A stretch of DNA of 64,000 nt from Aminobacter carboxidus (GTDB lineage: Bacteria > Pseudomonadota > Alphaproteobacteria > Rhizobiales > Rhizobiaceae): contig NZ_JACZEP010000003.1 of assembly GCF_014863355.1 (NCBI RefSeq), positions 1 to 64,000 on the forward strand. Direction: 5' to 3'. Position 1 is the stretch's first letter; the number at the start of each line of letters is the position of its first letter. Shown in pieces: positions 1 to 64,000 of this stretch. The position numbers and the translations under genes were made by a program. Below the pieces are notes generated by a model that made no database searches, was not told where the DNA came from, and saw nothing but the letters and a program-made list of their open reading frames with translations.

Positions 1-117
1 GATCAAAAAGCCGCCGCCGACCCCGAACATGCCCGACAGGAAACCGACCGCCGCGCCCATCGCCAGCAGCACGAACACATTGACCGACATTTCCGCAATC
101 GGGAGATAGATGCCCAC
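1..117 (-). CDS. Sulfite exporter TauE/SafE family protein, N-terminal fragment
   Basis: The first 39 codons of a gene that runs off the left edge. The frame opens with GTG at 117; an ATG at 90 is an alternative start. The peptide has a hydrophobic first segment followed by GMFGVGGGFLI, the glycine-rich motif at the start of the DUF81/TauE membrane permease family, whose members usually have eight membrane segments and export sulfite, sulfoacetate or related organic anions. No strong ribosome binding site is visible before either start. The family call rests on this short motif only, so the substrate is unknown. Confidence 0.7.
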   Translation of the reverse strand, partial: MGIYLPIAEMSVNVFVLLAMGAAVGFLSGMFGVGGGFLI

Positions 118-610
118 CCGTCAGACTTTTCGTTGGTGTGATTGGGGGTGGCATTTCGTTCTGCAAGGCACATTCGACGAATGCCCTGACGACGAAAGTT
201 TGCTGAAAATTCGCATTGCAGCCAAGGCTATTGTGTCAGTGCGCCAGCCTTTTCAGGCAGGGCCACTATCGTCCCTGCCTCTATCGCAAATTGCTTGCGG
301 TGCACAGCAGGTCCAGGCCCGCGCATATAGTGCAGTTCCGGGTGGTAGCGCTGTCGCCCGAAGCCATTCACCCAAGCGCGCAGGCGCTCCCTGTAGGATA
401 CTGAATGAGGCAAATCTGCCGACATCGTCAACACCACTGAAATCGCCCAGTTGAGCGGGTTGGCCCTGCGCGATTCAGTTGGGCATGCAGCATATTGGCT
501 GCGACATTGGCCAACCGATCCAACGCGTATCCAAAATAGCGGTTTGGCGTTTTGCCGGCGCATAGCGATGCGTCTGAGATGCATTCCAAAAAGTAATGCC
601 GTTGCGCTTG
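118..610. other. Gene-poor stretch between the TauE-family gene and the AraC-type gene
   Basis: About 490 bases upstream of the leftward TauE-family gene and downstream of the leftward AraC-type gene. I see no convincing gene, RNA or repeat. A 65-codon minus-strand frame (228-425) exists but has a poor ribosome binding site and no recognisable family, so I do not call it. The promoter of the TauE-family gene should lie in the left part. Confidence 0.5.
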
Positions 611-1489
611 TCACTTCGTCAGGATGGTATCCGTATCCGGCAGCAGCATGCCGTAGGCGACGTCGGCTGCGCCCTCGGCGATATCGCTCGCCAAGCGATA
701 ACCCTTGTTGGCACGGACCTCGCGCGGCGACATGCCGAACTGCTCGGAGATCTGGCGCGAGAAGTGGAAAGGGTTCTTGTAGCCGCATTGGTAGGCGATG
801 TCGGAGATGGCGAGGCCGCTCTGCAGCAGCAGGAAGTGGCCGCGGTTGGCGCGCACCTGCCAGAGATAGCGAACCGGCGTGATGCCGACATGCTTGCGGA
901 AGGACGACACCAGGTGCTGTGGCGTCACGCCGACAAGTGCCGCCAGGCGCTCGACGGTGATTTCCTTTTCGTAGTTTTCGTCGATGTAGAAGCGTGCGCG
1001 TAGCACCGAGCGCGGCGTCAGGCGTTCCTGCTCCGACATCTGCGCTTCGTGGAAATAGGCAAGGAAAATGGATTCGCCGAGTGCGTTGCGCAGCGCATTG
1101 AGGTTGGAGCTGGAGCCGGCGCCAAGTTCGACACCGAGACGCTGCAAGGCCTCGACACGCTGCGACAAGGCAATGCGCGGTGTCAGCGTGCGCAGCCGCA
1201 TCGCCACCGGTTCGGAGATTTCTCCGGCATAACCCTCGCACCAGCTGACGCGCGTGTTGCGGCCCTCCGCATACTCCATGAACAAGTGCTGTGCGTTGCG
1301 AAAGAAGCCGCAGCTGCGCGGCCCGAGGGCTATCTCCTCGTCGTCGCAGACAACACGTGCCTTGCCTTCATGGATGATGAGCAGCGTGAGGTATCGATCC
1401 TTCAGCGGACCATAGACGCCACCTGCCGGATAAATGGCTTCGCCAAAGGCAAAACCACGACCGCTATCAATGAGTGCGTGCATAGCCAT
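611..1489 (-). CDS. AraC-family transcriptional regulator
   Basis: A 292-residue protein. Residues about 1-120 form a cupin-like sensor region, and residues about 161-259 are the AraC/XylS double helix-turn-helix, with the second helix pair and signature around YQCGYKNPFHFSRQISEQFG. The frame is open further upstream to 1627, but the ATG at 1489 is preferred because the upstream part has no domain similarity and would overlap the presumed divergent promoter. It is transcribed away from the Rieske oxygenase gene at 1699, the usual arrangement for a local activator, so it probably controls the 1699-9777 operon. Its inducer cannot be read from sequence; a purine-like compound is an inference from the neighbours. 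Confidence 0.88.
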   Translation of the reverse strand: MAMHALIDSGRGFAFGEAIYPAGGVYGPLKDRYLTLLIIHEGKARVVCDDEEIALGPRSCGFFRNAQHLFMEYAEGRNTRVSWCEGYAGEISEPVAMRLRTLTPRIALSQRVEALQRLGVELGAGSSSNLNALRNALGESIFLAYFHEAQMSEQERLTPRSVLRARFYIDENYEKEITVERLAALVGVTPQHLVSSFRKHVGITPVRYLWQVRANRGHFLLLQSGLAISDIAYQCGYKNPFHFSRQISEQFGMSPREVRANKGYRLASDIAEGAADVAYGMLLPDTDTILTK

Positions 1490-1698
1490 ATCCCGCTTGC
1501 CGATCCGCAGCTTGCAATAGCACAGGCGAAACGGCGCTGGAAGATTAGTCGAAACTGATCTTAAGCCCAGATATGTTTTCTGTCGCGTCAGGCATTCCGT
1601 GAAATTCCTGCCTGCGGAATACTCCACCCGTGTTCAGGCAAGGCTTTGGCCGACGCCCTGGACAAGCCAGCGAAGGCACGTTCTGGAGGAGTGAACAG
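1490..1698. promoter_or_regulatory. Divergent control region between the AraC gene and the Rieske operon
   Basis: A 209-base region between oppositely oriented genes. It contains an inverted repeat ATTCCG (1594-1599) and CGGAAT (1615-1620) with a 15-base gap, which could be an AraC-type operator. A clear ribosome binding site, GGAGGAG (about 1685-1691), precedes the GTG at 1699 and decides that start against the GTG at 1630. I see no convincing -35/-10 pair. Confidence 0.4.
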
Positions 1699-2754
1699 GT
1701 GTTTCTGCCAGCCGATAATTCCAAGACAAAGAGCGACTTGCCACGTGGCTGTACCTTCTCGGCCAGCGACTGGCATATCCTTGCCTCGTTCTGGCATCCG
1801 GTTGCTTTTGTCCATGACATTGCCGACAAGCCGGTGCGTGCCAAGCTGCTCGATGTCGACCTTGTCATCTACAAGACGGCAAGTGGCATTACGGTTGCAC
1901 GCGATCTCTGTCCGCATCGCGGCACTCGCATCAGTGCTGGCTGGATGGTCGACGACCAGATCGTCTGTCCGATGCACGGGCTGCATTTCGGGCATGACGG
2001 CGCCTGCTCCAAGATCCCTTCGATTGCCAATTCGGAAGGCCGCATTCCGCCCAAGCTCAGGCTCGAGACCTACGCATCGGTGGAACGATACGGCATCATC
2101 TGGGCGTGCCTGAAGAACGATCCGATCTGGCAGCTGCCGGAATGGGAGGGCATTTCAAACCCTGATTTCAGAAAGGTCTACGTGCCGAAAGGCACCTGGT
2201 ACGCGGCGGCAAGCCGCCACGTCGAGAATTTCAATGACGTCGCCCATTTCCCCTGGGTCCACACCCAGAGCTTCGGCGGCAACACGGCCGATCCGATCCC
2301 GCCCTACGACGTCAACCAGACAGACTACGGTCTGCGTTTCGAGTTGCCTTATCATGAGGGGTTCAACCGGTTCGACGATGGTGTCGAGGGCGACAGCCGC
2401 GACGTGGTCTACACCTACGAGCTGACCTATCCGTTCTCGACCATCATCAAGATCGACCCCAAGGGGTCGGACTACGTCGCCTACTTCGCCGATACGGTCT
2501 GTCCGGTTTCGGCGCGCGAGACGCTCATCTTCCAGCTGATGACCGACACAACCGGCAATCCCGATACCGAGTACTGGATCAAGGATGCGCTGCTCATCAA
2601 TGACGAGGACAAGCCGATGGTCGAGGAGCAGCATCCCGAAGAACTGCCGCTTGACCTCACCGAAGAAATCCATGTGCCGTCGGACCGCATGTCGCTCGAA
2701 TACCGCCGCGGACTGGTCCGGAATTTCGGCCTCGGCGCACCGATCGTGAGTTGA
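1699..2754 (+). CDS. Rieske [2Fe-2S] non-haem iron oxygenase, large subunit
   Basis: A 351-residue terminal oxygenase of the VanA/phthalate-dioxygenase class. The Rieske cluster ligands are visible as C71-x-H73 (CPHRG) and C90-x2-H93 (CPMHG). The catalytic domain carries the mononuclear iron motif N177-x2-D180-x2-H183-x4-H188. This size and order match single-subunit enzymes that use a separate reductase to remove O- or N-methyl groups or hydroxylate small heterocycles. The reductase gene follows at 2899. Co-transcription with an adenosine-deaminase-family enzyme and a nucleoside-type ABC transporter suggests a purine-like substrate, perhaps N-dealkylated as in the caffeine N-demethylases; this is inference. 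The start is the GTG at 1699, which has a strong ribosome binding site. Confidence 0.9.
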   Translation: MFLPADNSKTKSDLPRGCTFSASDWHILASFWHPVAFVHDIADKPVRAKLLDVDLVIYKTASGITVARDLCPHRGTRISAGWMVDDQIVCPMHGLHFGHDGACSKIPSIANSEGRIPPKLRLETYASVERYGIIWACLKNDPIWQLPEWEGISNPDFRKVYVPKGTWYAAASRHVENFNDVAHFPWVHTQSFGGNTADPIPPYDVNQTDYGLRFELPYHEGFNRFDDGVEGDSRDVVYTYELTYPFSTIIKIDPKGSDYVAYFADTVCPVSARETLIFQLMTDTTGNPDTEYWIKDALLINDEDKPMVEEQHPEELPLDLTEEIHVPSDRMSLEYRRGLVRNFGLGAPIVS

Positions 2755-2794
2755 TCCCACGACCGCATCGCAATTGGAGACATAAGGAAAAGCC

Positions 2795-2896
2795 ATGTCG
2801 GTCCGGTCATACAAATCCTCGCCTGTTCTGTCGTTCGCCGGCATTCGGTCGTGCATGGGGGCAGGCATGCTGTTGTCTTCGGGGCTGCGGTCGTGA
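2795..2896 (+). CDS. Possible 33-residue leader or coupling peptide
   Basis: A small frame beginning MSVRSYKSSPVL, preceded by AAGGA at 2784-2788 with good spacing to the ATG at 2795. Its TGA ends at 2896, two bases before the ATG of the reductase at 2899, in a different frame. The peptide is serine-rich with a weakly hydrophobic middle. I recognise no family. The arrangement would fit translational coupling of the reductase to the upstream message, but the frame may be fortuitous. The gap it fills, 2755-2898, has no other content. Confidence 0.3.
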   Translation: MSVRSYKSSPVLSFAGIRSCMGAGMLLSSGLRS

Positions 2897-2898
2897 CC

Positions 2899-3900
2899 AT
2901 GGCTGTCCCGATGAACGGGCTCATGCCCGCCACTACGATCAAGGCCGGTGCCAGGTTGCAGTTGCGCGTAGCCGCCAGGCGCGTCTGTGCCCAGGGCATC
3001 GTTGCGCTCGATCTCGTTGCGCCTGATGGCGCCGAGCTGCCGGCCTTCACGGCCGGATCGCATCTCGACCTGTTCCTGCCCGGCGGGTTCACCAGGCAAT
3101 ATTCGCTGCGCAACGACCCGAACGAACGCCGCCGCTATGCGTTGGGCGTCCTGCGCGAGCCCGGCGGACGCGGCGGGTCGGCCTATGTGCACGACCGGTT
3201 GAAAAGCGGAGACCTGATCGAGGCGAGCCGGCCACGTAATGCCTTCGCGCTCGACGAGACGGCACCTTTCTCGTTGCTGCTTGCTGGCGGCATCGGCGTT
3301 ACGCCGATCCTGGCGATGGCTCACCGCCTTTCGACGCTCGGGCGCGATTTCGAATTCCATTATTGCGCCCGCAGCGCGGAGCGCATGGCATTCCGCGACG
3401 AGATCGAGGCCTCGCCGTTTGCAGCCCAGATGCGCTTCCATCTCGACGACGGGCCTGCCGGGCAACGGCTCGATCTTGATCGACTGCTCGGCGGTCGGCC
3501 GAATGGTGCGCATCTCTATGCGTGCGGCCCGTCAGGCTTTCTCGACGCGGTCGTTTCGAGGGCCGCCGCGGCGTGGCCGAAGGAGACCATACACCGCGAG
3601 TATTTCGCCAATGCGGCGCCGAAACCGACGTCTGGCGACCAGCCGTTCACGGTCACGCTCGCCCATGACGGCCGCAGCTTCGAGGTGGTGCCGGGGCGCA
3701 GCATCGCCGAGGTGCTGAGCGCGAACGGAATCGTCATCCCGGTATCGTGCGAGCAGGGCATCTGCGGCACATGCGTGACGCGTGTCCTGTCAGGCGAGCC
3801 CGATCATCGCGACCTCGTTTTGACCGACAGGCAGCGCGCCGACCACATAACGCTGTGCTGTTCGCGAGCGCGGAGCGCCGAACTGGTGCTGGACCTTTAG
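2899..3900 (+). CDS. Flavin/[2Fe-2S] oxygenase reductase (VanB / phthalate dioxygenase reductase type)
   Basis: A 333-residue electron-transfer partner for the Rieske oxygenase. In order it has an FMN-binding barrel (around residues 20-115, with RQYSLRNDP as the flavin-binding loop), an NAD-binding domain (GGIGVTPILAM), and a C-terminal plant-type ferredoxin domain with C-x4-C-x2-C and a distal cysteine (CEQGICGTC, then the LCC near the end). This order is diagnostic of the phthalate dioxygenase reductase family, which moves electrons from NADH through FMN to the iron-sulfur cluster. The frame is open upstream to a GTG at 2851; the ATG at 2899 is preferred because it follows the small frame ending at 2896. 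ATGs at 2911 and 2923 are alternatives. Confidence 0.9.
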   Translation: MAVPMNGLMPATTIKAGARLQLRVAARRVCAQGIVALDLVAPDGAELPAFTAGSHLDLFLPGGFTRQYSLRNDPNERRRYALGVLREPGGRGGSAYVHDRLKSGDLIEASRPRNAFALDETAPFSLLLAGGIGVTPILAMAHRLSTLGRDFEFHYCARSAERMAFRDEIEASPFAAQMRFHLDDGPAGQRLDLDRLLGGRPNGAHLYACGPSGFLDAVVSRAAAAWPKETIHREYFANAAPKPTSGDQPFTVTLAHDGRSFEVVPGRSIAEVLSANGIVIPVSCEQGICGTCVTRVLSGEPDHRDLVLTDRQRADHITLCCSRARSAELVLDL

Positions 3901-4001
3901 GGGACAAGGACAATTCCGGGATGCGGGACTGACAGCTATCCGCCAGGCAGCGACAGGGGGCCAAGTGGCCCCGACAAGAACGAGCCACCAAGGGGAATGA
4001 A

Positions 4002-5048
4002 ATGGATCTGGATCAATTCGCGCGGGCGCTGCCAAAGGCCGAGCTGCATCTTCATCTCGCCGGTGCGGTCAATGCGCAGACCTTTCTTAAGCTGGCGCGC
4101 AAGAACAACGTGCCGTTGCCTCCGTTCCAGCACATCGAGGACCTCTATCGCTACGACAACCTTGTCGATTTTCTGCAGATCTACGATCTTGTCGCGCGCT
4201 CTGTCGTCGATGCCGACGACTTCCACCTCATCACCTATGAAGCACTCGCGCATGTCGCCAAGGCCGGCGGCCGCTACGCCGAGTTCTTCTTCAGCCCGCA
4301 GGTACACCAGGATGCCGGCATCAGCTACGAGACGATGTTCTCCGGCCTGCTCAAGGCGATGGACGATGCCGAGACCGACTTCGGCCTGGTGTCGCGGCTG
4401 ATACCGGCGATCAACCGGGAGTTGACCATCGACCGAAGCTTCGAATTCCTCGACCGTGTGCTGCCATTCCGCTCCGACAAGGTGATCGGCATCGGCCTCG
4501 ATTATGACGAGGAGCCGTTCCCACCAGCACCCTTCAAGCCGGTTTACGACAAGGCGAAGAAGGCCGGCATGCGGCTCACCGCTCATGCAGGCGAGGGTGG
4601 CCCGGCCGCCAATGTCCGCGATGCGCTTGATCTGCTCTCGGTCGAGCGCATCGACCATGGCTACCGCGTGATTGAAGACCCGGAACTTGTTGTGCGCTGC
4701 ATCGATGACAACATCGCCTTCACGGTCTGCCCCAGCTCGACGGTCATTCTGACCCATTGGCGCGACCTGACTGCCGCAGACCATCCGATCCGCGCCATGC
4801 TCGATGCGGGCCTGAAGCTCGTGGTCGACACCGACGATCCGCCAATGCTGCAGACCGACCTTGCCAAGGAATACCGGTTGCTCGGCGAAACCATGTCGCT
4901 CGATCGCCGGACACTCGCCGATCTCGCGTTGAATTCGCTAGATGCGGCCTGGCTTGACGACAGCGTCAGGCGCGACTGGCGCGCATCATGGTCGGCGGAG
5001 ATCGACCGCCTGCTGGCCGAGCCGCAGGAGGTGCCGCCAAGGAACTGA
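4002..5048 (+). CDS. Adenosine deaminase family protein (divergent)
   Basis: A 348-residue TIM-barrel amidohydrolase of the adenosine/AMP deaminase family. Zinc ligands H16 and H18 (ELHLHLAG), the HAGE motif at 195-198 with its catalytic glutamate, H219 (RIDHG) and the aspartate pair D278-D279 (TDDP) are all present, so it should be an active hydrolytic deaminase. Two usually conserved spots differ: the residue after HxHL is Ala rather than Glu or Asp, and the CPxSN motif reads CPSST (243-247). This points to a substrate other than plain adenosine. The start at 4002 has AAGGGG at the right spacing. It lies between the oxygenase pair and the nucleoside transporter, so it probably acts on the imported compound or its dealkylated product. 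Confidence 0.85.
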   Translation: MDLDQFARALPKAELHLHLAGAVNAQTFLKLARKNNVPLPPFQHIEDLYRYDNLVDFLQIYDLVARSVVDADDFHLITYEALAHVAKAGGRYAEFFFSPQVHQDAGISYETMFSGLLKAMDDAETDFGLVSRLIPAINRELTIDRSFEFLDRVLPFRSDKVIGIGLDYDEEPFPPAPFKPVYDKAKKAGMRLTAHAGEGGPAANVRDALDLLSVERIDHGYRVIEDPELVVRCIDDNIAFTVCPSSTVILTHWRDLTAADHPIRAMLDAGLKLVVDTDDPPMLQTDLAKEYRLLGETMSLDRRTLADLALNSLDAAWLDDSVRRDWRASWSAEIDRLLAEPQEVPPRN

Positions 5049-5054
5049 TTTATG

Positions 5055-5073
5055 CCCGCCTGGGAGAGGCGGG
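5055..5073 (+). other. Intercistronic hairpin before the BMP-type binding protein gene
   Basis: CCCGCCT (5055-5061) and AGGCGGG (5067-5073) form a perfect 7-base stem with a 5-base loop and no T-tract after it. It more likely sets message stability or partial termination between the deaminase and transporter genes than a full stop. Confidence 0.4.
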
Positions 5074-5142
5074 ATCGGAAGACATAATCATAAGAACGGG
5101 ATGAAACCCAAAAAATGACACCAGAGGGAAAGGTACAATCCT

Positions 5143-6177
5143 ATGTTCGCAATTCTCGCGAGACGGCTGGCACTATTGGCCGCGCTTCTAGTCGCTGCCA
5201 TCGTCGTCAGTCCTGACCGGTCCGAGGCGGCCGAGCCGGACAAGCTCAACATTGCCATCATCCTGTCGGCTGGCATCGACAATGGTTGGGATGGCACGCT
5301 GATCGAGGCCCTCGAGCGGGTCAAGGCGACCAAGCCGCACGGCCTCGACATCACCTGGAAATACACTGACCCGCTCTGGGGCGACGACGCCGGCGATGCG
5401 ATGCGGCTATTCGCTGAAAGCGGCCAATACGACGTCATCTGGGCGCACTCGACCTATTCCGACCAGGTCAAGAAGCTCAAGGACGAGTTCCCCGACATCC
5501 TGTTCGTTGTCGTCGGCTCGGGCAATGAGGGCCTCGGCGGCAACCAGTACTGGGTCTACAAGCGCGTGCATGAGCCGGCCTATCTGCTCGGCTATGCCGC
5601 CGGAAAGCTGTCGAAGTCGAACAAGCTCGGCTCGGTCGGCACCTTCCCCGCCGATGACGTGAACGACGAGATCAATGCCTTTTTTGCCGGTGCCAAGGCG
5701 GCAAATCCTGCTATCGAGCGCACCGTGGCGTTCATCGAGTCGTGGTATGATCCGGCCAAGGCGGCGGAATATACCTCCGCCCAGATCGCCACCGGCGCCG
5801 ACCTGATCTTCCAGCTGACCGGTAACTTCAAGCCGTGCGAAGAGGCCAAGATCTTGTGCTTCGGCAACTTCCAGGACCAGCATTCCTTCTCGCCGTCGAC
5901 GGTGCTCTCGAGCACGGTCGCGCATTGGGATCCTGACATCATCTGGGTGGTCGATGCCTGGTGGGCGCACAAGGCCGAGGGCAAGCCTTATGCCGGCAAT
6001 ACCGACAAGCACTGGTTTTTGATGAAGGATGGCGGCGCTTCGATGGCGCCATATCGCGACCTCGAGGCCAAGTTGCCGGAAAATATCCGCGCTGAGGTCG
6101 AGGACCTCAAGGCCAGGATCATCGCCGGCAGCTTCGAAGTGCCGATTGACGTTTCCGATCCCAAGGCGGCGAAGTAG
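5143..6177 (+). CDS. BMP-family ABC transporter substrate-binding protein (nucleoside type)
   Basis: A 344-residue periplasmic binding protein of the basic membrane protein (Med/PnrA) family. A signal peptide covers about residues 1-29, ending near SEAAEP. The mature part starts with the family pattern NIAIILSAGIDNGWD and contains the LLGYAAGKLSKS and FVVVGSG stretches typical of BMP proteins. Characterised members bind purine nucleosides; some plant-associated relatives bind other purine derivatives. It is the first gene of a complete ABC system (ATPase at 6249, permeases at 7781 and 8845). Its position after a deaminase-family gene supports a nucleoside or nucleobase-like ligand. The hairpin after it is common after binding-protein genes. 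Confidence 0.9.
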   Translation: MFAILARRLALLAALLVAAIVVSPDRSEAAEPDKLNIAIILSAGIDNGWDGTLIEALERVKATKPHGLDITWKYTDPLWGDDAGDAMRLFAESGQYDVIWAHSTYSDQVKKLKDEFPDILFVVVGSGNEGLGGNQYWVYKRVHEPAYLLGYAAGKLSKSNKLGSVGTFPADDVNDEINAFFAGAKAANPAIERTVAFIESWYDPAKAAEYTSAQIATGADLIFQLTGNFKPCEEAKILCFGNFQDQHSFSPSTVLSSTVAHWDPDIIWVVDAWWAHKAEGKPYAGNTDKHWFLMKDGGASMAPYRDLEAKLPENIRAEVEDLKARIIAGSFEVPIDVSDPKAAK

Positions 6178-6194
6178 CGCCCACGAGCCCTGCT

Positions 6195-6216
6195 GCGACA
6201 GGTGCCTGCCTGTCGC
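6195..6216 (+). other. Intercistronic hairpin after the BMP-type binding protein gene
   Basis: GCGACAG (6195-6201) and CTGTCGC (6210-6216) form a 7-base stem with an 8-base loop in the 71-base gap between binding protein and ATPase genes. There is no T-run. Such hairpins often protect the upstream message end so that binding protein is made in excess. Confidence 0.4.
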
Positions 6217-6248
6217 GGCCCCCGTGTTCCTTTACATTGGTAACAGCC

Positions 6249-7784
6249 ATGTCCACTGCCTTGCGTGTCGAAGGACTGACCAAGCGATTTGCCGGGGTCA
6301 CCGCCAACGACAATGTCGACTTCGACCTTCGCCCCGGCGAAATCCATTGTCTGTTCGGGGAGAACGGAGCCGGAAAATCGACGCTTTCTTCCTGCATCTT
6401 CGGCTTCTACCGGCCCGACAAGGGGCAGATTTTCGTCCGCGACAAGCCGGTCCATATCGCTTCGCCGATCGATGCCATCCGCCATGGCATCGGCATGGTG
6501 CACCAGCATTTTGTGCTCGTGCCCGAGTTCACCGTGCTCGAAAACATCATTGTCGGCACGCAGCGTTCAGGCTGGCGCCTGAACGCTCAGCAGGCCAGGC
6601 AGAAGCTGAAGGCCATTTGCGATGGCTACGGCATCGACATCGATCTTGACGCCTATGTCTGGGAACTGCCGGTCGGACGTCAGCAATGGGTGGAAATTCT
6701 GAAAGCGCTCTATCTCGACGCTGAGATACTTATCCTCGACGAACCAACTGCGGTGCTGACACCAGGTGAGTCGCGCATCCTGTTCGACATCATCCGCAAG
6801 ATGTGTGCCCGCGGCCTGTCGATCATCCTCATCACCCACAAGCTTGTGGAAGTGATGCAGTCCGACCGCGTCACGGTGCTGCGCAAGGGCAAGGTGGTGG
6901 CGACGCTGAACACGCCGGAGACCTCGCCGGACGAATTGGCGCGGCTGATGGTCGGCCGCGAGGTCTCCTTCACCGTCACCAAGCCGGACCTTCAGCCCGG
7001 CGAGACCGTTGTTGCCGTCGACGGACTTACCGCACGCGGCCACTGGGGCGAGGCCGTGCTCAAGGACGTTTCTTTCTCCGTCGCGCGCCACGAAATCCTC
7101 GGTATCGCAGGCGTCGCCGGCAACGGCCAAAAGGAGCTGTTCGAAGTGCTGTGCGGCGTGCGCAAGCCTGAGGCCGGTACGATCAGGCTCAAGGGCGAGG
7201 ACGTTGCCGGCCTGACGCCGCGCTGCCTGATGGATCGTGGTGTCGGCCACATCCCGGACGACCGCTTTCGCGAAGGCCTGGTGCCGGAGTTTAGCGTCGC
7301 CGAGAACCTTGTGCTCGGCTGGCAGCGCAGCCCGAAATATTGCAACGGCCCGTTGATCGACAGCAAAGCCATCGCCGAATTGTCGCGGGAGATGATCGCC
7401 GAGTACCAGATCGCCACGCGCGACGAGAAAGTGGCGGCGGGCAAGCTGTCGGGTGGCAACGCCCAGAAGATCATCATCGCACGGGAGTTCCTGCACGCTT
7501 CTGGCCTGATGCTCGCCAACCAGCCGACGCGCGGGCTTGATGTCGGCGTCATCGAATACGTGCAGGCGCAATTGCTCAAGAAGCGGGCAGAAGGCTTTGC
7601 CATCGTCCTTGCTTCGGAGGAACTGAGCGACCTGTTCAATCTCGCCGACCGCATTGCCGTGATGTTCAAGGGCGAGATCATGGGCATCGTCGACCCCAAG
7701 ACGACAACCATATCGGAGGTTGGCGTGATGATGGCAGGTCGCCGCGAAGGTGTCGCCGCGCCCAAGGAAAGGACACTGGCATGA
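6249..7784 (+). CDS. ABC transporter ATPase with two nucleotide-binding domains (nucleoside type)
   Basis: A 511-residue double ATPase of the class that serves ribose, galactose and BMP nucleoside transporters. The first half has Walker A GENGAGKST, an ABC signature region around the LPVGRQQWVEILKAL segment and Walker B LILDEPTAVL. The second half has a degenerate Walker A (GVAGNGQKEL), signature LSGGNAQK and the family tail of the second domain (NQPTRGLDVG). Degeneracy of the second site is normal in this class. The ATG at 6249 is chosen over an in-frame TTG at 6237. It ends in a 4-base ATGA overlap with the first permease, indicating tight coupling. Confidence 0.92.
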   Translation: MSTALRVEGLTKRFAGVTANDNVDFDLRPGEIHCLFGENGAGKSTLSSCIFGFYRPDKGQIFVRDKPVHIASPIDAIRHGIGMVHQHFVLVPEFTVLENIIVGTQRSGWRLNAQQARQKLKAICDGYGIDIDLDAYVWELPVGRQQWVEILKALYLDAEILILDEPTAVLTPGESRILFDIIRKMCARGLSIILITHKLVEVMQSDRVTVLRKGKVVATLNTPETSPDELARLMVGREVSFTVTKPDLQPGETVVAVDGLTARGHWGEAVLKDVSFSVARHEILGIAGVAGNGQKELFEVLCGVRKPEAGTIRLKGEDVAGLTPRCLMDRGVGHIPDDRFREGLVPEFSVAENLVLGWQRSPKYCNGPLIDSKAIAELSREMIAEYQIATRDEKVAAGKLSGGNAQKIIIAREFLHASGLMLANQPTRGLDVGVIEYVQAQLLKKRAEGFAIVLASEELSDLFNLADRIAVMFKGEIMGIVDPKTTTISEVGVMMAGRREGVAAPKERTLA

Positions 7785-8848
7785 TCCGCTTCGAACCGAG
7801 AGTCGAGAGCGATGCGCTCTGGACGGCGGCGTCGTTTGCCATGGCAATTGCCGCCGGGCTCGCCGCCTCTGCGATCCTGCTGGCCTCCACCGGTGCCGAT
7901 GTGCTGCAGGTATTCAGTGCCTTGTTGCAAGGTGCGGTCGGCTCGCCCAAGGCGGTGGCGACGACACTGGTCAAGGCGACGCCGATCATCCTCACCGGCC
8001 TCGCCACGGTCATCGCCTTTCGCGCCCAGCTGTGGAGCATCGGCCAGGAAGGACAGGTGTTTGCCGGGGCGATGGGCGGTTATCTCGGAGCGCAGGTCCT
8101 CGCCGGCCTGCCGCCGCTGCTGTTCTTCCCCGGCGTGCTTGCCTTCGGCATGGCCGCCGGCATTGCGCTTGGCTGGCTTGCTGCCGTGCTCAAGAACCGC
8201 TTCGGCGTCAACGAGATCATCTCGACAGTGATGCTCAATTACCTCGTCGTCTACCTGCTGTCCTGGTTGCTGCAGGGTGGTCCCTGGGGGGAAAGCGGCG
8301 GCACAATCTCCTACCACCAGTCGCCAATGCTGCCAAACGAGGCGTTTCTGCCCGGAATGTTCGGCTCAAGCCGGCTGCATGCCGGTGTCCTGTTGCCGTT
8401 TCTGGCCGCTGCCATCTGCGCGCTGGTCATGTCGCGCACGCCGCTCGGCTACGAGATCCGTGGCCTCGGCTACAATCCAGAGGCGCTCAGGCATAAGGGC
8501 GTCAACATCAACCGCACCGTCACGATCATCATGCTGGCCAGCGGTGCGCTCGCGGCACTAGCCGGCGCCATCGAACTGTTCGGCGTGGCGCACCGGCTGC
8601 GCGCCGACAATCTTATCGGCCTCGGCTACGCCGGCATCATCGTCGGCATGATCGGCGGCCTGAGGCCACTGGGCACGGTATTTGCCGGGCTGTTCTTTGG
8701 CGGACTGGCAAGCGGTGCGGTCTACATGCGCGTGCTCGGCGACGTGCCGGCAGCACTGGTCCCGGCGATGCAAGGCATCACCTTGTTCTTCTTCCTCTGC
8801 GCCGGTGTCGTGGCGCGCTATCGTATCGTGAGGGTTGCGGTCCAATGA
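7781..8848 (+). CDS. ABC transporter permease 1 (nucleoside type)
   Basis: A 355-residue inner-membrane protein of the BPD_transp_2 family, with about nine or ten hydrophobic segments. The cytoplasmic loop around YEIRGLGYNPEALRHKGVN matches the conserved permease motif of BMP/NupP-type transporters. It overlaps both neighbours by ATGA. Together with the product at 8845 it should form the channel for the ligand held by the 5143 binding protein. Confidence 0.9.
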   Translation: MIRFEPRVESDALWTAASFAMAIAAGLAASAILLASTGADVLQVFSALLQGAVGSPKAVATTLVKATPIILTGLATVIAFRAQLWSIGQEGQVFAGAMGGYLGAQVLAGLPPLLFFPGVLAFGMAAGIALGWLAAVLKNRFGVNEIISTVMLNYLVVYLLSWLLQGGPWGESGGTISYHQSPMLPNEAFLPGMFGSSRLHAGVLLPFLAAAICALVMSRTPLGYEIRGLGYNPEALRHKGVNINRTVTIIMLASGALAALAGAIELFGVAHRLRADNLIGLGYAGIIVGMIGGLRPLGTVFAGLFFGGLASGAVYMRVLGDVPAALVPAMQGITLFFFLCAGVVARYRIVRVAVQ

Positions 8849-9777
8849 GCCAGCTGTTCCAGGAAGCCATCATCGTCAGCATCCTTGCTGCAACCGTCCG
8901 CATCGTCACGCCGCTGCTGTTTTCAGCACTCGGCGAGTTGATCACCCAGCGCGCCGGCATCTGGAACATGGGCGTCGAAGGCACCATGCTGACCGGTGCG
9001 TTCGCTGCCTATCTCGCCGCCACAGCAACCGGCTCGCTCTGGCTTGCCGTGTTGGCCGCCGTCCTCGCCGGTGCCCTGATGGGTGCCGTCATCGCATTCA
9101 TGACGTCGCTCATGCGTGTAGATCACTTCATCGCCGGCCTCGGCCTCAACCTGCTCGCTGGCGGACTGACGCTCTATTGGTTCCAGAGCTACATCCAGGG
9201 ACGAGCCCAGCCGACTTTTTCCGGATTCCAGAACGTGGCGATCCCGCTGCTCTCGGACATTCCGCTTTTGGGTCCGGTGCTGTTTTCGCAGCGTGCATTG
9301 ACCTATGTCGCGCTGCTTGCCGTGCCGGCTGTCTGGTTCCTGCTCTACCGCACCCGCTACGGCCTCGAATTGCGCTGCCTCGGCGAAAACCCCAAGGCGC
9401 TCGACGTCAAGGGCTTGAGCGTGACTGCCAGGCAGTTCGCCGCAGTGATGCTGGGCAGCGCCATGACCGGCCTCGGCGGCGGCTTCCTGATGCTCGGCTT
9501 CTCCGATCGCTTCCTCGCCGACTTTACCGCCGGCCGAGGCTGGATCGTCGTCGTCGCGCTGATCGCCGGCAACTGGCGGCCACGCGGCGTGCTGATTGCC
9601 GTCACGGCCTTCGCCTTCCTCGAGTCGCTTGCGACCCACCTTCAGGTCATCGGCGCGCAGGTTCCGCACCAGTTGCTCCTGGCGTTGCCATATCTCGCCT
9701 CGATCGCGCTGCTGATGGGCCTGCGCTTCCGTACCGGCCAACCGGCGCGGCTTGGCGTGCCTTATGCAAGGGAGTGA
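8845..9777 (+). CDS. ABC transporter permease 2 (nucleoside type)
   Basis: A 310-residue, strongly hydrophobic protein, the second permease of the BMP-type system. It carries GIWNMGVEGTMLTGAF near the N-terminus and LRCLGENPKALDVKGLSV in the conserved loop, both characteristic of the NupQ-like partner. Its ATG overlaps the stop of the first permease. It is the last gene of the operon; a strong terminator follows about 130 bases downstream. Confidence 0.9.
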   Translation: MSQLFQEAIIVSILAATVRIVTPLLFSALGELITQRAGIWNMGVEGTMLTGAFAAYLAATATGSLWLAVLAAVLAGALMGAVIAFMTSLMRVDHFIAGLGLNLLAGGLTLYWFQSYIQGRAQPTFSGFQNVAIPLLSDIPLLGPVLFSQRALTYVALLAVPAVWFLLYRTRYGLELRCLGENPKALDVKGLSVTARQFAAVMLGSAMTGLGGGFLMLGFSDRFLADFTAGRGWIVVVALIAGNWRPRGVLIAVTAFAFLESLATHLQVIGAQVPHQLLLALPYLASIALLMGLRFRTGQPARLGVPYARE

Positions 9778-9905
9778 TTGGCCGGGCAGAATCCGTGAAA
9801 ATCTCATCAGCAATAGTCGCGATTGAAACGGCTCGTTGAAAGGGCCTTTGCCAAAGCAGCGGATGGAACAGTGCGGGGCAGGGGACTGCCGACTTTCGAC
9901 CATTT

Positions 9906-9940
9906 ATGCCCGGTCAAGCGAGAGCTTGGCCGGGCATTTT
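9906..9940 (+). terminator. Rho-independent terminator of the Rieske/deaminase/transporter operon
   Basis: A 14-base stem, ATGCCCGGTCAAGC (9906-9919) with GCTTGGCCGGGCAT (9924-9937), closed by the tetraloop GAGA and followed by TTTT. The single mismatch is a G-U wobble. It ends the rightward transcript that begins near 1699. Between here and the operator near 10165 I see nothing that looks like a gene. Confidence 0.85.
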
Positions 9941-10164
9941 CTGTTCCCGTCGGTCTGTGCGCAGATCTCTTGCTGCCAATTCGCCGCCGGAACCGATCGA
10001 CTTTGCCGGCTTACACATTCCCTTTCTGCCGCCCCAAGTGTCCCGCTGCCGTCATGGTGTTCGACGTCCGCGCGCGGCTTCCTGTGGCCAGCGCCACGAC
10101 TGTTCCCCGATGCCGGGTCGATGCTGCGGGAAACGATGGCCGGCGCTCATGGGCAGTGAAAACA

Positions 10165-10198
10165 TGGACATTCGTATTGACACAAATACAGATGTTCA
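10165..10198. promoter_or_regulatory. Site A: candidate SorC operator over the DRL/E1/E2 operon promoter
   Basis: Inverted repeat with left arm TGGACATTCGT (10165-10175), a 12-base gap and right arm ACAGATGTTCA (10188-10198). The arms match at 8 of 11 positions. The gap holds a perfect TTGACA (10177-10182), a likely -35 element; the -10 is weak, as is common in this group. The right arm resembles those at 22672 and 31120, and the arm length and 12-base gap equal those at 31097-31130. Binding by the SorC regulator at 28488 or 30002 is inferred from proximity and family habit. Confidence 0.6.
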
Positions 10199-10246
10199 TT
10201 ACCTCTGAGCGCAATTGCAGTGCCTTTGCTCGGGAGGAACCATCGG

Positions 10247-11572
10247 ATGACCATCAACGTCGCACCAGTCGGCTTGGCGCGGGACCTCGTGGAGCGGCAG
10301 AAGTCGGGCAAGCCGATCCGCATCGGGCTGATCGGCTCTGGCGAGATGGGCACCGACATTGTGGCGCGGGTGGCACACATGCCGGGCATCGAGGTCGGCG
10401 CGATCTCCGAGCTCAGCCTGCCCAATGCGCATCGCGCCGTTGACATTGCCTACCAGGAGAAGGGCCATGCCCGCGAAGTCGGTAGCGGCTCGGCGCTGAA
10501 CGAAGCCATCGAGGCCGGCAAGATCGCCGTCACCAACGATGCCGACCTGATCCTCAACAGCGGCCTGATCGACGTCGTCATCGATGCGACGGGTGTGCCC
10601 GCCGTCGGTGCCGAGATCGGCCTGCGCGCCATGGAGCATGGCAAACATCTGGTGATGATGAATGTCGAGGCCGACGTCACCATCGGCGCTTATCTCAAGT
10701 CGGAAGCCGACCGTCTTGGCGTGACCTATTCGCTCGGCGCCGGCGACGAGCCGTCGTCCTGCATGGAGCTGATCGAGTTCGTCTCGGCGATGGGCCACAC
10801 CATCGTGGCCGCCGGCAAGGGCAAGAACAACCCGCTCAACATCGATGCGGTGCCGCACGACTATGCCGAGGAAGCCAAGCGCCGCAACATGAACGTGCGC
10901 ATGCTCGTCGAGTTCGTCGACGGCTCCAAGACCATGGTCGAGATGGCGGCGATCGCCAACGCCACGGGGCTGGTGCCCGACAAGGCCGGCATGCACGGTC
11001 CGGCAGCGACCTTGCCGGAGCTCAACAAGGTGCTTGTGCCCGAAAAGGACGGCGGCGTGCTGACCAGGGTCGGCGTCGTCGACTATTCGATCGGCAAGGG
11101 TGTGGCGCCTGGTGTCTTTGTCATCGCCGACATGTCGCATCCGCGCATCCGCGAACGCATGGAAGACCTGAAGATGGGCCATGGTCCGTATTTCACCTTC
11201 CACCGGCCCTATCATTTGACCTCGCTCGAGGTGCCGCTGACCTGTGCCCGTGTGGTTCTCTACGGCAAGGCCGACATGGTGCCGCTGGCCAAACCGGTGG
11301 CCGATGTCTGCGCCGTTGCCAAGAAGGACCTGAACCCCGGCGACGCACTCGATGCCATCGGTGAATACACCTACCGCGCCTGGATCATGACGACGGGCGA
11401 AGCACGTGCGGCGAAAGCCATCCCGTGCGGCCTGCTGCAGGGCGGCACGGTCACCGCGCCGATCAAGAAGGGCGAACTGATCACATCAGCCAACGCAGCG
11501 GTCGCGCCAAACTCGAAGATCGCCGAGCTCAGGGCACGTCAGGACCGGCTGGTCTATGGAGCGGAGGCATGA
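10247..11572 (+). CDS. DRL-type oxidoreductase (DXR-like, SAF domain)
   Basis: A 441-residue NAD(P)-binding oxidoreductase with GLIGSGEMG (about 27-35) as dinucleotide loop and a C-terminal SAF-like domain (IKKGELITSANAA). From memory it is very like the Brucella abortus DRL protein along its whole length, including the N-terminus, GAGDEPSSCMELIEFVSA, KGKNNPLN and GPYFTFHRPYHLTSLEVP. DRL interconverts 1-deoxy-D-xylulose 5-phosphate and 2-C-methyl-D-erythritol 4-phosphate. Automatic annotation often calls this family homoserine-dehydrogenase-like or FlgA-like. GGGAGGA gives a strong ribosome binding site. Its ATGA overlap with an E1alpha gene and the SorC-type site upstream suggest a catabolic role here, running in the oxidative direction. 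A related substrate cannot be excluded. Confidence 0.8.
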   Translation: MTINVAPVGLARDLVERQKSGKPIRIGLIGSGEMGTDIVARVAHMPGIEVGAISELSLPNAHRAVDIAYQEKGHAREVGSGSALNEAIEAGKIAVTNDADLILNSGLIDVVIDATGVPAVGAEIGLRAMEHGKHLVMMNVEADVTIGAYLKSEADRLGVTYSLGAGDEPSSCMELIEFVSAMGHTIVAAGKGKNNPLNIDAVPHDYAEEAKRRNMNVRMLVEFVDGSKTMVEMAAIANATGLVPDKAGMHGPAATLPELNKVLVPEKDGGVLTRVGVVDYSIGKGVAPGVFVIADMSHPRIRERMEDLKMGHGPYFTFHRPYHLTSLEVPLTCARVVLYGKADMVPLAKPVADVCAVAKKDLNPGDALDAIGEYTYRAWIMTTGEARAAKAIPCGLLQGGTVTAPIKKGELITSANAAVAPNSKIAELRARQDRLVYGAEA

Positions 11573-12603
11573 CAGTGGCCCAGGCTAAGCCCAAGGACCT
11601 GCCGGTGGGTGCGAACCTGCCCTTCATCTACCGCGAATACAGCGCCGAGCGGCTGAAGCAGGCGTTGCACAAGATGTATCTCATCCGCCAGTTCGAAGAG
11701 GGCGCGGAAGAGTCCTATATGCGCGGCCTGATCCACGGCACGATGCACCTGTCCATCGGCCAGGAAGCCAGCGCCATGGGCATCTGCATGCCGCTGACCA
11801 ATGACGACCAGATCACCTCGACACATCGCGGCCATGGCCACTGCATCGCCAAGGGCGCGGAAGTGTCGAGGATGTTCGCCGAGTTCTTTGGCAAGACGAC
11901 GGGCTATTGCGGCGGCCTTGGCGGCTCGATGCACATTGCCGACGTGTCGACCGGCAATCTCGGTGCCAACGGTATCGTCGGTGGCGGCATTCCGATCGCC
12001 GTGGGTGCTGCACTCACCGCCAAGCGTCTGAAGTCGGACCGCGTCGTCATCTCCTTCTTCGGCGACGGCGCCAACAATGAGGGCGCTTTTCATGAGGCGC
12101 TCAATATGGCCTCGTTGTGGAAGCTGCCGGTCATCTTCGTCTGCGAAAACAACGGCTATGGCATGTCGACCTCGATGGCCCGCTCGACGGCGGTGCCGAA
12201 TGTCGCTGATCGTGCTGCGGCCTATTCGATGCCGGGCGTGATCGTCGACGGCAACGTGCTGTCTGATGTTGCCGAAGCCAGCCATGAGGCGGTTCGCCGG
12301 GCGCGGGCGGGCGAGGGGCCGACGCTGATCGAATCCAAGACCTACCGTTATCGCGGCCACTCCAAGAGCGACCGCAACCGCTACCGGACCAAGGAAGAGA
12401 TCGAGGACTGGATGACCAACCGCGATCCGATCGTCCGCTATGAAAATGAACTGATGGAATTCGGCATCATCGACAAGGCCGGCGTCGAGGCCATCCGCGA
12501 GGCGGTTGCCAAGGAAATCGCCGACGGCATCGAGTTCGCCAAGGCAAGCCCGTCGCCCGAGATTCGCGATCTCGAACGCTACGTCTACACGGAGACTGTG
12601 TAA
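11569..12603 (+). CDS. Thiamine-diphosphate-dependent dehydrogenase E1 alpha subunit (acetoin/pyruvate type)
   Basis: A 344-residue E1alpha. The thiamine diphosphate motif runs from GDGANNEG (starting at 165) to ENNGYG (NN at 194-195), and THRGHGH (85-91) is the active-site loop. The ATG overlaps the DRL stop by ATGA, so a much longer upstream frame is not used. With the E1beta at 12603 it forms the heterotetrameric decarboxylase or cleaving component. The adjoining E2 is of acetoin-dehydrogenase (AcoC) type, so the complex probably cleaves an acyloin rather than decarboxylating pyruvate. Coupling to DRL makes 1-deoxyxylulose 5-phosphate, itself an acyloin, a candidate substrate. Confidence 0.88.
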
Positions 12604-13601
12604 TGGATCAGGCCGTGCGTGAGCTGAGCTATGCCCAGGCGATCCAGGAAGCCATGGCGATCGCCATGGAGACCGACGAGCGCGTGTTTTTGATGGGCGA
12701 GGATATCGGCGTCTATGGCGGTGCCTTCCAGGTCACCGGCGATCTTGTCGAGCGTTTCGGTGCCGACCGCGTCATCGACACGCCGATCTCCGAACTCGGT
12801 GGCGCCGGCGTTGCAGTCGGTGCCGCGGTGACCGGCCTCAGGCCGATCTTCGAGTTCCAGTTCTCCGACTTCGCCACGCTTGCCATGGAGCAGATCGTCA
12901 ACCAGGCCGCCAAGATGCGCTACATGCTGGGTGGCGCGGTTTCGGTGCCCGTGGTCATGCGCTTTCCGGCAGGGTCAGGTACTGGTGCCGCCGCCCAGCA
13001 CAGCCAGAGCCTCGAGGCTTGGCTCGGCCATGTGCCCGGTCTCAAGGTCATCCAGCCGGCGACCCCATACGACGCCAAGGGCATGTTGCTCGCGGCTGTT
13101 GCCGACCCGGATCCGGTGATGATCTTCGAGCACAAGCTGCTCTACAAGACCAAGGGCCCGGTGCCCGAGGGCTATTACACCGTGCCTATCGGCAAGGCGG
13201 CGATCCGCCGCGAAGGCCGAGACCTGACCATCGTCGCCACTTCGATCATGGTGCACAAGGCGCTTGAAGCCGCCAAGACGCTCGAGGCCGAGGGCATCGA
13301 CGTCGAGGTCGTCGACCTGCGCACCATCAGGCCGATGGACAAGGAAACCGTTATCGAAAGCGTCAAGAAGACCTCGCGTCTACTCTGCGTCTACGAAGGC
13401 GTGAAGACGCTCGGCGTCGGCGCCGAAGTCAGCGCCATGATTGCCGAGAGCGAGGCCTTCGACTTCCTCGACGCGCCGATCGTTCGCCTTGGCGGCGCCG
13501 AGACGCCGATCCCCTACAATCCGGACCTTGAAAAGGCGACCGTACCGCAGGTGCCCGACATCCTGGCCGCCGCGCGCAGCCTCGCCATGGGGGGCCGCTA
13601 G
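12603..13601 (+). CDS. Thiamine-diphosphate-dependent dehydrogenase E1 beta subunit (acetoin/pyruvate type)
   Basis: A 332-residue transketolase-like E1beta with the pyrimidine-binding half ([28 protein letters not shown]) and the C-terminal transketolase domain ([15 protein letters not shown]). The start ATG shares one base with the TAA of E1alpha (TAATG). It completes the E1 heterotetramer. Size and motifs do not separate pyruvate, acetoin and related acyloin enzymes; the E2 architecture is the better guide. Confidence 0.9.
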
Positions 13602-13604
13602 GCC

Positions 13605-14969
13605 ATGCCGGTCGAAGTAATCCTGCCCAAGGTCGACATGGACATGGCGACCGGACGCATCTCGCGCTGGTATGTCGGCGAAGGTGCGACGGTCAAGAAA
13701 GGCGACCTGCTGTTCGAGATCGAGACCGACAAGGCGGCGATGGAGATCGACGCGCCGGCCTCCGGCACCATCCGCGACATATCGGGCAAGGAAGGCATCG
13801 ACATCCCGGTCGGTGAAGCCGTGGCCTGGATCTATGCCGAAGGCGAGGCGACCAAGCCGGCGAAGGATGCTGTTGCCGATGCCACGCCAGTGCAGGAAGT
13901 CGTGCCTGCTGCGGCTGCTCCGGTCGCGGCAGCTCCGGCCGCTCTGCCTGAACTCGCGCCGGCGAACCCAGGCAAGCCGTCGAATGGCACCCGCGCCACG
14001 CCGCTGGCTCGCCGTCTGGCGGCGGCGGCCGGTTTGCAGCTCGATGCCATCGCCGGTTCCGGGCCCCGAGGCCGCGTCATGCGCAGTGACGTCGAGACAG
14101 CCATTGCGGCGCCTGCGCCGGCGGCATCTGTTCCGGCCAAGCCCGCTCCCATCGTTTCCAGGCCGTCGGCATCCTCCCAGCCACGGCCGGCGCCACAGCG
14201 GTCCGCTGGCGCGGCACCGCTCAACTTCGCCTGGCTGCGACAGGGTGAAGGGCGACCGATCGTGCTGATCCACGGCTTCGGCGCGGACCTCAACAGCTGG
14301 CGGCCGATGCTGGCTGCCGGCCCCGTCGATGCGCCATTGCTGGCGCTCGACCTGCCCGGACATGGCGGCTCACCACGCCAGACGCCTGCCGACCTCGATG
14401 CCATCGCTTGTGATGTCGAGGCAACGCTGGCAGCACTCGACGTCGGCCCGGCGCTGCTCGTCGGACACTCCTTTGGCGGAGCCGTGGCGGCGACCGTCGC
14501 CGCGCGTGGCCATGCCGATGTCCGTGCATTGGCCCTGATCGCCCCTGCGGGCCTCGGGCCTGAAATCAACGGTGCCTTCCTGCAGGGCTTCGTACGGGCC
14601 AAGAGCGAAGCGAGCCTGACGCCCTGGCTGCGGCTGCTCGTCGCCGACGAGGCGGTGCTGTCAAAACCCTTCGTCAACGCGACGCTGGCGCAGGCAGCCG
14701 ATGCCGAGTTGCGCGCCGCGCAAGCCGAGATATCGGACCGCTTCTTTGCCGACGGCACCCAGACCTTCGACATCAGGGGGCTGCTGGCGGCCTTGCGCAT
14801 GCCGGTCCGTGTCATTGTCGGTGCCAACGACCGGATCATCCCAGCGAGCCAGTCTCTGGGACTGCCTGGCGAGGTGGCGCTGCATGTGTTTGCGGCCACC
14901 GGCCACATGCCGCAGGTCGAGCGGCGCGAGCAAGTGCTGAAAATCCTGCTGGAGATGGTGCGGGTCTAG
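13605..14969 (+). CDS. E2 of acetoin-dehydrogenase type: lipoyl domain + E3-binding domain + alpha/beta-hydrolase
   Basis: A 454-residue protein with three parts. Residues 1-78 are a lipoyl domain with the lipoylation lysine K43 in ETDKAAME. After an Ala/Pro linker, residues about 128-167 form the peripheral subunit-binding domain (TPLARRLAA, GSGPRGRV). Residues about 205-454 form an alpha/beta-hydrolase with HGFGADLNSW, nucleophile S289 in GHSFGG, an aspartate in GANDRIIP and the histidine of TGHMPQVE. The usual acyltransferase domain of pyruvate dehydrogenase E2 is replaced by the hydrolase fold, as in AcoC proteins. No E3 (dihydrolipoamide dehydrogenase) gene lies nearby, so E3 must be shared. 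Confidence 0.9.
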   Translation: MPVEVILPKVDMDMATGRISRWYVGEGATVKKGDLLFEIETDKAAMEIDAPASGTIRDISGKEGIDIPVGEAVAWIYAEGEATKPAKDAVADATPVQEVVPAAAAPVAAAPAALPELAPANPGKPSNGTRATPLARRLAAAAGLQLDAIAGSGPRGRVMRSDVETAIAAPAPAASVPAKPAPIVSRPSASSQPRPAPQRSAGAAPLNFAWLRQGEGRPIVLIHGFGADLNSWRPMLAAGPVDAPLLALDLPGHGGSPRQTPADLDAIACDVEATLAALDVGPALLVGHSFGGAVAATVAARGHADVRALALIAPAGLGPEINGAFLQGFVRAKSEASLTPWLRLLVADEAVLSKPFVNATLAQAADAELRAAQAEISDRFFADGTQTFDIRGLLAALRMPVRVIVGANDRIIPASQSLGLPGEVALHVFAATGHMPQVERREQVLKILLEMVRV

Positions 14970-14982
14970 CAGCTTTTCTTCT

Positions 14983-15011
14983 AGATCCTCGCGCTGCCAG
15001 CGCGGGGATCT
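14983..15011. terminator. Hairpin between convergent E2 and RpiR genes
   Basis: AGATCCTCGCGCT (14983-14995) and AGCGCGGGGATCT (14999-15011) pair along 13 bases with one G-U wobble and a 3-base loop. There is no T-run on either side, so it may be a weak or factor-assisted bidirectional terminator between the rightward E2 gene and the leftward RpiR gene. Confidence 0.5.
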
Positions 15012-15040
15012 GGCATTCGTTGGCAGCTGGCTCCGCTGGA

Positions 15041-15895
15041 TCAGCTCTCGAAATCGCCAAAAGTATTCTGCAGCCGGGTCAGCAGGTCGACGCGTTCGCC
15101 GACCTCGTCGCCGAGCAGCACGATGATGTTGCTCAGCATCAGGTCCATCACCGCGATGATCGTTGCCGAGCCGTCCCAGAGCGGACCGTGCGATCCTGGT
15201 ACGACGAGGCAGATGTCGGAAACCTCCGGCCCCCACGGGCAGAACTCGTCGGTCAGCAGAACGACCTTGACGCCCATACGCCTCGCCTCCATGGCGAGCG
15301 GGCGTGCCTTGGCAGCAAAGCGGCGGACGTCGTGCAGGAACAGCACGCGACCCTCGACCGAACCGTCGAGCAGTTCGGCATAGGTACCGTTCAGCCCGTC
15401 GACGAACTGCACGCGCGGCCGTGTGTAGGATAGCTGGCTGGCGAAATACTGGGCGATGCCGCGGACGTTCTGGTAGGCCGCGACATAGACCTCGCTCGCC
15501 GAAACCAGGGCGTCGATCGTCTGCTGCCACTCAGGTGCGGCGGTCAGCTCGTAGATCCGGCCGAGATTGTCGATCTGCTGCTGGATGAGCCCGGCGAGCA
15601 GCTTGCCCTCGCGGATATCTTCCCGGAAGCGGTCGACCGGTCCCTTGACCTGCCAGGCGGGGTTGGAGCTGCCGCGCCGCAACTCGTGCTTCAACTGGTC
15701 GAGGCCATCGAAGCCCATGCGGCGCAGGTAACGCCCGACGGTCATCGGCGACAGTTCGAGGCGGGTGGCGATGGATCGCGCCGTCTCGAACGGGATTTCA
15801 GCCAGGTTGCGCTCGATGTAGTTCGCAATCAGCTTGTCGGATTTCGACCGCCTCAGCTCCTCGCTTTGCACGAGCTTCAGGATTCGCTGCGCCAT
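15041..15895 (-). CDS. RpiR/MurR-family transcriptional regulator
   Basis: A 284-residue regulator with an N-terminal HTH_6 domain (about 1-77, with PFETARSIATRLELSPMTVG as the recognition region) and a C-terminal SIS phosphosugar-binding fold (about 120-240). It follows the polyamine-type binding protein gene on the same strand, 31 bases downstream, and probably controls that transporter. RpiR proteins usually sense phosphosugars, but those beside amino-acid or peptide transporters may sense other ligands. Its effector is unknown. Confidence 0.88.
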   Translation of the reverse strand: MAQRILKLVQSEELRRSKSDKLIANYIERNLAEIPFETARSIATRLELSPMTVGRYLRRMGFDGLDQLKHELRRGSSNPAWQVKGPVDRFREDIREGKLLAGLIQQQIDNLGRIYELTAAPEWQQTIDALVSASEVYVAAYQNVRGIAQYFASQLSYTRPRVQFVDGLNGTYAELLDGSVEGRVLFLHDVRRFAAKARPLAMEARRMGVKVVLLTDEFCPWGPEVSDICLVVPGSHGPLWDGSATIIAVMDLMLSNIIVLLGDEVGERVDLLTRLQNTFGDFES

Positions 15896-15926
15896 GTCCT
15901 CTCCGGCCGGCCGCCTGGTGGCGGGG

Positions 15927-17009
15927 CTACTGCGCTGTCTTCACCTTGGTCCAGACCCGGTCAAGCTGGCGCAGACCTGGGCCCAAATCCTCGAAGATCT
16001 GCAGCCGCTGCATCGTCTCGGGCGAAGGATTGATCTCCTTGCTATTCTTGATGTTGTCGGGGGTCAATTGCCGTGCCGGCACGTTGGCCGTGCCGTTCGT
16101 CTGCTGCGAAACGTTGAGTGCCGCGATCTCGGGACGGGTGTAGAACTGCAGGAACTTGAGCGCGCTGTCCTTGTTGGGCGCGGTCTTGAGGACGCAGATG
16201 TCCTCCTGATACATGGTGGCGCCTTCTTCCGGGATGACGTAGCCGAGGTCGGCCGTGTTGGCCAACACGTCGACCATGGCGCCGACGAAGAAGTGTCCCG
16301 CCGCAACGTCGCCCGACTGCACCATCGCGCGGGTCTCGTAGGTGAAGGCGGCAACGTCAGGCTTCATGGCGATGATCGTGTCGGCTGCCTGCTGTAACTC
16401 GGTGGGGTCGGTCGAATTGACCTTGTGGCCATTGAGGATCAGGCCAACTGCCAGAACCTCGCGCATGTCGTCGAGCAGCGTGAACTTCAGGCCCTTGGCT
16501 TCGACGGTGGCGATCAAATCCTTCCAGCCGGTGATGTCCTTGCCGAGGATCTTGCGGTTGTAGAAGATGCCCACCGAGCCGAATGCGTAGGGCAGGCAAT
16601 ACTCGCCCTTGGGGTCGCTCTTGGCGCGCATGAACCCCGGATCGATGTTCTTGAAACCCTCATAGGTGTTGATGTCGGTTTTCTCGAGCAGGTCGAGCTT
16701 GGCCATGATGTCTTGCATGTGCACCGAGGGGAAGACGATGTCGTAGCCCGTGGCTCCGCCCTGGATCTTGGCCAGCATCTCCTCGTTCGACGAGTATGTC
16801 GACAGGTTGACCTTGATCTGGGTCTCTTCCTCAAACTTCTTCAGCACCGCTGGATTGATGTATTCGCCCCAGTTGTAGATGTTGAGCTCGGCAGCGGCGG
16901 CAGGCGCCACCGTTACGGCAACCGCCGCAAGCGAAATTGCCGCGACCTGCGCCAAAAGGCTCCGCCTGGTCGGCAGGATGCCGGCGAGGGCATGGTTCAT
17001 GATCCTCAT
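15927..17009 (-). CDS. Polyamine-type (PotD/PotF) ABC transporter substrate-binding protein
   Basis: A 360-residue periplasmic protein. The N-terminus has a twin-arginine pair (PTRRSLL) before a hydrophobic stretch ending in APAAAAE, so export may use Tat. The mature protein opens with LNIYNWGEYINPAVLKKFEE, the hallmark of spermidine/putrescine binding proteins. GAGGAGAA precedes the ATG at 17009. It diverges from the ATPase/permease genes beginning at 17162, so the binding protein and regulator form one transcript and the transport core the other. The ligand may be a polyamine, opine or peptide-like compound; the coupled peptidase at 19990 favours an amide or small peptide. Confidence 0.88.
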   Translation of the reverse strand: MRIMNHALAGILPTRRSLLAQVAAISLAAVAVTVAPAAAAELNIYNWGEYINPAVLKKFEEETQIKVNLSTYSSNEEMLAKIQGGATGYDIVFPSVHMQDIMAKLDLLEKTDINTYEGFKNIDPGFMRAKSDPKGEYCLPYAFGSVGIFYNRKILGKDITGWKDLIATVEAKGLKFTLLDDMREVLAVGLILNGHKVNSTDPTELQQAADTIIAMKPDVAAFTYETRAMVQSGDVAAGHFFVGAMVDVLANTADLGYVIPEEGATMYQEDICVLKTAPNKDSALKFLQFYTRPEIAALNVSQQTNGTANVPARQLTPDNIKNSKEINPSPETMQRLQIFEDLGPGLRQLDRVWTKVKTAQ

Positions 17010-17161
17010 CGAATTCTCCTCTGTTGGTGTCTGCCCATTGCAGGCCGGCCTTCGAGTGCTCCGGCTACGGCTTCTGGCGGCCGTTGACTTGAATGATCAA
17101 ATGGTATCCAAATCTCTCGATCGCACAAGAGTTATTTAGATAACAATTCGGGGAACGGCAG
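17010..17161. promoter_or_regulatory. Divergent control region of the polyamine-type transporter
   Basis: A 152-base region between the binding-protein gene and the ATPase gene. It holds a TTGACT (17084-17089) and an AT-rich stretch up to 17145 with TGATCAAATG and TATTTAGATAAC, a plausible place for promoters and an RpiR operator. The TGATCA here resembles only half of the SorC-type half-site, so I do not count it in that set. GGGGAA gives the ribosome binding site for 17162. Confidence 0.4.
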
Positions 17162-18256
17162 ATGCGAGATTCCATTGTCCGGCTGGAGGGGGCGGCAAAG
17201 ACCTTTCCCACGCCGGAAGGCCAAAGCGTAACGGCGCTCGACGCGATCGACCTCGATGTCGACCGCAATGAATTCCTGACCCTGCTTGGACCCTCGGGCT
17301 GCGGCAAGACCACCCTGCTGCAGGCGATCAGCGGCTTCGTCGAGCTTGATGCCGGACGCATCCTGATCGACGGCGAGGACATGACCACTCGGCCGCCCTA
17401 CCGCAGGCCGGTCAACACCGTTTTCCAGAATTACGCGCTCTTTCCACACATGACAGTCGGCGAGAACACCGGCTATGCGCTGGAAGTTGCCGGTGTCGCC
17501 AAGGCCGAGCGGATGAAGCAGGTGGCGGCCGCGCTCGACATGGTCGGCCTCACCGGCATGGAAGGCCGCCGGCCGCGCCAGCTTTCCGGCGGCCAGCAAC
17601 AGCGCGTGGCGCTCGCCCGCGCCATCATCGCCCGGCCAAAGCTGCTCCTTCTCGACGAACCTTTGTCGGCACTGGACAAGAACCTGCGCCAGGCGATGCA
17701 GATCGAACTGAAGACGCTGCAAAGCGAGCTTGGCATCTCCTTCATCTTCGTCACCCACGACCAGCAGGAAGCTTTGACCATGTCGGACCGCGTGGCGGTT
17801 CTTTCCGGCGGGCGCATCCAGCAACTCGACACCCCGCGCAATATCTACGACCGCCCAAACAACAGCTTCGTCGCCACCTTTGTCGGCGCCAGCAACCTTT
17901 TCGAAGGCCAGATGGACAATGGCTGGCTGCTGACGAGCGACGGTACCGCGATCCGCTATGTGCCGTCGGTGGGCAACGTGTCGGGTAAGGCCAAGGCTTT
18001 GATCCGCCCCGAGCAGTTGTTCATTTCGGGGGAGGGCCGCGACCATCCTTTCCTCGATGTCGAGGTCGAGCAGCTTGTCTTCGTCGGCTCGTCATTCGAG
18101 CTGTTCGGCCACACGGCCGAGGGTCGCAAGGTGACCGCCGAAATTCCGGCCGGCCGGCGCAGCTTCGTCGGCGAGGTCGAACAGACGCGCAAAGCGCGGC
18201 TGTCCTACGATCCGGCTGCCGTCCATCTCATCAGGTGCGACGCGGATGGCATCTGA
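17162..18256 (+). CDS. Polyamine-type ABC transporter ATPase (PotA-like)
   Basis: A 364-residue single ATPase with Walker A GPSGCGKTT, Q-loop FQNYALFPHMTV, signature LSGGQQQRVALARAI and Walker B LLLLDEPLSALD, followed by a TOBE regulatory domain (about 285-360). This matches the PotA/FbpC class. Its last 11 bases overlap the first permease gene. Confidence 0.92.
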   Translation: MRDSIVRLEGAAKTFPTPEGQSVTALDAIDLDVDRNEFLTLLGPSGCGKTTLLQAISGFVELDAGRILIDGEDMTTRPPYRRPVNTVFQNYALFPHMTVGENTGYALEVAGVAKAERMKQVAAALDMVGLTGMEGRRPRQLSGGQQQRVALARAIIARPKLLLLDEPLSALDKNLRQAMQIELKTLQSELGISFIFVTHDQQEALTMSDRVAVLSGGRIQQLDTPRNIYDRPNNSFVATFVGASNLFEGQMDNGWLLTSDGTAIRYVPSVGNVSGKAKALIRPEQLFISGEGRDHPFLDVEVEQLVFVGSSFELFGHTAEGRKVTAEIPAGRRSFVGEVEQTRKARLSYDPAAVHLIRCDADGI

Positions 18257-19151
18257 CATGTCACTCGCCGGTCGTCGTCGCGTCCAGCTCGCGCTGTTGC
18301 TCACGCCGGTGTCGCTGTTTTTCGCCGTCTTCTTCCTTGGCCCACTCACGATCATGATCGTCACCAGCTTCCTGGCGCCCGGCCTCTATGGCGGGGTGGA
18401 ATGGGTCTTTTATCCGCACAATTACGGCCGCATCCTCGGCTTCGCCGATCCGGCATTCGAAATCTTCGACCCGGTCTACCTCGCGATCTTCCTGCGCTCG
18501 CTCAAGATCGCGGCGTTCACCGTCATCGCCACCCTGTTCGTCTGCTATCCCGCCGCCTTCTGCATCGCCCGGCTGTCGGAACGCTGGAAGAATTTCTGCC
18601 TGTTCCTGATCACGCTGCCGTTCTTCACCAGCCTGATCGTGCGCCTGTTCATCTGGGTGCTCATCCTGCGCCAGACCGGCATCGTCAACGAGGTGCTGCT
18701 GGCAGGCGGCATCATCGATCGCCCGCTTGAGCTGATCTACACCGACGGCGCGATCGTGCTCGGCATGGTCTACATCTTCATCCCGTTCATGTTCATGCCC
18801 GTCTACGCCAGCGTCGAAAAGCTCGACTGGACGCTGGTGCGCGCGTCCCTCGATCTTGGCGCCGGGCCCATCCGCACTTTCATCCGCATCATCCTGCCGC
18901 TGACGGCGCCTGGCATCGCCGGCGGAGCCATCATCGTCTTCATCCCGGCACTCGGAAATTTCGTCGTTCCAGCTGTGCTCGGTGGCGCCAAGGTGATGAT
19001 GCTGGGCAACCTCATCGAGCAGCAGTTCCTCTCGGCCCGCAACTGGCCCTTCGGCTCAGCGCTGGCGATGATGGTCATGTGCGCCATGCTGGTGCTGCTG
19101 TTCGTCTATGTGCTGGCGTCCGGCCGTCGCGGCGCCGATGTCATGAACTGA
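18246..19151 (+). CDS. Polyamine-type ABC transporter permease (PotB-like)
   Basis: A 301-residue inner-membrane permease with six predicted membrane segments and the EAA-type loop around LVRASLDLGAGPIRTFIRIILP. The ATG at 18246 lies inside the ATPase gene; an ATG at 18258, just after the ATPase stop, is an alternative. The LPFFTSLIVRLFIWVLILR stretch is typical of PotB/PotH proteins. Confidence 0.9.
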   Translation: MASDMSLAGRRRVQLALLLTPVSLFFAVFFLGPLTIMIVTSFLAPGLYGGVEWVFYPHNYGRILGFADPAFEIFDPVYLAIFLRSLKIAAFTVIATLFVCYPAAFCIARLSERWKNFCLFLITLPFFTSLIVRLFIWVLILRQTGIVNEVLLAGGIIDRPLELIYTDGAIVLGMVYIFIPFMFMPVYASVEKLDWTLVRASLDLGAGPIRTFIRIILPLTAPGIAGGAIIVFIPALGNFVVPAVLGGAKVMMLGNLIEQQFLSARNWPFGSALAMMVMCAMLVLLFVYVLASGRRGADVMN

Positions 19152-19162
19152 GGGAGAGACCC

Positions 19163-19993
19163 ATGAAGATCGCTCGTTTCCTCTTCCGTGGCTCCCTGTT
19201 TGCCTACACGGGGCTGTTCTTCGCCTTCATCTACATTCCGCTGGTGCTGATCGCCGTCTATTCGTTCAATTCCAACCCGGTCAACATGATGACCTGGACC
19301 GGCTTCACCACCGAATGGTACGCGCAGGTTCTCGGCTTCAAGACCACCATCTCCGAGAATGCGCTGTACATCGAGTCGACCGACCAACTCGTCCAGGCCG
19401 TCTGGAACAGCCTGATCATTGCCGGATCCACCACGGTGATCGCCACTGTCCTGGGCACGGCTGTGGCCATCGCGCTCTACCGCTTCGCCTTCTTTGGCAA
19501 GCGCTTCTATCGCACGGTCATGTTCATGCCGATGCTGATGCCCGACATCGTGCTCGGCATCGCTCTGCTGATCTTCTTCGTCAATTCGGGCATCAAGCTC
19601 GGCCTGACCACGATCATCATCGGCCAGTGCACCTTCCTGATCTCTTATGTCTTCATCGTCGTCTCGGCGCGCCTGGCCGGCATGGACCGCACGCTTGAAA
19701 ACGCCTCCGCCGATCTCGGCGCCAATGAGTGGGTGACCTTCCGCAAGGTGGTGTTCCCGCAACTGCTGCCAGGGATCGTCGGCGGCGCCCTGCTGGCCTT
19801 CATCATCTCGATGGATGATCTCGTCATCACCTACTTCATCGCCGGCGTCGACGTGACGACGCTGCCGATGTTCATCTTCGCCATGCTCCGTCGCGGCATC
19901 AAACCCGAGATCAACGCCATCGCGGTGATGATGCTCTCCTTCTCCTTCGTCGTGGCCTCGCTTGGCCTCTACCTGCGCTCACGGCAGAAATGA
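19163..19993 (+). CDS. Polyamine-type ABC transporter permease (PotC-like)
   Basis: A 276-residue membrane protein with the IPLVLIAVYSFNSN start and an EAA loop (ENASADLGANEWVTFRKVVF) typical of PotC/PotI. The ATG at 19163 has GGGAGAG before it; the frame is open upstream but inside the previous gene. It overlaps the peptidase gene by ATGA, so transporter and peptidase are translationally coupled. Confidence 0.9.
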   Translation: MKIARFLFRGSLFAYTGLFFAFIYIPLVLIAVYSFNSNPVNMMTWTGFTTEWYAQVLGFKTTISENALYIESTDQLVQAVWNSLIIAGSTTVIATVLGTAVAIALYRFAFFGKRFYRTVMFMPMLMPDIVLGIALLIFFVNSGIKLGLTTIIIGQCTFLISYVFIVVSARLAGMDRTLENASADLGANEWVTFRKVVFPQLLPGIVGGALLAFIISMDDLVITYFIAGVDVTTLPMFIFAMLRRGIKPEINAIAVMMLSFSFVVASLGLYLRSRQK

Positions 19994-21129
19994 CCTCGAT
20001 GACCAAAACGAATTCTCCTGCTGTCAAAGCCCGGGCCCGCGATCTCGGCTTGCCATTCCCAGGCCGCACCGGTCCGCTCAACGCCATCACCGATGTCGAG
20101 GGTATCGGCGTCGGATTCCGGACCATCCTCGAGGATGTGCCTCGGCCGGGCCGCAAGCGTCCGGTGCGCAGCGGCGTCACCGCGATCATGCCGCATGCGG
20201 CTTCGCCGACGCCGGTGCCGGTCTATGCCGGCGTGCACCGTTTCAACGGCAATGGCGAGATGACTGGCACCCACTGGATCGAGGATGGCGGCTACTTTCT
20301 CGGGCCGGTCGTCATCACCAACACCCATGCCGTCGGCATGGCCCACCATGCGACAGTCAGATGGATGCTGGAGCGCTACGCCTCGACCTATGACACTGAC
20401 AGTTTCCTCTGGATCATGCCGGTCATTGCCGAGACCTATGACGGTGTCCTGAACGACATCAACGGCCTGCCGCTGACCGAAGCGGATGTCAGGGCTGCCC
20501 TGGATAATCTGTCATCGGGGCTGGTGCAGGAAGGCAATTGCGGCGGCGGCACCGGCATGGTCGCTTACGGCTTCAAAGGCGGGACGGGCACGTCGTCGCG
20601 TATCGTCGAGTTTGGCGGTCGTGAGCACAGGATCGGCACGCTGGTCCAGGCCAATCATGGCCAGCGTGACTGGCTGACGATCCGGGGCGTGCCCGTTGGC
20701 GAGCACATGCGCGACGGCACGCCCCAAAGCCAACTCGCCGAACGCGGTTCGATCATCGTCGTCATCGCTACCGACCTGCCGATGGCGCCGCACCAGCTGC
20801 AGCGGCTGGCGCGGCGCGCTTCCATCGGCATCGGCCGTGGTGGTACGCCCGGCGGCAACAATTCCGGCGACATCTTCCTGGCGTTCTCGACCGCCAACCC
20901 GCAGCCCATGGCCCACCGTGCGCCGGCAAAACTGAGCCTCGAAATCGTCAATGACGAGAAGCTGGACCCGGTCTATGCCGCGACCGTCGACAGCGTCGAG
21001 GAAGCCGTCGTCAATGCGATGCTGGCAGCTGAAGACGCCGGCGGCACCGCCTTCGACCGTTTCCGTATCAAGGCCATGCCGCATGATCAGCTGGTTGCGT
21101 TGATGCGCGACCACGGCCGAATGGGCTAG
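19990..21129 (+). CDS. P1 (S58) family self-processing aminopeptidase, DmpA/BapA type
   Basis: A 379-residue N-terminal-nucleophile hydrolase. The conserved EGNCGGGTGM (181-190) and the autocleavage region GGNNSGDIFLAFSTAN are present, with S292 as the expected new N-terminal nucleophile after cleavage between N291 and S292. Family members include DmpA of Ochrobactrum (L-aminopeptidase/D-amidase/D-esterase) and beta-peptidyl aminopeptidases; they release N-terminal residues from small peptides and amides. There is no signal peptide, so it acts in the cytoplasm on imported material. It is the last gene of the transporter operon, suggesting the ligand is an amide or small unusual peptide. Confidence 0.88.
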   Translation: MTSMTKTNSPAVKARARDLGLPFPGRTGPLNAITDVEGIGVGFRTILEDVPRPGRKRPVRSGVTAIMPHAASPTPVPVYAGVHRFNGNGEMTGTHWIEDGGYFLGPVVITNTHAVGMAHHATVRWMLERYASTYDTDSFLWIMPVIAETYDGVLNDINGLPLTEADVRAALDNLSSGLVQEGNCGGGTGMVAYGFKGGTGTSSRIVEFGGREHRIGTLVQANHGQRDWLTIRGVPVGEHMRDGTPQSQLAERGSIIVVIATDLPMAPHQLQRLARRASIGIGRGGTPGGNNSGDIFLAFSTANPQPMAHRAPAKLSLEIVNDEKLDPVYAATVDSVEEAVVNAMLAAEDAGGTAFDRFRIKAMPHDQLVALMRDHGRMG

Positions 21130-21156
21130 CTGCGGCGACAGGCGCGCGGGTTGTCG

Positions 21157-21825
21157 TCAGACGAAGCCGCGCTCGCGCAATTCGGCTGAAACCTCGTCCC
21201 AACTGCCGCAGACGGCTGCTGCGCCCGCCGCGAGAAGTTCGGGTCCGTGGCCGTCATGGGTATGGCCACCGCCGACATAGCCGATCGCCACCATACCGGC
21301 AGCGACCGCGCCCTGCACGCCGTAGCGCGAGTCCTCGATCACCACCGACCGCTCAGGCGCAAAGCCCATCTTTTTTGCGGCATAGAGGAAGATGTCGGGC
21401 GCCGGCTTGCCGTTCTTCACCATCGACGAGCTGAAGATCGACGGGCCGAAATAATGCGCCAGGCCGGTGACCTCAAGGCTGTGGTTGATACGTTCGACCG
21501 AAGAGGATGAAGCGACGCAGCGGGCAACTTCGAGCCGGGACAGGAACGCGGCGATATCGAGCGTCGATGCCAGCTGTTCGGTGAACAGCGCCTTGGTCTC
21601 GCCCCAGATGTCGTCGGTGGCGTTTTCGGGCAGGAGTTGGCCGGTAAGTTGGTGGATCTTGGCGATGATGTCAGCCTGCTTCATGCCGACGCAATGCGAA
21701 ATCACCTCTGCCTCGATCTTGAGCCCGTTCTTGGCATAAGCGCGCACGTAGGCAAGCGCTGCCAGCGGCTCGCTGTCGACGAGCACACCGTCGCAATCGA
21801 AAATCACCAGGCTGTCGTTGGGCAC
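21157..21825 (-). CDS. HAD-superfamily hydrolase (phosphatase or beta-phosphoglucomutase-like)
   Basis: A 222-residue HAD subfamily IA protein with motif I DCDGVLVDSE near residue 10, a helical cap, motif II at ASSSS, and motifs III/IV in GKPAPDIFLYAA and VIEDSRYGV. It opens with GTG at 21825 after GGAG. Such enzymes dephosphorylate small sugar or polyol phosphates. It runs in the same direction as the unknown gene at 21919-22551, 93 bases upstream, and may share its promoter next to the PTS operon. Confidence 0.87.
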   Translation of the reverse strand: MPNDSLVIFDCDGVLVDSEPLAALAYVRAYAKNGLKIEAEVISHCVGMKQADIIAKIHQLTGQLLPENATDDIWGETKALFTEQLASTLDIAAFLSRLEVARCVASSSSVERINHSLEVTGLAHYFGPSIFSSSMVKNGKPAPDIFLYAAKKMGFAPERSVVIEDSRYGVQGAVAAGMVAIGYVGGGHTHDGHGPELLAAGAAAVCGSWDEVSAELRERGFV

Positions 21826-21918
21826 GTCGGTCTCCAGAAACTTATGCGGCTCACGCCGCCCTTCGTCGAAATGAGGCTGCCGCGGACATGCCGTGCCGCA
21901 ACTGCGATGGTTGGAAGT

Positions 21919-22551
21919 CTAATCCCGGCCTATCGCTTCAGGCCGTGGCGAAGCCTGCAACGCGCGCTGCATGGCGCTGCGCTCTTCCGGCAGGTCGGGT
22001 GCGAGCCAGTTGGGCTCGGCGCCGAGGAAGCGGTCGAGATAGGCGACGGCGTAGCTTGGCATCTCGGCGGTGTTTTCCTTGTAGGACCACCAGGTCCTGA
22101 GATCGTCGGCGCAGGCATCGAGGGCAGGGGCCTCGCCAAACTCTTGTTCGAACAATACCGCAATCGAGCAGACGCAGAAATTGGTGTAGACGAAACCCTC
22201 CGGCCAGAACCGTACGATTTCGGGAACTTGAAGCGCTGGCGTATTCGCGCTGGGCGCATCTGTGGCCTGTACAGGCGCTTGCTTGATCAGTTCCTTGAGC
22301 GCCAAGCCTGCGGCGTAGACGATGAAGTCGGCACGGTCGAGCTGTGCATATGATTTTTGGGCGTTTACGATCTCGACCCAGTCGAGGAAGATGCGGGTCA
22401 GTTTCTTCTCGTCGATATCGAAGTGGATGCCATATCGGGCGGTGATGGCGCGCGCACTGTTGCGGAAGGTTGTGCGGAACCAACGCAGTTGCCTGAGCCT
22501 GTGGCGGAGGTCGGGCACAAGCGCCAACTCGTTCTTGAAGATCAGGTCCAT
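21919..22551 (-). CDS. Conserved protein of unknown function beside the PTS operon
   Basis: A 210-residue soluble, aromatic-rich protein starting MDLIFKNELALVPD. I recognise no domain, signal peptide or membrane segment. CAGGAG precedes the ATG at 22551; an earlier in-frame start at 22605 lacks support. It is divergent from gutM (22746) with site B between them, so the SorC-type system may control both directions. It might be a regulator or an accessory of polyol metabolism, but the sequence does not decide. Confidence 0.65.
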   Translation of the reverse strand: MDLIFKNELALVPDLRHRLRQLRWFRTTFRNSARAITARYGIHFDIDEKKLTRIFLDWVEIVNAQKSYAQLDRADFIVYAAGLALKELIKQAPVQATDAPSANTPALQVPEIVRFWPEGFVYTNFCVCSIAVLFEQEFGEAPALDACADDLRTWWSYKENTAEMPSYAVAYLDRFLGAEPNWLAPDLPEERSAMQRALQASPRPEAIGRD

Positions 22552-22656
22552 CGTCGCAGTGCTCCTGCCCTGTCCGGAAGATACCACCGGCAGGCAAAAT
22601 GCCAAATGCCGCTGTGGATCGGAACCGCCGTGCGGGGGTGCCCAAAGTTATACATA

Positions 22657-22682
22657 TTGACATTCGTAAAGACAAATGTTCT
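22657..22682. promoter_or_regulatory. Site B: candidate SorC operator over the PTS operon promoter
   Basis: TTGACATTCGT (22657-22667) and ACAAATGTTCT (22672-22682) form an inverted repeat with a 4-base gap, best in the core ACATTCGT/ACAAATGT. A TTGACA (22657-22662) lies in the left arm. The right arm matches those of sites A and C. The gap is shorter than the 12 bases of the other two sites, so this may be a differently spaced or overlapping pair. It sits in the divergent region between the unknown gene ending at 22551 and gutM. Confidence 0.55.
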
Positions 22683-22745
22683 TTGATTGATATGTGAGCG
22701 GCTCAGCATATCGCCGCTCCGGAGGACTTCGGGAGGAGGAGCCTT

Positions 22746-23180
22746 ATGGCAATCTGGCAGTGGGGACTGCTGCTTCTGGGCGTCGTCTGGGCGCTGCAGT
22801 CGCTTGGCGTGTGGATTCAGATGCGGCACTACGCCGATGTCTTCAAGGGCATCACCGCAAAGTACCAGGATGGCTATGTCGGCGCCGGCAATTGCCGCGG
22901 CCGCCTCGGCAAGGGAACGATCGCGCTGATCGTGGTCACGCCGGACCTCAAGGTCCAGCGCGTGCTGACCATGACCGGGCGTTCGGTCTTCGCCAAGTTT
23001 CAGCGACATGAAAATCTTGAGGGAACTTCCCTCGATCAGCTCCGGTCCAATCCCGCGATACTGGGAGAGGGGGAAGCCGGTGTGGCGGAAGCCGTGAAGA
23101 AGGCGGTCGAGCAGGTCGACCGTACGCGGCTCGAGCCAAAGGGGCCCGGCCTCGCCGGCCTCAAGCCAGTGGGTACGTAG
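22746..23180 (+). CDS. GutM-family protein (glucitol operon activator family)
   Basis: A 144-residue protein with one N-terminal membrane segment (about 4-22) followed by a soluble domain containing YVGAGNCRGRLGKGTIALIVV, the conserved core of the GutM family. In enterobacteria GutM helps activate the glucitol operon. Here it opens the PTS operon behind a strong GGGAGGAGGA site. It may act as a membrane-tethered sensor or a structural partner of the EII complex. Confidence 0.85.
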   Translation: MAIWQWGLLLLGVVWALQSLGVWIQMRHYADVFKGITAKYQDGYVGAGNCRGRLGKGTIALIVVTPDLKVQRVLTMTGRSVFAKFQRHENLEGTSLDQLRSNPAILGEGEAGVAEAVKKAVEQVDRTRLEPKGPGLAGLKPVGT

Positions 23181-23232
23181 GGAACAGCACCTTCGGGCGC
23201 GATCTCTTGGGTGAGGATATCAAGGAGGAGAA

Positions 23233-23991
23233 ATGTCAGTCCTATCTATGTTGGCGCAGCACGCCGACATGGCCGTCCAGAACCTGCACGTCGCGGGTTC
23301 GATGGCCACGGATGCTGCAATTCACGGCAAGCTCGCCGTCAAGGGGGCAACGAATGATCTCGTCGTGCTCGCCCAGGCGAGCGGCGACCTGACCGTTGAG
23401 CAGTTCAAGGAAAAGCTCAACACCGTTGCCCAGGAGGAGCAGCTTGGCTGGCTCACCAGCATCGGCAAATACTTCATCGGCATCTTCCAGAAGGGCGGCG
23501 AGGTCTTCGCCGGCTTCGTCACCGGCATCATCCCGACGCTCGTCGTGCTGATGACGGCCTTCTATGCGCTGACCGAACTGGTTGGCGAGGAGAGGGTACA
23601 CGGCATCGCGCGTGGCGCCGGGCGCATCGCGCTGACCCGCTACACTGTTCTGCCGCTGATTTCGGTGTTCTTCCTGACCAACCCGATGGCCTACACCTTC
23701 GGCTCGTTCCTGGAAGAAAAGCACAAGCCCGCCTTCTACGATGCGGCGGTGTCTTACGTGCACCCGCCACTCGGTCTGTTCCCGCACATCAACCCGGGTG
23801 AATATTTCGTCTGGGGCGGCATTCTCGTGGCTCTGCTCGAGCTCGAGAAGAAGGGCGCTGTTCCCGGCGGCTACCACATCCAGGTCGCCATCTGGTACGC
23901 CATCGTCGGCCTCGTCGTCATCCTGCTCAAGGGCATGCTGACCGAGCGCATCACCGCAATCATGGCACGCCGCCAGGGCGTCGAGCTGTAA
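23233..23991 (+). CDS. srlA: PTS glucitol/sorbitol-family EIIC (SrlA-like), N-terminally extended
   Basis: A 252-residue membrane protein. From about residue 73 (IGKYFIGIFQKGGEVFAGFVTGIIP) it aligns by eye with E. coli SrlA, including the NPMAYTFGSF and GLFPHINPGE motifs. The first 70 or so residues are an extra soluble, helical segment that enterobacterial SrlA lacks. It forms the translocation path together with the product at 24008. The substrate is a polyol-like molecule; the family alone does not say which. Confidence 0.9.
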   Translation: MSVLSMLAQHADMAVQNLHVAGSMATDAAIHGKLAVKGATNDLVVLAQASGDLTVEQFKEKLNTVAQEEQLGWLTSIGKYFIGIFQKGGEVFAGFVTGIIPTLVVLMTAFYALTELVGEERVHGIARGAGRIALTRYTVLPLISVFFLTNPMAYTFGSFLEEKHKPAFYDAAVSYVHPPLGLFPHINPGEYFVWGGILVALLELEKKGAVPGGYHIQVAIWYAIVGLVVILLKGMLTERITAIMARRQGVEL

Positions 23992-24007
23992 GGGCGGGGA
24001 GGGGCAC

Positions 24008-25015
24008 ATGGCCAAGTCTTACAAGGCAGTCAAGATTTCCCGCGGCAAGAGCGGCTGGGGCGGTCCCCTGGTCGTCCAGCCGACGCCGGAACGCAACAAG
24101 GTCGTCTCCGTTACCGGCGGCGGCATTCACCCGGTCGCCGCTCGCATCGCCGAGATGACCGGCGCCGAAGCCGTCGACGGCTTCAGGTCGCCACCGGTCG
24201 AAGGCGAAATGGCGGTGGTCGTCGTCGATTGCGGCGGCACCGCGCGTTGCGGGGTTTATCCGCGCAAGCGCATTCCTACGGTCAACCTTACCCCGGTGGG
24301 GCAGGCGGGTCCGCTCGCCCAGTTCATCACCGAGGACATCTACGTGTCGGGCGTCAAGGAAAGCGACATCACCATGGCCGACGGTTCGGAAGCAGTGACA
24401 TCGGCAGGCGCGGCCTCCAACGCGAACAATGCCTCGTTCGCGACGGCGGCGAAGGCAGCACCGGTGGCGACCAACGACGGTGGGTTCATCAACCTGATCG
24501 CCAGCGTCGGCCGTGTCATGGGCCGCGTCGTCAACATCTTCTTCAATGCCGGCCGCCGTACCATCGACCAGGTCGTCCGCAACGTGCTGCCGTTCATGGC
24601 GTTCGTGACGATGCTGATCGGCCTGATCCTCTACACCGGCATAGGCGACGTGCTTGCCCAGCCGATGGGCCCGCTTGCCAACAACATCGTTGGCCTGCTG
24701 GTCATCTCGGCCATTTGCGGTCTGCCGTTCCTGTCGCCCATCCTGGGACCAGGTGCTGTCATCGCCCAGGTCATCGGCGTGGCCATCATCGGCCCGCAGA
24801 TTGCCAACGGCACGATCTCGCCGGCGATGGCGCTGCCGGCGCTGTTTGCCTACAACACCCAGGTTGGTTGCGACTTCGTCCCGGTCGGCCTGGCGCTCGG
24901 CGAGGCCAAGCCGAAGACCATCGAGATCGGCGTTCCTGCCGTTCTGATCAGCCGCCAGATCATGGGCCCGGTCTCGGTGCTCATCGCCTGGGCGGTCAGC
25001 CTGGTCGTGTTCTAA
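24008..25015 (+). CDS. srlE: PTS glucitol/sorbitol-family EIIBC (SrlE-like)
   Basis: A 335-residue protein. The N-terminal EIIB domain begins with GKSGWGGPLVVQPTP and carries the phosphocysteine motif DCGGTARCGVYPRKRIPT. After an Ala-rich linker (about 120-155) the C-terminal half is a membrane domain with NVLPFMAFVTMLIGLILYTG and LSPILGPGAVIAQVIGVAI, nearly the same as E. coli SrlE. It passes phosphate from EIIA to the substrate during uptake. Confidence 0.92.
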   Translation: MAKSYKAVKISRGKSGWGGPLVVQPTPERNKVVSVTGGGIHPVAARIAEMTGAEAVDGFRSPPVEGEMAVVVVDCGGTARCGVYPRKRIPTVNLTPVGQAGPLAQFITEDIYVSGVKESDITMADGSEAVTSAGAASNANNASFATAAKAAPVATNDGGFINLIASVGRVMGRVVNIFFNAGRRTIDQVVRNVLPFMAFVTMLIGLILYTGIGDVLAQPMGPLANNIVGLLVISAICGLPFLSPILGPGAVIAQVIGVAIIGPQIANGTISPAMALPALFAYNTQVGCDFVPVGLALGEAKPKTIEIGVPAVLISRQIMGPVSVLIAWAVSLVVF

Positions 25016-25131
25016 AACCCTTGCCCGGCGGCACATGCTGCCGCCGGGCGATCTTCCATCGCCGGCGCTGGCCGGCACCAAGCATCGTCCAGGCAGGCAT
25101 ATCGGCCTGGACCCATTGAAAGGCTTTGATC
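25016..25131 (+). other. Hairpin-rich spacer inside the PTS operon
   Basis: The 116-base gap between EIIBC and EIIA genes holds a perfect 11-base stem, GCCCGGCGGCA (25023-25033) with TGCCGCCGGGC (25039-25049), plus two weaker inverted repeats downstream (GCCGGC pairs and CCAGGC with GCCTGG). There is no T-run. It probably sets the relative amount of membrane and soluble PTS components through message stability or partial termination. Confidence 0.45.
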
Positions 25132-25512
25132 ATGTCGGTTCATCTCAAGACGCACATCACGGCAATTGGACCGGAAGTGGCAGAGCTGGCCGAAGGCGGC
25201 GTGCTGATCCTGTTCGCCGACGGCGCCCCGCCGGAACTTGCAGAGGTGTCGGTACTGCACAAGACCGAAGTCGGACCGAGTGACGCAGCCCCCGCCGTCG
25301 GTGCCGCGATCGTTATAGGCGAGCTCGAAGGCACCATCACAGCCATGGGCGACAGCGCCTGGAACAAGGTGCGCGAGATCGGCCACGTGGTCATCAATTT
25401 CAACGGTGCTGCCGCTGCCGAGCGGCCAGGCGAAATCTGCGCCTCGGCTGTCGAAGGCGAGGTGCTGGTCGCGGCCCTCAGGGCCGGCGCTACCATCACT
25501 ATCGGCCGCTGA
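25132..25512 (+). CDS. srlB: PTS glucitol/sorbitol-family EIIA (SrlB-like)
   Basis: A 126-residue soluble protein of the PTSIIA_gutA family, starting MSVHLKTHITAIGPEVAEL. The histidine in FNGAAAAERPGE-type surroundings (IGHVVINFNG) is the likely phosphorylation region. GAAAGG precedes the ATG at 25132. It carries phosphate from the HPr-EI fusion encoded next to the cysteine of EIIB. Confidence 0.88.
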   Translation: MSVHLKTHITAIGPEVAELAEGGVLILFADGAPPELAEVSVLHKTEVGPSDAAPAVGAAIVIGELEGTITAMGDSAWNKVREIGHVVINFNGAAAAERPGEICASAVEGEVLVAALRAGATITIGR

Positions 25513-25560
25513 TTGCGGCGCGTGACGCCGCTATACTGAACTGGAACAAGAGACCTGCCT

Positions 25561-27540
25561 ATGGAACGCTCGACGATCGTCAGAGTGCATGAAGGGCTGC
25601 ATGCCCGGCCCGCCACCCGCTTCGTCAAGCTCGCCAAGAGCTTCGAAAGCGAGGTCGAGATCATCAAGGACGGCAAGTCGGCCAGCGCCAAGAGTGCGGT
25701 CAAGCTGATGTTGCTCGCCGTCAAGGAAAACGACGAAGTCACTATCCGCACCAGGGGCGCCGACGAGATAGAGGCGGTGGAAGCACTGGTCGGCTATCTC
25801 GAGAACCCGCTCGCCGGGCTTGCCGAGGAGCAGGCACAGGCTGAGCCGGAAGCTGCCGCCGCCGCTGGCGTGACCCTCAAGGTCGAGCCGACCAAGTCGG
25901 CGGCATTCGAGGAAGAGGTATCAGGCGCATTGAAGGGCGTGGCCGCCAGCGAGGGCTATGCCGTAGGGGCCGCCTTCGCCCACTTCCCGCCCGAGATCAA
26001 GCCGGAGCGCCGCACGCTTTCGCTCGGCGACATCAAGGCTGAACTCGTCCGCTTCACTGATGCCGTCGAGGTCGTGCAGGCGCGCATGAACGCCTCGCTG
26101 GCATCGGACACGCTGTCGGCCAACGATCGCGGCATCATCGCCGCCCTGCGCGACATTGCCGCTGACGACGAACTGCGCGACGAGGTCGTCACTACAATCA
26201 ACACTGGCAGCGACGCCGTGACCTCGGTCATCGGTGCTGCCAGCAAGATTGCCGCTCAGTTCGGCCAGGTCGACGACCCCTATCTCAATGCGCGCGCCGA
26301 CGATGTCCAGGCGGTGGGCCGCCAGATCTGCCTGGCGCTGCTTGGCCAGGCCGACGTCAGCCTGGACGACATCCCTGAGGGTGCCATCCTGATCGCCGAG
26401 GACATCGGTGCCTGGGATCTCGCTCGTGCGCCGCTCAAGCGCATCGGCGGCATCGTCTGCGGTCATGGCGGGGCAACCTCGCACATCGCCATCATCGCCC
26501 GCGCCCACGGTATTCCGGCCGTACTCGGCATGGGCGCTCAGGTGCATGAGCTGGGCAAGGCGCGCGAAGTAGCCCTCGACGGTCATCGCGGCCACGTTGT
26601 CGCCAATCCCGAGGGCGCGGTGCTCGACCGCTTTCGTGCCCGCATCGACGAGGCCGCCCGTGAGCGCGAGGCGCTGAAGGCGTTCAAGGATACCACGCCG
26701 CACCGTGCCGACGGCACCGTCATCGAAGTGGCCGCCAATATCGGCTCGCTGGAGGAGATCGACGCCGCGCGTGATGCGGGCGCCATGGGCGTCGGCCTGT
26801 TTCGCACCGAGCTTCTGTTCATGCGCCACATGCACCTGCCGTCGGAAGACATGCAGGCCGAGACCTATGCAGCGCTGGCCAAGGCTTTCGCGCCTTATCC
26901 GGTCATCGTGCGCACCCTCGACATCGGTGGCGACAAGCCGATCTCCGGCATCGAGTTTCCTCAGGAGGAGAACCCGTTCCTCGGCTGGCGCGGCATCCGC
27001 ATGTGCCTCGACCGGCCCGACATCTTCAAGCCGCAGCTCCGGGCGCTGTTGCGCGCAGCCGTCCATGGCAACGTCAAGGTAATGCTGCCGATGGTCGCCG
27101 ACGTCGGCGAGGTGCGTGCCACGCGTGCCCTGATCGAAACCTGCAAGGCCGAGCTTGCGGTGGAGAAAATAGCCTTCGGCGAGTTCCAGCTTGGTGTCAT
27201 GATCGAGACCCCGGCGGCCGTTCTGATCGCGCCGGCGCTGGCCAGGGAAGTCGCCTTTTTCTCCATCGGCACCAATGACCTCACCCAGTACATCATGGCC
27301 GCCGACAGGCTCAATCCGACCGTTGCCAAGCTCAATGACGTCACCAATGTCGCCGTCATGTCGGCGATCGAAATGACGGCGAGGGCAGGGGTAGCGGCAG
27401 GGATCATGGTCGGCATGTGCGGCGAGGCGGCCGGCCGGCCTGACCTCATCCCCGAATTCCTGCGCATGGGCCTGACCGAACTGTCGATGAGTCCGGCCTC
27501 GATCCAGCGCGCCAAGAAACGGATCGCCGAGCTAAGCTGA
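25561..27540 (+). CDS. HPr-Enzyme I fusion (PEP-protein phosphotransferase) dedicated to the PTS operon
   Basis: A 659-residue fusion. Residues 1-86 are HPr with phosphorylatable H14 in GLHARPAT. After a short Ala/Glu linker, residues about 115-655 are Enzyme I, with the phospho-histidine H308 in GGATSHIAIIARAHGIPAVLG, the PEP-binding barrel (GVGLFRTELLFM, DIGGDKP) and the catalytic cysteine in GMCGEAAGRP. With EIIA, EIIBC and EIIC it makes a complete sugar PTS in one operon. Many alphaproteobacteria have only the regulatory nitrogen PTS, which would explain why the general components are encoded here. Confidence 0.93.
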   Translation: MERSTIVRVHEGLHARPATRFVKLAKSFESEVEIIKDGKSASAKSAVKLMLLAVKENDEVTIRTRGADEIEAVEALVGYLENPLAGLAEEQAQAEPEAAAAAGVTLKVEPTKSAAFEEEVSGALKGVAASEGYAVGAAFAHFPPEIKPERRTLSLGDIKAELVRFTDAVEVVQARMNASLASDTLSANDRGIIAALRDIAADDELRDEVVTTINTGSDAVTSVIGAASKIAAQFGQVDDPYLNARADDVQAVGRQICLALLGQADVSLDDIPEGAILIAEDIGAWDLARAPLKRIGGIVCGHGGATSHIAIIARAHGIPAVLGMGAQVHELGKAREVALDGHRGHVVANPEGAVLDRFRARIDEAAREREALKAFKDTTPHRADGTVIEVAANIGSLEEIDAARDAGAMGVGLFRTELLFMRHMHLPSEDMQAETYAALAKAFAPYPVIVRTLDIGGDKPISGIEFPQEENPFLGWRGIRMCLDRPDIFKPQLRALLRAAVHGNVKVMLPMVADVGEVRATRALIETCKAELAVEKIAFGEFQLGVMIETPAAVLIAPALAREVAFFSIGTNDLTQYIMAADRLNPTVAKLNDVTNVAVMSAIEMTARAGVAAGIMVGMCGEAAGRPDLIPEFLRMGLTELSMSPASIQRAKKRIAELS

Positions 27541-27558
27541 TGCCGGATTGGCGCGGTG

Positions 27559-28326
27559 TTACGGCAGATGCGCCAGCAGCACCTGGAAGATCGCGCCAAG
27601 CTCCTTGACGGGATCGGCACTGGCGAGCGCAATTGTGATGCGCTCGCGGCGGGCGTCCACCGCCATCTCAGCGGCCTCCAGCAGGTCGGCGTCGCTCATG
27701 CCCGACGGCGACAGGGTGAGGATGGCTGCGGCGAGCAACATCGGCGCAAGCGGTACGAGCCCCGCGGCGGCATCCGTTGCCTCGTTGCCGGACTGGCTGA
27801 CGAGCAATTCGACAAGCGTTGCAGCGGCAACGATGGCGACAGCTTCGAGCCTGCTTTCCGCGCTCGCCTCATGCATGGCCGTGAGCAGCTCGCCATGCTT
27901 CTTGCGGATGGCGAGATGCGCCTGGCTGAAACCTGCCTCATGCAGCGGCATCCGGTTGCCGCCGTCTTGACGTGGCGAAGTCTTGAACGCGGCATAAAGG
28001 TCGCGGCGGAACAACCTTTCGCCCTCGACCGAGCGTCCGGTGGCGAAGTAGGTGTCGAAGCCATGCAGCTTTGCGCCGTCGCCCGCGCGTATGATCGGCA
28101 GCAGCGTGCGCGACACTGTTTCGGCGGCGCTCAGCGTGTCATCGACCACGCTGGCCGCGCGGCCAAGCAGGCGCTCGATCTCGGCGGGCGGGGCAAACGG
28201 CTCGGCCATCTGCGGCCGGCGCGGTCCGCCTGGATTGTCGTGCCGGCTGGAGCGAACGAAATGGCGCACGTCGCGGAGACGATCCTTGATGTTGACGACA
28301 ACATCTTCCGAAAGACTTCTCAGCAT
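27559..28326 (-). CDS. Conserved protein of unknown function between PTS and SorC genes
   Basis: A 255-residue, mostly helical, alanine-rich protein. No domain, signal peptide or clear membrane segment is recognised, although one Ala/Leu-rich stretch (LVPLAPMLLAAAILTLSP) is hydrophobic. The start at 28326 follows AAGGGA at good spacing; the frame is open to 28410. It converges on the PTS HPr-EI gene and is divergent from the SorC gene at 28488. Its function is unknown. Confidence 0.6.
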   Translation of the reverse strand: MLRSLSEDVVVNIKDRLRDVRHFVRSSRHDNPGGPRRPQMAEPFAPPAEIERLLGRAASVVDDTLSAAETVSRTLLPIIRAGDGAKLHGFDTYFATGRSVEGERLFRRDLYAAFKTSPRQDGGNRMPLHEAGFSQAHLAIRKKHGELLTAMHEASAESRLEAVAIVAAATLVELLVSQSGNEATDAAAGLVPLAPMLLAAAILTLSPSGMSDADLLEAAEMAVDARRERITIALASADPVKELGAIFQVLLAHLP

Positions 28327-28487
28327 CTTGCGCATTCCCTTGATATCGCTGTGGCCGCGGGACGAAACCGCAGGCTCGGGCATTGCAGCACTGTTTTGCA
28401 CGGTGCGCAATTCAATCGCGACACCTCGCCGCTTGACCTTGCCGCGGTTCCTTGAAAAGTGATGTAAACTGAAACGGGGGGAGTGGC

Positions 28488-29501
28488 GTGAGCAAAGGTG
28501 TCAAAGGGTCGGGTGGAAAATCGCGTGCCGCCGAGACACCTCAGGATGTCGAGAGTTCCCCTACCGACAGCCGGGCCGACAGGCTTCGTGTTCGCGCCGC
28601 CTGGATGTATTTCATCGAGCAGATGACGCAGAACGACATTGCCGAGGTTCTCGGCGTCGGCCGCGTCACCGTCGTGCGTATGCTCGCCGAGGCGCGCCTG
28701 CGCAACGAGGTCAAGATCGCCATTGAAAGCGATCTGTCCGACATCGTGCGCCAGGAACGCGCCTTGGAGCAGAAGTTCGGCGTGCAGCGGGCGATCGTCG
28801 CGCCGCTTTCCGGGGAGGGCTCGGATCCGATCCCGACCATCGGTGCGGCAACCGGCGCCTACCTTTCCGAGGCGATGAAGTCGGGCATGTCCGTGGGCGT
28901 CGGCTGGGGCCGCACGCTCACCGGCACCTTGCCTTTCGTCAGCGGCAAGCCACTTAGCGATTTCCGCGTCATCTCCCTGCTTGGCGGCGTCGGCGTCGCC
29001 CGCCGCACCAATCCGGCCGAATTCGCCTGGCGATTTGCCCAGGCCTTCCAGGGCGATGGCTACCTCATTCCGGCACCTGCCGTCGTCGACAGCGTCGAGA
29101 CCAAGCGTGCGTTGATCGAGCGCTGCGGCTTGTCCGAAGTCTTCGCATTGGCCGACAAGCTCGATGCCGTGCTGGTCAGCGTCGGCGACATCGCCTCGGC
29201 CTCGACCTTCTATCGCGGTGGCTTCCTGACCGAGGCCGAGCGCGAGAAGCTCGCGGCAAAAGGCGCTGTCGGCGATCTTTTGTTCCACTTCTTCGACCGT
29301 GAGGGCAACCTCGTCGACCATCCCATCAATGAACTCGGCATGTCGGTCGATGTCGACCGCATCCGCCGTGCGCCACTGCGCATCCTGACATCAGGCGGTG
29401 CAGACAAGATCGACGCGCTGCTGGGCGCCATGAAGCTGGTCAAGCCGACGGTGCTGATCACCGACGAACACAGCGCAAGGCGGATGATCGAAGCGCCCTG
29501 A
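28488..29501 (+). CDS. SorC-family sugar-binding transcriptional regulator 1
   Basis: A 337-residue protein. Residues about 28-65 contain the helix-turn-helix (QNDIAEVLGVGRVTVVRMLAEA), and the rest is the phosphosugar-binding domain related to glucosamine-6-phosphate deaminase (VGVGWGRTLTGTLPF, the GGFLTEAE segment). It opens with GTG at 28488 behind GGGGGGAG. SorC proteins usually respond to a phosphorylated sugar made by the pathway they control. Its place at the end of the PTS region makes it a candidate reader of the ACARATGWTC half-sites at 10188, 22672 and 31120. Confidence 0.9.
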   Translation: MSKGVKGSGGKSRAAETPQDVESSPTDSRADRLRVRAAWMYFIEQMTQNDIAEVLGVGRVTVVRMLAEARLRNEVKIAIESDLSDIVRQERALEQKFGVQRAIVAPLSGEGSDPIPTIGAATGAYLSEAMKSGMSVGVGWGRTLTGTLPFVSGKPLSDFRVISLLGGVGVARRTNPAEFAWRFAQAFQGDGYLIPAPAVVDSVETKRALIERCGLSEVFALADKLDAVLVSVGDIASASTFYRGGFLTEAEREKLAAKGAVGDLLFHFFDREGNLVDHPINELGMSVDVDRIRRAPLRILTSGGADKIDALLGAMKLVKPTVLITDEHSARRMIEAP

Positions 29502-29615
29502 GCGACAAAACGCCTGAAGTGCTTGTCATAGCCGGGCACTGCCTGCATGATCGCGGATACCAGCTTGGCCGACCAGCCGCAACAGAACCGATAGCTTGCC
29601 ACCTTTGGAGGTCCC

Positions 29616-29984
29616 ATGCCTGATTTCAACCCGGAGAATGTCCGCTCCCTGGTCAGCAAGGTCATGAGGGCGTCTCCTTCCGATGTCAGGCTCATCGCGC
29701 AGCGCCTGCACGATCATGCAGTCGAAGAGCGCATGTCGCCCGAGGCGGCAAGGGCCTTCGTCGCTGAACTCGGCTATGACAGCCTCGAAGCCTTCTGCGC
29801 CGATATCGGCCTTCCCGGCCATATCGCGGAGCGTTGGGGCCGGTTCGGCGTTTCTGGCGAAATGCGCCAGGTCTTTACCCTGCTCGCCGGGCAGCGCCGG
29901 AAGATGGCCGAGGCCATCGCCGAATTCGAGGCGATGACGCATGTCGGCATCGAGGATTTTCTGCGTGAAAGAGGGCTGCTATAG
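29616..29984 (+). CDS. Small conserved protein of unknown function
   Basis: A 122-residue, acidic-helical soluble protein starting MPDFNPENVRSLVSKVMRA. TTGGAGG precedes the ATG. No domain is recognised; the composition and length recall short uncharacterised rhizobial proteins. It lies between the two SorC genes and is oriented with the first. The gap 29502-29615 before it shows nothing else. Confidence 0.65.
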   Translation: MPDFNPENVRSLVSKVMRASPSDVRLIAQRLHDHAVEERMSPEAARAFVAELGYDSLEAFCADIGLPGHIAERWGRFGVSGEMRQVFTLLAGQRRKMAEAIAEFEAMTHVGIEDFLRERGLL

Positions 29985-30001
29985 GCTGCTGCCCGCAGTC
30001 T

Positions 30002-30976
30002 CTAAGGCAGCTGGGTCAGCGCCGCGGCGCTGTCGCTGTCGGTGATCAGCACGTTGGCGTTGACGGCGGCCAGTGCTGCGCGAATGGCCGGAATCTTGCG
30101 CTTGCCGCCAGCCGCCAGCACCAGGTTCGGCACCGCACTGACGGCTTCCAGGTCGACTGCCATGACCCGGTCATTGACCTCGTGCTCGACCATCCTGCCC
30201 TCGGCGTCGATGAAATAGCACAGCATGTTGGCGACCGCGCCCTTGGCCTTGAGCGGGGCGACGAAGCTCTGCGGCACGATGCCATGACGGAAGATCGTGG
30301 CGTTGGCCGACATCTCGCCGACGGTCAGCAAGGCGACGTCGGCTTTTGCGGCGCGCTTGCGCACATCCAGCAGCTCGGGCTGGGCCCACAGCAGGTCGCG
30401 CAGTTCGCGGCTGTGGGCGATGACAGGCGCGGTGATCTGGTAGCTGTCGACGTCGAAGGCCTCTGCCACCTTGGCCGCCACCGTCGATGGGTTGATCCAT
30501 TGCGAATGCGGCAGGCTCCCGACGAGGCCAACGACGCTCGCACCCTTGAGGTGCCTGCGGCTGAGGAAGGCGATGCTGGAATGCAGCGTAGCCCCGCCAC
30601 CGATGGCCAGCGTCATGCCGTCCTGCATCTGCTGGTCGAGATAAAGCGCCACCGAATGACCGATCGCCCGCTCCAGATGTTCGTCGGCCGAGGGTGTCGG
30701 CACGACGATGGCGGCATCGAGCTTCCATCGCTTTTCGAGCGCGCGCTCGAGTTCCACCTGCCTGGTGGTCTGGGCGTTGATCGTCGTCACCACCACGCCG
30801 TCGGCCGTGCAGGCGGCAAGCGTACGCATCACCTTGACCCGGCTCACCTTCAACTTGTCGGCGATCTGTTCCTGGGTCAGGCCCTCGACGTAGTAGAGCC
30901 ATGCCGTTTTCACAGCGAGGTCGGACGACACCATGGCGGCACCTGGTTCGACAGGCATTTCCTGCTTCATACGCAT
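30002..30976 (-). CDS. SorC-family sugar-binding transcriptional regulator 2
   Basis: A 324-residue SorC protein with helix-turn-helix at about 33-58 (TQEQIADKLKVSRVKVMRTL) and the C-terminal sugar-phosphate-binding domain (AIGGGATLHSSIAFL). It is clearly a paralogue of the 28488 product in layout but differs along most of its length. It is divergent from the AfuA-type transporter operon, with site C between. It may repress that operon, its own gene, or sense a different phosphate ester from its paralogue. Confidence 0.9.
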   Translation of the reverse strand: MRMKQEMPVEPGAAMVSSDLAVKTAWLYYVEGLTQEQIADKLKVSRVKVMRTLAACTADGVVVTTINAQTTRQVELERALEKRWKLDAAIVVPTPSADEHLERAIGHSVALYLDQQMQDGMTLAIGGGATLHSSIAFLSRRHLKGASVVGLVGSLPHSQWINPSTVAAKVAEAFDVDSYQITAPVIAHSRELRDLLWAQPELLDVRKRAAKADVALLTVGEMSANATIFRHGIVPQSFVAPLKAKGAVANMLCYFIDAEGRMVEHEVNDRVMAVDLEAVSAVPNLVLAAGGKRKIPAIRAALAAVNANVLITDSDSAAALTQLP

Positions 30977-31096
30977 CCTGTCCGCTCTCCCCTCGACGCC
31001 AAACGATTCTGGAGAATGGCGTTTCTGCAGCCTTGTGCAAGGGCCTCAGGCCAGTCCGAAGGTGGCTTTTCACATCCGAAATTTCGCAATGCAGCA

Positions 31097-31130
31097 TGTT
31101 CATTTGTATTTGACATGCAACAAATGATCA
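31097..31130. promoter_or_regulatory. Site C: candidate SorC operator and promoter of the AfuA-type transporter operon
   Basis: TGTTCATTTGT (31097-31107) and ACAAATGATCA (31120-31130) match as an inverted repeat at 10 of 11 positions with a 12-base gap. TTGACA (31110-31115) lies in the gap and TATCAT (31131-31136) follows after 15 bases, so a bound protein would cover the promoter. Arm length and gap equal those of site A at 10165-10198. The best-formed of the three sites. Confidence 0.65.
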
Positions 31131-31242
31131 TATCATAAATGTGTCAGCGTTCTGTCACCCAAGTGTCAAACGCGCTGTGTAGGGAGGTCGTGGCACGCGG
31201 ATCTGAAGCCGACTTGCCATGTGTGACACAACAGGAGGTTTC

Positions 31243-32229
31243 ATGAAAACGACATTCGCCAGGCTGGCCGTAAGCCAGCTCGCCCTGGCCGTGGCGCTAT
31301 TTGCCGGTGCTGCCAGCGCGGAGACGCTGACCCTTTACACGTCGCAGCCGGAAGCCGACGCGACCAAGACCGTCGAGGCATTCAAGAAGGTGCGCCCCGA
31401 CGTCGACGTGCAAGTCTACCGCTCGGGCACCAGCGACATCCTTGCCAAACTCGCCGCCGAGTTTGCCGCCAATAGCCCGCAGCCCGACGTGCTGCTGATC
31501 GCCGATGCCGTCAGCATGGAACTGCTCAAGAAGGACTCCCGGCTGATGGCCTATCCCGAGGCCAAGCTCGATGGCTTCTCGGCCGACGCCTATGATGCCG
31601 ACAAGACCTATTTCGGCTCCAAGCTGATCACGACAGGCATTGCCTACAACACCGCCGCCGCCGAAAAGCCCGAGCATTGGGCTGATCTGGCGAAGCCTGC
31701 CTATGCCGACGGCCTCGTCATGCCGAGCCCGCTTTACTCCGGTGCCGCTGCCTACCTGCTTTCCGGCTTCACCGGCAATGCCGACTATGGCTGGGACTAT
31801 TTCGACAAGCTGAAGGCCAACAACACCATCTCGGTTCGCGGCAACGGTGCCGTGCTGAAGTCGGTGGCTAGCGGCGAGAAGCCCTACGGTATCCTGGTCG
31901 ACTTCATGGCGATGAACGCCAAGGCCAAGGGGTCGCCGGTCGAGTTCGTCTTCCCGTCCGAGGGCGTACCCGCGGTGACCGAGCCGGTGGCCATCCTTTC
32001 GACGGCAAAGAACGTCGCTGGTGCGAAGCAGTTCGTCGACTTCATTCTCTCCGATGACGGCCAGAAGCTCGCACTGGAGCAGGGGTACCTGCCGGCCAAG
32101 CCGTCCGTCGGACGGCCCGCCTGGCTGCCCGAAGGTGTCGAGGTCAAGGTCATGAACTTCGACGTCAAGGCGATCGTCGAGAAGATCGAAGCTGACAAGG
32201 CCAAGTTCTCCGGCCTGTTCGGCGGCTGA
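31243..32229 (+). CDS. ABC transporter substrate-binding protein (AfuA/PhnS/iron type)
   Basis: A 328-residue binding protein with a signal peptide (about 1-26, ending SAETLT). The opening TLTLYTSQPEADATKTVEAF and the LPAKPSV region near the end place it with the FbpA/AfuA/2-aminoethylphosphonate-binding group. It lacks the paired tyrosines typical of true ferric binding proteins as far as I can judge by eye. Members of this group are known to bind hexose phosphates (AfuA) or phosphonates. CAGGAGG gives the ATG at 31243. Downstream phosphate-ester hydrolases support a phosphorylated ligand. Confidence 0.85.
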   Translation: MKTTFARLAVSQLALAVALFAGAASAETLTLYTSQPEADATKTVEAFKKVRPDVDVQVYRSGTSDILAKLAAEFAANSPQPDVLLIADAVSMELLKKDSRLMAYPEAKLDGFSADAYDADKTYFGSKLITTGIAYNTAAAEKPEHWADLAKPAYADGLVMPSPLYSGAAAYLLSGFTGNADYGWDYFDKLKANNTISVRGNGAVLKSVASGEKPYGILVDFMAMNAKAKGSPVEFVFPSEGVPAVTEPVAILSTAKNVAGAKQFVDFILSDDGQKLALEQGYLPAKPSVGRPAWLPEGVEVKVMNFDVKAIVEKIEADKAKFSGLFGG

Positions 32230-32234
32230 TTGCC

Positions 32235-32264
32235 AGCCCGGAAGGCCTATTGGCCTTCCGGGCT
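32235..32264 (+). other. Intercistronic hairpin after the AfuA-type binding protein gene
   Basis: AGCCCGGAAGGCC (32235-32247) and GGCCTTCCGGGCT (32252-32264) form a perfect 13-base stem with a TATT loop. No T-tract follows. It probably stabilises the upstream message or attenuates read-through so that binding protein exceeds the permease. Confidence 0.6.
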
Positions 32265-32349
32265 CCTACTTCAGATTTGAACTGGCCGATATGCCAGTAT
32301 CGCGCGGCACCTTCTGAGCGAGAGCCGCCCTGTTTTCCGGAACCGAAAA

Positions 32350-34053
32350 ATGTCTGTCAGGCTGAATCAGGGTCGCGGCCAGGAATGGGCCATGACGGTG
32401 GTGGTCGCCGCACTCATCGTGCTGCTGTCGATCCTGCCAATGCTGCGCCTGATCCAGGAGATCTTTGCGCCGGGCGGCACCTTGTCCACCGCAGCGATCA
32501 GCTCAGGCTTGACCAACACGACGACCTGGGTCGCCACGGGCAATACGCTCGTTGTCGGTTTCTTCGGCACCGCGCTCGCCGTGATCCTCGGCACGTCGGT
32601 CGCGCTGCTTGTGACCCTCACCGACGTGCGCGGCCGCAGCGCCTTCGTGCTCTGCTACGTCATGCCGCTGATGATCGCGCCGCAGGTGACCGCACTTGCC
32701 TGGCTGCAACTGTTCGGACCGGCAAGCCCGCTGCTCAAGATGCTGGGTATCGCGCCGCCGCTCGGCAGCCGCAATCCGCTCTATTCGCCCGAGGGCATCA
32801 TCCTGCTGCTCGGCGTGCAATATGGGCCGCTGGTCTTCCTGCTCGTGCGCGCCGGCTTGAGGAAGCTGCCGCGTGAACTGGTCGAAGCGGCTCGCGCCAG
32901 TGGCGCTGGATGGTTCACTGTGCTGCGCACCATCGTCTTGCCGTTGATGACCCCGTCGGTCGTTGCCGCGGCCGCGCTCGCCTTTGTCTCCTGCGTCGGC
33001 AATTTCGGCATTCCTGCCTTCCTCGGCATTCCCGCCAACTATCTCGTGCTGCCGACGCTGATCTACCAGAGGCTCGCCGGCGGCGGCCCTGCCGTGCTCG
33101 GTGACGCGGCTTTCCTGTCAGTGCTGATCGGCCTGATCGCCATGGCGGGCATCCTTGCCCAGGAAATGATGAGCCGGCGCCGCGACTACCGCATCAGTTC
33201 GACGTCGCTCGCCGCCGAGCCCTACGAACTCGGCAAATGGCGGGTGCCGGTGCAGGTCATGATGTGGTGCCTGATCGTACTGATCCTGATCCTGCCGCTG
33301 TTCGGCTTGTTGCTCAGTTCGCTGGTGCCCGGCTACGGCATTCCGCTCAACGCTGCCACTGCCACGCTCGACAACTACCGCTTTGTGCTGTTCGAATATG
33401 GCGCGGCCCGGCGGGCCTTCCTCAACAGCTTCGTGTTGTCCTTTTCAGCCGCGGCCTTCGCCGTGCTGGTCGCGATCCCTGTCGCCTATCTCGTCGCCTG
33501 GAGCGGCAAGAAGTGGGTCAAGTACCTGAACCTCGCGGTCGAGCTGCCCTACGCCCTGCCGGGCGTGGTGCTGGCGATCGCGTCGCTGCTGATGTTCCTC
33601 AAGCCGATCCCGTTCACCGGCGTCCAGATCTACAACACCGTCTGGATCATTCTCTACGCCTATCTCGCCCGTTTCCTGGTGCTGGCGTTGCGGCCGACGA
33701 TCGCTGGCTACCACCAGATCGACAGAGCGCTCGAAGAAGCGGCGCGGGTCGCCGGAGCGAGCCTGTTCACCCGCATGCGCACCATCATCTTTCCCCTCGT
33801 CGCCCCGGCAGCACTTGCCGGCGGACTGCTCATCTTCATGACAGCGCTCAGCGAGCTCACGGTTTCGGCGCTGCTGTGGTCGTCCGGTTCCGAGACCATT
33901 GGCGTCTTGATGTTTTCCTTCGAGCAAGGCGGCGATTCCAACTACGCGTCGGCAATTTCGGCGATCACCGTGACGATAACCTTCGTCCTGATGCTGCTGG
34001 CAAACCAGCTTGCCGCCCACCTACCCAGCGGAGTGCTCCCATGGCGGGACTGA
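32350..34053 (+). CDS. Fused double ABC permease (FbpB/AfuB type)
   Basis: A 567-residue inner-membrane protein with two homologous permease halves of about six membrane segments each. EAA-type loops are visible at VEAARASGAGWFTVLRTIVLP and LEEAARVAGASLFTRMRTIIFP. This fused layout is usual for FbpB/AfuB transporters. It overlaps the ATPase gene by 13 bases. Confidence 0.92.
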   Translation: MSVRLNQGRGQEWAMTVVVAALIVLLSILPMLRLIQEIFAPGGTLSTAAISSGLTNTTTWVATGNTLVVGFFGTALAVILGTSVALLVTLTDVRGRSAFVLCYVMPLMIAPQVTALAWLQLFGPASPLLKMLGIAPPLGSRNPLYSPEGIILLLGVQYGPLVFLLVRAGLRKLPRELVEAARASGAGWFTVLRTIVLPLMTPSVVAAAALAFVSCVGNFGIPAFLGIPANYLVLPTLIYQRLAGGGPAVLGDAAFLSVLIGLIAMAGILAQEMMSRRRDYRISSTSLAAEPYELGKWRVPVQVMMWCLIVLILILPLFGLLLSSLVPGYGIPLNAATATLDNYRFVLFEYGAARRAFLNSFVLSFSAAAFAVLVAIPVAYLVAWSGKKWVKYLNLAVELPYALPGVVLAIASLLMFLKPIPFTGVQIYNTVWIILYAYLARFLVLALRPTIAGYHQIDRALEEAARVAGASLFTRMRTIIFPLVAPAALAGGLLIFMTALSELTVSALLWSSGSETIGVLMFSFEQGGDSNYASAISAITVTITFVLMLLANQLAAHLPSGVLPWRD

Positions 34054-35117
34054 CCATCAACGACGTTACCAAGACCTTCGGCGATTTCGATGCCGTCAAG
34101 GACGTCTCCATCGATGTCAGGGACGGGGAGTTCCTCGCCGTTCTGGGGCCATCGGGTTGCGGCAAGACCACCTTGCTCCGCCTCGTCGCCGGGTTCGAGA
34201 ACGTCACCTCAGGCGATATCCGCATCGGCAACGAGGTCGTTTCCACCGCCGAGGGCTGCGTTCCGCCGGAGAAGCGGCGTGTCGGCATCGTGTTCCAGAA
34301 CTATGCGCTGTGGCCGCACATGACAGTTGCCGAAAACATCGGCTACTCGCTCAAGGTCGCCAAAGTCGATGCCGAGACCCGCAAGCGCAGGGTCGAGGAC
34401 GCCATGGCGCTGGTCGACCTCACAGGTTTTGGCGATCGCCGTCCGGCCAATCTGTCCGGCGGCCAACGCCAGCGCGTTGCGCTCGCCCGCTGCCTGGTCG
34501 CTGCACCTTCGCTGGTGCTGTTCGACGAACCGCTGGCCAATCTCGACGTCCATCTGCGTGCTGCCATGGAGGACGAATTCGCTGCCTTCCACAAACGCAC
34601 CGGCACGACGATCGTCTACATCACCCACGACCAGGCCGAGGCCATGGCGCTGGCCGACCGCATCGCCGTCATGGACAATGGCCGCCTGGCCCAGCTCGCA
34701 GCACCCCGGGATCTCTATCGTGAGCCGGCCAACGAGATGGTTGCATCCTTCATCTCCGAAGGCATCGTCATTCCAGCTCAGGTGCTGAGCCCGGCCGAAG
34801 GCGGCCATATCAAGGTCAGCGTGCTCGGCCAGGAGGTTGTCGTCCGCTGCCGTCCTGATGAAGCGCCACGCGCCGGCGCCAAGATATGCTGCCGCGCGCC
34901 GGAAATCTCGGCAGCCACCTCGAGCGAGCCGGGCATCGACGGCACGGTCAGGCGCGCCGTCTACAAGGGTGGCGTGGCGCGCATCGAGTTGGCGCCAGAT
35001 GCGGACCCTTCAGTTTTGCTGCACTTCGAGCAGCCCGATCCCAACCCCTTCGAGGCCGGTGCCAGGGCGCGCGTCCGCATCGCTTCCGGTTGGCTGATCC
35101 CCGGTGCTGCAGCATGA
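34041..35117 (+). CDS. ABC transporter ATPase (FbpC/AfuC type)
   Basis: A 358-residue ATPase with Walker A GPSGCGKTT, Q-loop FQNYALWPHMTV, signature LSGGQRQRVALARCL, Walker B LVLFDEPLANLD and a C-terminal TOBE domain. It overlaps the permease gene upstream and, by ATGA, the metallo-hydrolase gene downstream, so import and hydrolysis are translationally coupled. Confidence 0.92.
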   Translation: MAGLTINDVTKTFGDFDAVKDVSIDVRDGEFLAVLGPSGCGKTTLLRLVAGFENVTSGDIRIGNEVVSTAEGCVPPEKRRVGIVFQNYALWPHMTVAENIGYSLKVAKVDAETRKRRVEDAMALVDLTGFGDRRPANLSGGQRQRVALARCLVAAPSLVLFDEPLANLDVHLRAAMEDEFAAFHKRTGTTIVYITHDQAEAMALADRIAVMDNGRLAQLAAPRDLYREPANEMVASFISEGIVIPAQVLSPAEGGHIKVSVLGQEVVVRCRPDEAPRAGAKICCRAPEISAATSSEPGIDGTVRRAVYKGGVARIELAPDADPSVLLHFEQPDPNPFEAGARARVRIASGWLIPGAAA

Positions 35118-36274
35118 GCATGCATATCGAACTCTGCGGAGGCTTTGGTGAGAAGGGGCGCACCAGCGTTGCCATTTCAGGCGGTGGCCGGCGCGTCCTG
35201 CTCGATGCCGGCATCAAGGTCGGCGCTTCCGGCCCGGACTACTACCCGGTACTTGCTGGCGGTATCAACGAGCTGGACGCGGTGCTGATTTCCCATGCCC
35301 ATGAAGACCATGTCGGCGCGCTGAGCTGGCTGCTTTCGCAAGGCTATGGCGGTCGCATCCTGATGACTTCCGAGACGCTCGATGAAGCCCCAGCAACGCT
35401 CCGCGCCTATGCTGATCCGGACGACTTCAGGCGCTTTCCGCTTCTTAAGGACCGGATAGAACTCTTCGAGCCGGGCGACAGCCTGACCATTGGTGGGCTG
35501 AGCATAGCGACAGGCCGTTCCGGCCATGTCGTCGGCGGTGTCTGGTTCACGGTCGACGACGGTAGCCGCAAGATTGTCTATTCCGCCGACGTGGTGCCGG
35601 ACAGCAGCGTGTTCGTCATGGACGCCATGCCGCCTTGCGACCTCCTGGTGTTCGATGCCTCCTATGGTGCTGACCCAGTCAGCGGTGCAGCCCGCGCGCA
35701 AGCCATCGCCGAGTGGGTCGCTGCCCGTCCCGGTGGCTGCCTGCTGCCGACACCGCTGTCGGGTCGCTCGCTCGAACTGCTGGCCATCCTCGATGGCCCC
35801 TTTGCCATCCACGCCAGGATGCGGGTCTCGCTCGCGGCGCAGATCGAGGCGAGGGCGGCCCTCCATCCGGCGATGGTCCCGCAATTGCGTCGGCGTCTGA
35901 CTGATGCCGCCGACTGGCGAGACGGCGATCCGCTGCCGTCATGCCCGCTGCTCGCCGACGACGGCATGGGCAAGGCCGGGCCGTCGGCGACGCTTTTGCC
36001 GCTGGCCGACGTTGCCGGCTATCCCATCCTGCTCACCGGCCATCTGCCTGCGGGTTCGCCGGGCGAGGCGTTGCATGCGGCTGGCCGGGCCGGCTGGATC
36101 CGCATGCCGACGCATCCGACGCTGTCAGGAAATCTCGCCATCTGGGAAGGTGCCGGACGGCCGGTGGCGCTTGGCCATTCCTGCCCGCCCGACGCACTCG
36201 CTGGGCTTACGCCGCACATGCCGTCGCTGCGCGTCGACCTGCGCACCGGCGACAGCTACACTCTCGCTTCTTGA
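35114..36274 (+). CDS. Metallo-beta-lactamase-fold hydrolase, RNase J/CPSF-like N-terminal fold
   Basis: A 386-residue protein. The zinc motif HAHEDH is at 61-66 (H61, H63, D65, H66), with a further histidine in TGRSGHVVGG and an aspartate in VYSADVV. The N-terminus GGFGEKGRTSVAI resembles the beta-CASP group of phosphodiesterase or nuclease enzymes, but a full beta-CASP cap is not obvious. There is no signal peptide, so it is cytoplasmic. Coupled to an ABC importer and SurE, it most likely hydrolyses a phosphodiester or cyclic phosphate in the imported compound. The exact substrate is unknown. Confidence 0.8.
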   Translation: MSMHIELCGGFGEKGRTSVAISGGGRRVLLDAGIKVGASGPDYYPVLAGGINELDAVLISHAHEDHVGALSWLLSQGYGGRILMTSETLDEAPATLRAYADPDDFRRFPLLKDRIELFEPGDSLTIGGLSIATGRSGHVVGGVWFTVDDGSRKIVYSADVVPDSSVFVMDAMPPCDLLVFDASYGADPVSGAARAQAIAEWVAARPGGCLLPTPLSGRSLELLAILDGPFAIHARMRVSLAAQIEARAALHPAMVPQLRRRLTDAADWRDGDPLPSCPLLADDGMGKAGPSATLLPLADVAGYPILLTGHLPAGSPGEALHAAGRAGWIRMPTHPTLSGNLAIWEGAGRPVALGHSCPPDALAGLTPHMPSLRVDLRTGDSYTLAS

Positions 36275-36282
36275 GGTCCGCC

Positions 36283-37017
36283 ATGAAAATCCTGATCTGC
36301 AACGACGACGGCATCGCTTCGCCTGGCCTGGCCCGTCTGGTGGCGGCAGCGCAAACCATCAGCGACGATGTCTGGGTCGTCGCGCCGGAGCGCAAGCACA
36401 CGGCCGCCGGGCCTTCCCTGACCATGGCCGAGCCGATCACCATGCGCCGCACCGCCGAACGCTGGTATTCCTGCTCCGGCCGCCCGGCTGATTGCGTAGT
36501 CACCGCCATGACCTGGCTGCTTGCCGGCGACGACAGGCCCGACATCGTTCTGGGCGGTATCAATGACGGCCGCAACGTCGCCGAGGATCTCGCTTATTCC
36601 GGCACGCTCGGCATCGCCCGCGAGGCCAGCTTCTGGGGTGTTCCGGCCATCGGTTTCTCGCAGGTCAAGTCGCCCGACATCCGGCCCGGCGACGATGCCT
36701 GGCTCGGCGGTCTGATCGCCGACCTGTGGCGCAAGAGGGCGGACTGGGTGCTGGAGGGCCATTGGCTCAGCATCAACCTGCCGTCGTCGCTACCGGCCGA
36801 AATCCGACAGCCAAAGATCGGCCGCGACAAGATCGCCCGGCGCTCGGAGGTTGTCGAACAGGGCGGCGACCGCACCGTGCTCGTCGTACCGAGAGGCCGC
36901 GAGCGGACGAGCGTCGAGGGCGACGAAAACAGCACCATCGATGCCGGCTACATCACCATCAACCGCATCAACTGGTTTGGCGAGACGCGCCTGGCCCAAG
37001 GCTTCCTCGAGGCATGA
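36283..37017 (+). CDS. surE: SurE-type 5'/3'-nucleotidase (phosphomonoesterase)
   Basis: A 244-residue SurE-fold phosphatase. The metal-binding acidic pair D8-D9 (ICNDDGIASPGL), the SGRPADCV loop and the GINDGRNVAEDLAYSGTLG motif are intact. SurE enzymes remove phosphate from nucleotides and short polyphosphates, some with wide specificity. The usual housekeeping surE sits beside pcm and nlpD; this copy instead ends a transporter operon 8 bases after the metallo-hydrolase, so it is likely a specialised catabolic phosphatase. Confidence 0.9.
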   Translation: MKILICNDDGIASPGLARLVAAAQTISDDVWVVAPERKHTAAGPSLTMAEPITMRRTAERWYSCSGRPADCVVTAMTWLLAGDDRPDIVLGGINDGRNVAEDLAYSGTLGIAREASFWGVPAIGFSQVKSPDIRPGDDAWLGGLIADLWRKRADWVLEGHWLSINLPSSLPAEIRQPKIGRDKIARRSEVVEQGGDRTVLVVPRGRERTSVEGDENSTIDAGYITINRINWFGETRLAQGFLEA

Positions 37018-37044
37018 CCGACGTTGGCGTTTTGTGATGACCGC

Positions 37045-37821
37045 CTACGCTCTTTCGGCGAAGGCCTTTTCGACGACATGTTCGCCCGGGGTTGCGTTGT
37101 TGCCCTCGCTCATGCCGAGTCCCTCGAGGATCCCGCGCATGTCGGCGATGAAAGCAGGGCTGCCGCAAAGCATTGCGCGGTCGTCGGCAGCGTCTATCGC
37201 GGGCAGGCCGATATCGGCAAATAGGGAGCCGGACCGGATAAGATCGGTGATGCGGCCGCGGTTGCGGAAGGGTTCGCGCGTGACCGTCGGATAGTAGATC
37301 AGCTTGTCCGACAGCATCTCGCCGAAATACTCGCTGGCGGGAAACTCGTGTGCGATCTGGTCCCTGTAGGCGAGTTCGTCGGTCTGGCGGCAGCCATGCA
37401 CCAAAACGACGCGCTCGTAGCGCTCGAATGTTTCGGGATCGCGGATCAGGCTCATGAAGGGCGCAAGCCCGGTTCCGGTACCAAACAGATAGAGATTGCG
37501 CCCGGGCCGCACATTGCCGAGCAACAGCGTACCTGTCGCTTTGTGGCCGACGACAATCCTGTCGCCGACGACCAGATGCTGGAGCCGCGAGGTCAGCGGC
37601 CCGTCGGGCACCTTGATCGACAGGAATTCGAGATTGTCTTCATAGTTCGGGCTGACCACGCTGTAGGCGCGCAACAGCGGCTTGCCATCGACTTCGAGCC
37701 CAATCATCGCGAACTGGCCGTTTTCGAAACGAAACGCCGGGTCGCGGGTGGTGGTGAAGGAAAACAGCGTGTCGGTCCAGTGATGCACACTCAGCACTTG
37801 CTGTTGGGTAAGGTTGCTCAT
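37045..37821 (-). CDS. Ferredoxin-NADP+ reductase
   Basis: A 258-residue FAD enzyme of the bacterial Fpr type. The flavin motif RAYSVVSPNYED and the NADP-binding GTGTGLAPFMSLI are present. The C-terminus ends in AFAERA, typical of the alphaproteobacterial subclass. It is the last gene of the leftward operon starting at 46735. Here it could pass electrons from reduced ferredoxin made by the oxidoreductase to NADP+, closing the redox cycle. Confidence 0.9.
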   Translation of the reverse strand: MSNLTQQQVLSVHHWTDTLFSFTTTRDPAFRFENGQFAMIGLEVDGKPLLRAYSVVSPNYEDNLEFLSIKVPDGPLTSRLQHLVVGDRIVVGHKATGTLLLGNVRPGRNLYLFGTGTGLAPFMSLIRDPETFERYERVVLVHGCRQTDELAYRDQIAHEFPASEYFGEMLSDKLIYYPTVTREPFRNRGRITDLIRSGSLFADIGLPAIDAADDRAMLCGSPAFIADMRGILEGLGMSEGNNATPGEHVVEKAFAERA

Positions 37822-37888
37822 TCCCTGCGCTCCTTCGCTTAGGGTTAAAAGCCCGGTCGGACTTGTTGGGTGCTGTCAGGTAGAGAAG

Positions 37889-38593
37889 CTAGACCGCCAG
37901 ATGGCGCTGCTTGATCTCCGGGTTGTTGTCGAATTCCGGCCAACTGCCGCGGAAGGTGATGCGGCCTGTGTCCATCACCAGAACCGTGTCGGTGATCTGC
38001 CGAGCAAACCAGATGTTCTGCTCGCACAACAGCAAGGCTGCCTCTTCGGCATCGCACAATTCGCGGACGCTGACCGCCAGCTGTTCGACGATTGCCGGGG
38101 CCAAGCCTTCCGTCGGTTCGTCGAGCAGTAGTAGGCGCGGCCGGCAGGCGATGGCGCGGGCGATCGCCACCATCTGCTGCTGGCCGCCGCTGATCTGGCC
38201 GCCGCCGCGTTCGGCGATGGGCTGCAGCATCGGGAAGCGATCGACGATGTCCTGCACCGGGATGGGCCTGCGGCCGGGTGTGGTGGCATAGGCGGCCATC
38301 TGGATGTTCTCGCGCACCGTCAGGTGCTGATAGATGCGGCGGTCTTCGGGCACGAGCTGGAGCCCCAGCCGGGCACGCTTGAAGGTGGGGAGGCCGGCAA
38401 TCGAGCGGCCCTCCCAGCTGACCTCGCCGTTTACGGTCGGTCCGGCATTCATGATCGACTTGAGCAGTGTCGACTTGCCGGCGCCATTGCGACCGATAAC
38501 GGCGACCCGGCCAAGGGCAGGCACCGACAAGTCGACGCCATGCAGGATATGGCTGCCGCCATAAAAGGCGTTGATGCGGCTGGCCTCAAGCAT
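37889..38593 (-). CDS. Branched-chain amino acid-type ABC ATPase (LivF-like)
   Basis: A 234-residue ATPase with Walker A GRNGAGKST, signature ISGGQQQMVAIARAI and Walker B LLLLDEPTEGLAP, the typical LivF form. It overlaps livG-like by 8 bases. Confidence 0.92.
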   Translation of the reverse strand: MLEASRINAFYGGSHILHGVDLSVPALGRVAVIGRNGAGKSTLLKSIMNAGPTVNGEVSWEGRSIAGLPTFKRARLGLQLVPEDRRIYQHLTVRENIQMAAYATTPGRRPIPVQDIVDRFPMLQPIAERGGGQISGGQQQMVAIARAIACRPRLLLLDEPTEGLAPAIVEQLAVSVRELCDAEEAALLLCEQNIWFARQITDTVLVMDTGRITFRGSWPEFDNNPEIKQRHLAV

Positions 38594-39356
38594 GATGCGC
38601 TTCCTTGCCCAGATAGACCTCGCGCACCACGGGATTGGCGCGGATTTCCTCGATGCTGCCCTGAGCGATCTTGCGGCCCTGGTTCATCACCATGATGCGA
38701 TCAGCCAGGCCGAAGATGACGCCCATGTCGTGTTCGGTCATGACAACGGTCAGGCCGCTGCCCTTGCCGCTGATGTCGCGGATCAGTTCGGTTACGCCGA
38801 CGCGGTCGCTCGGCGACATGCCGGCTGTCGGTTCATCGAGCATCAGGACTTTCGGCCGTCCGGCGAGCGTGATGCCGAGTTCCAGCCGTTTCTTGTCGCC
38901 ATGCGACAGTTCGGAGGCCGGCGTCCGCGCCTTCTTGTCGAGCGACAACCTGACGAGGATGGAGTGAACTTCGTCCAGCGTGGCGCTAGACGGTTTGACC
39001 GCATACCAAGGCGCGTCGGACTTGCCGGTGTTCTGGAGCCGCGCCTCGACGGCAACGATCAGGTTTTCCTCCGCCGTCATTTCCTTGAATACGCGGGCGA
39101 CCTGGAATGTTCTGCCCATGCCGGCGCGGGTGCGCTTGTAGGCGGGATCGCGGGTGACGTCCTTGCCAAGGAACTCGACTGAGCCGGCCTCGCAGCCGAT
39201 CTCGCCGGTCATCACCTTGAACAGTGTGGTCTTGCCGGCACCGTTGGGGCCTATGATGGCGAAGGTCTCGCCCTCTGATATCTCGGCGTCGACGCCATGC
39301 AATACCTTGAGCGACCCATAGCTCTTGTCGACGGAACTGAGACGAATGATGGTCAT
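38586..39356 (-). CDS. Branched-chain amino acid-type ABC ATPase (LivG-like)
   Basis: A 256-residue ATPase. Walker A GPNGAGKTT, signature LSHGDKKRLELGI and Walker B VLMLDEPTAGMSP mark the LivG class. The ATG at 39356 is chosen over the longer frame, whose extra 24 residues do not resemble the family. Confidence 0.92.
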   Translation of the reverse strand: MTIIRLSSVDKSYGSLKVLHGVDAEISEGETFAIIGPNGAGKTTLFKVMTGEIGCEAGSVEFLGKDVTRDPAYKRTRAGMGRTFQVARVFKEMTAEENLIVAVEARLQNTGKSDAPWYAVKPSSATLDEVHSILVRLSLDKKARTPASELSHGDKKRLELGITLAGRPKVLMLDEPTAGMSPSDRVGVTELIRDISGKGSGLTVVMTEHDMGVIFGLADRIMVMNQGRKIAQGSIEEIRANPVVREVYLGKEAHHA

Positions 39357-39360
39357 CGGC

Positions 39361-40359
39361 TCACTCCTTGACCGGTTGGAGGGCGGGGGCTGCCTTTGCT
39401 GGCTCTGGCCGCGCCGAAAGACCGGCAATCAGCGCGTTCCATGCGCCGGCGACGCCGGTCGGAAACATCAGCACGACGGCGAGCAAGATGCCGCCGGTGA
39501 TGATTTCCTGGATGCCGACCAGCGTGCGAGTTGAGAATTCGATGGCGGAAAACAGGAAGGCACCGATCAGCGGTCCCCAGAAGGATGAAGCGCCACCGAG
39601 CAGGGTGAAAAGGATCGGCTGTGTCGAGCGCATCATGTTGCCGATGTCGGGCGTCACGATCTGTGCCCAGGGCGCAAAAAGCGCACCGGCACAAGCGGCG
39701 ATGGCGCCCGAGATGGTGAATGCGACCAGCCGGTAGCGGTGGGTGTCGACGCCCATGAAGGCGGCGCGCTCGACGTCGAGGCGGATGGTGCGCAGCGTGC
39801 GGCCGAAGCGGCCATGAGCGATCCACCAGGTGAGTCCGACGAGTAGCGCGCAGGCAATGCACACGAACCAGTAGTAGCTGTTGCCGCGTGACAGATCGAC
39901 GGTAGCAAATCCGATGGAAAAGGTGGGCCGGACGATGCTGGGAATGCCGTCCTCGGCGCCGAGCCAGTGGATTTTGGCGAGCGTAATGCGCAGCAGTTCG
40001 GCCAGCGCCAACGTCAGGATGGCGAGGAAGATGCCGGTCGACCGCCGCAAGGCGACAAAGCCAATTGCGAATGCAACCACGCCGCCGGCGAGCGTGGCTA
40101 ACACGATCAGCAGCAGGAACTGCCCTTCGTAGCCCTGGCGTAGCATCACCGCCATGGTGTAGGCGCCGATGGAAAAAAGCCCGCCGCTGCCAAAGCTGGC
40201 CAAGCCGGCGTAGCCGAATAAGAGGTTCCACGACAGGGCAAAGACCGCGACGATGATGGTCGTGCCGGTGAGGAAGACGAGGCCGGAGTTCGCCCACAAG
40301 GGCAACAGCAGCAGGATGGCGGCGAGCGCCACGAGGAGATATGTCGACAGTCGGTTCAC
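39361..40359 (-). CDS. Branched-chain amino acid-type ABC permease (LivM-like)
   Basis: A 332-residue permease with about ten membrane segments and the conserved loop GRTLRTIRLDVERAAFMGVD. The GTG at 40359 overlaps the LivH stop as GTGA, and GGGGGAAAG lies just upstream, so I prefer it to the ATG at 40392 inside the previous gene. Confidence 0.9.
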   Translation of the reverse strand: MNRLSTYLLVALAAILLLLPLWANSGLVFLTGTTIIVAVFALSWNLLFGYAGLASFGSGGLFSIGAYTMAVMLRQGYEGQFLLLIVLATLAGGVVAFAIGFVALRRSTGIFLAILTLALAELLRITLAKIHWLGAEDGIPSIVRPTFSIGFATVDLSRGNSYYWFVCIACALLVGLTWWIAHGRFGRTLRTIRLDVERAAFMGVDTHRYRLVAFTISGAIAACAGALFAPWAQIVTPDIGNMMRSTQPILFTLLGGASSFWGPLIGAFLFSAIEFSTRTLVGIQEIITGGILLAVVLMFPTGVAGAWNALIAGLSARPEPAKAAPALQPVKE

Positions 40360-41219
40360 AGCCGGCTTTCCCCCAAAATACCGTTCGGCCAAAGCAGTAG
40401 GAAGGCGACCATGGCGAAGTAGACGACGACGCCCGGATAGGCAGGCAGAAACATGGTGTTGAGCCCGTCGATCACGCCGAGCAGGATCGCGGCGATGAAG
40501 GCACCGCGAACATTGCCGAGGCCGCCGATGACGACGGTGATGAAGGCAAGCAGAAGGAACGAGTCGCCGAGCGCCGGCGACAGCGTCTGGTTGGGCAACA
40601 GCAACCCTCCGGCAAGTCCAGCGAGTGCAAAGCTGCCACCGACCGCCGCCATGATGCCGGCAGGTACGTTGATGCCGAGCAGTTCGGCCATCCAGCCGTC
40701 ACGGGCAATGGCGGTGATCATCTTGCCGGCCCAGGCACGGTGGATGACGAAATCGAGCACTAGGAAGACAACGATCCCTGACGCGATGATGAACAGCGAA
40801 AAGGAGGGGATGAACAGTCCTGCGATCTCGACGCCGGCGTCGATGCCGGGGGGTGGGTCGACCGACAGGAATTCCAGTCCCCAGACCAGTTTGACGAAGC
40901 CAACGCAGACAAGCATCACCGCAAAGGTGGCGATCAGCATGTAGTGTTCGTCCACATGCTGGATGCGCCGCAAGATGAAACGCTGGACAACGATCCCCAG
41001 CACCCCGACCACCAGTGCCGCAACGACGGCCGCGGCAATCAGCGCAAGGACCGATCGCGGCGCTGAGCCGACGAGCGAGCTCGCGACATAGGCGCCGATC
41101 ATGAAAAAGGCGCCATGGGCGAAGTTGAGGATGCGCATGATCCCGAAGACCAGGGTCAACCCGGCCGCAACGAGAAACACCGCCATCCCGGTCGTGAGAC
41201 CGTTGACCAACGTAAACAT
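40356..41219 (-). CDS. Branched-chain amino acid-type ABC permease (LivH-like)
   Basis: A 287-residue permease, starting MFTLVNGLTTGMAVFLVAAG and containing GIMRILNFAHGAFFMIGAY, the LivH hallmark. Together with LivM it forms the channel of a hydrophobic-compound transporter. It follows the binding protein gene by 18 bases. Confidence 0.92.
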   Translation of the reverse strand: MFTLVNGLTTGMAVFLVAAGLTLVFGIMRILNFAHGAFFMIGAYVASSLVGSAPRSVLALIAAAVVAALVVGVLGIVVQRFILRRIQHVDEHYMLIATFAVMLVCVGFVKLVWGLEFLSVDPPPGIDAGVEIAGLFIPSFSLFIIASGIVVFLVLDFVIHRAWAGKMITAIARDGWMAELLGINVPAGIMAAVGGSFALAGLAGGLLLPNQTLSPALGDSFLLLAFITVVIGGLGNVRGAFIAAILLGVIDGLNTMFLPAYPGVVVYFAMVAFLLLWPNGILGESRL

Positions 41220-41237
41220 CTCTAGTTTTCCCGCACC

Positions 41238-42482
41238 TTAGTTGAGCTTCGAGCCGGGTGTGGCCCGCTCCAGGAACTCAGCACCTGGAAGCTGCGCCGT
41301 CTCGAACACGCTCCAGCCATTGGCGTTCTTGTCGTCGCGGCCGAAGCGGATGTAGGTGAGGTCGCCGGCAAAGCCGTGGTCTTCCTTGCGGAAGTGAATC
41401 TTGCCGAGCGCGCCCTGCGGCGCTTCGGTTTCGATTGTCGGGATAAGCTTGGCGGCCTCCATCGAACCGGCTTTTTGGACGGCGTTGGCGATCGTCAGGA
41501 TGCTGTCGTGCGAGACGCCGATATACCAGTTTGGATATTCGTCGCCGCGCAGCTTGATATAGGCCTTGTGGACCTCGTCGCTGACCGCATTGTCCTTGTT
41601 GGCCGCCGGATACCAGCCGGTCCAGCTCCACAGCGAAGCCGGCGTGTTGGCGCCCATCGCCTTGGCGATGGCGAACTCGTTGGCCGAGTCGCACAGCACC
41701 TTGAACTTCTGGTCGAGGCCGAAGGTACGCGCCTGCTTATAGTAGCTGATGGCGTCGGCGCCCTGCAGCACATTGAACAGCCCCGGCGCACCCGAGCCGA
41801 TGATGTTGGAGATCTGGTTGCGGAAGTCGGCGCCGCCATAGGGCACCAGCACCGGGTCGAGGATCTCGACCGTGCGGCCTGCCTTTACCTTTTCAGCCTT
41901 GAGGCCGTTCGAAAAAGCATTGGTGATGTCGGCCAGCGCGGTCACGTCGGACCGCAGCATCGCCCATTTCTCGATCTCGGGATGCTTCTGGGCCATCAGA
42001 TTGCCGTAGCCGCCAAAGCACATTGGCGACGAGAAGCCAAGACGGAAAGCGCGCGGGTTGTAGGCTTCGTGCGTCAGCGCTAGCGCCGATGCACCGACCA
42101 TCATCATGGTTACGTCGGCTTCTTCGAGCAGTGGTAGGGTGCCGAGCAGGTTGGCGGTGAACGTGCCCTGGGCAAACAGCTTGATGCCGTCGCCAGTCAG
42201 TTCGCGGAATGCCGTGACAGCACCTTCAGGCGAGTTCTTGTCGTCGCGCACCACAAGCTCTATCTTCGAGCCGTTGACGCCACCGGCGGCATTGAGGCGT
42301 TCGACGGCGATCTCGCTGCCGTCCTTGATGTAGTTACCATAGAGCTGGCCGGGGCCGCTCAGTGTGGTGATCAGACCGATACGTACCGTATCGCCCTGGG
42401 CCGCGCGCAATATTCCTGGCATCGCCAACGCACCGATTCCGGCAGCCGTCGTTGTCAGAAAATGTCTTCTGTTCAATCGCAT
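41238..42482 (-). CDS. Branched-chain amino acid/aromatic-type ABC substrate-binding protein
   Basis: A 414-residue periplasmic protein. The N-terminus NRRHFLTTTAAGIGALAMP is a likely twin-arginine signal, cleaved before about residue 30. The mature start GDTVRIGLITTLSGPGQLYG is typical of the Peripla_BP_6 (LivK) class. Many rhizobial members bind aromatic or short-chain acids rather than amino acids. GGGAGGAAG precedes the ATG. The link to a 2-oxoacid oxidoreductase suggests a carboxylic-acid ligand. Confidence 0.9.
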   Translation of the reverse strand: MRLNRRHFLTTTAAGIGALAMPGILRAAQGDTVRIGLITTLSGPGQLYGNYIKDGSEIAVERLNAAGGVNGSKIELVVRDDKNSPEGAVTAFRELTGDGIKLFAQGTFTANLLGTLPLLEEADVTMMMVGASALALTHEAYNPRAFRLGFSSPMCFGGYGNLMAQKHPEIEKWAMLRSDVTALADITNAFSNGLKAEKVKAGRTVEILDPVLVPYGGADFRNQISNIIGSGAPGLFNVLQGADAISYYKQARTFGLDQKFKVLCDSANEFAIAKAMGANTPASLWSWTGWYPAANKDNAVSDEVHKAYIKLRGDEYPNWYIGVSHDSILTIANAVQKAGSMEAAKLIPTIETEAPQGALGKIHFRKEDHGFAGDLTYIRFGRDDKNANGWSVFETAQLPGAEFLERATPGSKLN

Positions 42483-42499
42483 GTCTTCCTCCCAAAAGA

Positions 42500-42519
42500 C
42501 CGGGGTTCCTCCTCCCCGG
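42500..42519 (-). other. Small hairpin with a purine-rich loop between ligase and binding-protein genes
   Basis: CCGGGG and CCCCGG form a 6-base stem whose loop reads AGGAGGAA on the transcribed strand. It lies just upstream of the ribosome binding site of the binding-protein gene and may affect its translation or message stability. No T-run. Confidence 0.3.
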
Positions 42520-42534
42520 ATATGAAATGACGTA

Positions 42535-44028
42535 TCAGTTCCTCTGCAGAACCATCTCCTTGACCCGCGAACGCATGATTTGGCCGGTGGCCGGCGTTTT
42601 CGGCAGGTCGTCTACGGCAATGATTTTTCGCGGATGCTTGAAAGCAGCGAGCGCGCTGCCGAGATGTGAGCGCAGGACGTCGAGGCTCGGGCATTCGCCG
42701 GGGCGGTCAAGCACGACCGCTGCGCAGACCAGCTCACCCCAAACCGGATCCGGCAGGCCGATGACGGCGACCGAACGGATGCCTGGGCAGCCGGCCAGCG
42801 CAAGCTCGACCTCCGCCGGCGCAACGGTCTCACCGCCCGAGCGGATAACTTCGCGGCGGCGGCCGGTGATTGTGAGATAACCTTCAGCGTCGGCTTCGGC
42901 GAGATCGCCGCTGCGATACCAGCCGTCGACAAAGACCTCCTGGGTCTGCTCCGGCAACTCGAAATAGCCGTCCATCATGCTCATTGAGCGCAGCTGCAGT
43001 TCGCCGTCGACGATGCGCGCCTCATTGCCGGGATTGGGTAAGCCGACACTGCCGGGCTTGCGCTCGATGTCGGAATCGTTGAGCCCGAGCGCGCCGCCGA
43101 ATTCGGTCGAGCCATACATCGCCGCGCGGTAGGCGCGCGGGAAACGGGCGCGTATCCGCTCCATCAGCACCGGATCGAAGCTGGAGGTTCCTGAGGCAGC
43201 AGAGCGCACGACGCTGCCGTCGAACGGCGTCCTGGCCGCTAGCAGGCGCTCCCATATTGCGGGGATGCAATAGAAGAAGGCCGGTTTCCATTGGTCGATG
43301 GCACGCGCCAAAAGCTCGCCCTCCGGGCGGGAGACGAAATGGGCGGCGCGGCGGTGCGCCCAGTTTTCCATCAGGTAGTTCCAGCCGGCCCAGTGGAACA
43401 TCGGGAAGGTCATCAGCTCGCCGCGACCACCCGAAGTGACGAAGCGCGACGCGCCAAGATATGAGCGCAGCCAGCTTGCCTTGTGGGAGAGAACCACGCC
43501 CTTGGGCAGACCGGTGCTGCCACTGGTCATGAAGATCGCGTGCGTATCGCTTTCCGCCACGCCCATGTCGGGCAGGGGATCGGTGCTCGCCTTGCCAGGC
43601 AGCACATCGAGATTGAAACCTGCCGTCACAGTGTCTCCAGCGCCAAGGATGGCGACCGGAATGTTTGAATTGGATGTCCCGAAGCTGCTGCCGTCCTGGC
43701 GCGCCGGATCGAGCACAACGAGATCGGGGCGGATGTATCCGGCAATGGGCAGGAGTTCCTCCGGCGACAGTGCCGGATTGACGGGAACGAAGGCTGCGCC
43801 CAGCCGCTGGGTGGCGAAATAGAAGGCGAGGTGATCGAGCGCCATCTCGGCCTGGAACAGGATGCGGCTGCCACGCTTGATGCCAAGGACCTGCAGCGCG
43901 CGCGCCATGGCGTTCGCCGCCTTGTCGACCTCTGCAAATGTTACAGTGCGTTCGTCGAGCGATGCCGCAAGCGCGTTGGGCGTCGTATTGACGGCTAGGT
44001 CGAGAATGCGATGGGTCAGGCGAAGCAT
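42535..44028 (-). CDS. Acyl-CoA synthetase-like AMP-binding protein with an altered A10 motif
   Basis: A 497-residue ANL-superfamily protein with the P-loop SGSTGLPKGVVLS, the YGSTEFGG motif, and the YRSGDLAEADAEGYL and GRRREVIRSGGETVAPAEVE hinge region. The C-terminal A10 motif, usually PxxxxGK, reads TPATGQIMRSR: the catalytic lysine that supports adenylation is glutamine (Q483, codon CAA). The enzyme may be impaired in the first half-reaction, use another residue, or do a different job. It follows the oxidoreductase beta subunit by 4 bases. A role in thioester formation from the transported acid is inferred. Confidence 0.85.
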   Translation of the reverse strand: MLRLTHRILDLAVNTTPNALAASLDERTVTFAEVDKAANAMARALQVLGIKRGSRILFQAEMALDHLAFYFATQRLGAAFVPVNPALSPEELLPIAGYIRPDLVVLDPARQDGSSFGTSNSNIPVAILGAGDTVTAGFNLDVLPGKASTDPLPDMGVAESDTHAIFMTSGSTGLPKGVVLSHKASWLRSYLGASRFVTSGGRGELMTFPMFHWAGWNYLMENWAHRRAAHFVSRPEGELLARAIDQWKPAFFYCIPAIWERLLAARTPFDGSVVRSAASGTSSFDPVLMERIRARFPRAYRAAMYGSTEFGGALGLNDSDIERKPGSVGLPNPGNEARIVDGELQLRSMSMMDGYFELPEQTQEVFVDGWYRSGDLAEADAEGYLTITGRRREVIRSGGETVAPAEVELALAGCPGIRSVAVIGLPDPVWGELVCAAVVLDRPGECPSLDVLRSHLGSALAAFKHPRKIIAVDDLPKTPATGQIMRSRVKEMVLQRN

Positions 44029-44032
44029 GGTC

Positions 44033-44821
44033 CTATTCCGAAGCTGAAATGTCCTTGATCTCGCCCAGCGGGTAGGTCTTGCCGAGCGACTCCATCATGT
44101 AGTCGGCGCCGCCCGAGGCCGGCACGAACCAGCCGGTCGGGCACATGGTCAGGATCTCGACCAGGCTGAGCCCCTTCTTCTCCACCTGCCGCTGGAAGCC
44201 CTTGCGGATCAGGCGGCGCGTGGCAGCGATCGAGGCTGCGTTGTGCACCGAGCCACGTGCCACATAGGCCGAGCCCGGCATTGCCGCGACCATGTCACCG
44301 ATGACGATCGGATGGCCATGATAGGTCGCGTCGCGCCCTTCCAGCGTGTTTTTGGTGCGCTGGCCGATCACCGACGAGGCGGTCATCTGGCCGCCGGTGT
44401 CGCCAAACACGCCATTGTTGAGCAGGATGCAGGTGATGTTTTCGCCGCGCGCGGTGGCGTGCAATATCTCGGCCAGGCCCTCGCTGGTCATGTCGCCGTC
44501 GCCTTGCAGCGTCCACACCGCAACATCAGGGCGCATGCGCTTGAGGCCGGTTGCGACCGCAGGCGCGCGTCCATGAAGGCAAAGGGTCGAGTCGACGTCC
44601 ATCGTCATAATGAACGAGCCGTAACAACCGTGCCCGATGATCGATACGTTCTTTTGAGCTAGGCCGAGCTCTTCGATGACTTCGAGCACTAGGCGGATGG
44701 CCACCGGCTCGCCGCAGCCGGGGCAAAGGTGGTGTTCCTCGGTCTGCAGCAGAGTCGGCTTGAAAGAAGCCACCTTGTTGCTCGGCGCCTCGGGTGGGCG
44801 CGTGGTCATAACGATGCTCAT
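44033..44821 (-). CDS. 2-oxoacid:ferredoxin oxidoreductase, beta subunit
   Basis: A 262-residue thiamine-diphosphate subunit. CPGCGEP near residue 33 provides cysteines for the proximal iron-sulfur cluster, and GDGDMTSEG to LLNNGVFGDTGGQ is the cofactor motif. It overlaps the alpha gene by ATGA. The four-subunit set oxidatively decarboxylates a 2-oxoacid to its acyl-CoA and reduces ferredoxin. The particular 2-oxoacid is not readable; branched-chain or aryl types are plausible given the Liv-type transporter. Confidence 0.88.
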   Translation of the reverse strand: MSIVMTTRPPEAPSNKVASFKPTLLQTEEHHLCPGCGEPVAIRLVLEVIEELGLAQKNVSIIGHGCYGSFIMTMDVDSTLCLHGRAPAVATGLKRMRPDVAVWTLQGDGDMTSEGLAEILHATARGENITCILLNNGVFGDTGGQMTASSVIGQRTKNTLEGRDATYHGHPIVIGDMVAAMPGSAYVARGSVHNAASIAATRRLIRKGFQRQVEKKGLSLVEILTMCPTGWFVPASGGADYMMESLGKTYPLGEIKDISASE

Positions 44822-45897
44822 TTGCTGGCTCCGTTGATGGCTAGCTCGATACGTTCGCGGATGACGCCTGCGTCCATCAACGGCCCTAGGTTGAGGCCGG
44901 ACTCGTCGAAGCTGACGCCGCCAATGGCCTTGACCAGCTTGCGGTCGAGCACGTTGAGCTTGACGTCGTCGATCATCTGGCCGGCGTTGAGTTCGAACAC
45001 CAGCACGCGCTTACAGCCGTGCGATGCCGCTTCCAGCGCATCGCCGGGGAAGGGCCAAAGCGTGATCGGGCGGAAATAGCCAACCTTGTGGCCATCGGCG
45101 CGCATTTCGCGCACTACGTGCTCGACGAACTTGCCGCCAGAGCCGAAGGCTACGACCAGCGTCTCTGCGTCCTCGACGAACCCTTGCTCGTGGCGCGCCT
45201 CGACTTCGGCGATGGCGTCGAACTTGGTCGCGATGCGCTCCCAGTGCAGGCTGGGGCCGGGACCGGGATTGTTGGTCTTGCCGCAGCCGAAGGTCCAGAT
45301 CTGCCGGGACATGCCCGAACCGCCAGAGGTGCCGTCGAGTTGCCAGTCCTTCTCCGGCAATGGCTCGAGCTCGAGGTCCGGCAATTCGGTGCCCATCTGG
45401 GTGCGGGCGAGCAGGTTGTCGCCCATGAAAATCACCGGCACGCGGTATTTGTCGGCGAGGTGGAAGGCGAGCTGCGCATGCTCGACGGCCTCGTGCAGGT
45501 CCTTGGGCGCAAGCGTGATGGTGCGATAGTCGCCCCAGCCGCCGCCGCGCGTCGCCTGGAAATAGTCCTGCTGGTTGCGCGCCATGTTAAAGATGACGAT
45601 TGGCGTCTCGTTGAGGGCGGCCTCGGCGATCGCCTCCTGCATCAGTGCGAGGCCCTGGCCGCATGAGCCGCTGGCCGCGCGGAAGCCGCCGGCCGCTGCA
45701 CCCAGCGCCATGTTGACGCCTTCGATTTCGGTCGCCGCGTTGATGCAGACACCGTCATGGTGCGGCAGCTTCTCGGCCATGTATTCGAGCAGTTCGGTCG
45801 CCGGCGACATAGGATAGCCGGCATAAAAGCGCAGGCCCGCCATGATTGCTGCTTCGACGATCGCCTCGCTGCCGTCCATCAAGCGCATCGGCATCAT
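44818..45897 (-). CDS. 2-oxoacid:ferredoxin oxidoreductase, alpha subunit
   Basis: A 359-residue alpha subunit with the YAGYPMSPATELLEYMAE pattern and ATEIEGVNMALGAAAGGFRA, both characteristic of KorA/VorB proteins. The C-terminal domain II follows (VVAFGSGGKFVEHVV, RPITLWPFP). It overlaps the delta gene by ATGA. Confidence 0.9.
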   Translation of the reverse strand: MMPMRLMDGSEAIVEAAIMAGLRFYAGYPMSPATELLEYMAEKLPHHDGVCINAATEIEGVNMALGAAAGGFRAASGSCGQGLALMQEAIAEAALNETPIVIFNMARNQQDYFQATRGGGWGDYRTITLAPKDLHEAVEHAQLAFHLADKYRVPVIFMGDNLLARTQMGTELPDLELEPLPEKDWQLDGTSGGSGMSRQIWTFGCGKTNNPGPGPSLHWERIATKFDAIAEVEARHEQGFVEDAETLVVAFGSGGKFVEHVVREMRADGHKVGYFRPITLWPFPGDALEAASHGCKRVLVFELNAGQMIDDVKLNVLDRKLVKAIGGVSFDESGLNLGPLMDAGVIRERIELAINGASK

Positions 45898-46151
45898 TGC
45901 ATCCTTTCGGCGTCCGAGCCCGAAACGATCGGCTCGTGGTATTTGTAGACTTCGAAGACGAAGTCAGGGCAAACCTGCTGGCAGGCGGTGCAACCTGTGC
46001 AACCGGGCGCAAGCTCCGGATAGAGATAGCCGGTGGCGTTGCCGGCCCTGGACATGGTCAGCACCCGGGGCGGGCAAGCGACGATGCACAGCTCGCAGCC
46101 CTTGCAGCGGTCGGCATCGATGACGAGGGTTCCGCGCGTAACCTGCCTCAT
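45894..46151 (-). CDS. 2-oxoacid:ferredoxin oxidoreductase, delta (2x[4Fe-4S]) subunit
   Basis: An 85-residue ferredoxin-like subunit with two CxxCxxCxxxCP sets: C16, C19, C22, C26 and C51, C54, C57, C61. It carries electrons from the thiamine site to external ferredoxin. It overlaps both the alpha and gamma genes by a few bases. Confidence 0.9.
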   Translation of the reverse strand: MRQVTRGTLVIDADRCKGCELCIVACPPRVLTMSRAGNATGYLYPELAPGCTGCTACQQVCPDFVFEVYKYHEPIVSGSDAERMQ

Positions 46152-46735
46152 GCGACCCGCGCCTCTTGAGCGTCGAAATCGACCTTGTAGGTAAGCGGCG
46201 TGACGGCTGCCGCCCCGGCGCGGATAGCCCGTTCATTGGCGTCGATGTGCTGGCGTCGATAAGCAGGGATCTGCTCGGCCATTGCGGCCACCGCGCTGTC
46301 TATTTTTACGGCACCCGTGAGCGCTGCATATGCGCCCAGCATCACCATGCCGGCGGCCATGCGGCTGCCTTGCTCGGTGGCGATTGCGGTGGCGGGTAAG
46401 GTGACAAGAATGTGCTTGTCCATGCAAGGCAGGTCGGCGGCGATCGTCGCTTCGGCGAGAACCAGCGAACCCGGCCGTAGCCTTGAACCGACGCGCGCCC
46501 AAAACAGATGCGACATGGCGATGGCCGAGCCGGCATGCGGCAAGATCGGCAATGCCTTGAGCGGTCTCGCGCCGATGACCACAGTGCCGACCGAACTGCC
46601 GCCGCGCATGTGGCCGCCATACTCGCCGGCCAGCATGACATGGCGACCGTCCCTGATGGCGGCGAGCGCCAGCGACTTGCCGACAAGCTGAATGCCCTGG
46701 CCGCCGATGCCAGAAATGAAAAGGTCGAGTTCCAA
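46148..46735 (-). CDS. 2-oxoacid:ferredoxin oxidoreductase, gamma subunit
   Basis: A 195-residue subunit starting MELDLFISGIGGQGIQLVGK, the invariant GxGGQG opening of the gamma/POR_N group. AGEYGGHMRGGSS is the second conserved stretch. It is the first gene of the eleven-gene leftward operon that reaches 37045, and its promoter overlaps the palindrome at 46807. Confidence 0.9.
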   Translation of the reverse strand: MELDLFISGIGGQGIQLVGKSLALAAIRDGRHVMLAGEYGGHMRGGSSVGTVVIGARPLKALPILPHAGSAIAMSHLFWARVGSRLRPGSLVLAEATIAADLPCMDKHILVTLPATAIATEQGSRMAAGMVMLGAYAALTGAVKIDSAVAAMAEQIPAYRRQHIDANERAIRAGAAAVTPLTYKVDFDAQEARVA

Positions 46736-46806
46736 CTAACCCCTCCCGGTTACTCGTGACCCAAGTGCTAGGGCCATCCCGGCATCGGGGCAAGCGATTT
46801 TTTCTA

Positions 46807-46832
46807 GTTCGACAAGAAATTTCCTGTTGAAC
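46807..46832. promoter_or_regulatory. 26-base palindrome, candidate TetR operator
   Basis: Left arm GTTCGACAAGAAA (46807-46819) and right arm TTTCCTGTTGAAC (46820-46832) are complementary at 11 of 13 positions with no gap. It lies midway in the 146-base divergent region between the oxidoreductase operon and the 7Fe ferredoxin gene. The TetR gene at 47232 is the obvious candidate protein, controlling both directions at once. Confidence 0.65.
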
Positions 46833-46881
46833 AACAAAAAATGTCAGTTAGCTTCCGGCCACCGCTTTGGAGGAGTAACAA

Positions 46882-47217
46882 ATGGCCTATGTGGTGACCG
46901 ACGCCTGCGTGCGCTGCAAATTCACCGACTGCGTGGCGGTATGCCCGGTCGATTGCTTCCACGAGGGCGAAAACATGCTGGTGATCGATGCGGAGGTGTG
47001 CATCGACTGCGGCGTTTGCGAGCCCGAGTGCCCGGCCGACGCCATCCTGGCCGACACCGACCAAAGGGCAGACAAGTGGCTGAAAATGAACAAGGAATAT
47101 GCGGCGAAATGGCCGGTGATTTCGACGCGGCTGCCGCCACCGGAAGACGCCGAAACCTTCAAAAGCCTCGAAGGAAAATTCGAGACCCACTTCTCGCCTG
47201 CGGCTGCAATTCGTTGA
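46882..47217 (+). CDS. fdxA: 7Fe ferredoxin, FdxA type
   Basis: A 111-residue [3Fe-4S][4Fe-4S] ferredoxin very like Azotobacter FdI. By that model C9, C17 and C50 bind the 3Fe cluster and C21, C40, C43 and C46 the 4Fe cluster; C12 and C25 are the conserved extra cysteines. GGAGGAG gives the start. Located opposite the oxidoreductase operon, it is the likely electron acceptor of that complex and donor to the reductase at 37045. Confidence 0.92.
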
Positions 47218-47231
47218 TGTCGCTGGTGCGG

Positions 47232-47972
47232 CTAGCTGGGCGATGCCATGCCGTCGAAAAGGATGTCGAGTATTTGGATGGCAAGGTCCGTCGGCGTAAG
47301 GCCGTCCGGCCGGTACCATTCGCGCGTCCAGATCAGGGTGCCCTGAAGCACCTGATTGGCGAGCGATACATTGATACCAGGTCTCAATTCACCCGCCTCG
47401 GCGGCCGCCGCCATAAGGTCGCGCCAGATTCTGTTGGTCTCGTTCAGCAGGTTGAAATGCCTCTCGCGCACATCCTGCGGAACCTGGTTGATGACGTTGC
47501 CATGCGCGGCAATGTAGTCGAGTTTATGCAGTGTCGTGTTGAGATAGGTGATCGCCGCCGCCTTGATGCGCTCGCGGTAGCGCGTTTCCGGAGGCAACTG
47601 CTGTAGCGTCGCGAGCAGCCTGATGTGAAGTTGCCGCGTCAGGGAATTGATCATTTCCTCGACCAGCACGTCCTTGGTCGGAAAATGATAGCGCAGCGCC
47701 GTCACGTGCAGGCCGATCTCATCGGAAATGTCGCTGAGCTTGGTAAGCTGGTAGCCCTTTTGGGCGAAGACCTTGGCCGCTGCGTCGAGGATTTTTTCTT
47801 GTACGCCCTCGGTCTTGCGGCTTGGCTTGCGGCCCGAAGCGTTGCGGGCAGTGCGATTCAGCTCACGAGTCGCGCCCTCGGCTTCGATGATCGACGGCCC
47901 TTCGGATTCGTTCGTCGTCATTCTTTCGCTGCTCAAGCTTGCCGACTCGCCGTGCCTAGCTTCCTGGATCAT
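47232..47972 (-). CDS. TetR-family transcriptional regulator
   Basis: A 246-residue regulator with a 60-residue variable N-terminal part, then a TetR helix-turn-helix (ILDAAAKVFAQKGYQLTKLSDISDEIG, around 70-110) and a ligand domain. AAGGAGG precedes the ATG at 47972; the longer frame lacks support. It converges with fdxA. It probably represses through the 46807 palindrome and is released by an acyl-CoA or related ligand, as in FadR/PaaR-like TetR proteins; that ligand is inferred. Confidence 0.88.
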   Translation of the reverse strand: MIQEARHGESASLSSERMTTNESEGPSIIEAEGATRELNRTARNASGRKPSRKTEGVQEKILDAAAKVFAQKGYQLTKLSDISDEIGLHVTALRYHFPTKDVLVEEMINSLTRQLHIRLLATLQQLPPETRYRERIKAAAITYLNTTLHKLDYIAAHGNVINQVPQDVRERHFNLLNETNRIWRDLMAAAAEAGELRPGINVSLANQVLQGTLIWTREWYRPDGLTPTDLAIQILDILFDGMASPS

Positions 47973-48181
47973 TTGTAACGTGCCTCCTTGCGCACAAGCC
48001 ACTGCTTTCCCATTCGTGGCTGGCCATGCTTCGGCAAAAGAAGATGGAGTGCGGCTTCGTCGGGCATTCAGATTCGACCGACAGGATGGCCATTGCCGCC
48101 GACAAGGCAATCATAATTTCTTCTTGAGCATGAAATTTTTCTGGGTAAGTTCGCCCGGACTGGTTCACGAAAGGCAGTGAC

Positions 48182-48940
48182 ATGTTCGAACTCGACCTCA
48201 AAGGGCGCCGCGTTGTTGTGGCCGGCGGCAGCAGGGGCCTTGGCCTGAACACGGCACTCGCCTTCGCAAAGGTCGGCGCTTCGGTTTCGGTCTGCGCACG
48301 CGGTGCGACCGATCTGGAAACGGCACGGGCAGGCATTGCCGCGCACGGCGTCGGTGCCCATTCCGGGCTGTGCGACCTCGCCGATCTCGGCTCGATAGAG
48401 GCCTATGTCGGGGAGGCGGCAACCGCGCTTGGCGGCATCGACATCCTAGTCAACAACGCCACCGGCAAGGCCAGTTCCGACACCGAGCAGGACTGGGCGG
48501 ATAGCCTGAGCGTCGATGTGCTCGCAACGGTGCGCGCATCGCGCGCGGCACAGCCCTTCTTGGAACAAGGCAAAAATCCTGTTGTCATCAACATCTCGTC
48601 GCGAACCGCTTTTGGTCCGGCTCGAGCTACGCCAGCCTACGGTGCTGCCAAGGCGGCCGTGATGCATTTTACCCAGTCGCAGGCAGCCGCACTGGCAGGC
48701 AAGGGCATACGGGTCAATTGCGTGGCGCCGAGTTCGCTCGAGTTCCCCGGTGGTTGGTGGGACAAGTGCCGCAACAGCAATCCGGAGCTGTATCAGAAGA
48801 CCAAAGCCAGCTTCCCCTTCGGCCGCTTTGGCGCGCCTGAAGATATTACCCGTGTCATCCTCTTCCTGGCATCGCCACTGAGCGGCTGGATCACCGGCCA
48901 GACCCTGCTCGCCGACGGCGGTCAGACATTACAGGTATAG
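48182..48940 (+). CDS. Short-chain dehydrogenase/reductase (SDR)
   Basis: A 252-residue classical SDR. The cofactor loop reads AGGSRGLGLNTA (instead of TGxxxGxG), NNATG follows near residue 95, and the catalytic Ser, Tyr and Lys are in ISSRTAFG and YGAAKAAV. The C-terminal SPLSGWITGQTLLADGG is typical. It is divergent from the TetR gene and may belong to the same regulon, acting on a hydroxyacyl or alcohol intermediate. Confidence 0.9.
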   Translation: MFELDLKGRRVVVAGGSRGLGLNTALAFAKVGASVSVCARGATDLETARAGIAAHGVGAHSGLCDLADLGSIEAYVGEAATALGGIDILVNNATGKASSDTEQDWADSLSVDVLATVRASRAAQPFLEQGKNPVVINISSRTAFGPARATPAYGAAKAAVMHFTQSQAAALAGKGIRVNCVAPSSLEFPGGWWDKCRNSNPELYQKTKASFPFGRFGAPEDITRVILFLASPLSGWITGQTLLADGGQTLQV

Positions 48941-49011
48941 TCTTCAGCGATCTGCCTCTATGGAATCGGGCATAGCATCGCATCGTCGTGGTACGGTAGA
49001 CGCCTGGATCA

Positions 49012-50172
49012 TCAGCCGCGGCGTTGCTCCGTCATCAGAAGCACCGCCAGGACACAGCTCAGCAGGCCCAGCAACAGTGGCAGTCCCTGATGTCCGATCA
49101 GTTGCATCGTGAATCCTGTTGCAGGCGAGCCCACTATGCCGCCGATGCCCCATGCAAGCGCGAAGCCGGCATTGCCGGCAATCAGGGTCTGGCCGGTGAA
49201 ACGCTCGCCGAGTTGGATCAGCGCCATGGTGTAGATGCCGAACGAGACCCCGCCCCAAACGAAAACGAGCGGCCAGATCAGCCACCAACCGAAGGCCTGA
49301 GGCAGCAGCAGGCAACCGGCCAGGCAAGCCAGTGCACAGAACAGCATGGTTCGCGTCGAGCCTAGCTGCTCGGCCATGCGCCCGAGCAAGATCTGCAGCA
49401 AGGCGTTGCCTGCGATGAAGCAGGTGATGAGCGAAGCGATCCTGCCTTCGGCACTGCCGAGCGCTGCGCCATAGACCGCAAACAGGGAAATCAAGGTCTG
49501 CTCGAAGGCGGCGGCGGTGAAAACCGCAAACAACAGCAGCGGCGCAAGCGCGAAGAAGCCGCCGATCGACGTTGCTTCGCCGTCATGCGGCATCCTTGGC
49601 ATGCGCGGTACGACCGCAAGTACGATCAGGCCGCAGACAAGGAATGCCACGACGCCGACCATGAAGGGCGGCCAGCCCTCGGTGCCGACCAGGCCGAGCG
49701 ATAAAGGGCCGATGGCGAAGCCGCCCGAAACGATCGCTGAATAGAGCCCCATGATGCGACCGCGCCGAGATGCCGGTGTGATCGCCAGCAGCCAGGTTTC
49801 GCTGATCACGTAGAGCGGATTGGCAAAGAAGCCGAGCAGGAAGCGCAGCGGCATCCAGGCCCAGATGTCCTGCACCAGGGCGATGGCGACCAGGGTGGCT
49901 GCAGCCAGCAAAGAACACAGGATCGCAAGCCGTGCCGCCCCCACACGCCGGGTCAACCCGGGAATGACGGGCGACGACACGATGAAACCCAGCGGCGTCA
50001 TCGCCGCCGACAGACCGATCAGGCCTGCCGTCGTCCCTTGCCGCTCCAGGATGAAGCTGAGCAGCGGATAGGTCAGTCCCTGCGCCACGGCAAATACCGT
50101 GACGGTCGCAATGACACCCGCCATCGCGCCCCATGGGATCTGTCGCTGCGATGTCGAACTTTCGGCCGTCAT
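49012..50172 (-). CDS. MFS transporter (YcaD-like)
   Basis: A 386-residue, twelve-segment membrane protein. The GLSAAMTPLGFIVSSPVIPGLTRR stretch corresponds to the loop 2-3 region of the YcaD/MFS_1 group, and SRRGRIMGLYSAIVSGG is the second conserved loop. GGAGG sits just before the ATG at 50172, so it is preferred over 50184. The substrate is unknown; neighbours give no hint. Confidence 0.85.
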   Translation of the reverse strand: MTAESSTSQRQIPWGAMAGVIATVTVFAVAQGLTYPLLSFILERQGTTAGLIGLSAAMTPLGFIVSSPVIPGLTRRVGAARLAILCSLLAAATLVAIALVQDIWAWMPLRFLLGFFANPLYVISETWLLAITPASRRGRIMGLYSAIVSGGFAIGPLSLGLVGTEGWPPFMVGVVAFLVCGLIVLAVVPRMPRMPHDGEATSIGGFFALAPLLLFAVFTAAAFEQTLISLFAVYGAALGSAEGRIASLITCFIAGNALLQILLGRMAEQLGSTRTMLFCALACLAGCLLLPQAFGWWLIWPLVFVWGGVSFGIYTMALIQLGERFTGQTLIAGNAGFALAWGIGGIVGSPATGFTMQLIGHQGLPLLLGLLSCVLAVLLMTEQRRG

Positions 50173-50260
50173 GCAGACCTCCATGCGGGGCAGGGCATTT
50201 CTGTCACGCGGCGCGCAACGGCACCGAGAAACTGGCGGTCAAGTGTCATCGCACTTTGCC

Positions 50261-50467
50261 TCAGGCTTGCCAGAAGTGTTTGGCGATCTCCGTCTCGACC
50301 TGCCGTGCGGTCAGGCCTATATCGTCGATCAGATAGGGATCGGCTTTCAATTTCTGCTCCAGTTCCCAGCGGAAGCGTATCCGCCATCGCCAGGTTGCTA
50401 TGGTGCCTGGCAAATTCGCCCGCCTTGGCTGAGGCGGAGCCGGTGCAACCTTGCAAGTATCGTTCAT
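50261..50467 (-). CDS. Small DUF1127-like protein
   Basis: A 68-residue basic protein starting MNDTCKVAPAPPQ. Residues about 25-65 (WRWRIRFRWELEQKL, DDIGLTARQVETEI) resemble the DUF1127 short helical motif, common in Rhizobiales and linked to RNA or phosphate/C1 responses. GAGG precedes the ATG at 50467. The long open frame upstream (to 50809) is a GC-related extension. Confidence 0.55.
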   Translation of the reverse strand: MNDTCKVAPAPPQPRRANLPGTIATWRWRIRFRWELEQKLKADPYLIDDIGLTARQVETEIAKHFWQA

Positions 50468-50594
50468 CGTCAACCTCGTCCGGCTTTGAGGCGCTGGACC
50501 CCTCGACCTGAATGAGGATGACTTCTGCAGAATACGAACCGCGTCGTCCTTAAGCCCTGCCAAATAGTTCCAAAAACTTCCAAACGGGCTATAG

Positions 50595-52112
50595 ATGCGC
50601 CGCATGCAAAGAGCGCGTTTTGCCTTTGGTCCGTTCGTGCTTGATCCGGATGCCGGAACGCTGGTCCGGAACGATGATCCCGTTGCCGTCAGCCACCGCG
50701 GGCTGAAGCTGCTTGCGGCGCTGGCCGGGCGGTCGGGCGAAATCCTCGGCAAGGCCGAATTGATGGACGCGGCGTGGCCGGGCACTTCGGTCGAGGAGGG
50801 CAACCTCACTGTCCAGATCGCGCAGCTCAGGAAATTGCTTGGTCCGACAGCCGACGGCGGTGAATGGATCTCTACGGTCCCGCGCGTCGGCTACCGCTTC
50901 ATGGGAGCGGTCGAACAGATTGACGAAGCCAAGCGAAAACCTTTGCCGCTGCCCGACAAGCCGTCGATCGCCGTGTTGCCCTTCGTCAATGCCAGCAACG
51001 ATCCCGAGCAGGGGTCTTTCGCGGACGGGCTGACCGAAGACCTGATCACCGACCTCTCCAGGCTTCCCGGCCTGTTCGTCATCGCACGCAACTCATCCTT
51101 TGCCTACAAGGGCAGGGCGATGGACGTGCGCACGATCGCCGCGGCGCTTGGTGTGCGCTATCTGCTGGAGGGCAGTGCACGGCGCGCCGGGGGGCGCGTG
51201 CGCATCAACGCCCAGCTGGTCGACGCGATGAGTGGCGATCATGTGTGGGCGGAACGCTTCGATCGCAGCCTGGAAGATATTTTTGCCGTCCAGGACGAGG
51301 TCACCGGCAAGATCGTCGAGGCGTTGCTCGGCCGGCTGCGCGCACCGCCGCCGCGCAATCGGCCTCAAAATCTCGAAGCCTACGATCTCTGCGTGCGGGC
51401 GCGCAGGCTGATGGATGATTCACCGCAAGCGGCGCGGGAAGCGCATCTGATGCTGACGCGCGCTGTTTCGCTCGACCCTGGTTACGCCGAGGCCTATCGC
51501 TGGCTCGCCATGAACCACTGGATGGGATGGGTACACAGCGGCGGACCGGCGGAACCCGCACGCAAGGTCGCTCTGGGCCTGGCCCGCAAGGCGGTGGCGC
51601 TCGATCCCGGCGACGCCGGCTGCCGCTGGGTCCTGGCATATCTGCTTGCCTACAACAGCAGCTTCGCTGAGGCGGATGCGGAATTCGCCAGGGCGATCGA
51701 GCTCGACCCAAACGAGGCCGATACCTGGGCCGCACTCTCCGACATCGCAGTCCTTGCCGGGCGGGTCGAGGAGGGGCTTGAACACATCCGCAAGGCATTC
51801 CGGCTGAACCCGTTTCCGGCAAGCTGGTACTATCTGACACTCGGCCAGGCACAGTATGCAGCGGGCGAATACCAGGCCGCTGTCGAGACACTGCGCCGCG
51901 ACGAGACCTATCGCACAAGTTCACGCCGGTTCCTTGCGGCAGGCCTTGGGCAACTCGGCCGGTTCGATGAGGCGCGTGCCGAGGCCGAATTGTTTCTCGT
52001 CGGCAACCCCGACTTCACCATCCGCCACTGGGTAGCGACGGAGCCATTCCGTGACGCTGCGACACTTGATCATTTCGTCGATGGCTTCCGCAGGGCCGGT
52101 CTTCCGGAGTGA
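50595..52112 (+). CDS. wHTH-TolB-TPR regulator (CadC/adenylate-cyclase-like)
   Basis: A 505-residue protein with an N-terminal OmpR/PhoB-type winged helix (about 8-105; SHRGLKLLAALAGRSGEILG, STVPRVGYRFMGAV), a TolB-like/FlgO domain (about 118-240; SIAVLPFVNASNDPEQGSFA) and C-terminal TPR repeats (about 250-490). No adenylate-cyclase catalytic domain and no membrane segment are seen, although annotation often uses that name. Its target is unknown. Confidence 0.85.
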   Translation: MRRMQRARFAFGPFVLDPDAGTLVRNDDPVAVSHRGLKLLAALAGRSGEILGKAELMDAAWPGTSVEEGNLTVQIAQLRKLLGPTADGGEWISTVPRVGYRFMGAVEQIDEAKRKPLPLPDKPSIAVLPFVNASNDPEQGSFADGLTEDLITDLSRLPGLFVIARNSSFAYKGRAMDVRTIAAALGVRYLLEGSARRAGGRVRINAQLVDAMSGDHVWAERFDRSLEDIFAVQDEVTGKIVEALLGRLRAPPPRNRPQNLEAYDLCVRARRLMDDSPQAAREAHLMLTRAVSLDPGYAEAYRWLAMNHWMGWVHSGGPAEPARKVALGLARKAVALDPGDAGCRWVLAYLLAYNSSFAEADAEFARAIELDPNEADTWAALSDIAVLAGRVEEGLEHIRKAFRLNPFPASWYYLTLGQAQYAAGEYQAAVETLRRDETYRTSSRRFLAAGLGQLGRFDEARAEAELFLVGNPDFTIRHWVATEPFRDAATLDHFVDGFRRAGLPE

Positions 52113-52167
52113 CATGCCGGCGTGACGCCAGCGGAGCAACCCATTGGTATCGCTGCAAAGTCGCACT

Positions 52168-52398
52168 TCAAGGTAGAACCCACCCCAGGTCGCCGACGCC
52201 GGTAGCGTATCGATGGTTCGACGGCCGGCCTCGGGCCTTGTGCCGAAGTGCTGAAGCACCGTCGGACTGAAACGTCTTCAACAGGCGTTGAACTTGCCGG
52301 GCCGTCAGATCGAGCACATGCGCAGCCGACACCACCGTCATATGTCGCTCTAAAACCTTCGACAGCACCTCAATGCGTTGAAGCTCGCGTTCGCTCAT
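52168..52398 (-). pseudogene. N-terminal remnant of an ISNCY-type transposase
   Basis: The peptide MSERELQRIEVLSKVLERHM, then TARQVQRLLKTFQSDGASALRHKARGRPSN, is the helix-turn-helix start of ISNCY transposases, which are several times longer. Homology stops near 52204 and the frame runs into unrelated sequence and a stop at 52168. The rest of the element, including the catalytic core, is missing. Confidence 0.75.
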
Positions 52399-52450
52399 CA
52401 CGATCAGTCCCAACCTGCCGTCTCCCTCGCTCGCGTCAACGAGCAGGGCG

Positions 52451-52489
52451 ACATTCCTACTTTGCAGAATCAAGACATTTTAACTTTGC
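52451..52489. repeat. Direct repeat at a former IS end
   Basis: ACATTCCTACTTTGC (52451-52465) and ACATTTTAACTTTGC (52475-52489) repeat with a 24-base period just upstream of the transposase remnant. Such repeated blocks are typical of IS ends where transposase binds. Confidence 0.55.
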
Positions 52490-52496
52490 GCCAATA

Positions 52497-52520
52497 AATG
52501 TTTGTCGCATAACAAACATT
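52497..52520. repeat. Inverted repeat AATGTTTGT/ACAAACATT
   Basis: A perfect 9-base inverted repeat (52497-52505 and 52512-52520) with a 6-base gap. It lies between the IS scar and the 3' end of the leftward dipeptide ATPase gene. It may be a terminator-like hairpin of that operon, a regulatory site, or part of the element end. It is AT-rich compared with its surroundings. Confidence 0.45.
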
Positions 52521-52599
52521 ATGGAACTAACCAGGTGGTGCTGCGGCATTGTTAGAGCCGGTAACAGATGCAGCCCACCTATCGGCGCTCAGGTCATCC

Positions 52600-54435
52600 T
52601 CACACCGCTACCAGATGGCCGCTGGCTACTTCGCGAAACTCGCGAATTGAAGCCTGATAGTCCGGCGCGCGGATTGGGCTATGCAGTTCCACAGTATCGC
52701 CTATGCGCTTTTCGCGACGACGATCTGGATCTGGCACTGGAACCGCCGCCATCAAGCGTTTGGTGTAATCGTGCTGGGGGTTGTCGAACACTGAAGCGCG
52801 AGGGCCGATCTCGACGATTTCACCAAGATACATCACCGCCACGCGATGACTGACCCGTTCAACGACAGCCATATCGTGGGAAATGAACAGGAAAGCAAGG
52901 TTCAGGCTCTGTTGCAGGTCAAGCATCAGGTTGATGACCTGCGCTTTCACTGACACGTCGAGCGCCGATACGCTCTCGTCGGCGACGATCACCTTGGGCT
53001 TCAGCGCCAGGGCTCGAGCGATGCACACCCGCTGGCGCTGCCCGCCTGAGAACTCGTGGGGGTAGCGGCTCGCCATGTCGGACGTGAGACCAACCTTGCT
53101 CAACAGATCGGCGACGACGTCGCGCGCTTGTTTCGACGTGCCCATCTTGTGCTCAAGATAGGGTTCGGCGATCGCATCACCGACAGTCATGCGAGGGTTC
53201 AGCGAAGCAAACGGGTCCTGGAAAATCATCTGGATCGACTTGCGCATCTGGCGCAGCTCTCTCTTTTCCAGCTGCAGCATATCCTGGCCGTCGACCATGA
53301 CCGAACCGGAGGTCGGTTCGATCAGCCGCATGATCGCCCTGCCCGTCGTTGATTTGCCGCAACCGGATTCGCCAACCAGTGACAGCGTTTCGCCGGCAAA
53401 GAGGTCAAAGGAAACATTCTCCACCGCATGGACACGTCCGCCCAGCCGCCCGAACAGGCCGGTGTGGATATCGAAGCGCTTGACGAGGTTCTTAACCTCG
53501 AGAACAGGTTTGTTGTTGTCCACGGTGTCGGGTGTTTCGGTCGACGCAATCGCCTCACCCGTTGTGGTGTTGACGATCGGGAAACGCAATGGCCGGTCAT
53601 AGCCGTGCATCGAGCCGAGAACCGGCACCGCAGAAAGCAACGCGCGCGTATAAGGATGCTCGCCACGGTGGAAGATATCGGCGGTAGCGCCAGTTTCAAC
53701 CTGCTCGCCCCGGAACATCACCACCGTGCGATCGGCAATCTCGGCGACCACGCCCATGTCGTGGGTAATGAACAGGACCGACGTGCCCTGCTCGTCTTGC
53801 AACATCTTGATCAGGTCGAGAATCTGGCCCTGGATGGTCACGTCGAGCGCGGTTGTCGGCTCGTCGGCGATCAGCAGTTTTGGCCGCGAAGCCAACGCCA
53901 TGGCGATCATGACACGTTGGCGCATGCCGCCGGAAAATCGATGCGGATATTCGTCAAAGCGCGATGCGGCAGACGGGATGCGCACCTTCTCCAGCAGCTT
54001 CATCGTTTCGGCCTTTGCATCGGCCCGCGACATCTTCTGGTGGCAAAGCAGAGCCTCGGCAATCTGGTCGCCGATGGTGAAGAGCGGGTTCAGGCTCGTC
54101 ATCGGCTCCTGAAAAATCATCGATACGTCGTTGCCGCGCACCTTTCGCATCTCGCTTTCAGGCAGAGCGACGAGATCGGTTCCGTTGAGGAATACCTTGC
54201 CTTCGATGCGGCTGGTGTCGGCTTGCAAAAGCCTCATGATCGAAAGCGAGGTCACGCTTTTGCCCGATCCGGATTCGCCAACAATTGCCACCGTCTCGCG
54301 TGGCCTGACGTCAAAGGAGATGTCGCGCACGACCGGCTTCCAGTCGCCATCGACCAGAAACGATGTCGTTAGATTTTGCACGGACAGCACAGTGCCGGTG
54401 TCTGTCTGCACGGTATTTGTGGCTTTGGCGTTCAC
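52600..54435 (-). CDS. Fused dipeptide/glutathione-type ABC ATPase (DppD-DppF)
   Basis: A 611-residue double ATPase. The first half has Walker A GESGSGKSV, signature FSGGMRQRVMIAMAL and Walker B LLIADEPTTALD; the second has GESGCGKST, FSGGQRQRVCIARAL and VIVADESVSALD. Each half ends in the oligopeptide ATPase C-terminal segment (HPYTRALLSAVP, HDYTKRLMAAVP). It should energise the permeases at 58340 and 59218. It is separated from them by the SelA-like and IclR genes, yet is in the same orientation as the SelA-like gene 36 bases upstream. Confidence 0.92.
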   Translation of the reverse strand: MNAKATNTVQTDTGTVLSVQNLTTSFLVDGDWKPVVRDISFDVRPRETVAIVGESGSGKSVTSLSIMRLLQADTSRIEGKVFLNGTDLVALPESEMRKVRGNDVSMIFQEPMTSLNPLFTIGDQIAEALLCHQKMSRADAKAETMKLLEKVRIPSAASRFDEYPHRFSGGMRQRVMIAMALASRPKLLIADEPTTALDVTIQGQILDLIKMLQDEQGTSVLFITHDMGVVAEIADRTVVMFRGEQVETGATADIFHRGEHPYTRALLSAVPVLGSMHGYDRPLRFPIVNTTTGEAIASTETPDTVDNNKPVLEVKNLVKRFDIHTGLFGRLGGRVHAVENVSFDLFAGETLSLVGESGCGKSTTGRAIMRLIEPTSGSVMVDGQDMLQLEKRELRQMRKSIQMIFQDPFASLNPRMTVGDAIAEPYLEHKMGTSKQARDVVADLLSKVGLTSDMASRYPHEFSGGQRQRVCIARALALKPKVIVADESVSALDVSVKAQVINLMLDLQQSLNLAFLFISHDMAVVERVSHRVAVMYLGEIVEIGPRASVFDNPQHDYTKRLMAAVPVPDPDRRREKRIGDTVELHSPIRAPDYQASIREFREVASGHLVAV

Positions 54436-54471
54436 GGTTGTTCCTCCCTGTCGTGCATGGCGTAGCGGCGA

Positions 54472-55668
54472 TCAGTCCGGCCAGCGCAACACGTCGTCGA
54501 AACGATATTTGCTGCGGTTCTCGAATGGCGTGGCGATGATCTCGTTGGAGGCGCGGGCCTTGTCGAGTTCTTCCATCAGTCGTGCCGCAACGACCTTCTC
54601 TTGACCTGGATGCAGGTTGCAGGGGTCGAGGTAGAAATAATTGTGCTCGACCTCGTGGTCGCGCACGATGATGGGCTGATCGCCCCGTGCCAGCGCCGCA
54701 GCCAGGTCCCAGGCTGTGATATGCGCTTCTTGCGCCGAGATGATAACCCGCATGCGATCGAGCGGGTTTTTCGTCGGATCAGGCTCGACAAGTGCGGTTA
54801 CACCGGGCCGGTTCGCCAGTGTCTCTTTCCAGAGATTGAGATAGCTGGCCTCGCGTTCTCGAATGCCGGCATGGTCTCGCTTTTCCCAAGCCTCAAGCGC
54901 TGCCATGACGCCAAAGACACTCTCCTTGCCAACCTTCATGCCCCGGCCGATACCCATGTTCTGCAGGAAGGCAGCCCGCACCAATTCCTTGTTGCCAGCG
55001 ACGATGCCGGAAGTTGGCCCACCAAGGAATTTGTGGCCGGAATAGAGCGCGATGTCCGCACCCTGTTCGAGGAATATCCTGAGGTCATATTCCGATGCCG
55101 CATCGACGATGACCGGCACGCCCCTGACAGCTGCGATTTCGACGAATTCCTTGAAGTTGAGCAGACCGTAATCGACGACGTGGTGGGAAACGACGTAAAC
55201 AGCAGCGGCAGTCTTCTCGTTGATCGCCTTCTCCATATGGAAGCGGTGGGTCGATGTCGCCTGCCCGATTAACACGGCTTTGGCGCCCGCCAGCCTAATG
55301 GCCTGGTCAACCGGCGCGCCGTAGCTGACGACATGCCCCATCTGGACGATGACTTCATTTTTTGCCGGAGTGACGTCTGGCAGCTGCTCGATGGCAAGCA
55401 GGTTATCGCCTGTCATCGCGCCTGCAACGGCCAGACTGATGCCAGCTGAACAGGAGGCGGTAACGAAGCCAGCTTCCGCACCGGTCAGGCGGGCGATGAC
55501 AGCGCTGGCCTTGCGTTGCAGGTGATTGATCTCGACAAATTGCGGCAGGATCGCGCTCATCGCTGCGATCGCTTCCGGCACAACAATCGAAGCGCCCAAA
55601 CTAGTCATGGTTCCAGAAACGTTGATGACCGGACGAAGGCCAAGCTTGGTGCGGATATCATCGGACAT
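54472..55668 (-). CDS. SelA-like pyridoxal-phosphate enzyme (DgaE-type fold I)
   Basis: A 398-residue fold-type I PLP enzyme of the selenocysteine-synthase-like group. The cofactor lysine is K213 in [12 protein letters not shown] and the pyridine-binding aspartate is D189 (VIVDAASEY). The N-terminal [19 protein letters not shown] is a hallmark of this group, which includes D-glucosaminate 6-phosphate ammonia-lyase and often pairs with a cog3964 amidohydrolase, as here (57133). It probably removes or exchanges an amino or side-chain group of a D-configured amino acid. Its link with RidA (56596) favours an enamine-forming lyase. The substrate is unknown. Confidence 0.85.
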
Positions 55669-55762
55669 GTTTCAATCTCCAGTCGTGTTCAGTGCAGTTT
55701 GCCATCGACAAGTTATGCCACAATAATGTAATAACCAACGGAATTGCACGAGGAGCATTCCG
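55669..55762. promoter_or_regulatory. Divergent control region between the SelA-like and IclR genes
   Basis: A 94-base AT-rich region. AATGTAATAAC (55725-55735) closely resembles TATGTAATAGC (61794-61804) before the dipeptide binding-protein gene; 9 of 11 positions agree. The pair is a candidate IclR operator. AGGAG before the TTG at 55763 decides the IclR start. Confidence 0.45.
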
Positions 55763-56593
55763 TTGAACGTCACGACGCCTTCGCAGGAAAAATCGACCGT
55801 AGAAGACACCTCGGCTGAGGCCACCAAGGGCGCCCGCCGCTCGAGGGTGAGCGGGATTGATCGCGCTCTTCAGGTCATCGACTATCTCTATGAAACCGGT
55901 GAACCTGCAGGCGCCTACGCAATCGCCAAGGCGATCAAGGCGCCGCTGTCCACGGTCTATGTCATCATTGACGATCTGGTCGACAAGAACATGCTCGCGC
56001 GCAATTCCGAAGGCGCAATCTGGCTCGGCGCTCGGCTCTATCATTATGGACTGGCCTATGCCCGGTCTCTGGATTTCATGGGGGTAGCCACCCACGAAAT
56101 GCATGACCTTTGCCGCCAAACCAGCGAGACCGTGCAATTGTGTGGACGCGATGGAGACCACATGCTGGTGCTCGCCATGGCCGATGGCCCAAGCCATTTT
56201 CAGGTCGCTTCCCGCGTCGGCACCCGGGTTCCGCTGAACTGGACGGCATCTGGCCGGCTTCTGGTCGGTCACCTGCCTGATGGCGAACGCGTCGAGCTGT
56301 TTAAGCGCTGCGCGCGTATTTCCCCGACGGGACGTGCCGAGATCGACGCGAAGTCGCTGTCGTCTGCGGCTGGAAAGGCCTTTGAGGAGCGGCTGTCGCT
56401 TCAGATTGCCGAGTCCGACTATGCGGTTGCCTGCATTGCCTCGCCGATCTGCGACCGCAGCGGCCAGCCGGTTGCGACCATATCCATCGTGCTGCCGGAG
56501 CAAAAAGTCCTGTCCGACATGCCGCATTATTCCGAACGCGTCCGCGCGTCTGCGGAGCAGATCGAAAAGCTGATGGGCTGGCGCGGACACTGA
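55763..56593 (+). CDS. IclR-family transcriptional regulator
   Basis: A 276-residue regulator with an N-terminal winged helix (about 30-95; GIDRALQVIDYLYETGEPAG, KAPLSTVYVIIDDLVDKNML) and a C-terminal effector domain (about 105-270; VPLNWTASGRLLVGHL, VACIASPICDRSGQPVATISI). It opens with TTG and a good ribosome binding site. It is divergent from the SelA-like gene and convergent with RidA, in the middle of the putative D-peptide locus, and probably controls both leftward transcripts. Confidence 0.9.
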   Translation: MNVTTPSQEKSTVEDTSAEATKGARRSRVSGIDRALQVIDYLYETGEPAGAYAIAKAIKAPLSTVYVIIDDLVDKNMLARNSEGAIWLGARLYHYGLAYARSLDFMGVATHEMHDLCRQTSETVQLCGRDGDHMLVLAMADGPSHFQVASRVGTRVPLNWTASGRLLVGHLPDGERVELFKRCARISPTGRAEIDAKSLSSAAGKAFEERLSLQIAESDYAVACIASPICDRSGQPVATISIVLPEQKVLSDMPHYSERVRASAEQIEKLMGWRGH

Positions 56594-56595
56594 AG

Positions 56596-57129
56596 TCATG
56601 GCCTCGCGCGCAGCGAGACAATCGCCTCGATCTCTACTGTAATGTTCCCCGGCAGCGAGCCAAAACCAACGGCTGAGCGGGCGTGTTGTCCAGCTTCGCC
56701 GAAGACGTCGATAAGCAGGTCCGAGCAGCCATTGATGACACTGGGATGATCCTCGAACTGTGGCGTGGCATTGACCATACCCAGCAGTTTGACGACGCGT
56801 TTGACACGCGAAAGATCGCCCAAGGCGTCCTGCATGACTGCAAGCAAGTTCACGCCGACGAGCCGCGCATGCTCGTATGCCTGTTCGACGCTCACATCGT
56901 CGCCGACCTTGCCCGAATGCAGGACGCCGTCAGCCTCGCGCGGGCCCTGCCCCGACAGGTAGAGGAGGTCGCCGTCCTGAACATGAGTGACGAAGTTGGC
57001 AATTGGCGGCGGCGGGGCCGGAAGCGAAATGCCGAGCGCGGCGAGGCGGTCATATGGCGTCTGTGCCGTCGAAGTCATGGCTGGCAAGATATTCACATTG
57101 CTTTCTGTTGTGCGCGTCTCAAGCTTCAT
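56596..57129 (-). CDS. RidA/YjgF-family enamine/imine deaminase
   Basis: A 177-residue RidA-type protein. The core YLSGQGPRE, a central VKLLGMVNATPQFEDHPSVIN and the FGEAGQHARSAVGFGSLPGNITVEIEAI ending with the conserved arginine region are visible. RidA proteins hydrolyse reactive enamines such as 2-aminoacrylate. It starts 4 bases after the amidohydrolase stop, and the SelA-like PLP enzyme nearby could generate such an enamine. A start 17 codons later is possible. Confidence 0.88.
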   Translation of the reverse strand: MKLETRTTESNVNILPAMTSTAQTPYDRLAALGISLPAPPPPIANFVTHVQDGDLLYLSGQGPREADGVLHSGKVGDDVSVEQAYEHARLVGVNLLAVMQDALGDLSRVKRVVKLLGMVNATPQFEDHPSVINGCSDLLIDVFGEAGQHARSAVGFGSLPGNITVEIEAIVSLRARP

Positions 57130-57132
57130 GGA

Positions 57133-58338
57133 TCACCGCCACGAATAGCCGTGACTATGGCGCACGAGCTTGCGGGGATGTGGTGCATAGCGGCTGGCAG
57201 CGATCGCTTCGGACCCGATGACGGCGTAGCGTGGCTCGAACAGCCTCTTCAGGCGCGAGGTGTCGCCGTTGGAATCGGTCGCTTCGAGATCACCGTCAAC
57301 CAGATCGAAGACGGTGAAATCAGCGCGCTCGCCGATGCTGAGCCTGTTTTCCATCGACAGTTTGATGGCCGATGCCGGCGCGTGGGTGACGGCGTCGATA
57401 ACCTTGTCGAACGGCATGCCAACTGAAAGCAGCTTGGACATCGTCGTCGCGAGATCCCAGACAGGGAAATTCATCGAATGTCCGTGCAAGTCGGTTGAAA
57501 TTGAAAATGGCATGAGCCCGCGCTGGATCGCTGCTTCGGCCACCTTGAATGAGAACGAAGCGCCGCCATGGCCGATGTCGAGGCGAACGCCCTCGCTGGC
57601 GCAGCGCTCCGCCAGGTTGAAGAGGTCTTCGTCTTCCATGATGCTGGAGCCGGCTTTGCCATTGAAGCAGTGGGTGACAATGTCGCCCGGTCCCAGAATC
57701 TCCAGCACTTCGTCATAAAGCGCCGGCGGCTCGCCGACATGGACCATCATCGGCACCTTGAGGATCTTGGCGATCTTCTTGCCGAGCTTGACCGGAGTCA
57801 CGCCCCACGAGCCGGTGATGACATGACTGGCGCGGACCTTGATGCCGACAATGTGCTCGCTGTTTTCAGCGTAACATTCGAGAATGCGATCAAGGTCGAT
57901 GTCGCGAATGTCTCGCAGCTCCGGTACACGGTTGCACGCCACAAGCCCAATCGAGCCCAGATTGAGGAAGGCCTTGATGCGCTCGCGCGACGGCTCGATG
58001 ATGTACTCGCGAAAACCGTGGAAATTTGCCTCGCCGGCCGAGCCCGCGTCGACCAGCGTCGTGACGCCACGTTCGGCGCCGCATTCAGATGGACGGATCG
58101 AAATGTCCGTGCCGCCGTGCCAGATGTGGACGTGCAGGTCGACCCAACCGGGCGATATCCAGGCGCCCTTCCCGTCAATTCTATCCGCATCAGCTGGCGC
58201 CTCGATGGCGGCGCCAATGGCGGCGATGGCGCCTTCAGCGTTGACGAGAATGTTCGTCGTCGCGGTCGGCGCGTCGGCTCCCAGAGCGATAGGCTTTACG
58301 TTGGCGATGAAGAGCGGCTTGTTTGGTTGGGAGGCCAT
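57133..58338 (-). CDS. cog3964-type amidohydrolase (deacetylase/dihydroorotase-like)
   Basis: A 401-residue metal-dependent amidohydrolase. Metal ligands are H69-x-H71 (DLHVHIWHGG), the carboxylated lysine K167 (GIKVRASHV), histidines in MVHVGEPP and VTHCFNGK, and the aspartate in ISTDLHG. This is the group often misnamed dihydroorotase; a characterised Agrobacterium member hydrolyses acetylated R-alpha-hydroxy and D-amino acids. The R/D stereochemistry fits the D-aminopeptidase at 62015. It follows dppC-like by a single base gap. Confidence 0.88.
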   Translation of the reverse strand: MASQPNKPLFIANVKPIALGADAPTATTNILVNAEGAIAAIGAAIEAPADADRIDGKGAWISPGWVDLHVHIWHGGTDISIRPSECGAERGVTTLVDAGSAGEANFHGFREYIIEPSRERIKAFLNLGSIGLVACNRVPELRDIRDIDLDRILECYAENSEHIVGIKVRASHVITGSWGVTPVKLGKKIAKILKVPMMVHVGEPPALYDEVLEILGPGDIVTHCFNGKAGSSIMEDEDLFNLAERCASEGVRLDIGHGGASFSFKVAEAAIQRGLMPFSISTDLHGHSMNFPVWDLATTMSKLLSVGMPFDKVIDAVTHAPASAIKLSMENRLSIGERADFTVFDLVDGDLEATDSNGDTSRLKRLFEPRYAVIGSEAIAASRYAPHPRKLVRHSHGYSWR

Positions 58339-58339
58339 C

Positions 58340-59218
58340 TTAGAGATCCTTTCGAAGTCTTGGATCGAGCATGTCCCTCAATCCGTCGCCGACCAGCTGG
58401 AGCGACAGCACCGAGAGAATGATGGCGAGACCTGGGAAATAGGTCATCCAATCAGCCTGGCCGATATATTGCCGACCGGAGGCGATCATCGTGCCCCAAG
58501 TCGGGATTTCAGGACTGACGCCAAGGCCGAGGAAGGACAGACCAGCCTCCGCAAGCATGGCGCTGGCGAAGAGGAAGGTGCCCTGCACCAGGATTGGCGA
58601 CAATAGATTGCGCAGCACGTGCCGCGTCATGATGTGGAATGTCGATATGCCGAGAGACTGCGCAGCCTCGACATATGGCAGTTCGCGGATGACCAGCGTC
58701 GAGGCGCGCACGATGCGGGCAAGCCGCGGCGCATAGACGATGGAAAGCGCAACGATCACTGTTGTCAGCGACGGACCCAGTGCTGCCACCAACGCAATGG
58801 CGAGCAGGATGTCCGGAAAGGCCATCATGGCGTCGATCAGCCGGGCGATCGGCGTATCCAGTCTTCTAAAGAAGCCCGCCAGCAGGCCGAGTGTCACGCC
58901 AATGAGGGCAGACAACGCCACCACGGCAGCGCCGACCAGCAGCGACAGGCGCGCGGCGTAAATCGTGCGCGAAAATACATCCCGTCCGAACTCGTCGGTA
59001 CCAAACCAGTATGTACCGCCCGGCGGCTTCAAGCGGTTGACGATGGACAGCTTCGACGGCGAGTAAGGCGCAATGTATGGCGCGAGCACCGCAAGCAGGA
59101 CAAAGATCGTCAGGACGATGACGCCAAAGGCGACCGTTTTGCGCTTGAGCAGCCGGTGAACGAACTTGAACCGGGATTCGGCGGCCGGCAGCGAGGGGGT
59201 GTTGGCGATGTCGGTCAT
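58340..59218 (-). CDS. Dipeptide-type ABC permease (DppC-like)
   Basis: A 292-residue permease with the OppC N-terminal region and the EAA loop VEAAQSLGISTFHIMTRHVL. The YWFGTDEFGRDVFSRTIYAARLS stretch is the DppC hallmark. Its ATG overlaps the DppB stop by one base (TGATG). Confidence 0.92.
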   Translation of the reverse strand: MTDIANTPSLPAAESRFKFVHRLLKRKTVAFGVIVLTIFVLLAVLAPYIAPYSPSKLSIVNRLKPPGGTYWFGTDEFGRDVFSRTIYAARLSLLVGAAVVALSALIGVTLGLLAGFFRRLDTPIARLIDAMMAFPDILLAIALVAALGPSLTTVIVALSIVYAPRLARIVRASTLVIRELPYVEAAQSLGISTFHIMTRHVLRNLLSPILVQGTFLFASAMLAEAGLSFLGLGVSPEIPTWGTMIASGRQYIGQADWMTYFPGLAIILSVLSLQLVGDGLRDMLDPRLRKDL

Positions 59219-60159
59219 CAGTAGCGCACCCTTGGGTCTACCAGCAGGTAGAGCATGTCGATCGCAAAGTTGATGAGAACATAGAGCCCGGCAATGACCA
59301 GCAATGCCCCCTGGATGACCGGGTAATCCCGACGCAGGACCGCCGAAACAACCAGGTTTCCGATCCCCGGCAGGCCGAACACCGTCTCTGTCACGACAGC
59401 GCCCGAGATCAGCACGGCAGCCGTCAGCCCAAGCACGGTAAGGATCGGTATCAGGGCATTCTTCAAGGCGTGCTTCAGGATCACGCGCCGCTCTGCCAGG
59501 CCTTTGGCTCGAGCGGTGCGGATGTAGTCGTCGCTCAGCACGTCGAGCATCGAGGCGCGGGTGAAGCGCAAGATCAGCGCCGACGAGACCAGGCCAAGCG
59601 CTAGCGCCGGCAAGGTCAGGTGGTACATGCGATCAAGGAATGAAGCGCCGGGACCACCATAGCCGGAGACCGGAAAAATGTTGTGACGCACGGCAACGAA
59701 TTGCATCAGGATCAGACCGAGCCAGAAGCTCGGGATGCTCGCGGCAAGCATTGCGAGAAAGGTTGACGCCTGGTCGATGAACGACCCCCGGCGATAGGCT
59801 GCATAGATGCCGATCGGCAACGCGATCACGCAGGCAATGGCGAGCGAAAAGATCGTCAGGAAAAACGTCGGCTCAGCTCGCTCCATCAGCGCCGCCGTCA
59901 CCGGCATGTTCAGAAAGATCGAGTGGCCCAGATCGCCCTTCAGCAATTGACCAATGTAGAGAAAATACTGGACCCATATCGACTTATCCAGCCCAAGGCG
60001 GGCGCGCAGGTCGGTGATGTCCTGCGGGGTTGCATCGGGGCCGAGCATGACGGCTGCCGGGTCGCCTGGCGTCACGCGCACGATCACAAAGACGATCGTG
60101 ACGACCAGAAACATCACCACAATCATGCCTGCGAGGCGCTGAAGGATATAGCGTATCAT
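59218..60159 (-). CDS. Dipeptide-type ABC permease (DppB-like)
   Basis: A 313-residue permease starting MIRYILQRLAGMIVVMFLVV with the RVTPGDPAAVMLGPDATP periplasmic loop and an EAA loop in RTARAKGLAERRVILKHALKN. Both are diagnostic of DppB/GsiC. It lies 79 bases downstream of the binding-protein gene. Confidence 0.92.
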   Translation of the reverse strand: MIRYILQRLAGMIVVMFLVVTIVFVIVRVTPGDPAAVMLGPDATPQDITDLRARLGLDKSIWVQYFLYIGQLLKGDLGHSIFLNMPVTAALMERAEPTFFLTIFSLAIACVIALPIGIYAAYRRGSFIDQASTFLAMLAASIPSFWLGLILMQFVAVRHNIFPVSGYGGPGASFLDRMYHLTLPALALGLVSSALILRFTRASMLDVLSDDYIRTARAKGLAERRVILKHALKNALIPILTVLGLTAAVLISGAVVTETVFGLPGIGNLVVSAVLRRDYPVIQGALLVIAGLYVLINFAIDMLYLLVDPRVRY

Positions 60160-60238
60160 GGGCAGTTCCTATGTCCGCGAGGCGGCATGATCGAAAGCGG
60201 ACGCCAACCTTGGCTGGCGTCCGTTCGCCAAGAGCGTG

Positions 60239-61765
60239 CTACTTCTTGATCGAGGCGTTCCAGAAGTAGGGCCACGGCGCGGGATCGACACCCTGAAGCT
60301 TGTTCGAAATCGATGAGACAGCGTTGAAATTGCCAATCTTGATGAAAGGTGCTTCGGCGTAGATGACCTTCTGGACATCCGCCCACAAGGCGACGCGCTT
60401 GGCTGGATCAGCTTCCGCCGTAAAGGTGTCAACCGCAGTCTTCCGTGCGGGAGTGTCCCACCAGCCCGGCGAGCTGGTCGAAAGCGAACCGATCAGCCCC
60501 GGCTCGGGCAGGAAGGGGCTATGGGTGATGTAGATGTCCCACAGGCCCTTGTCGGCGCGGCGCTGAGTCAATGTGGCCCAATCGACAACCTGCATATCGA
60601 CGTTGAAGCCGGCCAGTTTGAGATATTCGGCGGCGACCTGCGCCATCTTGTAGTGAAATTCATACTGGCGGCTGGTCAGGATGCGGATTGGCTCGCCCTT
60701 GTAGCCGGCGGCCGTTGCGGCAGCCTTTGCGCCTTCGGGATCGGCGGCATTGTAGTTGCCTTCGACACCGGCGTCGGTGCTCCAGGCAAACGCCGATGGG
60801 TAGATATTGCCCTCAAGGGCGTAGAAGTCCGTCGAGCCGAACGCCGCCGCAAGCATGTCTTCCATGCTGAGTGCCTGGCGGATCGCCTTGCGAACTTCCA
60901 TGTTGTTGGCAGCGCCCTCAGCGGTGTTGAAGACGAATACCGGATAGCCGAACGGCTTGAGCAGCATTGGCTGCGTTGCCGCGGCACTTTTCAGCTTGTC
61001 GAAGGATTCAACCGGCAGGGCGTCGACGTAGTCGTACTGGCCTGAAACGGCGGCCTCGATGCGAGTGTTCGCGTCAGGAACAGGCACGAAACGGATCTCG
61101 TCGAGGTAGGCGTGACGCGCCCCGCCATAGCCGTCGCTGTCGTTTGAGCGCGACTGATATCCATCGAAGCGGACCAGCTGGATATATTGGTCAGCCTTGC
61201 GTTCCTTCAGCATGTAAGGACCGGTGCCAACAAATTCACTCATCGTGTCGGCCTGCTTTTCAGACGGAATGATGATGGCGGCAGAGTTGTTGAAGGCAAG
61301 CAGCGCGCTGAGCGGCGCATAGGGTTGCTTCAGCTGGATCGTAACCGTCGTCGAATCCGGCGCGGTGATGGATTCGATGAAACCGGCTGCCTGCTTGCCG
61401 CGCGAGGCCAGCTTGGTCCAGCGGTTGAGCGAAGCGACCACGTCGGCCGAGTCCATGTCGGTGCCGTCCTGGAATTTGATGCCGGACCTTAGCTTGACGG
61501 TGAAAGTCTTGCCGTCAGCAGTGATCTCGGGAAGGCTTTCGGCCAGGAGCGGAGTCACGCTCCACTTCTTGTCGAAGGTGTAGAGCGTCTCGAACATATG
61601 CTGGGTTACGATGCCGACCAGATCGGCAGTCGAGGTCATCGGGTCAAGCGTTGGCGGTTCGCCAATGGTGGCGACATTGATGACGCCCCCCTTTTCCTGC
61701 GCCACTAGGTCGTTCGGCATAGCCGCCAGCAGCAAGGCGGCAAAAGGAACAAGCTTCGATTTCAT
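60239..61765 (-). CDS. Dipeptide-type ABC substrate-binding protein (SBP_bac_5)
   Basis: A 508-residue periplasmic binding protein. A signal peptide covers about residues 1-22. The SBP_bac_5 pattern appears as ATIGEPPTLDPMTSTAD, then FETLYTFDKKWSVTPLLAESLPE. GGGAGAAG precedes the ATG at 61765. Its C-terminal region (WDIYITHSPFLPEPGLIGSL) is paralogous to the partial protein at 63698-64000, so two binding proteins may serve one permease. Confidence 0.92.
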   Translation of the reverse strand: MKSKLVPFAALLLAAMPNDLVAQEKGGVINVATIGEPPTLDPMTSTADLVGIVTQHMFETLYTFDKKWSVTPLLAESLPEITADGKTFTVKLRSGIKFQDGTDMDSADVVASLNRWTKLASRGKQAAGFIESITAPDSTTVTIQLKQPYAPLSALLAFNNSAAIIIPSEKQADTMSEFVGTGPYMLKERKADQYIQLVRFDGYQSRSNDSDGYGGARHAYLDEIRFVPVPDANTRIEAAVSGQYDYVDALPVESFDKLKSAAATQPMLLKPFGYPVFVFNTAEGAANNMEVRKAIRQALSMEDMLAAAFGSTDFYALEGNIYPSAFAWSTDAGVEGNYNAADPEGAKAAATAAGYKGEPIRILTSRQYEFHYKMAQVAAEYLKLAGFNVDMQVVDWATLTQRRADKGLWDIYITHSPFLPEPGLIGSLSTSSPGWWDTPARKTAVDTFTAEADPAKRVALWADVQKVIYAEAPFIKIGNFNAVSSISNKLQGVDPAPWPYFWNASIKK

Positions 61766-62014
61766 TGTATCTTCTCCCATTTTATTCTGCAGTTATGTAA
61801 TAGCAGCTTTAATAAAAGAATACATGTCTGGAAGCCGCTGTCAATGTGCCGACCGCAGCTCGGCGTGACCGGACTTCAGGACTCGGACGGATCCGATTAC
61901 CAGCGAAGTTTGTCTTGCTGAAATCCCGGTCCTGGCAGAGGCCCAAATGGGCCTAGCCAGGGTAGCCGGTTGCGATTACGTCGTGACGCCAGGCGGCGAC
62001 GGACATCACGCCAT
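61766..62014. promoter_or_regulatory. Promoter region of the dipeptide transporter with IclR-like motif and upstream hairpin
   Basis: A 249-base gap. Near the binding-protein start it is AT-rich and holds TATGTAATAGC (61794-61804), matching the motif near IclR. At 61931-61961 a stem formed by CCTGGC/GCCAGG and AGGCCC/GGGCCT with an AAAT loop may end or attenuate the leftward D-aminopeptidase transcript. No T-run. Confidence 0.45.
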
Positions 62015-63640
62015 CTAAGCCAACCTGGCCAGCACCACGTCCCGGCCACGGTCGCTGTTGAACACAATTGCGTCGCTACCGATGCGGACAGTGTAGAGCC
62101 ACGGCAGCACCCAAGGCGCGATACGCCATTGATCGTGGATATCGGCTTCGCTCGGGCGAGCGAGATACATATCCGCATCGCATGCATCGAGCGAAAGCAG
62201 TGCTGCGCCAAAAGGCGAGGTCACGCGCATGATCCGGCGTCCATCGACATTGTCGATGCTTGCGGTCAAACCGCTTTCGGCGCTGCCATATGTTCCAAAC
62301 AGGTCGTTCCCGATTTGCCCGGGCGCTTCCACCCGTCGATAGCGCCTTGAGCGGCCGAACGTCTCGGTGAGTATCGATCCGTCCGTGTTCAACGAGAATA
62401 CAAATGGCGGTAGTGAGCCGCGCGCATGAAATTTGCCTGGCTCGGCTTCCTCGAGCGCCGAGACGCCCATGCTGCCAACGATCGCTGGCAGTCCGCTCGA
62501 TTCCTCAAGAGCCAAGACGAAGCTGCCATCGTCGGATCGCCAGAAGCCGTAACGGGTCTTGAGGGCAGCAATGCCCTCCGGCGAAATCACGCCGCCTGGG
62601 TCGCGGCCAAGCACAATGTCGAGCATGTCGCGCGCCAGCCCAAACGATGAAAAATCGTCGTGGTTGGACAAGACAATGATGGAAACATCATCCGCCGTGG
62701 CACGGAAGGATTCCGAACGCGAGCCAGCGATCCAGCCGCCATGGCCGACGAGCGAGACACCTTTGTGGCGCGTATTGACGAGGCCCAGCCCATAGGGCGA
62801 CGCAACATCGTTGATCGTCACATAGGGCCGCCCCATGCGCTCAATCATCTCTGCCGTGCCGACCTTTGGCTCCAGCAGATTTTGCTGCCAGATGATCATG
62901 TCCGCCAGCGTCGAAACGAGGCCGCCCTCGCCGCCGATTGCAATGCCCCAGGCCGATTTGAGCCACTGTCCCTGCGGACCGCGCCGATGATGATCGGCCA
63001 GACGAGGATAGATTTCGTCGTCCCTCACCATCAGTTGGGTGTCAGTCATCCCAAGGGGGCCGGTGATGTAGTGCTCAAGCGCTTCGTTGAAGCTCTTGCC
63101 GGTGACCTTCTCAATCAGTTCGGACAGCAGAAGAAAATTTGAGTTGCTGTAGAGAACGTCGGTCATCGGCGCAAAATTCAGCGTCTTTTGCCGCGCAACG
63201 ATCGCCTTTGCGGCCGACCTGGAAGACGGCGCGGTAATTGGAATGCCGGCCATGATCATCGAATCCAGAATGTCGCGGATGCCACTGGAGTTCGACGCCA
63301 GATGACCAAGCGTAACCTGACTGCCCCAGTCGGGCAGCCAGGGAAAATGATCTCGTATGTCGTCCTCGAGCGAGAGCTTCCCCTCGGCTTCCAGCATCAG
63401 GATCATCATCACGGTGAACTGCTTGCTCTGGGAGGCAATTCGTACGACTGAGCGATCCGTCAACGGCAATTGATGTGCCAGACTGGCAAGCCCCCTCACC
63501 CGCTGGTAAATTAGGTTGCCTTTGTGCAGCACAGCCACGGCAACGCCGGGCGCGTCGGGCGGTGCCGCACCAAAGACAAGCGCATCAAGCCGTGCGGTCT
63601 CGGTTAATCCAAGCGATCCCGAAAACTGAGAAACAGACAT
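62015..63640 (-). CDS. D-aminopeptidase-like serine beta-lactamase-family enzyme (DAP type)
   Basis: A 541-residue penicillin-recognising enzyme. The nucleophile motif is S70-Q-S-K73 (IASQSKQF), with Y164-S-N166 (LYSNSNF) and HGG in SLVGHGGWIAG. These spots and the overall three-domain length match the D-aminopeptidase of Ochrobactrum anthropi, which releases N-terminal D-residues, rather than class C beta-lactamases. The C-terminal 200 residues are predicted beta-barrel domains of that enzyme. No clear signal peptide is seen, so it probably acts inside the cell on imported D-peptides. The ATG at 63640 is preferred to the GTG at 63652. Confidence 0.82.
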   Translation of the reverse strand: MSVSQFSGSLGLTETARLDALVFGAAPPDAPGVAVAVLHKGNLIYQRVRGLASLAHQLPLTDRSVVRIASQSKQFTVMMILMLEAEGKLSLEDDIRDHFPWLPDWGSQVTLGHLASNSSGIRDILDSMIMAGIPITAPSSRSAAKAIVARQKTLNFAPMTDVLYSNSNFLLLSELIEKVTGKSFNEALEHYITGPLGMTDTQLMVRDDEIYPRLADHHRRGPQGQWLKSAWGIAIGGEGGLVSTLADMIIWQQNLLEPKVGTAEMIERMGRPYVTINDVASPYGLGLVNTRHKGVSLVGHGGWIAGSRSESFRATADDVSIIVLSNHDDFSSFGLARDMLDIVLGRDPGGVISPEGIAALKTRYGFWRSDDGSFVLALEESSGLPAIVGSMGVSALEEAEPGKFHARGSLPPFVFSLNTDGSILTETFGRSRRYRRVEAPGQIGNDLFGTYGSAESGLTASIDNVDGRRIMRVTSPFGAALLSLDACDADMYLARPSEADIHDQWRIAPWVLPWLYTVRIGSDAIVFNSDRGRDVVLARLA

Positions 63641-63697
63641 TCGATATTCCACAGCAAGCCGTCCGCCCCCGGGAGAAGCGGGGACGGACTGGTCCTC

Positions 63698-64000
63698 TTA
63701 TTTTTCCAGCGACACGTTCCAGAATGAGGCCCAAGGGGACGGCCAGAAGCCGGTCAATCCGGGCGCCTTGGCCGATAGTGCGCTAAAGTTGCCGACTTTG
63801 ATCATCGGTGCCTGCTCCATGATCAGCGACTGCACAGTGCCAAAAGCAGCAATGCGCTTCGCCGGGTCGGCCGTGCCTGTCAGCGTTGTCATCGCATCCG
63901 CGATCTCTGGCGTACTCCACCAGCCTACTGTCGTCGGAGACAGGATGTTGATCAGTGCCGGCTCTGCCAAAAATGGGCTGTGCGTGATGAAGATGTCCCA
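63698..64000 (-). CDS. Second dipeptide-type substrate-binding protein, C-terminal part
   Basis: The last 100 codons of a gene that runs off the right edge. The frame continues to the window end, reading WDIFITHSPFLAEPALI and ending NFSALSAKAPGL, PSPWASFWNVSLEK. It closely parallels the end of the 60239 binding protein, so it is a paralogue. Its start and signal peptide are outside the window. The D-aminopeptidase gene follows it on the same strand after about 57 bases. Confidence 0.88.
   Translation of the reverse strand, partial: WDIFITHSPFLAEPALINILSPTTVGWWSTPEIADAMTTLTGTADPAKRIAAFGTVQSLIMEQAPMIKVGNFSALSAKAPGLTGFWPSPWASFWNVSLEK

Follow-up and report, generated by a model that had tools for sequence, protein, structure and literature searches.

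The window, the whole 64-kb stretch of DNA analysed here, carries a locus probably devoted to breaking down 2-C-methyl-D-erythritol (or a closely related 2-C-methyltetrol) by a route via MEP and DXP to acetyl-CoA and glyceraldehyde 3-phosphate. Such a route had been proposed in a preliminary description of this DNA, and comparative evidence (linkage, E1 clade and cofactor-site residue) supports it; from these observations, together with gene content and an operator-like motif common to two operons, we infer the substrate, the direction of DRL and the reaction of the associated complex. The first operon, previously described as joining DRL to E1 alpha, E1 beta and an AcoC-type E2, was confirmed in its coordinates (10,247–14,969) and domains, and a glucitol-type PTS operon lies ~8 kb downstream. 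RpiR, ABC transporter, peptidase and HAD genes sit between the DRL and PTS modules. The main features are:

10,163–10,200, forward strand: operator-like site and promoter region of the DRL operon (GACATTCGTATTGACA ... ACAGATGTTC)
10,247–11,572, forward strand: DRL/DXR-II, proposed NAD+-dependent MEP dehydrogenase-isomerase (MEP to DXP; PF21135, 3upl, residue checks, Glu55)
11,569–12,603, forward strand: E1 alpha of the proposed DXP-cleaving dehydrogenase (PF00676, clade analysis, Thr56)
12,603–13,601, forward strand: E1 beta of the proposed DXP-cleaving dehydrogenase (PF02779/PF02780)
13,605–14,969, forward strand: E2, AcoC-type, with lipoyl, E3-binding and alpha/beta-hydrolase domains (NF011457)
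15,041–15,895, reverse strand: RpiR-family regulator (PF01418)
21,157–21,825, reverse strand: HAD-family phosphatase (PF13419)
22,655–22,684, forward strand: operator-like site upstream of the PTS operon (GACATTCGTAAAGACAAATGTTC)
22,746–23,180, forward strand: GutM-like protein (PF06923)
23,233–23,991, forward strand: PTS glucitol-type IIC (PF03608, NF049923)
24,008–25,015, forward strand: PTS glucitol-type IIB(C), with Cys75 in the active-site motif DCGGTARCG (PF03612/PF07663, NF049924)
25,126–25,512, forward strand: PTS glucitol-type IIA, start uncertain, about 25,126 (TIGR00849, 62 bits, under the cut-off of 189.55)
25,561–27,540, forward strand: HPr-EI fusion, general PTS proteins inside the operon (PF00381, PF05524, PF00391, PF02896)
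28,488–29,501, forward strand: SorC-family sugar-responsive regulator (PF04198)

In the proposed pathway the PTS would take up 2-C-methyl-D-erythritol (or a close 2-C-methyltetrol), phosphorylating it to MEP, a step that an ABC transporter and kinase may perform in other loci. DRL, as an NAD+-type DXR-II, would oxidise and rearrange MEP to DXP, which a dedicated thiamine-dependent E1 would cut at C2-C3; E2, with an E3 encoded elsewhere in the genome, would then transfer the resulting C2 unit onto CoA, so that the products are acetyl-CoA, NADH and glyceraldehyde 3-phosphate. Overall, isoprenoid synthesis would be run in reverse over its first two steps, for food. Against this direction, thermodynamics favours the DXR reaction less as MEP oxidation than as DXP reduction.

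The DRL reading frame (ATG at 10,247, stop at 11,572) matches Pfam DRL_cat (PF21135) with 227 bits and the Brucella DRL structure 3upl with 705 bits, gap-free across almost the full length, and this catalytic domain plus a near full-length match to a proven member place it in DXR-II. The ten positions implicated in activity or divergence of DXR-II (121, 174, 178, 191, 193, 229, 250, 320, 322 and 351; PMC3847144) all agree, and the same reaction is expected as for the Brucella-type enzyme of isoprenoid biosynthesis. However, position 55 in the cofactor site is acidic (Glu55) in the window DRL, where Brucella has Ala-Arg-Arg, and the window gene adjoins uptake and cleavage genes, with MEP to DXP as the proposed direction.

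Gene ends in DRL-E1 alpha-E1 beta-E2 overlap or almost touch, the E1 alpha ATG overlapping the DRL stop. E2 is of AcoC type (NF011457, 408.7 bits; cut-off 307), and no E3 gene was matched at 130 bits or more within the 64-kb window. E1 alpha falls below the cut-off of the PDH equivalog model (TIGR03182, 372.5 vs 393.85 bits), while E1 beta passes the PDH E1 beta subfamily model (NF006667, 408.6 vs 321). The window E1 beta is 58–66% identical to DRL-type E1 beta of other phyla, compared with 46–47% to the two further E1 beta encoded in the same genome, and its clade differs from that of the genome's own PDH row. With the acetoin dehydrogenase complex (AcoABC plus E3) the proposed complex would share acyloin cleavage to acetyl-CoA and an aldehyde, as well as the AcoC-type E2, but its substrate would be a sugar phosphate, and some linked complexes have an ordinary 2-oxoacid-type E2 instead (e.g. 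L007). The thiamine chemistry involving a two-carbon unit and glyceraldehyde 3-phosphate is common to DXS and to mutant PDH E1 that make DXP, whereas the window complex would run as a cleavage, draining to CoA via E2. PDH, a relative, produces 1-deoxyxylulose, and loss of dxs is rescued by aceE mutants (PMC3424233).

The PTS operon (22,746–27,540) encodes GutM, IIC, IIB, IIA and HPr-EI, and was previously described as a complete glucitol-family PTS lacking a polyol-phosphate dehydrogenase; in line with this, no match to E. coli SrlD (sorbitol-6-phosphate dehydrogenase) was found at 90 bits or more in the 64-kb window. It resembles the glucitol/sorbitol PTS (SrlA-SrlE-SrlB, GutM) in its IIC, IIB(C), IIA and GutM and in the active-site cysteine motif, but differs in this missing SrlD match, in having its own HPr-EI fusion (HPr motif GLHARPA, EI motif GGATSH) and in its DRL partner. 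The SrlA and SrlE equivalog models NF049923 and NF049924 score 186.4 and 455 (cut-offs 150 and 400), older models TIGR00821 and TIGR00825 score below their cut-offs, and the equivalog and subfamily models for IIA give 62 and 60 bits, below cut-offs of 189.55 and 165. The operator-like motif previously reported for both operons, GACATTCGTANNGACA, is found at 10,167 and 22,659 and nowhere else in the 64 kb (0.21 expected, at most 2 mismatches), and the half-site ACANATGTTC only at 10,188 and 22,672 (0.22 expected), although these expected numbers are flattering, as both motifs were derived from the two sites themselves. Better support comes from conservation, a similar operator-like site being found upstream of DRL in relatives. 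No RNA elements were detected at the gathering scores of Rfam.

The preliminary description had proposed checking whether the modules travel together across genomes, and they clearly do so over four phyla, in many gene orders and with swapped uptake modules. Among 79 named DRL loci (ranked rather than random; Bacillota, Chloroflexota, Actinomycetota and others), 32 have PTS and E1, 17 PTS only and seven E1 only, so that glucitol PTS and/or E1 accompany DRL in 56/79, compared with 0/13 loci of related non-DXR-II oxidoreductases. In some loci an ABC transporter with PfkB replaces PTS uptake and DRL and E1 remain paired. Within the order of the window genome (Rhizobiales; 397 genomes), DXR-II was found in 18 of 20 glucitol-PTS genomes against a base rate of 78/397 (p = 4.6e-12); in G485 the PTS is present and DXR-II was not detected. 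L224 has EI and a DRL that shares 52% identity with the best reference, but the 8.5 kb after DRL contain no E1. Given the survey across phyla and the 13 control loci, chance adjacency was rejected.

The majority of linked E1s group in a clade separate from PDH, Aco-like and branched-chain rows. For E1 beta this cross-phylum clade comprises 63 of 82 rows, 60 of them DRL-linked; six further DRL-linked rows fall outside it. The window E1 does not group with AcoA/AcoB: the single Aco-like operon in the comparison, from Bacillus, branches elsewhere, and the 63-row E1 beta clade excludes the sole Aco-like row, L260, which we take to be Aco-like from gene order. In E1 alpha, all 77 rows compared have Thr (Thr56 in the window) where PDH and Aco-like rows have Phe, two odd linked rows having been dropped. 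A plain acetoin or pyruvate dehydrogenase was rejected on the E1 trees.

Most linked and most solitary DRLs can be told apart by their cofactor-site residue. Residue 55 is acidic in 97 of 98 linked DRLs, in 14/57 solitary DRLs of the order (p = 2e-12 for the linked/solitary split within the order) and in 8/16 solitary named DRLs; acidic solitary examples include L048, beside isoprenoid genes, and the window genome's own solitary copy. By the general Rossmann-fold rule an acidic residue here gives linked DRLs an NAD+-type look, with a split that is not clean.

DXR-I was found in 33/50 named DRL genomes, where DRL is therefore not needed for isoprenoids. In the order, it is present in 9/21 genomes with all DRLs linked vs 2/57 with solitary DRL. 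None was found in the window genome, where the only other DXR-II found is a 99% identical copy of the operon DRL, this solitary gene being a 97.4% copy at the DNA level. We considered whether the operon copy had replaced an older housekeeping DRL in place, and rejected this, since the sequences flanking the solitary copy (L008) fail to match those around the relatives' solitary DRLs (64–67% identical).

Three other explanations were weighed. It is very unlikely that the locus serves salvage, with MEP supplied by the PTS passing straight to IspD for isoprenoids: imported MEP would join the pathway downstream of DXR, making DRL and an acyl-CoA-forming E1-E2-E3 superfluous, and the linked DRLs look NAD+-type. 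The locus does touch isoprenoid supply, in that 12 genomes of the order yielded no DXR candidate other than a DRL linked to E1, PTS or kinase; IspG is present in all eight of these that were checked, and the linked DRL therefore presumably makes MEP from DXP there. Equally unlikely is the chance neighbourhood of an acetoin/pyruvate dehydrogenase, a redundant isoprenoid DXR-II and a sorbitol PTS, which would fit the AcoC-type E2 and PDH-like E1 sequence but is opposed by recurrent linkage in four phyla and many gene orders, the separate E1 clade, the Thr for Phe replacement and the missing SrlD match.

Import of another 2-C-branched polyol (2-C-methyl-threitol, apiitol or a homologue), with the same chemistry and its phosphate oxidised and rearranged by DRL, is unlikely, if less so. 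In Listeria farberi and the genome of L029, both with PTS and DRL, no E1 beta exceeds 52% identity, and the product there could need no acyloin cleavage; in L. salivarius, PTS and DRL adjoin fructose-6-phosphate aldolase and transketolase (locus view). Against this, of 14 genomes with PTS and DRL whose retrieved locus has no E1, 12 encode an E1 of this type elsewhere (E1 beta 65–92% identical to that of Priestia; in Bacillus altitudinis within an E1-E2-E3-SorC cluster), whereas xylulose 5-phosphate, the expected DRL product from apiitol, would not require E1. The substrate-anchoring residues Lys191, Lys193 and Thr229 are also invariant in the 98 linked DRLs.

Beyond catabolism of a 2-C-methyltetrol by this locus, the evidence leans towards DXR-II being catabolic at root, as an NAD+-dependent MEP dehydrogenase-isomerase feeding an undescribed DXP-cleaving E1-E2-E3 and allowing growth on 2-C-methyltetrols from plants or isoprene oxidation. 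Its use in isoprenoid synthesis would be secondary, acquired perhaps repeatedly; the window genome would be one such case, its solitary DRL seeming to be a recent near-copy of the operon gene with a damaged operator. 2-Methyltetrols are isoprene oxidation products in aerosols, and the pathway, if real, would be a new sink for them and its E1 a new thiamine-enzyme activity. It would also explain the patchy distribution of DXR-II across bacteria and caution against taking every DXR-II as an isoprenoid enzyme. PMC3847144 describes complementation of dxr mutants by eleven DXR-II sequences, DXR-II in organisms that also have DXR-I, and active DXR-II from one mevalonate-only organism and one with neither pathway; such occurrences make sense if the job is catabolism. 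Among the literature matches listed (an open-access subset, mostly titles and starts of abstracts), none concerned catabolic use of MEP, DXP or DXR-II.

The gene order from DRL to SorC is identical on Aminobacter plasmid pANY103a. A HAD-family phosphatase recurs beside the PTS in Alphaproteobacteria (11 loci, seven genus labels), and a small CxxC protein is conserved beside DRL in Bacillota (14 genus labels).

The DRL (DXR-II, the Brucella-type DXP reductoisomerase) and glucitol-type PTS genes of the window, in a genome of 6.29 Mb, are arranged as follows:

10247–11572, DRL, start of a four-gene operon
11569–12603, E1alpha, overlapping the end of DRL
12603–13601, E1beta, overlapping the end of E1alpha
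13605–14969, E2, nearly touching E1beta
22746–27540, PTS, in the order GutM, IIC, IIB, IIA and HPr-EI, followed by a SorC-family regulator gene

The same order, from DRL through SorC, is found on Aminobacter plasmid pANY103a, and the window DRL has 96–97% identity with proteins encoded on plasmids in six Aminobacter records. A host akin to Aminobacter is therefore likely, and the order sampled below is named Rhizobiales on this basis. The window DRL matches Brucella 3upl without gaps (residues 1–436 of 446), carries 10/10 checked DXR-II residues (as given in an excerpt of PMC3847144) and is a DXR-II as judged from its sequence. The preliminary description had the PTS lacking a polyol-phosphate dehydrogenase, which is borne out, with no SrlD match of ≥90 bits anywhere in the 64-kb window; E3 matches of ≥130 bits are likewise absent from it.

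DXP is an acyloin, CH3-CO-CHOH-R. In the proposed pathway, which has a comparative basis throughout, the PTS would import 2-C-methyl-D-erythritol as MEP, DRL would oxidise this to DXP, and the thiamine-dependent E1, with E2 and E3, would cleave DXP to acetyl-CoA and glyceraldehyde 3-phosphate, although some other 2-C-branched polyol may be the substrate. PDH forms 1-deoxyxylulose from pyruvate and glyceraldehyde, and DXS can be replaced by aceE mutants (both from an excerpt of PMC3424233), which puts this carbon bond within what the family can handle.

Scanning with an alignment of four DRL sequences yielded 79 loci from named organisms, from the best 80 of 556 relatives among the matches listed, a non-random sample in which rank reflects how similar each is to a Priestia DRL. 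Gene order was read by tblastn against reference proteins, and linkage was judged within the flanks retrieved. PTS and E1 accompany DRL at 32 of these 79 best-ranked loci (Bacillota, 25; Chloroflexota, 4; Actinomycetota, 3), PTS only at 17, E1 only at seven, kinase only at six and none at 17. Same-strand chains with gaps <300 bp join 48 of the 82 DRLs at these best-ranked loci to PTS, 22 to E1 and 16 to both. Among 397 Rhizobiales genomes, 78 carry DXR-II (E ≤ 1e-80) and 20 a glucitol PTS, 18 of the latter also having DXR-II (Fisher p = 4.6e-12), with PTS and DRL far apart or on separate contigs in some of these (G535, G589, G590, G628). G542, which has the PTS and is uncounted for DXR-II, has a DRL-E1-E2-PTS locus truncated where its contig starts (L187), and G485 has a glucitol PTS cluster with an E2-like match (L186), DXR-II being undetected in that genome. 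The 93 Rhizobiales loci (all places listed minus the window genome's own two) comprise 12 with PTS and E1, 16 with E1 only, nine with kinase only and 56 with none. Neither PTS nor E1 occurs at any of 13 hand-picked control loci of related non-DXR-II oxidoreductases, one of which has E3-like and EI-like matches and another an SrlD-like match. The three modules thus travel together, as the preliminary description expected.

Loci without PTS often have an ABC sugar transporter and a PfkB kinase beside DRL-E1 (L007, L100, L103–L107). Three Chloroflexota relatives (L222, L223, L228) share the order SorC-GutM-IIC-IIB-IIB-IIA-DRL-E1alpha-E1beta-E2; in a fourth (L224) the contig begins inside DRL and contains EI, with no E1 seen on it. 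In Rhizobium sp. L51/94 the PTS-DRL-E1-E2 cluster is followed by a thiamine biosynthesis operon (L207:16817–21323; thiC, thiO, thiS, thiazole synthase, thiamine phosphate synthase, thiD).

The window E1beta shares 58–66% identity with the best E1beta in each of six DRL-bearing Bacillota and Chloroflexota genomes, versus 46–47% with the other two of its own genome, one of which is read as PDH because E2, E3 and LipA genes lie next to it. In the E1beta tree, 63/82 rows form one clade (SH-aLRT 96), namely 60 DRL-linked rows, B. altitudinis (L259), L187 and L191, a PTS+E1 locus whose genome has its DRL on another contig. Outside lie PDH, branched-chain and Aco-like rows, and also six DRL-linked ones (L044, L064, L067, L078, L090, L152); the E1 trees are quick searches with some long branches, and the sole Aco-like reference was identified as such through its gene order. 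A Priestia-type E1beta (65–92% identity to the Priestia query) occurs elsewhere in 12 of 14 PTS+DRL genomes with no E1 at the locus, in some perhaps just past the flank (G778); Listeria farberi (best 46%) and the 1.4-Mb genome of L029 (best 52%) have none. The same search of 13 other DRL genomes gave matches of 64–95% in four and nothing >58% in nine. Thr56 is present in 77/77 linked E1alpha rows and 0/13 outgroup rows (the PDH and Aco-like ones have Phe), and Asn128 in 74/77 linked rows and in none of the 13, two odd linked rows having been dropped beforehand; we infer that these residues may widen the pocket. On these comparisons, E1 is a dedicated partner of DRL.

The B. altitudinis E1beta lies in an E1-E2-E3-SorC cluster, 63–92% identical to that of Priestia, adjoining a galactitol-type PTS and a zinc dehydrogenase. 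This second PTS type recurs near DRL/E1 clusters (L259:2029–5234, L207:679–2939, L013, L032, L059, L067, L069, L074, L168, L222; IIC under nine genus labels) and may bring in another substrate, for instance a 1-deoxypentitol, that would be channelled to DXP. A further PTS IIC-IIA-IIB is annotated at L209:14815–17013.

Among Rossmann enzymes, preference for NAD(H) goes with an acidic residue where the second strand ends, and preference for NADP(H) with basic residues there. Brucella DRL has Ala-Arg-Arg at the position matching window Glu55, where Asp or Glu is found in 97/98 PTS/E1-linked DRLs (the exception is one of two in L039). Rhizobiales DRLs are acidic here in 29/29 linked, 8/9 kinase-only and 14/57 solitary cases (p = 2e-12), most non-acidic solitary ones having TRRP or similar; the best-ranked named loci give 57/58, 6/6 and 8/16, respectively (p = 7e-6). 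Linked DRLs therefore look built for NAD+-dependent oxidation, fitting MEP to DXP, although the rule is not clean, the acidic site being present also in a biosynthetic DRL (L048) and in the window genome's own solitary copy.

DXR-II can be biosynthetic, clearly so in the Oscillospiraceae genome of L048, where a fused IspDF and a GHMP kinase precede DRL (7836–11302). DXR-I accompanies DXR-II in 33 of 50 named genomes (representing 50 of the 79 best-ranked loci). In the 78 Rhizobiales DXR-II genomes it occurs in 9/21 with every DRL linked to E1, PTS, kinase or sugar ABC genes, 2/44 with solitary DRLs only and 0/13 with both (p = 6e-5), a split blurred by G628, all-linked solely through a distant FGGY match near its TRRP-type DRL, and by G535, counted as solitary-only yet with PTS+E1 on another contig (L191). 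In 12 Rhizobiales genomes no DXR candidate other than a linked DRL was found (in two of them linked to a kinase only), and IspG is present in all eight of the 12 that were checked.

In the window's genome IspG was found and DXR-I was not; its three PF21135 genes are the operon copy, a solitary DRL on contig C4 (L008:7246–8565) and one on C15 (33% identical). The C4 and operon genes share 97.4% DNA identity across the gene, versus 90.5% for the Aminobacter sp. SS-2016 orthologue, so the pair goes back to a recent copying or conversion; the C4 surroundings have no match in the window beyond the gene itself. Upstream of the C4 gene the operator is partly retained, with the ACANATGTTC half-site gone (judged by eye). 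We infer that it is a copy of the catabolic gene that may now serve isoprenoid synthesis.

The operator-like motif first noticed at the DRL and PTS operons holds up: GACATTCGTANNGACA and the half-site ACANATGTTC are common to both and each occurs exactly twice in the window, the patterns having been derived from these very two sites. At least 11 of the 14 fixed bases of GACATTCGTANNGACA are matched in 21/46 upstream stretches versus 13/920 shuffled ones, the 46 coming from 28 alphaproteobacterial loci that include the two window sites and many close relatives, so that rows are not independent. An inverted repeat at 31096–31142, ATGTTCATTTGT/ACAAATGATCAT, resembles the operator half-site; it lies upstream of a solute-binding-protein gene and adjoins a second SorC-family regulator gene. 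At 1630–8848, genes for a Rieske oxygenase, a ferredoxin-type reductase, an adenosine deaminase and a BMP/PnrA-type ABC transporter form what looks like a cluster for purine or nucleoside use.
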